Shown piece after piece: positions 1-27,393 of a stretch of DNA of 27,393 bases. Position numbers and translations under genes: made by a program. The number at the start of each line of letters is the position of its first letter. Position 1 is the stretch's first letter. Source of the DNA: an uncultured Lachnospiraceae bacterium (lineage in GTDB: Bacteria; Bacillota_A; Clostridia; Lachnospirales; Lachnospiraceae); assembly GCA_902801585.1 (NCBI GenBank), contig CADCIU010000036.1, positions 1 to 27,393 on the forward strand. The letters are read 5' to 3'. The notes beneath the pieces were generated by a model. It saw only the letters and a program-made list of their open reading frames with translations, was not told the origin of the DNA and ran no database searches.

Positions 1-4
1 TGTG

Positions 5-640
5 ATGATCAGAAATATCATATTTGACATGGTAGGCGTACTGATGCGGTTCGACACAGAGTCGTATATCGAAGAGCACCATTTGTCTGAATCAGATGTG
101 GCAATTCTCAGGAAAGAAGTCTTTCGCTCCCTGGAATGGGCGAGACAGGACAGAGGCTCTATTTCTACGCAGGAGGCTGAGCGGCGCATATGCGACAGAG
201 TGCCGCCGCATCTGTGTTTTGCCGTACATGATCTGCTCTATCGGGAAGGCAGGAAAATCGTCCCGGTCGATGGAATGCGGGAGCTGCTGCAGGATTTAAA
301 GAATAGGGGATTTCGTTTATTTGTCCTCTCAAATACGTGCGTACACTGGCGCAGTTTCTGGGAAGAAATCCCGGGCCATGAGCTGTTCGAGGATGTCCTG
401 ATCAGCGCGGAGGTCGGCCTGGTCAAGCCACAGCCGGAAATATTCCGGCTGGCGTGTGAGAGATTTGGGATCAGTGCGGGAGAGTCCGCTTTCATTGATG
501 ATACCCCAGCCAACGCGGAGGCGGCATATTATGTCGGCATGCGGGCAGTGGTGTTTCACGGCGATATCGCGGAACTACAGCGGGAGTTGGAGATCGTGGT
601 GAAGGTAGGAGACAGAGAGGAGGAACAAGGTAAAAAATGA
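5..640 (+). CDS. HAD-superfamily hydrolase (YihX-like phosphatase)
   Basis: This is a haloacid dehalogenase superfamily hydrolase, probably a cytoplasmic phosphatase acting on a small phosphorylated metabolite; the substrate cannot be told from sequence. All four HAD motifs are visible in 211 residues, the usual length for subfamily IA. Motif I is IIFDMVGVL with the nucleophile Asp8. Motif II is FVLSNT near residue 109. Motif III is Lys141 in GLVKPQPEIF. Motif IV is FIDDTPANAEAA with Asp165 and Asp166. The residue two after the nucleophile is Val rather than Asp, resembling the YihX/epoxide-hydrolase N-terminal branch, where that place is not acidic. I start at ATG 5 because the motif I beta strand normally begins a few residues from the N-terminus; a GTG at 2 is the alternative. 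The window begins here, so no ribosome binding site is visible. The stop overlaps the next start by four bases (ATGA), which suggests translational coupling. Confidence 0.88.
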   Translation: MIRNIIFDMVGVLMRFDTESYIEEHHLSESDVAILRKEVFRSLEWARQDRGSISTQEAERRICDRVPPHLCFAVHDLLYREGRKIVPVDGMRELLQDLKNRGFRLFVLSNTCVHWRSFWEEIPGHELFEDVLISAEVGLVKPQPEIFRLACERFGISAGESAFIDDTPANAEAAYYVGMRAVVFHGDIAELQRELEIVVKVGDREEEQGKK

Positions 641-819
641 ACTACAAAAAGGAAGTGCTTGAAGTACTGACTCAGATCAGGTTTACAAAGAACAGGCTGG
701 CGGGACTTACGGCAGAGATGGATGAAGATGGCCAGGATACGGCGAGTCTCGATGAGGCGCTGGAAACATTGGATGATACGATCGATATTTTGGCAGATTT
801 TGTGGAAGAGGAAGAGTGA
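637..819 (+). CDS. Small acidic protein of unknown function (60 aa)
   Basis: I do not recognise this family. The 60-residue protein is strongly acidic and looks entirely helical. It starts with a basic helix (MNYKKEVLEVLTQIRFTKNR) and ends in an acidic one (LDDTIDILADFVEEEE). It has no cysteines, signal peptide or membrane segment. It overlaps the HAD gene by four bases, and its last codons (GAGGAAGAG) supply the ribosome binding site for the HD-domain gene four bases downstream, so all three genes are probably co-translated. That tight packing and the clean codon use support a real gene. A degenerate copy of its C-terminal 18 codons lies at 9779-9835, just before the DUF554 gene, so it belongs to a small family that has been duplicated. 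Confidence 0.75.
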   Translation: MNYKKEVLEVLTQIRFTKNRLAGLTAEMDEDGQDTASLDEALETLDDTIDILADFVEEEE

Positions 820-822
820 ATT

Positions 823-1332
823 ATGGAAAAACTGACAATTGCTGAGGCAAAGAGACTGAATGACACGATGGTGACAGAAGATCATCTGAAGCTTCATGCT
901 GCGAATGTTGCCGCATGTATGGGGGCGATGGCGGAGCACTTTGGAGCTGATCAAGAGCACTGGGAAGCGGTCGGATATCTGCACGATTACGATTATGAGA
1001 AATATCCGGAGGAGGACATTCGGGCAATCCTCAGCCATGGTTATTCCATATGCACGGATGTGGAGCCTGTCACAGATATGGAAAAGAGCTTGTTCACAGT
1101 GGATGAACTGAGCGGAATCATACAGGCGGCGGCCAGAATGCGGCCTAATGGTATTGTAGACATGAGTCTGAAGAGCTTCATGAAGAAGTGGAAAGACAAA
1201 CGTTTTGCAGCGGGCTGCAACCGCGAGATCATCCTGAAGGGATGCGGAATGCTGGGCATGGATATCCGGGATGTGGCAGAGATCTGCATCCATGGTATGC
1301 AGGAGCATGCGGAGGAACTGGGGCTGGCGTAA
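823..1332 (+). CDS. HD-domain (HDIG-type) putative phosphohydrolase
   Basis: This 169-residue protein matches the stand-alone HD-domain proteins often annotated as HDIG hydrolases. The HD pair is His54-Asp55 in the segment GYLHDYDYEKYPEE, preceded by the helix carrying His25 (HLKLHAANVAACM), a likely first metal ligand. The late acidic position is probably Asp94 in FTVDELSGII. HD proteins use a metal pair to hydrolyse phosphomonoesters or phosphodiesters, often of nucleotides; the substrate here is unknown. Relative to the version I am familiar with, the segment after the HD pair is diverged (SHGYSICTDVEPVTDMEKS). It is cytoplasmic, with no signal or membrane segment. Its ribosome binding site lies in the tail of the preceding small gene, so it is coupled to the HAD and small acidic protein genes. 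Confidence 0.82.
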   Translation: MEKLTIAEAKRLNDTMVTEDHLKLHAANVAACMGAMAEHFGADQEHWEAVGYLHDYDYEKYPEEDIRAILSHGYSICTDVEPVTDMEKSLFTVDELSGIIQAAARMRPNGIVDMSLKSFMKKWKDKRFAAGCNREIILKGCGMLGMDIRDVAEICIHGMQEHAEELGLA

Positions 1333-1384
1333 AAATAAGAAGTGCTGTACATCGGATCAATAATACTTCTACAAGGAGGAAATA

Positions 1385-2530
1385 ATGAAATACCGTACCC
1401 TTGGTAAGACCGGATTAAATGTGAGCGAAATTGGGTTTGGCGGTGAGTGGCTGGAACGGCATGAGGAGCAGGAGTCAGTGGAACTGCTTCGATACGCAAG
1501 CGAGAAAGGTATCAATATTGTTGACTGCTGGATGCCGGATCCGAAGTCGAGAGATATCATTGGAAAAGCGATGGAGGGGAACCGGAAGAATTGGATTGTG
1601 CAGGGGCATATCGGTTCAACTTATCAGAACGGGCAGTATGTCCGCACGAGAGATCTCAAGTATGTAGTACCTGCATTTGACGATATTTTGACACGTATGA
1701 AGACGGACTATATTGATTTGGGAATGATCCATTATGTTGACGCCCAAGAAGACTGGGACAACTGTATGAATTCGGACTACATCAAATATGTGCATAAGCT
1801 GCACGATGAAGGTGTGATTCGGCACATCGGTCTGTCGACGCACAATCCCAGGATCGCAAAGCAGGCGGTGGAGACGGGATTTGTCGAGATGATCCTGTTC
1901 TCGATCAATCCGGCTTTCGATATGCGACCGGCGACGGAGGACCTGGATTCCATGTTTGGCAGCTACGACGGGCTGGAGGCGGCCGGGATTGATCCGGAGA
2001 GGGCGGCGCTGTACAGGCTGTGCGAGGAAAAGGGTGTTGGGATCACGGTTATGAAGGGGTTCTTTGGCGGGCGGCTTTTTGACCCAGAGACTTCTCCCTT
2101 CGGAGTGGCATTTACGCCGGCTCAGTGCATTCATTATGCGCTGACAAGGCCGGGAGTTTCTTCGATTCTGTGCGGGTATGACACAAAAGAGCAGGTGGAT
2201 GAGGCTGTCTCCTACGAGACGGCATCGGACGAGGAGAAAGATTACGCGTCTGTGATCGCTTCTGCGCCACTTCATTCCTACAAGGGGCAGTGTACGTACT
2301 GCGGGCATTGCAAGCCCTGCCCGGTGAACATCGATATTGCGATGGTCAACAAGTTTTATGATTTAGCGGTGCAGCAGCCGGTTGTGCCGGAGAGCGTAAA
2401 GGCGCATTATGAGGCGCTCGGGACGACTGCATCGGCGTGCGTGGGCTGCCGCAGCTGCGAGAGCAGATGTCCGTTTGGCGTCAGTATTGCGGACAGGATG
2501 GTGAAGACAAGGGAGCTTTTTGGAAAATAA
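1385..2530 (+). CDS. Aldo/keto reductase with C-terminal double [4Fe-4S] domain, non-canonical active site
   Basis: This 381-residue protein has an aldo/keto reductase TIM barrel (about 1-285) followed by a ferredoxin-like domain. The domain holds two full CxxCxxCxxxC motifs, Cys303/306/309/312 and Cys352/355/358/362, which are expected to bind two [4Fe-4S] clusters. Such proteins are common in strict anaerobes and probably move electrons between a pyridine nucleotide or substrate and the clusters. The barrel is unusual. Asp47 (INIVDCW) and His116 (GMIHYVD) of the usual tetrad are present. The Tyr expected after Asp47 falls in WMPDPKS, and the strand that should hold the Lys reads WIVQGHIG, so both seem absent. 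It starts at ATG 1385 behind AAGGAGG (about 1374-1380). A 52-base gap separates it from the HD gene. The repeat cluster begins immediately after its stop codon. Confidence 0.9.
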   Translation: MKYRTLGKTGLNVSEIGFGGEWLERHEEQESVELLRYASEKGINIVDCWMPDPKSRDIIGKAMEGNRKNWIVQGHIGSTYQNGQYVRTRDLKYVVPAFDDILTRMKTDYIDLGMIHYVDAQEDWDNCMNSDYIKYVHKLHDEGVIRHIGLSTHNPRIAKQAVETGFVEMILFSINPAFDMRPATEDLDSMFGSYDGLEAAGIDPERAALYRLCEEKGVGITVMKGFFGGRLFDPETSPFGVAFTPAQCIHYALTRPGVSSILCGYDTKEQVDEAVSYETASDEEKDYASVIASAPLHSYKGQCTYCGHCKPCPVNIDIAMVNKFYDLAVQQPVVPESVKAHYEALGTTASACVGCRSCESRCPFGVSIADRMVKTRELFGK

Positions 2531-2671
2531 GGAGACAGGGGGACGGTTCTTCTGACAACTTTGTGACAAGGGGACGGTTCTTCTGACAACTTTCAGGCAC
2601 CTGCCTGAAAGTTGTCAGAAGAACCGTCCCCTTGTCACAAAAAGTTGTCAGTAGAACCGTCCCCTTGACAC
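2531..2671. repeat. Intergenic palindromic repeat cluster 1 (four units)
   Basis: Four units of the GGGACGGTTCT-core repeat fill the gap between two convergent genes. Unit 1 (2531-2559, +) is chimeric, with left arm GGAGACAG and right arm TGACAAC. Unit 2 (2561-2590, +) and unit 3 (2611-2640, -) are exact reverse complements. With the bases between them they form a perfect inverted repeat of 39-base arms around a two-base centre (2561-2640). Unit 4 (2644-2671, -) ends five bases before the stop codon of the C11 protease. On the minus strand unit 4 is followed by TTTTT (2639-2643), so it could weakly terminate that gene. Confidence 0.9.
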
Positions 2672-2676
2672 TAACA

Positions 2677-5214
2677 CTAGTAAGGAGTTCCGTAGAAGGT
2701 CGGATCCAGCTTCCACTCGACGATTTTGCCGTCAGTGACGTTTGCCCCGACCACGGGAGCATAGTAGGTGTCGCCGCGCTGGTCTGTAATCCGAGCGCTC
2801 ATAACATAGTACCCGTCTTGCAGCGCTTCACGCGTGATACCGGATTTTTCAGTGAAAGTGATTTCTTCGCCGTCTACAGGCTGACGACTGTTCGCATCGA
2901 GGTCAGTCACTGTGTAAACCGGGACGATCTTACTACCCACCTCAATTTGTTCATTCGACTTCGTGTTGTACATATAGTTGGCATCATAAACGGTGGTCGG
3001 AATCTTTCTGATGCCGGTAATGTTGAACACATCGGTGTCGTTGTCGCAGGAGAAAGTCAGGTAGTACATTTCGTCGTTGTATTTGACGGGCGCGCGGTAA
3101 TCCGTCGCGGTATCCGTGGAAGAAATGATCTCCACTTCGAGCGGTACACCGTCAAGGCAGATCCAGGTCCCCTCGAAACCGCAGACCATGCTGCCTTCTC
3201 CGTCCAGGTCCATATATTCATCCCGGCCGTAATTTGTCAAAAGGCCTTGCTCCCGGTCAAACCGATTGACTTCCAGATCGTAGTCCACCAGGAGATCCTG
3301 CAGTTTCTGGTCTACAGGGATCGAGAAGCCGGTGTCGGTAACGACAGGCTCGCTCTGTCCAAAGGACTCGAAGGGTTTCGTGCTGAGGACGACCGGTTCC
3401 GCGTCTGCGATTTCCTTTACTTTCTCTTTGAGTTCATCCGGAAGGCAGCCTGCCTGCTTGTAGTAGTAGAGAGCTGTAATGGCATCGTCTTCACTGATGT
3501 TGTAGACGTATTTGAGAAAATAGACCAACCCGTTCAAGCTGTTTATATTAACGGGGAGGTACACCGCGATGCCCTGCGAATCGCTCAAGCCGCCGTTCTG
3601 ACGGCTGTACAGAACTGACTCGCTGATCAGTTTTTTGACACGGCTGCATTCATCCGGGTAGTAGTCCCCCATATAGTCCACATAGCCGCCCAGATCAACG
3701 GTGCCAAACACATCGGAATAATCAGTTGAGTAGCGGGTCGAACGGATACCGCAGCGACCGATCTCGGACAGAACACTGATGTCTGTCACCGCGTCTTTGA
3801 GCTGTGCTTTGGCCAGATCGCTGTAAGCTGCGTACAGCTCGCGCGCCTTGGCCGCATCGATGACAGAGAATGTGACATTAAAGGAGTAAGGGACGCCTGC
3901 TTTTTGGAGATTTACGTTCTTTACCATATAAGAATCCGTATAGGAATCTGCGATCTCACGCGCCACTGCGGCGGGACTCATCGTAGGGTCGTCCGTCATA
4001 GCTCTGAGCCATGGCGTGTAATCCCATCCATCGCCGGGTTCATTCTCTTCGCTGAGTGCGTAGTAATCCGCAAAACCGTCCAGCGCATGGGTCACTTCCA
4101 GCGTCGACATGAGGCAGGCATCGAAGCCGATGATATCAAATGCCTTGTCTGCGCTGTCGGGATCATAGACGCTGTCCAGTGCCTGCCGGATATCGGCCAG
4201 GGTAAACTGATTGTTATAGATTGAATCATTTCCGTAGCCGAACGGGCCGCCGCCGTGGTTCCACAGGACCAAAATATTGTGATCCGCCGGATACTCATCC
4301 TTACAGAAGGTCAGAAAATCCGCCAGTGTCTGTGGCTCAGAACTCGGCTGCAGCTGCAGATCGGCGACCCGGCTGAACTGACCTGACTTGTACAGGAACC
4401 GCTGTGTCCGGTTCGGATTGATCATCTGGTTGCTCCAGCGTGTGGCGCCGCCTGTCTGGATGACGATCTGGATATTGTCCGACCAGGTCTCCGCGGTCAT
4501 TTCATCAATGTCAAGCGATGCGGAACCGGGGCCCGAAGCCACGATCACGTCTTTGGTTACAGGGTTGCTGGAAGCGACGGGCTTTTCCGGATAGAAAAAA
4601 TACGACGGAAGATCCAGACCGTTCCCGGCCAGCTCCTCGGTATATCGCTGGACATTGCTGCGCAACCTCTTTTCCTTTTCTCTTGCTATCTGTTCCTTTT
4701 GATCCGCTATCATAACTTCGGTGACATAGGAGAGATCGTTCTCATCCATGTCTTCCAGGTTGGAGCCGACCATATAGACGCAGATCGTCCAGGTATCATC
4801 TGCGCTCACCGGAGCGATCGCGTCAATCTTAGCCGCGCCTTCCTCATCGATGGGAGATTCCTCATAGATCAGGGGTTTATCCTCCTCAGACAGAGGCTTG
4901 TACATATCCTCGATTGAGAATTCTTCTTCCGGTTCTGTTTGATCAGCTTGATTCTCGTGATAAGAGCGAGTCAGATTCATGCCGGCGAAGACAAGTACAC
5001 CGATTGACACCAATACGGAGAGGATCAGCAGAGGCTTGCCGAAATACAATTCAAAGACCTTGACCAGATACGGGGCGTCTTTGTATTTGGCTTCCAGCTC
5101 CTCGCGCTCCTTTTGCTTCTGCGCTTCCCATCGCTGCGAGCGGGTGGTTTTCGCTTCCGAAGCCTCGGCGGGATTTGCACCGGCTTCCTGTGGGATATCG
5201 TTCCGATCTACCAT
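2677..5214 (-). CDS. Clostripain-family (C11) cysteine protease, membrane-anchored
   Basis: This 845-residue protein belongs to peptidase family C11, caspase-like cysteine peptidases that cleave after basic residues. The catalytic His320 lies in LVLWNHGGGPFGYG and the catalytic Cys367 in IIGFDACLMSTLE; the domain opens with WTICVYMVGSNLE near 142. The N-terminus (1-60) is charged and probably cytoplasmic. A single membrane segment follows at about 61-80 (PLLILSVLVSIGVLVFAGMN), with no cleavage site or lipobox, so it is most likely a signal-anchored protein with its protease domain outside. Residues about 560-845 are an unrecognised, probably beta-rich, C-terminal region. The start is fixed by AAGGAGA seven bases upstream of the ATG. 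No promoter is evident in the 172 bases before it, which are almost entirely repeats; it may be read through from the CPBP gene upstream. Clostripain-type self-cleavage is possible but cannot be judged here. Confidence 0.9.
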   Translation of the reverse strand: MVDRNDIPQEAGANPAEASEAKTTRSQRWEAQKQKEREELEAKYKDAPYLVKVFELYFGKPLLILSVLVSIGVLVFAGMNLTRSYHENQADQTEPEEEFSIEDMYKPLSEEDKPLIYEESPIDEEGAAKIDAIAPVSADDTWTICVYMVGSNLEDMDENDLSYVTEVMIADQKEQIAREKEKRLRSNVQRYTEELAGNGLDLPSYFFYPEKPVASSNPVTKDVIVASGPGSASLDIDEMTAETWSDNIQIVIQTGGATRWSNQMINPNRTQRFLYKSGQFSRVADLQLQPSSEPQTLADFLTFCKDEYPADHNILVLWNHGGGPFGYGNDSIYNNQFTLADIRQALDSVYDPDSADKAFDIIGFDACLMSTLEVTHALDGFADYYALSEENEPGDGWDYTPWLRAMTDDPTMSPAAVAREIADSYTDSYMVKNVNLQKAGVPYSFNVTFSVIDAAKARELYAAYSDLAKAQLKDAVTDISVLSEIGRCGIRSTRYSTDYSDVFGTVDLGGYVDYMGDYYPDECSRVKKLISESVLYSRQNGGLSDSQGIAVYLPVNINSLNGLVYFLKYVYNISEDDAITALYYYKQAGCLPDELKEKVKEIADAEPVVLSTKPFESFGQSEPVVTDTGFSIPVDQKLQDLLVDYDLEVNRFDREQGLLTNYGRDEYMDLDGEGSMVCGFEGTWICLDGVPLEVEIISSTDTATDYRAPVKYNDEMYYLTFSCDNDTDVFNITGIRKIPTTVYDANYMYNTKSNEQIEVGSKIVPVYTVTDLDANSRQPVDGEEITFTEKSGITREALQDGYYVMSARITDQRGDTYYAPVVGANVTDGKIVEWKLDPTFYGTPY

Positions 5215-5230
5215 GTCTTTCTCCTTTCTT

Positions 5231-5383
5231 GTATCACGGGGACGGTTCTACTGACAACTTTGTGTCGCTGGGACGGTTCTACTGACAACTTTGTGACACA
5301 GGGACGGTTCTACTGACACCAAAAGTTGTCAGTAGAACCGTCCCCATGACACAAAGTTGTCAGCAGAACCGTCCCCTTGACAC
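5231..5383. repeat. Intergenic palindromic repeat cluster 2 (five type-B units)
   Basis: Five type-B units fill the gap between the CPBP and C11 protease genes. Three are on the plus strand (about 5231-5258, 5261-5289, 5291-5319) and two on the minus strand (5325-5352, 5356-5383). The cores are intact. The base after the core varies (TTCTACTG or TTCTGCTG instead of TTCTTCTG), and so do the outer arms (TATCACG, TGTGTCGC, TGTGACAC, ATGACAC, TTGACAC). This is the densest B-only cluster. It leaves no room for an ordinary promoter, so the downstream protease gene is either read through from CPBP or started from within the repeats. Confidence 0.9.
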
Positions 5384-5386
5384 TAT

Positions 5387-6295
5387 TTATGCGGCATGTT
5401 TCTCATTCCAAGCTGCAAGGTCATCTTTTACAACTTCATCAAAGAGTCGGGTTTTCTTCTTGAGAATAAACAATACGAGCAAATACAATCCGTCTGTGAT
5501 CAATGTGTACAGGACCGTTGTAAAAGTAGGCGAGCCCCCGGAAACTCTTATTATATTCATTCCTATAAAGAAGAAGATAGGAACATTATTGGCAATGTGC
5601 TGTGCGGAGGACGCTTCGAGTCCCCTCGTGATATATGCAGCAAGGCCATAGAAGAAACCGGAAATCATAACGCTCAGGAAACCTGCAACATTATAAGTAT
5701 GAGAGAAACCAAAAACCAGTGCCTGTGCAACAACAGCGACCAGAGGAATCTTGATCCATGAACCGAGGGTCTGCATGAGAACACTGCGGAACAAGTATTC
5801 TTCAGCGATGCACTGCAAAGGCGCGAGGAGCAGAATGACCAGGAATCCCATAAGAGACAGACTGACATCTGTTTTGAACCCTGTAGCAAGGTAAATCTGC
5901 ACTATATTCGGTACGGAGCTAAAGAGAACCGCTATAGGCAGGCAGATGAAAAAGACCTTGAAGTTCCAGCCTCCTCTGGAAGAGGAATAAGATGAGAAAG
6001 GTCTGTCCCGGACAATCTTGCTTGCAATCCACAATGCAGGTATGGCTACAGCAAGACTGCCAAGTACAAAGATTGACAACCTGATATTATTGAAATCAAG
6101 AGTTTCCAGAGAGAGTTTGCCATCGTCGGGCTGACTGAAGGTTGTGCACAGCATCAATATGATCACGAAGGCAAAATAGAAAATACCGGTCAAAACAGAG
6201 AGAATGATCGGCTTGAACCATTTGTACGTGCAGAATTGTCTGCCGTAGGTGGGATACTCATGCTGCGAGTTGTTTGTTTCATTAATGTAATACAT
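5387..6295 (-). CDS. CPBP-family intramembrane metalloprotease (CAAX/Abi-type)
   Basis: This 302-residue polytopic membrane protein carries the CPBP (Abi, CAAX-like) signature. Glu165-Glu166 and Arg170 lie in CIAEEYLFR, His199 in FGFSHTYN, and His233/Asn237 in AQHIANN. These residues form the metal-dependent site of Rce1-like glutamyl peptidases. About seven hydrophobic segments are visible. In Firmicutes the family ranges from prenyl-protein or peptide processing to self-immunity against bacteriocins; no bacteriocin gene is apparent nearby, so the role here is open. The start is supported by AAAGGAGGA six bases upstream of the ATG. The C11 protease follows on the same strand after a repeat cluster, so two proteases may be co-transcribed. 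Sequence after the core (GGSPTFTTVLY) suggests a final helix pair and a charged C-terminal tail. Confidence 0.88.
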   Translation of the reverse strand: MYYINETNNSQHEYPTYGRQFCTYKWFKPIILSVLTGIFYFAFVIILMLCTTFSQPDDGKLSLETLDFNNIRLSIFVLGSLAVAIPALWIASKIVRDRPFSSYSSSRGGWNFKVFFICLPIAVLFSSVPNIVQIYLATGFKTDVSLSLMGFLVILLLAPLQCIAEEYLFRSVLMQTLGSWIKIPLVAVVAQALVFGFSHTYNVAGFLSVMISGFFYGLAAYITRGLEASSAQHIANNVPIFFFIGMNIIRVSGGSPTFTTVLYTLITDGLYLLVLFILKKKTRLFDEVVKDDLAAWNEKHAA

Positions 6296-6320
6296 TTTCT
6301 TCCTCCTTTTTTAATCAATT

Positions 6321-6326
6321 ATTATA
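6321..6326 (-). promoter_or_regulatory. Candidate -10 box for the CPBP gene
   Basis: On the minus strand this reads TATAAT, a perfect sigma-A -10 box, about 25 bases upstream of the start codon. The -35 region is poor: TTGCAG is present but with a 19-base spacer. The very short leader would start just before the ribosome binding site. Confidence 0.35.
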
Positions 6327-6466
6327 TAGCACCGGAATCTGAATGCTGCAACTTCTTTTATGATGTTTACATTACCGTTTGCAGACTGACACCATATGTC
6401 TTGTATAGTTTTTAGTATTGATTTTTGAACAATAGTTTTGCGCATTCCTATTTGATTTTTGGCGAT

Positions 6467-6495
6467 TTGCACATACAATAAGGGTAGGGTATTAC
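6467..6495 (+). promoter_or_regulatory. Candidate promoter of etfBA
   Basis: TTGCAC (6467-6472) and TATTAC (6490-6495) are separated by exactly 17 bases, 39 bases upstream of the etfB start. The -35 box matches consensus at three of six positions and the -10 at four. The spacing and position make it the best candidate in this AT-rich divergent region, but it is only moderate. Confidence 0.4.
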
Positions 6496-6534
6496 ACTAA
6501 TGTTCTGAAAGCAATTGGCAGAGGAGGTAATTGT

Positions 6535-7329
6535 ATGGATATTCTTGTATGTGTGAAACAGGTCCCGGACGATTCCGTAGAGATTCACCTTAATCCCAGC
6601 ACGATGAAGCCGGATCTGAGTAAGACTCTTCCTCAGGCAAACGCGTTTGACACGTATGCACTGGAGATGGCAGTTCGCTATTGTGAGGCGAACGGCGGAA
6701 CGGTCTCAGTAGTTTCCTTTGGGCCTAAGGATAATGAAACATCGCTCAGAAGCTGCCTGGCTGTTGGTGCCAAGAATGCTTTTCTGGTATCTGACGCAGG
6801 CTTGGAGGACGCAGATCCTTCCGTTACTGCAGCAGTGCTCGCAGCAGCGGTTCCGAAGATCGAAGAGGCACTGGGGGCGAAGTTCGGCCTCATCATGGTC
6901 GGTAAGGAATCCACTGACTATATCGACGGTGTTGTCGGCCCCATGATGGCTGAGAAGCTTGGACTTCCTTTTGTGACCAATATCGTAGCAGTAGAGGGTG
7001 AAGAAGGCGCTCTCACTTTGAAGAAAGAGCTGGATGCCGGCTATGACATCTTCAAGGCAGAAGGCGCAGCGATCGTAACGGTTTCCAAGCCGGATTATGA
7101 TCCCCGTTATCCCAGCATCAAGACCAAGCTGGCAGCCCGCAAGGCGAAGATCGGCGCGCTGACTGCAGCTGATCTGGGCTTAGATGACGCAGCAAAGGCA
7201 CCCAAGATTGAATATGTTTCCTTTGTCAATCCGCCTAAGAAGCAGGCAGGTGAGAAGATCAAAGAGGACGATGTGGAAGTGGCAGTTGCCAAGGCAATGG
7301 AGAAGCTGATCGCAGCCAAGGTCCTGTAA
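6535..7329 (+). CDS. etfB: Electron transfer flavoprotein, beta subunit
   Basis: EtfB pairs with EtfA to form the soluble flavoprotein that shuttles electrons between acyl-CoA-type dehydrogenases and other carriers. The 264 residues are the normal length and begin with the family-typical MDILVCVKQVPDD. The alpha/beta fold continues with VVSFGPKDNETSLRSCLAVGA, typical of the nucleotide-binding core. The loop that in butyrate-pathway EtfB usually reads close to AIDGDTAQVGP is here KESTDYIDGVVGP, closer to another EtfB clade, so the electron-bifurcating behaviour of the Bcd/Etf complex should not be assumed. The start is set by AGAGGAGGT six bases upstream. etfA follows after 126 bases. Two copies of GCCGGC (7371-7376, 7396-7401) in that gap could form a weak hairpin. 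No acyl-CoA dehydrogenase or hydroxyacid dehydrogenase gene is adjacent. Confidence 0.93.
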   Translation: MDILVCVKQVPDDSVEIHLNPSTMKPDLSKTLPQANAFDTYALEMAVRYCEANGGTVSVVSFGPKDNETSLRSCLAVGAKNAFLVSDAGLEDADPSVTAAVLAAAVPKIEEALGAKFGLIMVGKESTDYIDGVVGPMMAEKLGLPFVTNIVAVEGEEGALTLKKELDAGYDIFKAEGAAIVTVSKPDYDPRYPSIKTKLAARKAKIGALTAADLGLDDAAKAPKIEYVSFVNPPKKQAGEKIKEDDVEVAVAKAMEKLIAAKVL

Positions 7330-7455
7330 AAATATTGAAGTTGCTGAACTCTTGTCTGTATTTTGACTGTGCCGGCTTAATAATGAAAATACCGTGCCGG
7401 CGTTCCATTGTATCTATTGAGTTACGACATATATGGGATAGAGAAAGGAAGGCAT

Positions 7456-8373
7456 ATGAAAGCTTTAGTTTATATTGAGACCAAAGACGGTGCTCCCGTT
7501 GGTGGGAGTCTCGAACTGTTCGGTGCGGCTGCGTCCATCGGCGCAGAGGCAGAAGGAATCGTGATCGGCGATGAGGCAGTGGCGAAGGCAGCTGCAGACG
7601 CAGTAGGAGCATCGGTATCTTATGTAGAAGCGGATGACTGTGAAGACGTGATCACCGATGTGGTGGCGAAGGCAGCAGCAGGCGCTGACGTCGTATTTGT
7701 GGCAGCAACACCGACCGGCAAGGTTGTCGCACCCAGGATCGGTGCCCGTCTGGATGCAGGCGTTGTCAATGACATCACAGGAATCAATGCGGATGATGGT
7801 ATTTTGATCACAAGACCTGCTTTTGGCGGCAGCATACTCGAGCAGATCAAGATCAAGACACCCGTTGCAGTTGTCAGCGTGCGTCCGGGCTCTTTCGAGA
7901 AGCCGGCGGCTGCTGCAGGTACAGTCGCTAAGTCCGCGATCGAGGCGGCAGCAGCTAAGACGCAGCTGGTCGAGCACATCGCAGAGCAGGGTGAAGTCGT
8001 CAATATCGAGGATGCGGACATCATCGTGGCCGGCGGCCGTGGTATGGGCAGTGTGGAAGAATTTGCTAAGGTCATTGACCTGGCGGAGGCTCTCGGCGGT
8101 GCTGTTGGTGCCAGCCGTCCTGCAATCGAGGCGGGCTGGATTCCGCGTCAGCATCAGGTCGGTCAGTCCGGCAAGATCGTTGCGCCTAAGCTCTATGTGG
8201 TAGCGGGCGTGTCCGGCGCTACGCAGCACGTTGCAGGTATGTCCGGCAGCAAATATGTCCTTGCGATCAACACGGATGAGGACGCGCAGATCTTTGAAGT
8301 TGCTGACCTTGGAATCGTTGGTGATGCCAAGAAGATCCTGCCTTTGCTCACAGAGGCTGTGAAGAATAGATAA
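7456..8373 (+). CDS. etfA: Electron transfer flavoprotein, alpha subunit
   Basis: EtfA carries the FAD-binding C-terminal domain of the ETF heterodimer. The 305-residue protein shows the diagnostic FAD region near its end: GVSGATQHVAGMSGSKYVLA followed by INTDEDAQIFEVADLGIVGD. Upstream lies IIVAGGRGMGSVEEF and the arginine-containing SRPAIEAGWIPRQHQVGQSG. The N-terminal domain (about 1-180) is complete but there is no extra N-terminal ferredoxin domain, unlike the longer EtfA of some clostridia. I start at ATG 7456, where AAAGGAAGG lies just upstream and the protein begins MKALVYIETK; an in-frame start 16 codons earlier lacks family similarity. etfBA end at a strong terminator (8449-8478), so the pair is a compact two-gene transcription unit whose partner enzymes are encoded elsewhere. 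Confidence 0.94.
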   Translation: MKALVYIETKDGAPVGGSLELFGAAASIGAEAEGIVIGDEAVAKAAADAVGASVSYVEADDCEDVITDVVAKAAAGADVVFVAATPTGKVVAPRIGARLDAGVVNDITGINADDGILITRPAFGGSILEQIKIKTPVAVVSVRPGSFEKPAAAAGTVAKSAIEAAAAKTQLVEHIAEQGEVVNIEDADIIVAGGRGMGSVEEFAKVIDLAEALGGAVGASRPAIEAGWIPRQHQVGQSGKIVAPKLYVVAGVSGATQHVAGMSGSKYVLAINTDEDAQIFEVADLGIVGDAKKILPLLTEAVKNR

Positions 8374-8448
8374 TCTTTATCTTTTCACTAATATTGATAT
8401 CCTGCTCAGTTCCTAGGATGTTTGTTGAGACGGAATTTGTTAGTGATG

Positions 8449-8478
8449 GGGTGTCGCATGGGTGCGGCACCCTTTTTT
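8449..8478 (+). terminator. Intrinsic terminator after etfA
   Basis: A nine-base stem (GGGTGTCGC pairing with GCGGCACCC, one G-U pair) with a six-base loop is followed directly by TTTTTT. It lies 76 bases past the etfA stop and is the clearest rho-independent terminator on this side of the window. Confidence 0.85.
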
Positions 8479-8522
8479 GACGCGAACATCTGCAGAATAG
8501 TGAATTGCCGGCCATTAATCGC

Positions 8523-8528
8523 TATAAT
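8523..8528 (+). promoter_or_regulatory. Candidate -10 box for the AI-2E-family permease gene
   Basis: A perfect TATAAT lies 14 bases before the first repeat unit and about 100 bases before the start codon. No good -35 box is present at 16-18 bases spacing. If used, transcription would start near 8535 and the leader RNA would consist almost entirely of the two repeat units. Confidence 0.4.
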
Positions 8529-8541
8529 GAATATGGCTGAA

Positions 8542-8611
8542 GGAGACAGGGGACGGTTCTCTGTCTCCTCGAAGGAACTATTAAGGAGACAGAGAACCGT
8601 CCCCTGTCTCC
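8542..8611. repeat. Intergenic palindromic repeat cluster 3 (inverted pair of type-A units)
   Basis: Two perfect 27-base type-A units face each other, 8542-8568 (+) and 8585-8611 (-), separated by 16 bases. Each unit alone can fold through GGAGACAG/CTGTCTCC (8 bp, 11-base loop). Together they form a perfect inverted repeat that extends by one base on either side. The cluster ends 17 bases before the permease start codon, right before its ribosome binding site. Confidence 0.93.
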
Positions 8612-8628
8612 TAAAGAGGTAAGGAATT

Positions 8629-9744
8629 ATGAAACTTCCCAAATTTTCGAACAAGGATTGGTTTGGCGGTGCCGTCATAGTGTGCATCGGCGTCACGCTC
8701 TTCGTGCTGCTGAGCAATATCAGTTCGGTCATTGCCGTACTGGCCAGAATTATAGGATATTTCCGGCCGGTGATCCTGGGGGTCATCATTGCTTATATTA
8801 TCAGCCCTCTGGCAAAGCTGCTCTTTTACCGGGTTTTTCGGAGGATCAGGCACAGGAAACTGCGCTGGTATCTGTCTGTTTTTCTCTCTTTTGCATTGCT
8901 CATGGCAGCATTTTTCGTTTTGATCGGCCTGCTGCTGCCGCAGCTGATCAGAAGCATCGTTACGTTCTCGCAGAACTTTGACAGCTATACACAGTCGCTC
9001 AAACGGCTTATTGCGAGCAGCCCCCTGAAAACCATAATTGACGAGGAAAACATGGAGCTGCTCAATCAGAACGCAATGTCCGCAATCTCTGACTATGTAA
9101 AAGAAATTGCAAATAATGCGATATCGATCGCCGCGAGCGCGGGGAAGAACATCCTTTCCACTGTGATCGCGCTGATCCTTGCCGTGTATCTGCTGCTTGA
9201 CTTCAGGAATATCCTGGTCGGAGCAAGGAAGTTCATTTTCAAGGTCTTCCCTAAGAATGTCAGCATGGTTCTCTTGGATTTTGTCCTGCGCTGCGACACG
9301 ATCCTTGTGACCTATATAGCACAGAGTTTTATGGACGCTCTGATCATCGGTACGGTTAATGCGATTTTCATGGCGATCTGCAAAATGCCATATATCGGGC
9401 TGATCTCGGTGGTTGTCGGCGTGACCAACCTGATTCCGAATTTCGGCCCCGCCATCGGTGCAGTGATCGGTTCTTTCATACTTCTGCTGGCAGGTCCCGG
9501 AAACACAGTGTTGTTTCTCGTGTTCTGCCTGCTCCTGCAGAGTGTTGATGCCTATATTCTCAAACCCAGGCTGTTCTCGAGTGCACTTGGTGTTTCCGGT
9601 GTCTCGATCCTGATCTCCACCATCGTTCTCGGGAACATGTTCGGGATTCTGGGAGTGCTTCTCTCCATACCGGCGGCGGCGATCCTGAGTTTTGCTTACC
9701 ATGAATACTTTATGGTGTCAGCAGGCACTATAAAAAAACAGTAA
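8629..9744 (+). CDS. AI-2E family transporter (PF01594-type permease)
   Basis: This 371-residue polytopic membrane protein belongs to the AI-2E (PerM/YtvI) transporter family. Members have been linked to autoinducer-2 export, sodium-proton exchange and other efflux; the name does not prove the substrate. Two N-terminal helices (about 12-60) precede a basic loop (RVFRRIRHRKLRW) and a third helix. A long soluble segment of about 100 residues follows. The conserved C-terminal half contains GVTNLIPNFGPAIGAVIGS, then VDAYILKPRLFSSALGVSG and GNMFGILGVLLSIPAAAIL, which are family hallmarks. The start ATG lies eight bases after GAGGT. Upstream there is only the repeat pair and a candidate -10 box, so it is probably transcribed separately from etfBA. 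A remnant of another gene and the DUF554 gene follow on the same strand. Confidence 0.88.
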   Translation: MKLPKFSNKDWFGGAVIVCIGVTLFVLLSNISSVIAVLARIIGYFRPVILGVIIAYIISPLAKLLFYRVFRRIRHRKLRWYLSVFLSFALLMAAFFVLIGLLLPQLIRSIVTFSQNFDSYTQSLKRLIASSPLKTIIDEENMELLNQNAMSAISDYVKEIANNAISIAASAGKNILSTVIALILAVYLLLDFRNILVGARKFIFKVFPKNVSMVLLDFVLRCDTILVTYIAQSFMDALIIGTVNAIFMAICKMPYIGLISVVVGVTNLIPNFGPAIGAVIGSFILLLAGPGNTVLFLVFCLLLQSVDAYILKPRLFSSALGVSGVSILISTIVLGNMFGILGVLLSIPAAAILSFAYHEYFMVSAGTIKKQ

Positions 9745-9778
9745 ATTGATTCATGTTTCTTTTAGGGTAGGCACCATA

Positions 9779-9835
9779 AAGGAAGCATTGGATGATGTAA
9801 TCGATATCTTGGCCGATTTCGTGGCAGAGGAGTAA
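9779..9835 (+). pseudogene. Remnant of the small acidic protein gene (C-terminal 18 codons)
   Basis: This reads KEALDDVIDILADFVAEE followed by a stop, matching the end of the small acidic protein encoded at 637-819 (ETLDDTIDILADFVEEEE) at nearly every position, with mostly third-base differences at the DNA level. No start codon or N-terminal part is found upstream; the sequence before it is unrelated. The final codons GAGGAG still serve as the ribosome binding site for the GTG start of the DUF554 gene, much as the intact copy does for its own downstream gene. It looks like a partly deleted duplicate kept because it holds that signal. Confidence 0.7.
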
Positions 9836-9840
9836 AAAAC

Positions 9841-10560
9841 GTGAAATCTATGATCGGAATTATTGTGAATGTACTATCAGTCGGTTTAGGAGGTCTGGTT
9901 GGAGCGTTATGCGGGCGCAGACTGCCGGAGCATTTCCGAACCGGATTGAACGCGATTTTCGGCATCTGCGCGATGGGGATGGGAATATCATCCATCACGC
10001 TCATGGAAAACATGCCCGCAGTCATTATGGCCGTGATTCTTGGAACATCGGTCGGTCTGCTGATCCATCTGGGAGACAGAATCACTGCCTTCGGCAACCT
10101 GCTGCAGAAAGCCATGGAGAAGAAGGGCATCGGAGGTGATACTTTTGACATCTCCCTTTTTGTGACTGCATTTGTCTTATTCTGTACCAGCGGTACCGGG
10201 ATTTACGGGAGCCTGGATGCAGGAATGACCGGGAACGTGACGATCCTGATGTCGAAATCAGTCCTGGATTTCTTCACCGCTATGATCTTTGCATGCAGTC
10301 TGGGTCTTATTACCTGCGTGATCACGATCCCTCAGTTTCTGATTTTTTCCTGCCTGTTCCTGCTGGCCAAACTGATCTACCCGCTCACGACGCCTGTCAT
10401 GATCAACGACTTTAAGGCTTGCGGAGGATTTGTCCTTCTCGCAACAGGCTTTCGGATCGCAAAGATCAAAGAGTTTCCCATTGCAGACATGATTCCGGCT
10501 ATGATCCTTGTTATGCCGATCAGTGCGATCTGGGTCAATTACATTGCTCCATTACTGTGA
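9841..10560 (+). CDS. DUF554 (YdfK-like) membrane protein
   Basis: This 239-residue hydrophobic protein matches the DUF554/YdfK family of inner membrane proteins of unknown function. Its N-terminus (GIIVNVLSVGLGGLVGALCG) and the segment IFGICAMGMGISSITLMENM are typical. Six or seven hydrophobic segments with glycine-rich turns run through it, and it ends with MIPAMILVMPISAIWVNY. No enzymatic motif is seen. The start is a GTG eight bases after AGAGGAG, and that ribosome binding site lies within the remnant of a duplicated small gene. No terminator is evident after it; a degraded reading frame and another membrane protein gene follow. Confidence 0.85.
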   Translation: MKSMIGIIVNVLSVGLGGLVGALCGRRLPEHFRTGLNAIFGICAMGMGISSITLMENMPAVIMAVILGTSVGLLIHLGDRITAFGNLLQKAMEKKGIGGDTFDISLFVTAFVLFCTSGTGIYGSLDAGMTGNVTILMSKSVLDFFTAMIFACSLGLITCVITIPQFLIFSCLFLLAKLIYPLTTPVMINDFKACGGFVLLATGFRIAKIKEFPIADMIPAMILVMPISAIWVNYIAPLL

Positions 10561-10598
10561 GGTTCCTTAGAAGGTAAAGGACTACGGGGGCAGAATCC

Positions 10599-10834
10599 AT
10601 GAAAATGAGTTTTTTAGATAATATCCCGTATATCTGCAAGCGGTGGGAAGAGGTTGTCAGTCCGGAAACTTGCGGCTGATTCCGCTGGAGGTTCGCTTCG
10701 TACAGCCGCAGACTTATGCGCTGTACAGAGATATGAAGATCATGGACGGTGCTTCACCGAATCAGATCAAGCCGATTCACGTCATCAGTGGCGATAAGTT
10801 GAAGAGATTCTTTTTTGCGCTGCTGCAGAGGTAA
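10599..10834 (+). pseudogene. Frameshifted gene remnant of unknown family
   Basis: Two reading frames seem to belong to one broken gene in this 319-base gap between annotated genes. The first starts at ATG 10599 behind GGGGG and runs MKMSFLDNIPYICKRWEEVV to a stop at 10677-10679. The second frame takes over around 10650-10680 and encodes VRFVQPQTYALYRDMKIMDG, then ASPNQIKPIHVIS and LKRFFFALLQR before stopping at 10834. Both read like genuine protein sequence, and together they would give about 75 residues, too short for a normal enzyme. I do not recognise the family. The rest of the gap (10561-10598, 10835-10879) has no clear feature apart from a T-rich stretch similar to 9756-9781. Confidence 0.5.
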
Positions 10835-10879
10835 GGTTCTTTTTTTAGGGTGCCACCATAAGCAAACGGAGGTTTGTAC

Positions 10880-11587
10880 ATGATGAAGGGATACAATAAT
10901 ATTATCAGTAATATCGCGCAAATAATTCTGATTGTCATACTGCTGCCATTTTTGGCAATTATATGCTCGGCAGTTTTCGGAAAGGACGCTCCGGCGACTT
11001 TTGTGGATTTTCTGGTTTCGCTTATAGGCCAAATACCGGTGTGCGATATATGGGTTGATATTTTATACCAGTCTTCTTCAGGTCTGACCCAGTCCGATTT
11101 TATTGAAGCTATCCCAATCGCGCTTTTGCGGTCGGTGCCGGAAACACTGTTATTGACGGTCTCTGTACATGCCTCCAACCAGTTTTTCAGGTCTATTTTG
11201 AAGCAGAGAGGTCTGCCGATCTTTTCGACGATGTTAGGAATCGTATTAAGCACAATAATTACATCTGCTGCGAGAATTTCTGAAAGCCTGATAATGGAGC
11301 TCGGGGTCATTGTGATCACATCGATCGGGATCATGCTCGCGCTCAAGGCAGCGTTTGGTATACGCGGCTATTCTATCTTCGGCGCTAAAAGGGTAATCCT
11401 TATCTTCATGGATGCGCTGCTTGCTATTATCGCTTGTGCATATGTCAGCGTCTTAATACTGGCGGCGATGGGACATTATTCGTCTCCCGGAAAAGCAATC
11501 GGCAGTATTGTTATCGTTACCGGATGTGTAATTCTTGCGGCGGTACTTCGCTATATTGCATCGTTTGGGGAAGATGATGACGTTTAA
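10880..11587 (+). CDS. Hypothetical polytopic membrane protein
   Basis: I do not recognise this 235-residue protein. It has five or six hydrophobic segments. One is near the N-terminus (IIPFLA-like, about 12-32), one around 40-55, two in the middle (LGIVLSTIITSA; LGVIVITSIGIMLALKAAFG) and two at the end (VILIFMDALLAIIACAYVSV; GSIVIVTGCVILAAVL). It ends in the acidic tail GEDDDV. No catalytic motif or cysteine pattern stands out. ATG 10880 is chosen because ACGGAGG lies seven bases upstream; ATG 10883 and a TTG two codons upstream are alternatives. It is followed by a short hairpin without a T-run. Confidence 0.65.
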   Translation: MMKGYNNIISNIAQIILIVILLPFLAIICSAVFGKDAPATFVDFLVSLIGQIPVCDIWVDILYQSSSGLTQSDFIEAIPIALLRSVPETLLLTVSVHASNQFFRSILKQRGLPIFSTMLGIVLSTIITSAARISESLIMELGVIVITSIGIMLALKAAFGIRGYSIFGAKRVILIFMDALLAIIACAYVSVLILAAMGHYSSPGKAIGSIVIVTGCVILAAVLRYIASFGEDDDV

Positions 11588-11603
11588 GAGTGTCAGGCAC
11601 TCT
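11587..11603 (+). other. Short hairpin at the 3' end of the membrane protein gene
   Basis: AGAGTG and CACTCT form a six-base stem around a TCAGG loop, starting at the last base of the stop codon. There is no T-run, so it is not a standard intrinsic terminator; it may stabilise the transcript end. Confidence 0.3.
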
Positions 11604-11748
11604 ATATACGGAAAAGGCGGATCCGGAGAATTTGTACTATATTTGATTTTCCTATATACCGGTGCTACCTTAGTAATTAATGGAGCATGTAATCAGATGC
11701 TGTTTGCAGCTATGAGTCACCAAAATGCTTGTAAGGAGGAACACAATA

Positions 11749-13989
11749 ATGATAAGAAAAGGGCTTGCTAAGGTTATTGCAATCACATTGACCCTAAGCT
11801 GTCTGACTGCCTGTGCCGGCTCAGATGCGGGAACCGCAGGAAGCGCGGATAGTCAGCCGGCCCAGACTGCTGAGAATGCAGTTGAAGAAACTGCTGAAGA
11901 CGCCGCAGCACAGGATGCAGATGCCGCCGCCGGAGCAGAAACTGCAGAAGACCCTGCAGCGCAGGCCGCAGCAGCTGCCACGGGAGCAGAAGCTGCAGCG
12001 ACCGAGGCCGCCGACGATATTGACTACACCACCGGAACTCCCTGGCCGAATATCGATCTGGAGGGAGTCGTCACGCCTGACATGACGGCAGATATTAAGG
12101 ACAATTTTGCCCTGGCTGTCAATAAGGACAAGATTTTGGCGCTGGAGATCCCGGAGGGCCGTGCTTATGGCGGAACGATCATGGATCTGGTACTGCAGCA
12201 GTCGGAGGACGTTAAGAACATGTTCCTCGGAGATGCACCTGAGGAGCATGATGCCAAACTTGCGTATGATCTGTTTTGGCTGATGATGGATTGGGACAGC
12301 CGGAATGCTCTCAGCGTCGCGCCTCTCAAAGAGCAGACGGACAAGTTGGAGGCGATGTCCACGATTGACGAACTGTTAGCTTACCATGTTGAAACTCCTT
12401 ACGAAAAGCAGCTCTGGACACTCTGGAGCACCGAGGTATCCCCTGATCTGAATGATTCCAATCGTAATATCATTATGATCGGAAATGGCGGACTGTTACT
12501 GAATGACAGTGCGGAATACCGCAAGCTCACGCCTTACGGGAAAGTCAAAAAAGAGGCCTACACTGCACTTGCGAAAAAAATGCTCGTCAAACTGGGCTAT
12601 TCCGAGGAAGAAGCTGACCAGAAGATTGATAACTGTTTTGCCTTCGAAACTATGCTGGCGGATAGTATCCTTACCCACGAAGAACAGCAAAAACCTGACT
12701 ACGTTAGCCGAATCAACAACATCTATTCCAGGGAGGATCTGGAAAAACTGCAGGGAAAACTGCCTATCCTCGCATCTCTGGAAGAGGGGAACGGTTTTCC
12801 GGCGGCAGAGGAATACATGGTGATGGAGCCTGCGAACATTGAGAAACTCAATGAGCTATGCGTCGACGAAAATCTTCCGCTGATCAAGGATATGTTCATT
12901 GTAAATGGTGTGATTGCATGCGCTTCGGTTCTGGATCGGGAATGTTATGACTGGAGCGTGGAATGCAATAATGCGATCTCCGGTTCCACGGGAGTATTGG
13001 ATGATGAGACCGCCCTTTCAGGCATTGTTGCGAATACGCTTGTCTGGCCGGTGGCACGGCTCTACTCGGAAACATATCTGAAGCAGGAAGACAAGGACCG
13101 CATCTCCGCTATGGTTGACGATATTTTGGATGCATATCACGGTATCCTCGGGAACGCGGATTTCCTCTCCGATGAGACCCGTGCCAAAGCTGTGGAGAAG
13201 CTCGATGCGATCGGCAAATATATCCTCTATCCGGACGATTGGTCCAAATACAGCTGCGAGGAGCTGAATTTCTCAGCGAAGGAGGAAGGCGGAGATTACT
13301 GGACCGCTTTGGAAGCGATTGCAAGATTCAATCTTGCCAAGAGCATCAAAGACTACAGTGAACCTGTCGACAAGGAAGAATGGGAAGCGACGCCGCATAC
13401 AGTCAACTGCTTCTATTATCCGCAGCAAAATGGCATTTATATCCTGGGCGCCTTCGCGCGCGGCGGTTTTTACAGCAGTGAGATGAGTGACGAGGAACTG
13501 TATGGCGCCCTCGGCACCGCGATCGGCCATGAGATCTCTCATGCCTTTGATTCGCTGGGCTCGCAGTTTGACAAGGACGGCAATATGAGCAACTGGTGGA
13601 CCGAGGAGGATTACGCGAAGTTCCTTGAGCGCAACGAAAAAATGGTCGCTTACTACAACGCGATGCACCCTTGGGAGGGACAGGACTTCTATGGCAGCAC
13701 AATGACGGGCGAAGCCTGTGCGGATATGGCCGGCATAAAAGTCATGCTTCAGATTGCTGCGGATCATCCGGATTTTGATTATGATAAGTTCTTCCGCACA
13801 TTTGCCAATAACTGGCTGACCAAAGATACACTTCAGCGTGCATATGCCCGTATCAATGATGTGCATCCTATGTGCTATCTGAGAATCAACGCGACGCTGC
13901 AGCAGTACGATGAATTCCTCGACTGCTACGGAATCAAGGAGGGGGATGGCATGTACCTCGCTCCGGAAAACAGGGTGACGATCTGGTAG
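11749..13989 (+). CDS. M13-family (neprilysin-like) zinc metallopeptidase, lipoprotein
   Basis: This 746-residue secreted endopeptidase resembles PepO and neprilysin, which cut short peptides outside the membrane. The zinc site is HEISH (His594, Glu595, His598), with the third ligand Glu655 and partner Asp659 in GEACADMAG. The substrate-positioning region follows near the end (VHPMCYLRINATLQQY). A lipoprotein signal is clear: a basic start, hydrophobic stretch and lipobox LTAC with Cys22. Residues about 25-95 are a low-complexity Ala/Glu/Thr/Asp linker, probably spanning the cell wall. The start ATG 11749 lies nine bases after AAGGAGG; an upstream ATG eight codons earlier would put charge before the signal peptide. 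A weak promoter candidate is TTGTAC (11632-11637), 17 bases, TATACC (11655-11660). It is a single-gene unit ending at a strong terminator. The GEACAD motif replaces the textbook ENxAD but keeps the essential Glu and Asp. Confidence 0.92.
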   Translation: MIRKGLAKVIAITLTLSCLTACAGSDAGTAGSADSQPAQTAENAVEETAEDAAAQDADAAAGAETAEDPAAQAAAAATGAEAAATEAADDIDYTTGTPWPNIDLEGVVTPDMTADIKDNFALAVNKDKILALEIPEGRAYGGTIMDLVLQQSEDVKNMFLGDAPEEHDAKLAYDLFWLMMDWDSRNALSVAPLKEQTDKLEAMSTIDELLAYHVETPYEKQLWTLWSTEVSPDLNDSNRNIIMIGNGGLLLNDSAEYRKLTPYGKVKKEAYTALAKKMLVKLGYSEEEADQKIDNCFAFETMLADSILTHEEQQKPDYVSRINNIYSREDLEKLQGKLPILASLEEGNGFPAAEEYMVMEPANIEKLNELCVDENLPLIKDMFIVNGVIACASVLDRECYDWSVECNNAISGSTGVLDDETALSGIVANTLVWPVARLYSETYLKQEDKDRISAMVDDILDAYHGILGNADFLSDETRAKAVEKLDAIGKYILYPDDWSKYSCEELNFSAKEEGGDYWTALEAIARFNLAKSIKDYSEPVDKEEWEATPHTVNCFYYPQQNGIYILGAFARGGFYSSEMSDEELYGALGTAIGHEISHAFDSLGSQFDKDGNMSNWWTEEDYAKFLERNEKMVAYYNAMHPWEGQDFYGSTMTGEACADMAGIKVMLQIAADHPDFDYDKFFRTFANNWLTKDTLQRAYARINDVHPMCYLRINATLQQYDEFLDCYGIKEGDGMYLAPENRVTIW

Positions 13990-14000
13990 TGTCAAGGAGA

Positions 14001-14040
14001 CTGCAGCCTGGCGTGGTGAACGCCAGGCTGCAGTATTTTT
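14001..14040 (+). terminator. Intrinsic terminator after the M13 peptidase
   Basis: A perfect 14-base stem (14001-14014 with 14020-14033, rich in G and C) with a five-base loop is followed by TATTTTT. It starts 11 bases after the stop codon and should be very effective. Confidence 0.9.
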
Positions 14041-14157
14041 AGTGTCATCGGAAGTTGATGTTCGCAGGCAAATACCTATTTGGCTCTGCTGCCTGCAATA
14101 CCATTGTCAAAACATTCTGCATTGGTGGGATCTGCGTGTCCGCTCGTAATGATGATA

Positions 14158-14186
14158 TTGTCATAAAGTGGTAAAAAAAGTAAGAT
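14158..14186 (+). promoter_or_regulatory. Promoter of the nudC-led hydrolase run
   Basis: TTGTCA (14158-14163) and TAAGAT (14181-14186) are separated by 17 bases. The matches to sigma-A consensus are five of six and four of six. It lies about 50 bases upstream of the NudC start and downstream of a strong terminator, the natural place for a new transcription unit. Confidence 0.55.
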
Positions 14187-14236
14187 GTGAATAAGGTGTG
14201 AAAAAAGACGTGACGAAAGGTCAGGAGGATAACGCC

Positions 14237-15193
14237 ATGATGATTCAGGACATAGGACCGCACAGGCTGCGCAACCAGTATTCAGAGAGGACGGAATCAG
14301 GTCCGGACAGTCCGGTCTTTGTGTTTATGGGTCCAAAGCTTCTGATCAAAGAGAATACTGAGCACTATTTTGAACAGAAAGCGGGGAAAGCGTTCGATGG
14401 AACGCGGGTCAGCATGCCCGAGGCAGGGATCGAGTGGAATGAGGAGAAACAGTTCTACCGGGAGCGAGGGCGCTTTCTGCGGCTTCCGGAGAAGGAGGAG
14501 CTTGGCGTCGGAGAGAAGGATCTGACTTATCTGTTTACGGTGGATGAGCGTCCTACATTTCTTCTGCGGAAGGCGCTGAAGGATGAGGAGATACCGGAGG
14601 GCTTTTCCTTTATAGATATACGCACGATGCGGCAGGCGGCATACGGGCCGCAGCATCGTCTTTTTGCAGCGATCACGGCTTACCAGCTGTCGAACTGGTA
14701 CAGGGACAACCGTTTCTGCGGCACCTGCGGTCATCCAACGGTCCATTCCGAAACGGAACGAGCGCTGTGCTGTCCCTCCTGCGGGCGGACGATCTATCCG
14801 CGCATCATTCCGGCGGTCATTGTCGGCGTGATTAACGGGGACAGGATCCTGCTTACTAAATATGCGGGGAGGGATTTTGCCCACTATGCACTGATTGCAG
14901 GATTTACGGAGATCGGGGAGACCTTTGAGGAGACCGTGCAGAGGGAGGTCATGGAGGAGGCAGGGGTTCGCGTAAAGAATATCCGATATTACAAGTCCCA
15001 GCCCTGGGGCATTGTGGACGACCTGCTGGCAGGATTCTACTGCGACGTGGACGGCGACCCGACGATCCACATGGATCAGAATGAGCTCAAGGAAGCTGCC
15101 TGGCACACCCGGGACGAGATCGTCCTGCAGCCAACGGACCACAGCCTTACCAATGAGATGATGGCGCGTTTCAAGCAGGGGCTTAAATGCTGA
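14237..15193 (+). CDS. nudC: NudC-like NAD(H)/NADH pyrophosphatase (Nudix)
   Basis: This 318-residue protein has the layout of NudC, which hydrolyses NAD(H) to NMN(H) and AMP and, in some bacteria, removes NAD caps from RNA. An N-terminal domain (1-150) precedes a zinc ribbon with Cys161, Cys164, Cys179 and Cys182 (FCGTCGH ... CCPSCGR). The Nudix box runs 222-244 (GFTEIGETFEETVQREVMEE followed by AGV) with all catalytic glutamates. The family's substrate-defining motif is normally SQPWPFPxS; here it reads SQPWGIVDD (254-262), so the proline-phenylalanine part is lost and specificity may be altered. I use ATG 14237, eight bases after AGGAGG; an earlier in-frame GTG (14198) has no such site. 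A promoter lies just upstream and a repeat cluster begins five bases after the stop. Confidence 0.88.
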   Translation: MMIQDIGPHRLRNQYSERTESGPDSPVFVFMGPKLLIKENTEHYFEQKAGKAFDGTRVSMPEAGIEWNEEKQFYRERGRFLRLPEKEELGVGEKDLTYLFTVDERPTFLLRKALKDEEIPEGFSFIDIRTMRQAAYGPQHRLFAAITAYQLSNWYRDNRFCGTCGHPTVHSETERALCCPSCGRTIYPRIIPAVIVGVINGDRILLTKYAGRDFAHYALIAGFTEIGETFEETVQREVMEEAGVRVKNIRYYKSQPWGIVDDLLAGFYCDVDGDPTIHMDQNELKEAAWHTRDEIVLQPTDHSLTNEMMARFKQGLKC

Positions 15194-15198
15194 GAGAA

Positions 15199-15313
15199 GG
15201 AGACAGGGGACGGTTCTCTGTCTCCTCGTGACAACACCTAAGAGTTCAAAAGTTGTCAGAAGAACCGTCCCCGTGACAACAAAATAGGAGACAGAGAACC
15301 GTCCCCTGTCTCC
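15199..15313. repeat. Intergenic palindromic repeat cluster 4 (A, B, A)
   Basis: Type A on the plus strand (15199-15225) and type A on the minus strand (15287-15313) enclose a type-B unit on the minus strand (15252-15280), whose arms GTTGTCA and TGACAAC are fully complementary. A further solitary arm GTGACAAC (15228-15235) lies between, so the middle GTTGTCA can pair with either side. The last unit ends 13 bases before the next start codon. The 62 bases 15252-15313 recur at 18196-18257 with one difference. Confidence 0.92.
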
Positions 15314-15326
15314 GGGGGTGTATTTT

Positions 15327-16295
15327 ATGGGTAAAAGAGTACGAATCTTGATCAGGCTGTTACTATGTGTATTTATGATCACCGGATGCGCAAGTACCGG
15401 CACCGGGGAAGCATCGACTGCTGCTGTACATGACACATACAGCTATACGGAGTATCCGCTTGAGCGGAATGGGATTTCGCTGCATTTGGACTGCATGAAG
15501 GTAGAGAATACTGAGCCGGAGAAGAATATTTTGCTGGTGCATGGGTCGACATACTCCTCGCACGAGTTTGACATTGATTATGAAGATTACAGCCTGGTTC
15601 GGCGGCTGGCGAGCGAAGGATTTGCGGTCTGGCGGCTGGATATCGCAGGATATGGGCAGTCCGGAGAAGTCGAGGATGGACTGATGCCGGACACGGCTTA
15701 TGCGGCGGAGGACATTCGAGCGGCGATGGAACGGATCGCGAGCGAAACCGGACAGGACCGGATTGATCTGCTCGGATGGAGCTGGGGAACTATGACAACG
15801 GGGCTTTATGCAGCCGAGTATCCGGAACATCTCGGCAAGTTGGTGCTATATGCGCCGATTATAACAGGAATCGGGGAAGGGGAGATCACAGAGCCTTTCA
15901 ACCATAATGATTGGGCCGGGGCAGCGGAGGACTTCCAGACCAGAGAAGACGGAAGTTTTGATCCGGAAGTGACGGATCCTGTGCTCATTGAGATGTGGTG
16001 TTCGAGCTGCTGGCATTATGACGGAGATTCAAGCCCGAATGGGTGGAGGAAGGATGCGCTTGTCAGTGAGGACACTATTTTGATCGATCTTGAGAAGATC
16101 ACGGTGCCGACACTGGTTATCTGCGGCGATCAGGATCCATATTTGAATTTCGACGCTGTGAACTCATCACTGGAGCTGTTGCCCGAGGGTTCGGTGCAGA
16201 AGGTGATTCCGGGCGGATCTCACATTTTATTGTATGAGAAGGGATGCTATAGGGAATTTCAGGATGATGTAGTTCAGTTTTTGCTAGGTAATTGA
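15327..16295 (+). CDS. Alpha/beta-hydrolase lipoprotein
   Basis: This 322-residue secreted alpha/beta hydrolase probably acts as an esterase, lipase or peptidase-like enzyme at the cell surface. The signal peptide ends in a lipobox (MITGC, Cys21). The oxyanion-hole region is LLVHGSTYSSHEF (about 69-81). The nucleophile elbow is GWSWGT with Ser152, the acid is Asp268 or Asp270 in VICGDQDPYL, and His299 lies in PGGSHILLYE. The substrate is unknown. The start is ATG 15327: a GTG three codons earlier (15318) is possible, but the only purine-rich site, GGGGGTG, sits seven to eight bases before the ATG. That site directly abuts the last repeat unit. It is the second gene of a same-strand run, with repeat clusters on both sides. 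Confidence 0.87.
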   Translation: MGKRVRILIRLLLCVFMITGCASTGTGEASTAAVHDTYSYTEYPLERNGISLHLDCMKVENTEPEKNILLVHGSTYSSHEFDIDYEDYSLVRRLASEGFAVWRLDIAGYGQSGEVEDGLMPDTAYAAEDIRAAMERIASETGQDRIDLLGWSWGTMTTGLYAAEYPEHLGKLVLYAPIITGIGEGEITEPFNHNDWAGAAEDFQTREDGSFDPEVTDPVLIEMWCSSCWHYDGDSSPNGWRKDALVSEDTILIDLEKITVPTLVICGDQDPYLNFDAVNSSLELLPEGSVQKVIPGGSHILLYEKGCYREFQDDVVQFLLGN

Positions 16296-16305
16296 TGGTT
16301 GCGAA

Positions 16306-16445
16306 GGAGACAGGGGACGAAGGAGACAGGGGACGGTTCTCTGTCTCCATTAAAGAGACAGAAAGGAGACAGGGGACGGTTCTCTGTCTCCTTGTGACAC
16401 CATCCAAGGAATCAAAAGTTGTCAGAAGAACCGTCCCCGTGACAC
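16306..16445. repeat. Intergenic palindromic repeat cluster 5 (truncated A, A, A, B)
   Basis: A truncated type-A unit (16306-16319) stops after GGGGACG and is immediately followed by a complete type A (16322-16348, +). A lone arm AGAGACAG, a second complete type A (16365-16391, +), an arm GTGACACC (16394-16401) and a type-B unit on the minus strand (16418-16445) come next. The truncation followed by a fresh copy looks like a unit inserted into, or recombined with, an older one. Confidence 0.9.
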
Positions 16446-16467
16446 CACCGGAAGGAGAGAAACTGAA

Positions 16468-17088
16468 ATGGCTGCTATATTAGGAAATCCGGATGCTTCT
16501 GTCGTCATGATACAGATGGTGGACGATCATGACCTTGCATTAATTGAATCTGAAGTTGAAGAGATCAAGAATCTGACAGACGATGATTTCTGTTTGATCG
16601 CCATAAAGGTCAGGAATTGGAATAACGACCTTTCGCCGTGGGAGGCCCCGGCCGTGTTTGGGAAGGAAGGGTTTGGTGACGGAGCAAATGGAACACTGAA
16701 GGAAGTGTTAAAATACTGCGTGGATCGGAACAAGACATATATCATTGGCGGGTATTCGCTTGCCGGTCTGTTTGCTTTATGGGCGGCGTATCAGACCGAT
16801 GTGTTTACGGCGGTTGCTGCAGCGTCTCCGTCTATGTGGTTTCCCGGATTTGTGGACTATATGAAGAAAAATGAGATTCACAGCAAAGCGGTTTATCTCA
16901 GTCTTGGGGATAAGGAAGAGAAAACGAGAAACCCGGTGATGGCTTCCGTTGGGAACTGCATTAGAGAAGCAAGCGATATTTTGACCAAGAGTGGGGTCAA
17001 CACAATTTTGGAATGGAATAAAGGAAACCATTTTAAAGACGCTGATTTGAGGACCGCGAGGGCATTCGCGTGGGCGAGATCTGTGTGA
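16468..17088 (+). CDS. Small esterase-like alpha/beta hydrolase
   Basis: This 206-residue cytoplasmic protein looks like a compact putative esterase of the PF00756 type. The nucleophile motif is IIGGYSLAGLFALWAAY with Ser97 in GYSLAG. Asp148 (LSLGDKEEKT) and His188 (NKGNHFKD) fit the acid and base of the triad. AAASPSMWFPGF after the first strand is also typical of this family, related to the Fes/IroE group. It has no signal peptide. The N-terminus is shorter than in full-length members, lacking the first strands. ATG 16468 lies ten bases after AAGGAG. Its stop codon is directly followed by a repeat unit. It is unrelated at the sequence level to the alpha/beta hydrolase just upstream, apart from the fold. 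Confidence 0.78.
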   Translation: MAAILGNPDASVVMIQMVDDHDLALIESEVEEIKNLTDDDFCLIAIKVRNWNNDLSPWEAPAVFGKEGFGDGANGTLKEVLKYCVDRNKTYIIGGYSLAGLFALWAAYQTDVFTAVAAASPSMWFPGFVDYMKKNEIHSKAVYLSLGDKEEKTRNPVMASVGNCIREASDILTKSGVNTILEWNKGNHFKDADLRTARAFAWARSV

Positions 17089-17115
17089 GGAGACAGAGAA
17101 CCGTCCCCTGTCTCC
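17089..17115 (-). repeat. Single type-A repeat unit
   Basis: One perfect 27-base type-A unit in minus orientation begins at the base right after the esterase stop codon. It ends ten bases before the ribosome binding site of the next gene. It is the only singleton in the window. Confidence 0.93.
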
Positions 17116-17136
17116 TTGGTGAAAGAAGGATAACTA

Positions 17137-18129
17137 ATGCAACGACAATACTTTACTGCTGTACTCGCATCTGTTCTTGCGATCATCGCTTTTGTCACTG
17201 AGATTATGAATGGCAAGTTCACATACGGCATTTCCGGTATCTCGGTTATACTGCTGTCTATGTTGATGTTTGCGGCATTCAAGTGGCCTTCAATTCCTCT
17301 TGCAAGTGTATTAGCGGCGATTGGTACATTTTGGGCAAATGCATATATTGCTTTAATTATTCCGGATTGGATCACAGGGGCTTTGAGTCCTTCCGTTATT
17401 TCGCCTGCAACCGCCGACGGAATAAAAATCGGGGTTTATTGCTGCGGCTTCATTTATGCAGTCTATGATGCCTTTTGCTGCGTCGCAAAGATCCTGAAAA
17501 TGCGGACGGAGAATTTTGGCAAACGGTATCAATCGGTTGCTGTAAGCCGCGATGTTGATGAAAAGTCCAAATTTATGGTCAATTATCTTCGTCCGGATTA
17601 CACCGGCTTCATATTGATGATCGCAGGGACTCTAATGGGGGCAATCACGTTTCTCATTAATTCATTGAGTGATCGTAAAAGCGGAGCAGAGTATGTGCCG
17701 GTGTACATTGGGCTATTTGCTATTGCATGCATCTTTTCCGGTATAGTCATACGGTTGCAGCGATCTTATCAATCACATATCATGCAATTATCAGATGCCG
17801 GAGAACTCTCCCGGATGGCGGAGGATTTTTCCCACGGAACAAGATACTGGGACAATGAGATTGTGCTTGGAGAACACTATATTTTTGCTAAAAGCAACAA
17901 AGTGGTTTGCAAGTACAGCGATATAGCAAAAATATATCAAAGGTGGAGTAACGTTGATACTTTACATCGAAGCCCATGGTGGCATCTGCGCATAGTCACA
18001 AATGATGGAAAAGACATGCTCTTGGCTTCGGTGCCTTACCGGCACTCAGATGAAAACTTCGTCGAGTTTGTACTTCCTGTGATTATCGAGATCAGAAGCA
18101 GAAATTCGCAAATTGTTATAGAGAAGTAG
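17137..18129 (+). CDS. Six-helix membrane protein with cytoplasmic C-terminal (PH-like?) domain
   Basis: I do not recognise this 330-residue protein by family. It has four N-terminal membrane segments (about 5-24, 28-48, 52-77 and 97-119), then a charged loop with NFGKRYQSVAVSRDVDEK. Two further helices follow (about 154-175, MIAGTLMGAITFLIN; and 185-206, IGLFAIACIFSGIVIRL). The final 115 residues are soluble, with an alternating pattern (EIVLGEHYIFAKSNKVVCKY, then SDIAKIYQRW and LRIVTNDGKDMLLASVP) that resembles small PH-like domains of bacterial membrane proteins. That likeness is an inference. ATG 17137 lies six bases after AAGGA. It sits in a run of hydrolase genes on the same strand; its link to them is only positional. 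Confidence 0.7.
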   Translation: MQRQYFTAVLASVLAIIAFVTEIMNGKFTYGISGISVILLSMLMFAAFKWPSIPLASVLAAIGTFWANAYIALIIPDWITGALSPSVISPATADGIKIGVYCCGFIYAVYDAFCCVAKILKMRTENFGKRYQSVAVSRDVDEKSKFMVNYLRPDYTGFILMIAGTLMGAITFLINSLSDRKSGAEYVPVYIGLFAIACIFSGIVIRLQRSYQSHIMQLSDAGELSRMAEDFSHGTRYWDNEIVLGEHYIFAKSNKVVCKYSDIAKIYQRWSNVDTLHRSPWWHLRIVTNDGKDMLLASVPYRHSDENFVEFVLPVIIEIRSRNSQIVIEK

Positions 18130-18137
18130 TTTGAAGA

Positions 18138-18257
18138 GGAGACAGGGGAGGGCTCTTTGGGTGTCTCGGGGACGGTTCTTCTGACAACTTTGTGGGTTGT
18201 CAGAAGAACCGTCCCTGTGACAACAAAATAGGAGACAGAGAACCGTCCCCTGTCTCC
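18138..18257. repeat. Intergenic palindromic repeat cluster 6 (degenerate A, chimera, B, A)
   Basis: A degenerate type-A unit with a damaged core (18138-18167) runs into a chimeric unit on the plus strand (18162-18188) with left arm GTGTCTC and right arm TGACAAC. A type-B unit (18196-18224, -) with complementary GTTGTCA/TGACAAC arms and a type-A unit (18231-18257, -) follow. The last two and the bases between are a 61-of-62 match to 15252-15313. Confidence 0.9.
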
Positions 18258-18278
18258 CAGTCTCCAGGGAGAGTATTT

Positions 18279-18980
18279 ATGGCAGGAGTATTATTGCATT
18301 TGGCTATGGGAGATCCGGAAAAGACGGATCCAATGAATACGGCTTATAGTGCCTCATTCAAAAAAGCATATACGCTCGGTCTTCTTCTGCCGGATATAGC
18401 AAAGCGTGATTTGATCAGGGATGAGAAAGATTTTGGCAGGTTTTTTGAGGGGTGCTCCGATGACGATATAATGACTTATGAAGAGTATCGGGCATTTCAA
18501 AAGAACCATCATTTCAATCCCAACAGGCAGAATCCCTCTCAGCAGGATACAAGAAATCCCAATCTGACAGACTTTATGAATGCGGAGTATGTGGATTTGC
18601 TAAAGCCGGTGTGGCAGGGAGTACTGTGTCATTTAAAGGGAGACCGGGCTTTTTATAATGAGGCTTGCTGCATTGATTTTGAGCGGCTGGCGGAGGACTA
18701 TAGGAGAGAAGTCGGTGCAATTGATGAGTGGGATGAAGATAGGTGGGGGAGAAGCAGGACGGCCAAGGTCTATTATAATGATTATAATCTGCTCAATCGG
18801 TGCATCGAAGAGCAGTATGGGGTCCTGGAGAAAGTGAGCAAGGTCCTGTCGGCCCCTTTCCTTGATGAAATACTGGGCTGGTTCCATGTTCGGTTTCCGG
18901 AAGAAAGTGATGAACCGCTGTATATGAATTTGGAGAATATCACGAAGTGTATTGATCATTTGAGAGAGCAGGGGATATGA
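18279..18980 (+). CDS. Hypothetical protein, possibly zinc-dependent phospholipase C-like
   Basis: This 233-residue protein is not firmly identified. Its N-terminus (LLHLAMGDPEKT then KKAYTLGLLLPDIAKRD) and middle (WQGVLCHLKGDRAFYNEACC, then YYNDYNLLNRCIEEQYGV) recall small Firmicute proteins distantly related to zinc-dependent phospholipase C, which share an H-x-LG start, a G-x-x-x-PD motif and a G-x-x-x-HL-x-D motif. His7, Asp39, His77/His78, His118 and Asp122 could be metal ligands. No signal peptide is present. I use ATG 18279 behind CCAGGGAG; the open frame extends 29 codons upstream, but that part only translates the repeat cluster. It converges on the large kinase gene, with a repeat cluster in between. 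Confidence 0.6.
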   Translation: MAGVLLHLAMGDPEKTDPMNTAYSASFKKAYTLGLLLPDIAKRDLIRDEKDFGRFFEGCSDDDIMTYEEYRAFQKNHHFNPNRQNPSQQDTRNPNLTDFMNAEYVDLLKPVWQGVLCHLKGDRAFYNEACCIDFERLAEDYRREVGAIDEWDEDRWGRSRTAKVYYNDYNLLNRCIEEQYGVLEKVSKVLSAPFLDEILGWFHVRFPEESDEPLYMNLENITKCIDHLREQGI

Positions 18981-19098
18981 GGAGACAGAGAACAGTCTCT
19001 CCCCTGTCACCTCGTCGAGAACCCTGTCTCCCCCAAAAAGGAGACAGAGAACCGTCCCCTGTCTCCCAAGTTGTCAGAAGAACCGTCCCCCTGACACC
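18981..19098. repeat. Intergenic palindromic repeat cluster 7 (degenerate A, fragment, A, B)
   Basis: A degenerate type-A unit starts at the base after the preceding stop (18981-19011). A type-A fragment (about 19015-19031), a perfect type-A unit in minus orientation (19040-19066) and a type-B unit in minus orientation (19070-19097) follow, the last reaching to within four bases of the kinase stop codon. The degenerate copies show that older units decay here. Confidence 0.85.
19035..19066 (-). terminator. Type-A repeat acting as likely terminator of the large kinase gene
   Basis: On the minus strand the type-A stem GGAGACAG/CTGTCTCC (8 bp, 11-base loop) is followed at once by TTTTT (19035-19039). 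This is the form of an intrinsic terminator, 35 bases past the kinase stop codon. Termination strength is inferred from structure only. Confidence 0.5.
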
Positions 19099-19100
19099 AC

Positions 19101-22100
19101 TTACATTTCCCAGTCCAGCTCATACACGAAGACTTCCTCGCTGCCTTCTCCACCGCCGATGGCAAGGAAGAGTCCGTCCGGCGTAACATCAATATCTTCC
19201 GGGACATTGAAATCGCCCCGGATTTCCACTTCTTCTTCACCTTCCACAAGCGGTGTGAGAGCCACCGTCGACGCGTCTTTGATGTAAGCGATCTGGTTTC
19301 CTGCCCCCGTGAATTTCAGCTTGTTTGAGAAAAGAACGAGTTCTTGTCGTTTGCGCGCGGGCCGCTTGATCGGATGGGGCAGCGGGTCTCTCGCTTCTCC
19401 CGTGACAAGGTCAACTGTGAGGTACTTGTATTCGTCATAGCGCTCCGAGTACTTTTTGATCTCCAGCAGAACAGCACTTTCATCCGGATAAACGGTGGCT
19501 TGTTCAACGAACATATTTATTTGGTCCGCAGGCATCTCCGTGAATTTGTGCTCCATTTTCGGCTCAACGACAATGTCAAAAGACCGAAGCTGCTTAAGTT
19601 CAGGCGCATCCCACAGGCTGAAATTCAAAACCAGGCGGTGTTTGGTGCTCTCTGTTCGCTGCCAGAGCAGGAAAAGAGTCCGGTTATCTCTCATAAAGTG
19701 AAGCCGGTTGCACATAATCTGACGTTCTGCGTACGAATACAGTTCTGTCGTCCGGACTTCCGAGTCCCTTTTCGGCGCAGACCCTTCCGGCGCACTCTTC
19801 TCTGAAGCCGCCTCTCGCCTGCACACTTTAAGTGTGCTCGTTGTCCGGCAATAATCCGGCCCCTGATCGATCAAGCCATCCACGATCGCAACAAGCTTTC
19901 CGTCCCCGGAGACGTCGACGTCTGTCCGCCAGGTAAAGCCCCCGACCCTGGGCAGAACCGCATCGGCAATCTCATTATTCGTGTCATATCTGTTCCTGTC
20001 CGGCCTGAATCGTCTTTCTTTGTTGTCATGAGGAGGGCGCACTTCCCCTTGATCTATATTCAGGATCTGAACATTGTTGCCCTGCCTGACATTAAATTTT
20101 TCAACTACAAAGAGTTCTTTGGCGTCGTCAGTAAAGAAAAGCTCACTCGTGTTGGCACGAAGGGTCTGCATTAGTGAAGCGCCCCTCAGTCTCACCTTCG
20201 TTTCTTTTGCCTTGATCTCATGGAGCAGGGTCCTGGCTCTGGGGTCGCTTCGAAGGCTGTCGTCCAGGCTCATCGCTTTTTTGACCAGGGAATCTGCTTC
20301 TGCCAGCTGTCCCTTCTGCATGGCCTCACGTCCATCAGCCAAAATACTGACAAACCAATCCTCCAGACTGATCTGTGCGGACGACGTTTGAATGCGAGCA
20401 AGTTCCCACTTTGCAACGTATTCAAAGGAAGGCATCTTCATTATGACAAGCGAATTCGAAGCGTATGTGATCATTGCGAGAAGGGTGCTGCCGGCTTTTA
20501 ATCCTCCGTCGATGCAGCGTCCTTTTGTCCGGATCGAGCGTCTGCAGCGGCCGTTATGCGGATCCAGGATTCTGACATAGCATTCGCCGATGGAATCGGA
20601 ACCGGCTGTGACTACCGCACTGTTACAGACAGAGAGCGAATCCGGGTAGTCAGGTGCTTCAAAATGCAGTGTTTTGGCTCCTGTGTGCAGATCATACAGA
20701 CTCAGACCTTTTCCATGCTTGAGCCAGATGCTGCTTTCATCTGACGACAGCGCTTGGGGGTTAAAGGTTTCTATGGGGTCTGTTGTAAAACTGATCACCG
20801 GTTCCCAATTTACAGCATCGTAGACCGTGATCTCACCATCTTCCCGCCCGCTTTTGAAACATTTGACAAAGCCTCCGTCTTTCAGGAAAAAGATCTTCGT
20901 CACGACTTTGTCCATTCTATATATCTGGCCATGTATTTCCTTTTCCCGAAGCAGAGTTTTATTATGGTTTTCCGTGTCCATGAGAAACATGCGATAGTAT
21001 TTATCGCTCGCTTTGCTGACAAAAAGCTGTGAGTATTTTTTGTAATGCGTATATACGGGATATTCTCCCCATTGGCCCAGGCTGTAAGAGCCTATGCGTC
21101 TGTCATCGTAGAGGTCGAAAATATGCAGATCGTGAAAATTGACGGTCGCAATTGTCGCATCAAACCAAGGACCTCCCCAAAAAACAGAGGATCCCTGCTG
21201 CAACCGCATATAGCTGTCCGTCCACATGGGCCTCTTATATCTCACGGAATACAGCATAGCGCCCTTTTCGCCGCACAGAATCTGATCTTCCTCCGGAGAT
21301 ATATCCATAAAGGGACTTTCATCAAATTCAATCCCGCTGAGTCTCTGGGTCTGCATTTCCAGGGCGGGCAGCTGCTGCGCGGCCTCTCGATCCTCTTCAT
21401 CCGTATTTTCATTTACGGCTTCCGGGTTGCCGCGCTCCAATTCCAGCCTGATCAGGAAGCGCTCATATTCTTCATCCGTCCCATGGACTTCCAGCATGTG
21501 CAGTGCCTGCAGATCCGTGATCTCGGCTCTGCGCCAGCGGAACAAAGCAAAGTTGTACAGGCTGAGTACGTGTTTAGGGTCTTTGGCCAGTGCCTTAGTC
21601 CAGCATGCGCGCGACTCCTCCGCCTGTCCAAGGTCCAGATAGCTCAGCGCCTTGTTGTTGAGGGAGTCCGGCGTGTCCGACGCTGCTTTCGGCGCGGGCC
21701 TCGGATACTCGCGGCCGACGGTCTCCCTGTAAATCTTCTCGAGCGCTGCCTCTATGACCCCGAATTCTCTGGGGCGCTGATCCGGCTCTCGCTCCATGCA
21801 ATGTGCGAGGAGATCCTGCAGTGCTTTGGGCATGGGATGCGTGGTGCACATGTCAAAATACTGCCTGCACCTTTCTCCGGCAGCCGGCCCGGTGAGGGGG
21901 GCGTCCTTGTCGGGGGCGGCCTTGCGCGTCCACGGCTTCGAGCCCAGGTACATCTCCAGCACGCTCACAGCCCAGCTGTAGATATCTGTGCGGCGGGAGA
22001 GAGGGAGCGATGCTGCCTGCTCAGGAGAGCAGTAAGCAGGTGTCTTTCCGCCGGAGGGAGACAGGATGGAGGCTTCCGGGTCAAAACTGCCGTTCTGCAA

Positions 22101-23027
22101 TATTTTGACATCAGTGTTTTCTTCTCCGGAAGCGAGGATGCTTCTGGCCCTGGCGATGCCGAAATCGCTGACTTTGGCTTCCCAGTCTGCGGAGAGGAGA
22201 AGGTTGGCCGGTTTCACATCCTGATGGATCAGTTTGTTGTCATGCGCGTAATGGAGGCCGCGCGCGAACTGAATGGCGATATCAAGCAGGCGCTCCTGCA
22301 CTTCTTCCGCGGTCCCCTCATAGAGGGTCCGGTCCTTGATATGCTTCTCCAGGTCACTGTTTTTCATCCACTCCGAGAAGATGGAGGGCACGCCGCCGAT
22401 CTCTCTGACGTAGTAGCAGGATACAATGTTGGGATGCAGGCCGAGATCGATCCAGGCATTGCATTCATGGATGAAATCGTCTTTGCGGGCCTGGCCGGCT
22501 TCCGCAAAATACTTCGGCTTGGGGCGCTTCATAGCCAGATCTGTGTTCCAGCTGTTGTGGTGCACTTTCCACACGCTGCCCATCCCGCCGGTGAAGGCAT
22601 CGGAGATCACGACGTAGGTGTCCAGAAGGGGGGTGTTCTTCCGGATCACTTCGGTGGAGATGGAGTCCCTTGGCGCGGCGCCGGGAGTGTTCCCGCGGCT
22701 GTCGCGGTCAGGGGTGTCGGTCTCTGACATCCGCTCGTGCTCGTCGATTTTGCTGATGGACTGGCTGATGCTGTCGTCCCCGAAGCTCATTAAATTCGGG
22801 AGGTCGTCGCCGGCCTCATATGGGAGGTCATCCTCATTGCCGCCGCTAAACGGGATGTCCTCGCCGTATGTGTCGGCACTGCCGTCCTCATATGGGAGGT
22901 CATCCTCATCACTGCCGTCAAACGGGATATCAACGCCGTAAATTTCGCCGTCTCCGGCCGAAACGTCCGCTGATGGCTTCCTCTCATCCGCTTTCTTTTT
23001 TCTTCTGAAAAAGTCGAAAAAGCTCAT
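19101..23027 (-). CDS. Ser/Thr protein kinase with TPR and propeller-like C-terminal region
   Basis: This 1308-residue soluble protein has an acidic N-terminus (1-130) with two 24-residue repeats (DIPF...EDDLPYE at 33 and 57). A eukaryotic-type kinase domain follows at about 136-432. The glycine-rich loop is DAFTGGMGSVW, the ATP lysine is Lys167 (LAMKRP), the catalytic loop is HQDVKPAN (Asp270) and the metal motif is DFG (288-290); SPEQA follows at 334-338. The first Gly of GxGxxG is Phe, and HRD is HQD. TPR-like helices lie at about 450-500 and again near 905-945. The rest (about 560-1308) has recurring DxSxDGxxxA-type strands (VSGDGKLVAIV; VTPDGLFLAIGGGE), pointing to beta-propeller folds. 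No membrane segment is seen, unlike PASTA kinases. Its ATG overlaps the aldo/keto reductase stop (TAATG), so it is translationally coupled. A close paralogue starts at 26564. Confidence 0.88.
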   Translation of the reverse strand: MSFFDFFRRKKKADERKPSADVSAGDGEIYGVDIPFDGSDEDDLPYEDGSADTYGEDIPFSGGNEDDLPYEAGDDLPNLMSFGDDSISQSISKIDEHERMSETDTPDRDSRGNTPGAAPRDSISTEVIRKNTPLLDTYVVISDAFTGGMGSVWKVHHNSWNTDLAMKRPKPKYFAEAGQARKDDFIHECNAWIDLGLHPNIVSCYYVREIGGVPSIFSEWMKNSDLEKHIKDRTLYEGTAEEVQERLLDIAIQFARGLHYAHDNKLIHQDVKPANLLLSADWEAKVSDFGIARARSILASGEENTDVKILQNGSFDPEASILSPSGGKTPAYCSPEQAASLPLSRRTDIYSWAVSVLEMYLGSKPWTRKAAPDKDAPLTGPAAGERCRQYFDMCTTHPMPKALQDLLAHCMEREPDQRPREFGVIEAALEKIYRETVGREYPRPAPKAASDTPDSLNNKALSYLDLGQAEESRACWTKALAKDPKHVLSLYNFALFRWRRAEITDLQALHMLEVHGTDEEYERFLIRLELERGNPEAVNENTDEEDREAAQQLPALEMQTQRLSGIEFDESPFMDISPEEDQILCGEKGAMLYSVRYKRPMWTDSYMRLQQGSSVFWGGPWFDATIATVNFHDLHIFDLYDDRRIGSYSLGQWGEYPVYTHYKKYSQLFVSKASDKYYRMFLMDTENHNKTLLREKEIHGQIYRMDKVVTKIFFLKDGGFVKCFKSGREDGEITVYDAVNWEPVISFTTDPIETFNPQALSSDESSIWLKHGKGLSLYDLHTGAKTLHFEAPDYPDSLSVCNSAVVTAGSDSIGECYVRILDPHNGRCRRSIRTKGRCIDGGLKAGSTLLAMITYASNSLVIMKMPSFEYVAKWELARIQTSSAQISLEDWFVSILADGREAMQKGQLAEADSLVKKAMSLDDSLRSDPRARTLLHEIKAKETKVRLRGASLMQTLRANTSELFFTDDAKELFVVEKFNVRQGNNVQILNIDQGEVRPPHDNKERRFRPDRNRYDTNNEIADAVLPRVGGFTWRTDVDVSGDGKLVAIVDGLIDQGPDYCRTTSTLKVCRREAASEKSAPEGSAPKRDSEVRTTELYSYAERQIMCNRLHFMRDNRTLFLLWQRTESTKHRLVLNFSLWDAPELKQLRSFDIVVEPKMEHKFTEMPADQINMFVEQATVYPDESAVLLEIKKYSERYDEYKYLTVDLVTGEARDPLPHPIKRPARKRQELVLFSNKLKFTGAGNQIAYIKDASTVALTPLVEGEEEVEIRGDFNVPEDIDVTPDGLFLAIGGGEGSEEVFVYELDWEM
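22814..22940 (-). repeat. In-frame 72-base tandem duplication in the kinase N-terminus
   Basis: Two copies of a 72-base unit begin at 22814 and 22886; the first 24 bases are identical, and similarity continues to about 22940. At the protein level this gives a 24-residue period in an acidic tail (DIPF, EDDLPYE). The length is a multiple of three, so the frame is kept. It looks like a recent slippage or recombination duplication of a probably disordered segment. Confidence 0.75.
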
Positions 23028-24148
23028 TATTCAAACATCTCCGCTGCCCGCTTCAGTTCTTTGATCACGGGAATTCCCTGAGGACATACGCTCTCGCACT
23101 GGCCGCATTCGATGCAGTCTGAGGCGCGCCTGCCATCCGGCGCTGCGGCCTCGTAGGCGGCCTTCGCATCTTTGATTCTGCCGCTTCCCAGCTGCAGGTT
23201 CGCCGCTTTGAAAATATCGGGAATCGCGATCTGCTGCGGACATCCTTCCGTGCAGTAGCTGCAGGCTGTGCAGGGGATGTCGGAGACTTCGCCCATGATC
23301 TTCATAGCCTTGCCGATGATCGCCCACTCCTCTTCATTGAAGGGCTCGAATTTACCCATATAGCTGAGGTTGTCCTCCATCTGCCCGATCGTGGACATGC
23401 CTGAAAGCACAGTCAGGATGCCGTCCAGCGATGCGACAAAACGGATTGCCCAGGATGCGTAAGAGCGTTCGGGAGCATACGCTTTGAACAGTGTTTTGAC
23501 CTCTTCCGGCGGGTCCGCGAGCTTGCCGCCCTTGACCGGTTCCATGACGACGATCGGCTTGCCGAATCTGCGCGCCACCTCATAATTAGCCCGGGACTGC
23601 ACCGACGGATTCTCCCAGTCAGCGTAGTTGATCTGGAGCTGCACGAACTCGGCTTCCGGATGCTCTGTCAGGATTTGCTCCAAAACCTCAGGCGTGCCGT
23701 GGAAAGAGAACCCCATGTGCTTGATCAGTCCCCGCGCCTTGTTCTCCTTCACGAAATCCCAGATTCCGAATTTCTCGTAGCGCTTGTAGTTCTTGCCGTC
23801 CAGCGCGTGCAGCAGATAGTAGTCAAAGTATCCCGCACCGGTGCGGTCAAGGCTGGTTTGAAACTGTTTCTTCGCCATTTTCTCCGTGGCAGACACTGCG
23901 AGCATGCTCGCGTTGAGCTTTGTCGCCAGAGTGTATGACTCTCTGGAATGGCGCATGACAAGAGCCTTCTTCGCGGCTTCCTCTGACCCCGGGTAGACAT
24001 GCGCTGTGTCAAAATACGTCCCGCCGGCCTCGATAAATCGATCTACCATTTTCGAAGTCTCATCGATGTCGATGGCGAGCCCCTTGTGCGGCAGCCTCAT
24101 CAGCCCGAATCCGAGTTTGCCGGTTTCCTTCATGATCCTTTCGTCCAT
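23027..24148 (-). CDS. Aldo/keto reductase with C-terminal double [4Fe-4S] domain
   Basis: This 373-residue aldo/keto reductase is of the clostridial type. The catalytic tetrad is intact: Asp and Tyr in TYFDTAHVYPGSEE, Lys in LATKLNAS and His in YYLLHALDG. The C-terminal part carries two clusters, CTACSYCTEGC and CIECGQCESVC, each CxxCxxCxxxC, for two [4Fe-4S] centres. It probably reduces a carbonyl substrate or works as an electron-transfer partner; the substrate is unknown. I start at ATG 24148, six bases after GGAGG; the open frame extends 33 codons upstream into AT-rich leader with no family likeness. Its stop overlaps the kinase ATG by one base, and GGAG within its last codons can act as the kinase ribosome binding site, so the two are made together. 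It differs from the aldo/keto reductase at 1385, which has lost the Tyr and Lys. Confidence 0.92.
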   Translation of the reverse strand: MDERIMKETGKLGFGLMRLPHKGLAIDIDETSKMVDRFIEAGGTYFDTAHVYPGSEEAAKKALVMRHSRESYTLATKLNASMLAVSATEKMAKKQFQTSLDRTGAGYFDYYLLHALDGKNYKRYEKFGIWDFVKENKARGLIKHMGFSFHGTPEVLEQILTEHPEAEFVQLQINYADWENPSVQSRANYEVARRFGKPIVVMEPVKGGKLADPPEEVKTLFKAYAPERSYASWAIRFVASLDGILTVLSGMSTIGQMEDNLSYMGKFEPFNEEEWAIIGKAMKIMGEVSDIPCTACSYCTEGCPQQIAIPDIFKAANLQLGSGRIKDAKAAYEAAAPDGRRASDCIECGQCESVCPQGIPVIKELKRAAEMFE

Positions 24149-24206
24149 CTGTAACCTCCGTTTTCCAAACTTATTTGTGTTATTTACTGCGCCTATGCTG
24201 TGATCT

Positions 24207-24235
24207 ATAATTTCTGCTAGAATAATATCTGTTAA
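24207..24235 (-). promoter_or_regulatory. Candidate promoter of the aldo/keto reductase-kinase operon
   Basis: On the minus strand TTAACA (24230-24235) matches the -35 consensus at five of six positions. AATTAT (24207-24212) follows after 17 bases and matches the -10 at four of six. The start codon is about 60 bases downstream. Confidence 0.35.
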
Positions 24236-24311
24236 CGTAAAAAACAATTACTTCGTTCGCTGCCTGTATACTGCAGCGGATCTGTAAACATGGTACCACA
24301 TGTTCGCTTAT

Positions 24312-24414
24312 GGTGTCACGGGGACGGTTCTTTTGACAACTTTTAAGGCAGGGAGACAGAGAACCGTCCCCTGTCTCCATATGAAGGTGTCAAAAGAACC
24401 GTCCCCGTGACACC
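24312..24414. repeat. Intergenic palindromic repeat cluster 8 (B, A, B)
   Basis: A type-B unit on the plus strand (24312-24340), a perfect type-A unit on the minus strand (24352-24378) and a type-B unit on the minus strand (24386-24414) lie between two divergent genes. The last has fully complementary GGTGTCA/TGACACC arms. The outer B units face each other around the A unit, the reverse of the A-B-A nesting in cluster 4. The cluster ends about 20 bases before the ribosome binding site of the SGNH gene. Confidence 0.92.
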
Positions 24415-24444
24415 CGACACCCCCTCAAGAATTGGAGGATGATA

Positions 24445-25020
24445 ATGTCCGGAAAAAAAACTCTCAGTATTTTGTTCATAGGGAATAGTCACACATATTT
24501 TAACGATATGCCGCTGATGGTGCAGAGGCGGGCCAAGGAGGCAGGTTATGACTGTAGGGTCGTGATGATCGCGCATGGGGGCTGGTTTTTGGCACAGCAT
24601 GTGGAAGAGCCGGATGTTCGGTTCAATATCCTGTTCGGAGGGTATGACTATGTGGTCCTGCAGGAGCATGCGCATCCATTTGGACCGGTGGAGAAGTTCC
24701 GCGATGCGGCGGTGCAGCTCAATGAGTGGATCCGTGAGGCCGGGAGCACACCGGTCGTGTATGAGTGCTGGAGCAGGAAGGCGGAGCCGGAGATGCAGGC
24801 GAATATGAATGAGGCACACAGGCAGGCTGCGGAAGAGATCGGCGCGCTGCTTGCGCCGGTTGGCGAGTATTGGTGGGATTATCAGAAGAGCTGGCCTGAT
24901 CTGGAGATGTATTATAAGGATGGGGCGCATGCGTCGTCGGCAGGATCTGACTTTGCGGCTAAATATATATGGGAGACGATCTTTGCGGATTTGAGGGTGT
25001 CAAAAGAACCGTCCCTGTGA
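24445..25020 (+). CDS. SGNH-hydrolase-like protein
   Basis: This 191-residue cytoplasmic protein has the blocks of the SGNH/GDSL hydrolase fold, which covers esterases, acetyl-transfer enzymes and lipases. Block I is LFIGNSHTYFNDMP with the likely nucleophile Ser15. A middle block is YVVLQEHAHPFG, where the Gln-Glu pair resembles relatives of the DUF4886 type. Block V is DGAHASSAGSDFAA with Asp159 and His162 completing the triad. No signal peptide is seen. I take ATG 24445, six bases after GGAGG; ATG 24439 overlaps that site. The last six residues (SKEPSL) and the stop codon are encoded by a repeat unit (24996-25023), so the natural C-terminus has been changed. Near-identical repeat units lie on both sides of this gene in the same orientation. 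Confidence 0.82.
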   Translation: MSGKKTLSILFIGNSHTYFNDMPLMVQRRAKEAGYDCRVVMIAHGGWFLAQHVEEPDVRFNILFGGYDYVVLQEHAHPFGPVEKFRDAAVQLNEWIREAGSTPVVYECWSRKAEPEMQANMNEAHRQAAEEIGALLAPVGEYWWDYQKSWPDLEMYYKDGAHASSAGSDFAAKYIWETIFADLRVSKEPSL

Positions 25021-25069
25021 CACTTCCAAGGCAGGAAAAAAAGGAGACAGAGAACCGTCCCCTGTCTCC
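24996..25069. repeat. Intergenic palindromic repeat cluster 9 (B overlapping a gene end, A)
   Basis: A type-B unit on the minus strand (24996-25023) overlaps the last codons of the SGNH gene and contains its TGA stop. It differs from the unit at 24386-24414 by one base in the core-arm junction. A perfect type-A unit on the minus strand (25043-25069) follows and ends seven bases before the clpX stop codon. Confidence 0.92.
25036..25069 (-). terminator. Type-A repeat acting as likely clpX terminator
   Basis: Reading the minus strand from clpX, the type-A hairpin (8 bp stem GGAGACAG/CTGTCTCC, 11-base loop) is followed immediately by seven Ts (25036-25042). It starts six bases after the clpX stop, with no other terminator in sight. 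The form is that of an intrinsic terminator. Confidence 0.6.
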
Positions 25070-25075
25070 TTCTCC

Positions 25076-26323
25076 TCAGGCTGTTCTGACAGTCATACCT
25101 TTTACGAGGATTGGCTCTTCCTCCCCGAGAACAGCACCTCTTGTGATAATGCATTTCCTGACGTTCTTTTCGTCCGGAATCTTGTACATGACGTCCTCCA
25201 TGACGTTTTCCATGATCGCTCTGAGGCCTCTTGCACCGGTATTCTTGCGCATAGCGATCTGTGCGATCTCCCTGAGTGCTTCGGGCTCGAATTCGAGGTC
25301 GACGCCCTCGAGCTCCATGAGCTTCTTGTACTGTTTGACCAGACTGTTTTTGGGCTCAGTCAGGATCCTGATCAGTGCATCTTCGTCCAGCTCATCGAGA
25401 GCGACGAAGACAGGCAGTCTTCCGACGAATTCCGGCGTCAGGCCGAATTTCATGAGATCCTGAGGAGTGAGTCCTCTGAGCTGCTCCGAAAGGCTCATCT
25501 CTTTTTGGACCTCAAAAGAAGGGCCGAAACCGAGCGTATTACGGCTCTTACTCTTGTCGAGCATTTTCTCAATACCTGCAAATGCGCCGCCGCAGATGAA
25601 GAGAATGTTGCTGGTATCGATCTGGATGCATTCCTGCTGCGGGTGCTTGCGACCGCCCTGTGGAGGAACAGAAGCCACAGTACCCTCGAGGATCTTCAGC
25701 AAGCCCTGCTGAACGCCTTCACCGGATACATCCCTTGTGATGGACCGGTTTTCACCTTTTCTTGCGATCTTGTCAATCTCGTCGATGTAGACAATGCCCC
25801 TTTCTGCGCGCTTGACATCATAGCTTGCTGCCTTGAGCAGACGCACAAGCACATTTTCGACATCTTCGCCGACGTAACCGGCCTCTGTCAGTGTCGTTGC
25901 GTCAGAGATCGCGAATGGGACGCCCAGCGTCTTTGCCAGCGACTGCACGAGGTAAGTCTTGCCGGAACCGGTAGGACCGATCATCAGGATGTTGCTCTTT
26001 TGCAGTTCAACATCCGATTTTCCCATGTGATTGATCCTCTTGTAGTGGTTGTATACAGCCACGGCGATCGATTTTTTGGCTCTGTCCTGACCGACCACAT
26101 ACTGGTTCAGGAAATCCACGAGTTCACGGGGCTTTTTCAGGTCTTCCTTCCTGACGAAGCCGCCCTGCAATTTCTCTTCGTCTGCCTTTGCGAGGCGGGT
26201 CAAAATATCGTTGGACGACTTGATGCAGTCTGCGCAGATAATAGCGCCGCCGCCTCCGATGAATCGCTTTTTGCTGGATTTTGGTGCTCCGCAGAACAGG
26301 CACTTATCTTCTCTATCTGCCAT
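25076..26323 (-). CDS. clpX: ATP-dependent Clp protease ATP-binding subunit ClpX
   Basis: ClpX is the AAA+ unfoldase that feeds substrates to ClpP. The 415 residues are the usual length. The zinc-binding domain has Cys8, Cys11, Cys30 and Cys33 (CLFC ... CADC). Walker A is GPTGSGKT (116-123) and Walker B is IVYIDEID with Asp181/Glu182. The sequence between them, [20 protein letters not shown], is typical of ClpX. The pore and sensor regions are present ([22 protein letters not shown]). The ClpP-docking loop reads LGF (264-266) in place of the textbook IGF, a conservative change. The start is fixed by AAAGGAGG five bases before the ATG. No clpP, tig or lon gene is adjacent, although clpP-clpX is the common order; here it stands alone between repeat clusters. 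Confidence 0.96.
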
Positions 26324-26447
26324 TTCCGCCTCCTTTCTATCTACATCTGCCGGGCCATGTTAAATTGGCAGATTTCGATGATTTCTGAATGGTTTTATAC
26401 TACAATAAGAAAAATAGCACTTTTGCAGAGGATATTCTATCAACCGC

Positions 26448-26456
26448 TGGTATAAA
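26448..26456 (+). promoter_or_regulatory. Extended -10 promoter candidate for the second kinase
   Basis: TGG-TATAAA fits an extended -10 element (TGnTATAAT with one mismatch). There is no good -35 box. Transcription would begin near 26463, just before the first repeat unit, so the leader would contain the whole repeat pair. Confidence 0.4.
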
Positions 26457-26467
26457 GGATGTCAGGA

Positions 26468-26546
26468 GGAGACAGGGGACGGTTCTCTGTCTCCTTTCAA
26501 GGCCGAAAAGAGACAGAGAACCGTCCCCTGTCTCCTCTCTGACACC
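26468..26546. repeat. Intergenic palindromic repeat cluster 10 (inverted pair of type A)
   Basis: A perfect type-A unit on the plus strand (26468-26494) faces one on the minus strand (26509-26535) with a single G-to-A change in its outer arm. A lone type-B arm (CTGACACC, about 26539-26546) follows, 17 bases before the kinase start. The arrangement matches cluster 3 before the AI-2E-family gene. Confidence 0.92.
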
Positions 26547-26563
26547 ATCGTGAGGATAAGATT

Positions 26564-27393
26564 ATGGAATTATCATCAAACAGTTTAAGCAACGAGATCA
26601 GCAAGAAATCGCTGGAAGAAGCGCTATCCTGGCGCCGCGCCATGATGGAGGACGCAGCAAGCCGGTCAACAGAAGGAAAAAGACCGGAAGCGATCTCCAA
26701 CGAGGAGATACACAACGGCGACCCGATCCTGAATACCTACAAGGTGACGTCGGACGCGATCCACGGCGGCATGGGAAGCGTATGGCGGGTGCACCATGGA
26801 AGCTGGAACGTGGATCTTGCCATGAAGCGCCCGCAGCCGAGGTTCTTTGCCGAGGGCAGCGACAGCAGCAAAGAAGAGTTTGTCGCGGAATGTGAGAACT
26901 GGATCGGTCTGGGCCTGCACCCCGGCATTGTCAGCTGTTATTATGTGCGCGACATCAGCGGCGTTCCCTCTATCTTCTCGGAATGGATGGACGGCGGCAG
27001 CCTGAAGGACCGCATCCGGGACGGCTCGCTCTACGAAGGCACAGAGGAAGAAGTGCAGGAGCGGATACTGGCCATCGCCATTCAGATGGCGAGAGGTCTG
27101 CAATATTCCCATGAAAAGGGGCTGATCCATCAGGATGTTAAGCCGGGCAATGTTTTGCTGTCAAAAGACTGGGAAGCGAAGGTCGCAGACTTCGGCCTGG
27201 CAAAAGCGCAAAGCCGTCTGCGTAACGACGGCAATCGCCATACGGTCGGAGGCACTTTGGAATACTGTCCGCAGGAGCAGGCAAAGGGCATGGAGCCGGA
27301 AGCATGGATGGATCTGTACGCTTTCGCACTGACGGTCATAGAAATGTATGCAGGCGGCAGGTCCTGGAAGACCGGCGCGGAAGCAAAAGAGCT
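26564..27393 (+). CDS. Ser/Thr protein kinase, paralogue of the large kinase (cut by the window end)
   Basis: The first 276 residues are visible, open to the last base, so the gene continues beyond the window. The kinase domain starts near residue 56 and is highly similar to that of the gene at 19101-23027 (for example GGMGSVWRVHH, VDLAMKRP, GVPSIFSEWM, LIHQDVKP, DWEAKV). Key residues are Lys88, the HQD loop (189-191) with Asp191, and DFG (209-211). The first Gly of the glycine-rich loop is Ile here (DAIHGGMG). The activation segment ends in PQEQA. The N-terminal 55 residues are helical and charged and unlike the acidic repeats of the paralogue. Whether it carries TPR or propeller regions cannot be seen. 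The start ATG lies eight bases after GAGG, behind a repeat pair and an extended -10 box. It points away from clpX. Confidence 0.88.
   Translation, partial: MELSSNSLSNEISKKSLEEALSWRRAMMEDAASRSTEGKRPEAISNEEIHNGDPILNTYKVTSDAIHGGMGSVWRVHHGSWNVDLAMKRPQPRFFAEGSDSSKEEFVAECENWIGLGLHPGIVSCYYVRDISGVPSIFSEWMDGGSLKDRIRDGSLYEGTEEEVQERILAIAIQMARGLQYSHEKGLIHQDVKPGNVLLSKDWEAKVADFGLAKAQSRLRNDGNRHTVGGTLEYCPQEQAKGMEPEAWMDLYAFALTVIEMYAGGRSWKTGAEAKE

Follow-up and report, generated by a model that had tools for sequence, protein, structure and literature searches.

Which kind of element is the short palindromic repeat that recurs between the genes of this Lachnospiraceae contig, and what has spread it? The first-pass annotation of the window, as we call the whole stretch of 27,393 nucleotides analysed here, had described units with a fixed core inside exchangeable arms and had placed them nearest to palindromic repeats linked to REP-associated tyrosine transposases (RAYTs). 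Our follow-up confirms the observation and supports the interpretation in part: the units are probably REP-like elements mobilised by subclass-2.1/TIRYT-like RAYTs, where mobilisation is the step that we infer.

Repeat Units in the Window

Allowing up to one mismatch, a search of the two strands for the core GGGACGGTTCT returned 30 matches, all exact, against 0.47 expected from 100 shuffles. They are grouped into 11 clusters, so that the annotated count of 30 intact cores in 11 places was borne out. Thirteen units carry A arms on both sides (GGAGACAG arms), as annotated; our recount gives 16 units with B arms (TGTCA/TGACA-type) and one A/B chimera instead of 15 and two, because the presumed second chimera (core at 18169, 5' arm gtgtctcg) is counted as a decayed B unit. 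Decayed units had been annotated besides, and arm remnants without an intact core do occur at 16306, 18138, and 18981.

Directly 3' of ORF 1385–2530 lies the chimera (5' arm A, 3' arm B; 2531–2559, plus strand), followed by two B units with nearly no arm pairing (score 2 each; 2562–2590, plus, and 2611–2639, minus) and a third with stem score 5 (2644–2672, minus). Five further B units are located at 5230–5258, 5261–5289, and 5292–5320 on the plus strand (scores 3, 4, and 3) and at 5325–5353 and 5356–5384 on the minus strand (score 5 each). The A unit at 8542–8568 (plus) and its inverted partner, the A unit at 8585–8611 (minus), could fold end to end (−37.1 kcal/mol, z −12.8). Further downstream, A units at 15199–15225 (plus) and 15287–15313 (minus) flank a B unit (15252–15280, minus; score 7). 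A units at 16322–16348 (plus, with the remnant at 16306 just upstream) and 16365–16391 (plus) precede a B unit at 16418–16446 (minus; score 5), and a solitary A unit (17089–17115, minus) stands directly 3' of ORF 16468–17088. The B unit with the decayed 5' arm (18160–18188, plus) is accompanied by a B unit with score 7 (18196–18224, minus) and an A unit (18231–18257, minus); an A unit at 19040–19066 is followed by a B unit at 19070–19098 (score 6), both on the minus strand. Two B units, one with score 5 (24312–24340, plus) and one with arms GGTGTCA/TGACACC and score 7 (24386–24414, minus), enclose an A unit at 24352–24378 (minus). A B unit (24996–25024, minus; score 6) and an A unit (25043–25069, minus) come next, and the last units are of type A, at 26468–26494 (plus) and 26509–26535 (minus), the latter with one arm base altered. 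Wherever a cluster holds two orientations (8 of 8), plus units precede minus units.

The annotated intergenic location holds for nine of the 11 clusters, which the main ORFs flank without overlap. The cluster with cores at 18169–18249 overlaps one possible start of ORF 18192–18980, and the unit at 24996–25024 (core 25005) overlaps the end of ORF 24439–25020; neither ORF has a Pfam match.

Mean stem scores are 8.5 in A units and 4.75 in B units, compared with an average of 2.6 for an A arm paired with a B arm. Thus, the two sides of A and B arms change together, as had been claimed. The poor pairing noted for several B units is equally apparent, a score of at least 5 being reached by 10 of the 16 only.

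Such hairpins could be host RNA elements under selection, either intrinsic terminators or mRNA-stabilising structures, whose adjacency to RAYT genes would be incidental. The A units at 15287–15313 and 18229–18259 are listed as terminator-like in a scan of positions 1–20000, the inverted pair folds strongly, and several units adjoin the 3' end of an ORF directly. However, a T run follows the unit in few cases only, and in view of the evidence from relatives given below we consider this explanation unlikely. A mobile origin would, moreover, be compatible with a secondary role in termination. An Rfam scan of the window gave no match. At the hairpin's 5' foot, no regular GTAG or GTGG was found by eye in the 30 window contexts or in the commonest contexts of 208 units from relatives. 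A scan of 20 window ORFs, the larger ones, detected no Y1 transposase. In IMG/VR, the B-type pattern was detected in four contigs and the A pattern in none. The M13 peptidase encoded in the window shares 32–50% identity with its three hits in 396 genomes of one order, and the few protein hits with a name point to Eubacteriales, Candidatus Pelethousia, or Oscillospiraceae.

RAYT Genes Bounded by the Hairpin in Relatives

The first-pass annotation had seen no transposase, which agrees with the window ORFs scanned, and had proposed a search for a Y1-type gene flanked by the same core. In related Clostridia genomes such genes exist: hairpins with the window-type core flank RAYT genes. RAYT searches yielded 92 loci, reduced to 67 by removal of 17 that the motif rule did not parse (eight without a match to any RAYT in the set at 1e-8 and nine others) and eight with a repeated protein. 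One of the searches had matches in 66 of 392 genomes, with loci taken for the best only; the loci used are best matches to one query and no random sample of RAYTs. Two of the 67 were dropped from the inverted-repeat search on account of too short a flank.

This search, which was blind to the core, detected inverted repeats scoring at least 20 at 36 of 65 RAYT loci, 33 of them with a GGGAC core. The maximum score in 65 shuffles was 16, and mismatched upstream and downstream flanks reached 20 in three of 65 cases, one of which combines two A-arm loci. With the threshold lowered to 16, repeats are present at 45 of 65 loci (37 with GGGAC, eight without it); the other 20 score below 16. Flanking in excess of the controls argues against an incidental neighbourhood of host RNA elements.

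A near-invariant core of 11 bases in intergenic places would also suit non-mobile operators at which a host DNA-binding protein reads the core. Yet RAYT genes are bounded by units on two sides, compensating arm changes point to a folded strand, and unit presence and number vary between related species (see below), which makes operators a very unlikely explanation. Least credible is an origin of the units as termini of ordinary IS200 transposons (TnpA subclass 1.1) in place of RAYT ends: genes of IS200 type are found in some of these genomes, but seven of eight such loci lack the core, and in the eighth, the contig-edge fragment L128, a core lies at a distance of about 770 bp. At RAYT loci, the core stands in paired inverted repeats.

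The RAYTs have a length of about 250 aa, and their N-H-x-H and Y...NP motifs are invariant in 80 relatives. Four of four proteins match NCBIfam NF047646 (REP_Tyr_transpos) at 63.0–78.1 bits, under the curated cut-off of 80 bits, and one of four has HTH Pfam matches, below cut-off. Helices are predicted in the C-terminal tail, and the predicted fold finds its best match in 4ER8, a REP transposase in complex with its hairpin substrate, a REP.

Hairpin Architecture

Cognate hairpins, i.e., those beside RAYT genes, were compared at 49 loci with a best hairpin score of at least 5, a selection that favours pairing arms and not apical pairs. In this set the core is less variable than the arms, and it differs between RAYTs, with TTCT, TTCC, TCCT, TCTT, and TCCC versions. 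All four apical pairs are standard in 39 of 49 hairpins and not all kept in ten; after this count, the notion of the core as a plain loop was replaced by an apical stem. The annotation had suggested that a protein or RNA recognises the unvarying core. A protein may indeed recognise the core, but core versions differ and the arms follow the RAYT lineage too, as described in the next section.

The core strand folds better than its complement in 40 and worse in six of the 49 cognate hairpins, with means of −6.74 and −6.35 kcal/mol, respectively, and better in 24 of 30 window units. Since this gain is small, it does not settle the strand.

Arm Types and RAYT Lineages

Arms were swapped between the 48 loci that have a core oriented as expected and at most 350 bp away. 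Own arms score at least 6 in 30 of the 48, against 7.5% of 2256 swapped pairs; hence, in relatives as in the window, own pairing exceeds that of exchanged arms. Both findings that would have spoken against the annotation, absence of arm covariation and a core no more conserved than the arms, are contradicted by the relatives. On a RAYT tree of a quick kind, from which three proteins of less than 185 aa were left out, all seven RAYTs beside A arms fall within one branch of eight rows (SH-aLRT 97), a clustering matched by none of 500 label shuffles. The RAYT of Aristaeella lactis belongs to this A branch. That arm type tracks the RAYT tree is a further argument against host RNA elements. The arms around the common tip seem to come in a version specific to each RAYT lineage.

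Several RAYTs may share a genome: G009 has three, with three arm pairs and one core, GGGACGGTTCT, and the three of G323 are accompanied by the arms A, TTGTCA, and ATGAGTCA. B arms were found beside a RAYT at two loci only, L214, whose units read GGGACGGTTCC, and L228. Dispersed copies match the RAYT-adjacent arms in 7 of 13 cases in G215, 10 of 14 in G255, and 2 of 2 in G307; two matching copies of G255 contain compensatory GGTAC/GTACC. Three cores were inspected in G091, and none has arms like those beside its RAYT. The same genome is counted among the seven that combine a RAYT with at least six cores in the Fisher table considered below.

Distribution Across Genomes and Sites

The exact A 27-mer occurs in at least 120 genome contig stretches titled as Clostridia groups. 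Twelve such genomes contain 8–189 cores, in comparison with 0–2 matches of the reversed pattern. Among 297 sampled genomes of one order, eight have a RAYT (E ≤ 1e-45) and eight have at least six cores, seven being shared (Fisher p 1.7e-12, at cut-offs picked after seeing the data). It counts against our reading that an A-branch RAYT was identified in only eight of 35 unit-rich genomes, the choice having been made by the exact A unit in 34 cases and by the RAYT in that of G286. None was found in G001, G002, G004, and G011, with 71–189 cores each, nor an L214-like RAYT in the B-carrying G235, G322, and G011. As most genomes are metagenome assemblies, RAYT loss and an assembly gap are indistinguishable in these cases.

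At two sites within one genus (L022 7247 and L029 2797), one species carries a unit that others lack. A site occupied here and empty there is at odds with host RNA elements under selection. Two more shared sites of related species differ only in core number, two versus one; a third candidate, L022 5505, in frame with the ORF that contains it, belongs to a variable stretch and allows no clear reading. GGAG, considered as a candidate insertion target, fits the L022 7247 unit and not the L029 2797 unit. The borders differ between these two sites, which thus define no target site.

Relation to Known Elements

Our comparisons draw on passages of three papers (PMC3733652, PMC6006769, PMC8266576). 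In TIRtrons, according to the parts of Di Nocera et al. 2013 (PMC3733652) that describe them, a Y1 transposase gene (TIRYT) is located between inverted repeats. GGGGWSAS is common to many of these repeats, some are self-complementary, and moderately abundant families occur in dimers and clusters (PMC3733652). The arrangement of a Y1-type gene between inverted repeats recurs at the 36 of 65 RAYT loci scoring at least 20. In contrast to TIRtron repeats, which we compared by description, the core here mostly reads GGGGACGG, one base off GGGGWSAS (GGGGACAG in few, e.g., L129 and L229), a constant apical stem-loop is combined with lineage-specific arms in one hairpin, and Clostridia are the hosts.

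TnpA-Y1 subclass 2.1 (Bertels group 1), as described by Quentin et al. 2018 (PMC6006769), comprises proteins of about 238 aa with the motifs NH.H and Y...NP and a C-terminal HTH; beside its genes, that survey reports no REP-like sequences, whether sought by program or by hand. Judged by sequence, the RAYTs resemble this subclass in length, in their N-H-x-H and Y...NP motifs, and, going by predicted helices, in a putative HTH-like C-terminal tail. Unlike in that survey, a cognate hairpin was found here, beside genes whose subclass membership is putative.

Like GTAG REPs and REPINs (e.g., the E. coli REPtron), the units are short palindromes that occur in many copies and in inverted pairs; in both, repeat and enzyme co-evolve, and the repeat borders the RAYT gene itself, here in relatives only. 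They differ from them in that a GTAG/GTGG foot is missing, the constant motif sits at the hairpin tip, and the stem is the part that varies between RAYTs. A RAYT-linked palindromic class without a regular GTAG head, as initially suggested, is therefore supported. CGTC REPs, as portrayed in part in PMC3733652, have an unpaired CGTC end, a stem of 8-9 bp, a loop of 4-5 nt, and no linked transposase. CGTC is contained in the reverse complement of our core; this family was rejected nevertheless, since here CGTC belongs to the apical part and a RAYT is linked. We found no account of the hairpin family in Clostridia in the literature searched, which mostly excludes subscription journals, and a text search with four core strings gave, among the matches listed, no title on bacterial repeats.

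Proposed Mechanism and Implications

The units would be non-autonomous ends of single-strand (HUH/Y1) transposons. One unit would form one hairpin, with the arms as outer stem and GGGA-CGG-TYYY as apical stem-loop. The RAYT, about 250 residues long and with a helical, HTH-like C-terminal tail, would bind the single-stranded form of its own hairpin version, cleave next to it, and insert it at another place, probably while the DNA is replicated; the movement of units by the RAYT, the strand used, and the cut position are proposed on this basis. The apical part would be common to many RAYTs, while the outer arms would be lineage-specific and change on two sides together. A host of two such RAYTs would acquire two arm sets around one core, and the A and B sets of the window presumably derive from two RAYTs in this manner.

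Where sibling RAYTs share a genome, each retains its own arm pair around one tip, which would amount to a modular recognition code. We give about even chances to the broader proposition that the large RAYT subclass reported to be without REPs does have them, the tip being a near-universal docking part and the outer stem a lineage-specific address. If true, recognition by a single-strand transposase would follow a modular code that arm swaps between hairpins could read, and natural arm-swapped variants would be available for direct tests of REP recognition. It would provide a partner sequence for a RAYT subclass whose genes stood without REPs in a broad survey, connect TIR-type repeats to REPs through one hairpin design, and account for an abundant repeat of gut Clostridia.

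Units in the Window

The core GGGACGGTTCT matches the window 30 times with at most one mismatch, all 30 matches being exact, against 0.47 from shuffles. By arms, these units fall into 13 A/A (5' arm GGAGACAG, 3' arm CTGTCTCC), 16 B/B (5' arm of TGTCA or TGACA type, 3' arm of TGACA type) and one A/B, distributed over 11 clusters. The 30 intact cores in 11 places counted in the first-pass annotation are confirmed; its split into 13 A units, 15 B units and two chimeras differs in one unit, counted here as B instead of chimera. The A units pair well (mean stem score 8.5) and 10 of the 16 B units score at least 5, versus a mean of 2.6 when A arms are paired with B arms.

In all eight clusters with both orientations, plus units precede minus units, and adjacent units are therefore able to fold together; folding of the inverted pair at 8542-8611 yields -37.1 kcal/mol (z -12.8). 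A and B units are interleaved, as A-B-A at 15199-15313 and B-A-B at 24312-24414. No transposase was found among the 20 ORFs scanned, and an Rfam search of the window gave no match. Positions 19101-23027 encode a 1308-aa protein kinase with TPR, whose two closest relatives are 95 and 74% identical to it across the entire length.

RAYT Genes and Their Flanking Hairpins

Y1 transposase genes are present in 8 of 12 genomes with A units. In G009, the core lies beside each of three full-length Y1 genes, each with its own arm pair: GGAGACAG/CTGTCTCC, CGTGACA/TGTCACG, and CAAGACAA/TTGTCTTG; a fourth gene (L129) has other palindromes in its flanks. The three RAYT genes of G323 carry A arms, TTGTCA/TGACAA, and ATGAGTCA/TGACTCAT, each kind also occurring as dispersed units in that genome. 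A Y1 transposase flanked by the same core, which the first-pass annotation had suggested looking for, is found in related genomes.

The RAYT proteins comprise about 250 aa, and their N-H-x-H and Y...NP motifs show no variation across 80 aligned relatives. Structure prediction (mean pLDDT 87.8) gives a fold that extends into C-terminal helices and has its best match in 4ER8, the complex of a REP transposase with a REP hairpin (E 1.7e-7). The NCBI REP transposase model matches four of four proteins, all below its cut-off, and a Pfam HTH appears weakly, below cut-off, in one of four. One relative is named by the sources REP element-mobilizing transposase RayT of Aristaeella lactis.

A core-blind search around 65 RAYT genes revealed inverted repeats scoring at least 20 at 36 loci, 33 of which contain the core. 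The maximum over 65 shuffles was 16, and combining upstream flanks with downstream flanks of other loci reached 20 in 3 of 65 cases, one of them joining two A-arm loci. At a cut-off of 16, 45 loci have inverted repeats, 37 with the core and eight without GGGAC, including GACCTGGTC in L239 and L244. The repeats around GACCTGGTC represent another repeat type in the same transposase group. Beside the distant RAYT-like genes L211 and L208 lies a different palindrome, GGTGCC..GGCACC.

Among 297 genomes sampled from one order, eight have a close RAYT (E<=1e-45), eight have at least six cores, and seven have both (Fisher p 1.7e-12, with E and core-count cut-offs picked after the tables had been seen). 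In one of these seven (G091), such arms were absent at the three cores inspected. At IS200-type loci in these genomes the core is absent in seven of eight cases, the eighth having one about 770 bp away.

Arms Follow RAYT Lineage

When the nearest core of each RAYT was taken regardless of pairing (n=48), own-arm stems scored at least 6 at 30 loci, as against 7.5% of 2256 pairs with arms swapped between loci, which bears out the earlier claim that both arms change together. The own-arm mean was 6.38, the permutation maximum 4.17.

In a quick tree of 64 RAYT proteins, all seven seen with A arms fall into one eight-member branch (SH-aLRT 97), the eighth member, L130, having an upstream flank of only 50 bp. 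The A-arm label requires two changes on the tree; shuffled labels require 6.8 on average, with 0 of 500 as few. Small branches likewise have arms in common: GGAAC (L145, L146, L164, L166, L168, with adjoining L129 and L233 lacking it), CTAACC (L147, L148), and GTGACA (L135, L170). At L129, which lies within the GGAAC-arm branch and occupies the same place as L165, both RAYT flanks are nearly perfect palindromes of type GGACACTGGGGACAGTCCCCAGTGTCC, whose apical part is fully Watson-Crick paired.

As a prediction test, copies dispersed in genomes that have other RAYTs were compared with the RAYT-side arms. CTAACC/CTCACC-type arms, as beside their own RAYTs, were found in 7 of 13 copies from G215 and in both of the two from G307. 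Of 14 copies from G255, ten carry GGAAC/GTTCC arms, and in two of these ten both arms are altered, giving GGTAC/GTACC. In G235, where no RAYT was seen, 6 of 11 dispersed copies have B arms.

Nature of the Core

As seen in 49 cognate hairpins, the core consists of GGGAC, two bases (mostly GG) and usually TYYY. GGGA and TYYY can pair around a triloop, with four standard pairs in 39 hairpins and three in six. The commonest TYYY variants (TTCT, TTCC, TCCT, TCTT, TCCC) are distinguished by C/T changes alone, which leave the pairing with G intact. Apical pair 1 is G-T in 38/49 and pair 3 in 32/49, which become A-C on the opposite strand; this asymmetry hints at strand choice, although the energy difference is small. 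Adjacent bases are also frequent, CA on the 5' side (36/49) and TG on the 3' side (41/49). A separate RAYT branch (L151-L156 and L160) has repeats GGGGACGGGGCAA, GGGGACGGGCTTA or GGGGACGGAGGAA, whose 3' core half no longer pairs in the manner of the main group.

Distribution among Clostridia

The exact 27-base A unit was matched in 120 or more stretches of contigs from bacterial genomes. Among the matches listed, titles name Lachnospiraceae, Eubacterium, Mogibacterium, Oscillospiraceae, Blautia and other Clostridia, and many contigs come from gut samples of goats, sheep or roe deer. The 12 A-unit genomes contain 8 to 189 cores each, and 0 to 2 matches to the reversed pattern. The B-like pattern GGGACGGTTCTNNTGACA is present in 7 of 35 genomes. 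A B-type pattern also occurs in four viral contigs (L001-L004, IMG/VR).

Several findings speak against RAYTs as the movers of the units. A-branch RAYTs were seen in only 8 of the 35 genomes, mainly metagenome assemblies, though 34 had been chosen for the exact A unit, and some of the most core-rich have none. B arms are linked to a RAYT at two loci only, and no RAYT resembling that of L214 was found in the B-carrying genomes G235, G322 and G011. Where units occur without a RAYT, either the repeats outlast the gene or the gene was missed.

In Mogibacterium (L022), an A unit directly follows a stop codon, while the same junction is unit-free in two related genomes, L288 and L292. A second unit, in L029, is missing from the corresponding position in L308, L309 and L311, and a diverged version of it is present in L307. 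At two further shared sites, one species has two cores and the other has one. It follows from these differences that species have gained or lost units. At the L022 and L029 sites the borders disagree and reveal no common target. At L022 5505-5531, an A unit lies within an ORF and seems to be in frame with it; this stretch is variable among related species.

Comparison with Known Systems

In Quentin et al. 2018 (PMC6006769), neither program nor hand inspection detected REP-like sequences adjoining subclass 2.1 genes; the program demanded GTAG or GTGG together with a loop of 2 to 5 nt. Earlier, Di Nocera et al. 2013 (PMC3733652) described TIRYT genes with inverted repeats having GGGGWSAS in common, some of them self-complementary and repeated; 20 of their 26 TIRYT genes are assigned to subclass 2.1 by Quentin et al. 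(PMC6006769). Biochemical work on other RAYTs shows that they co-evolve with their own REPs and that particular positions in loops or bulges are crucial. The present family is intermediate, resembling TIRYT repeats in its TIR-like position, and REPs in hairpin and spread, but differing from the latter in lacking a regular GTAG.
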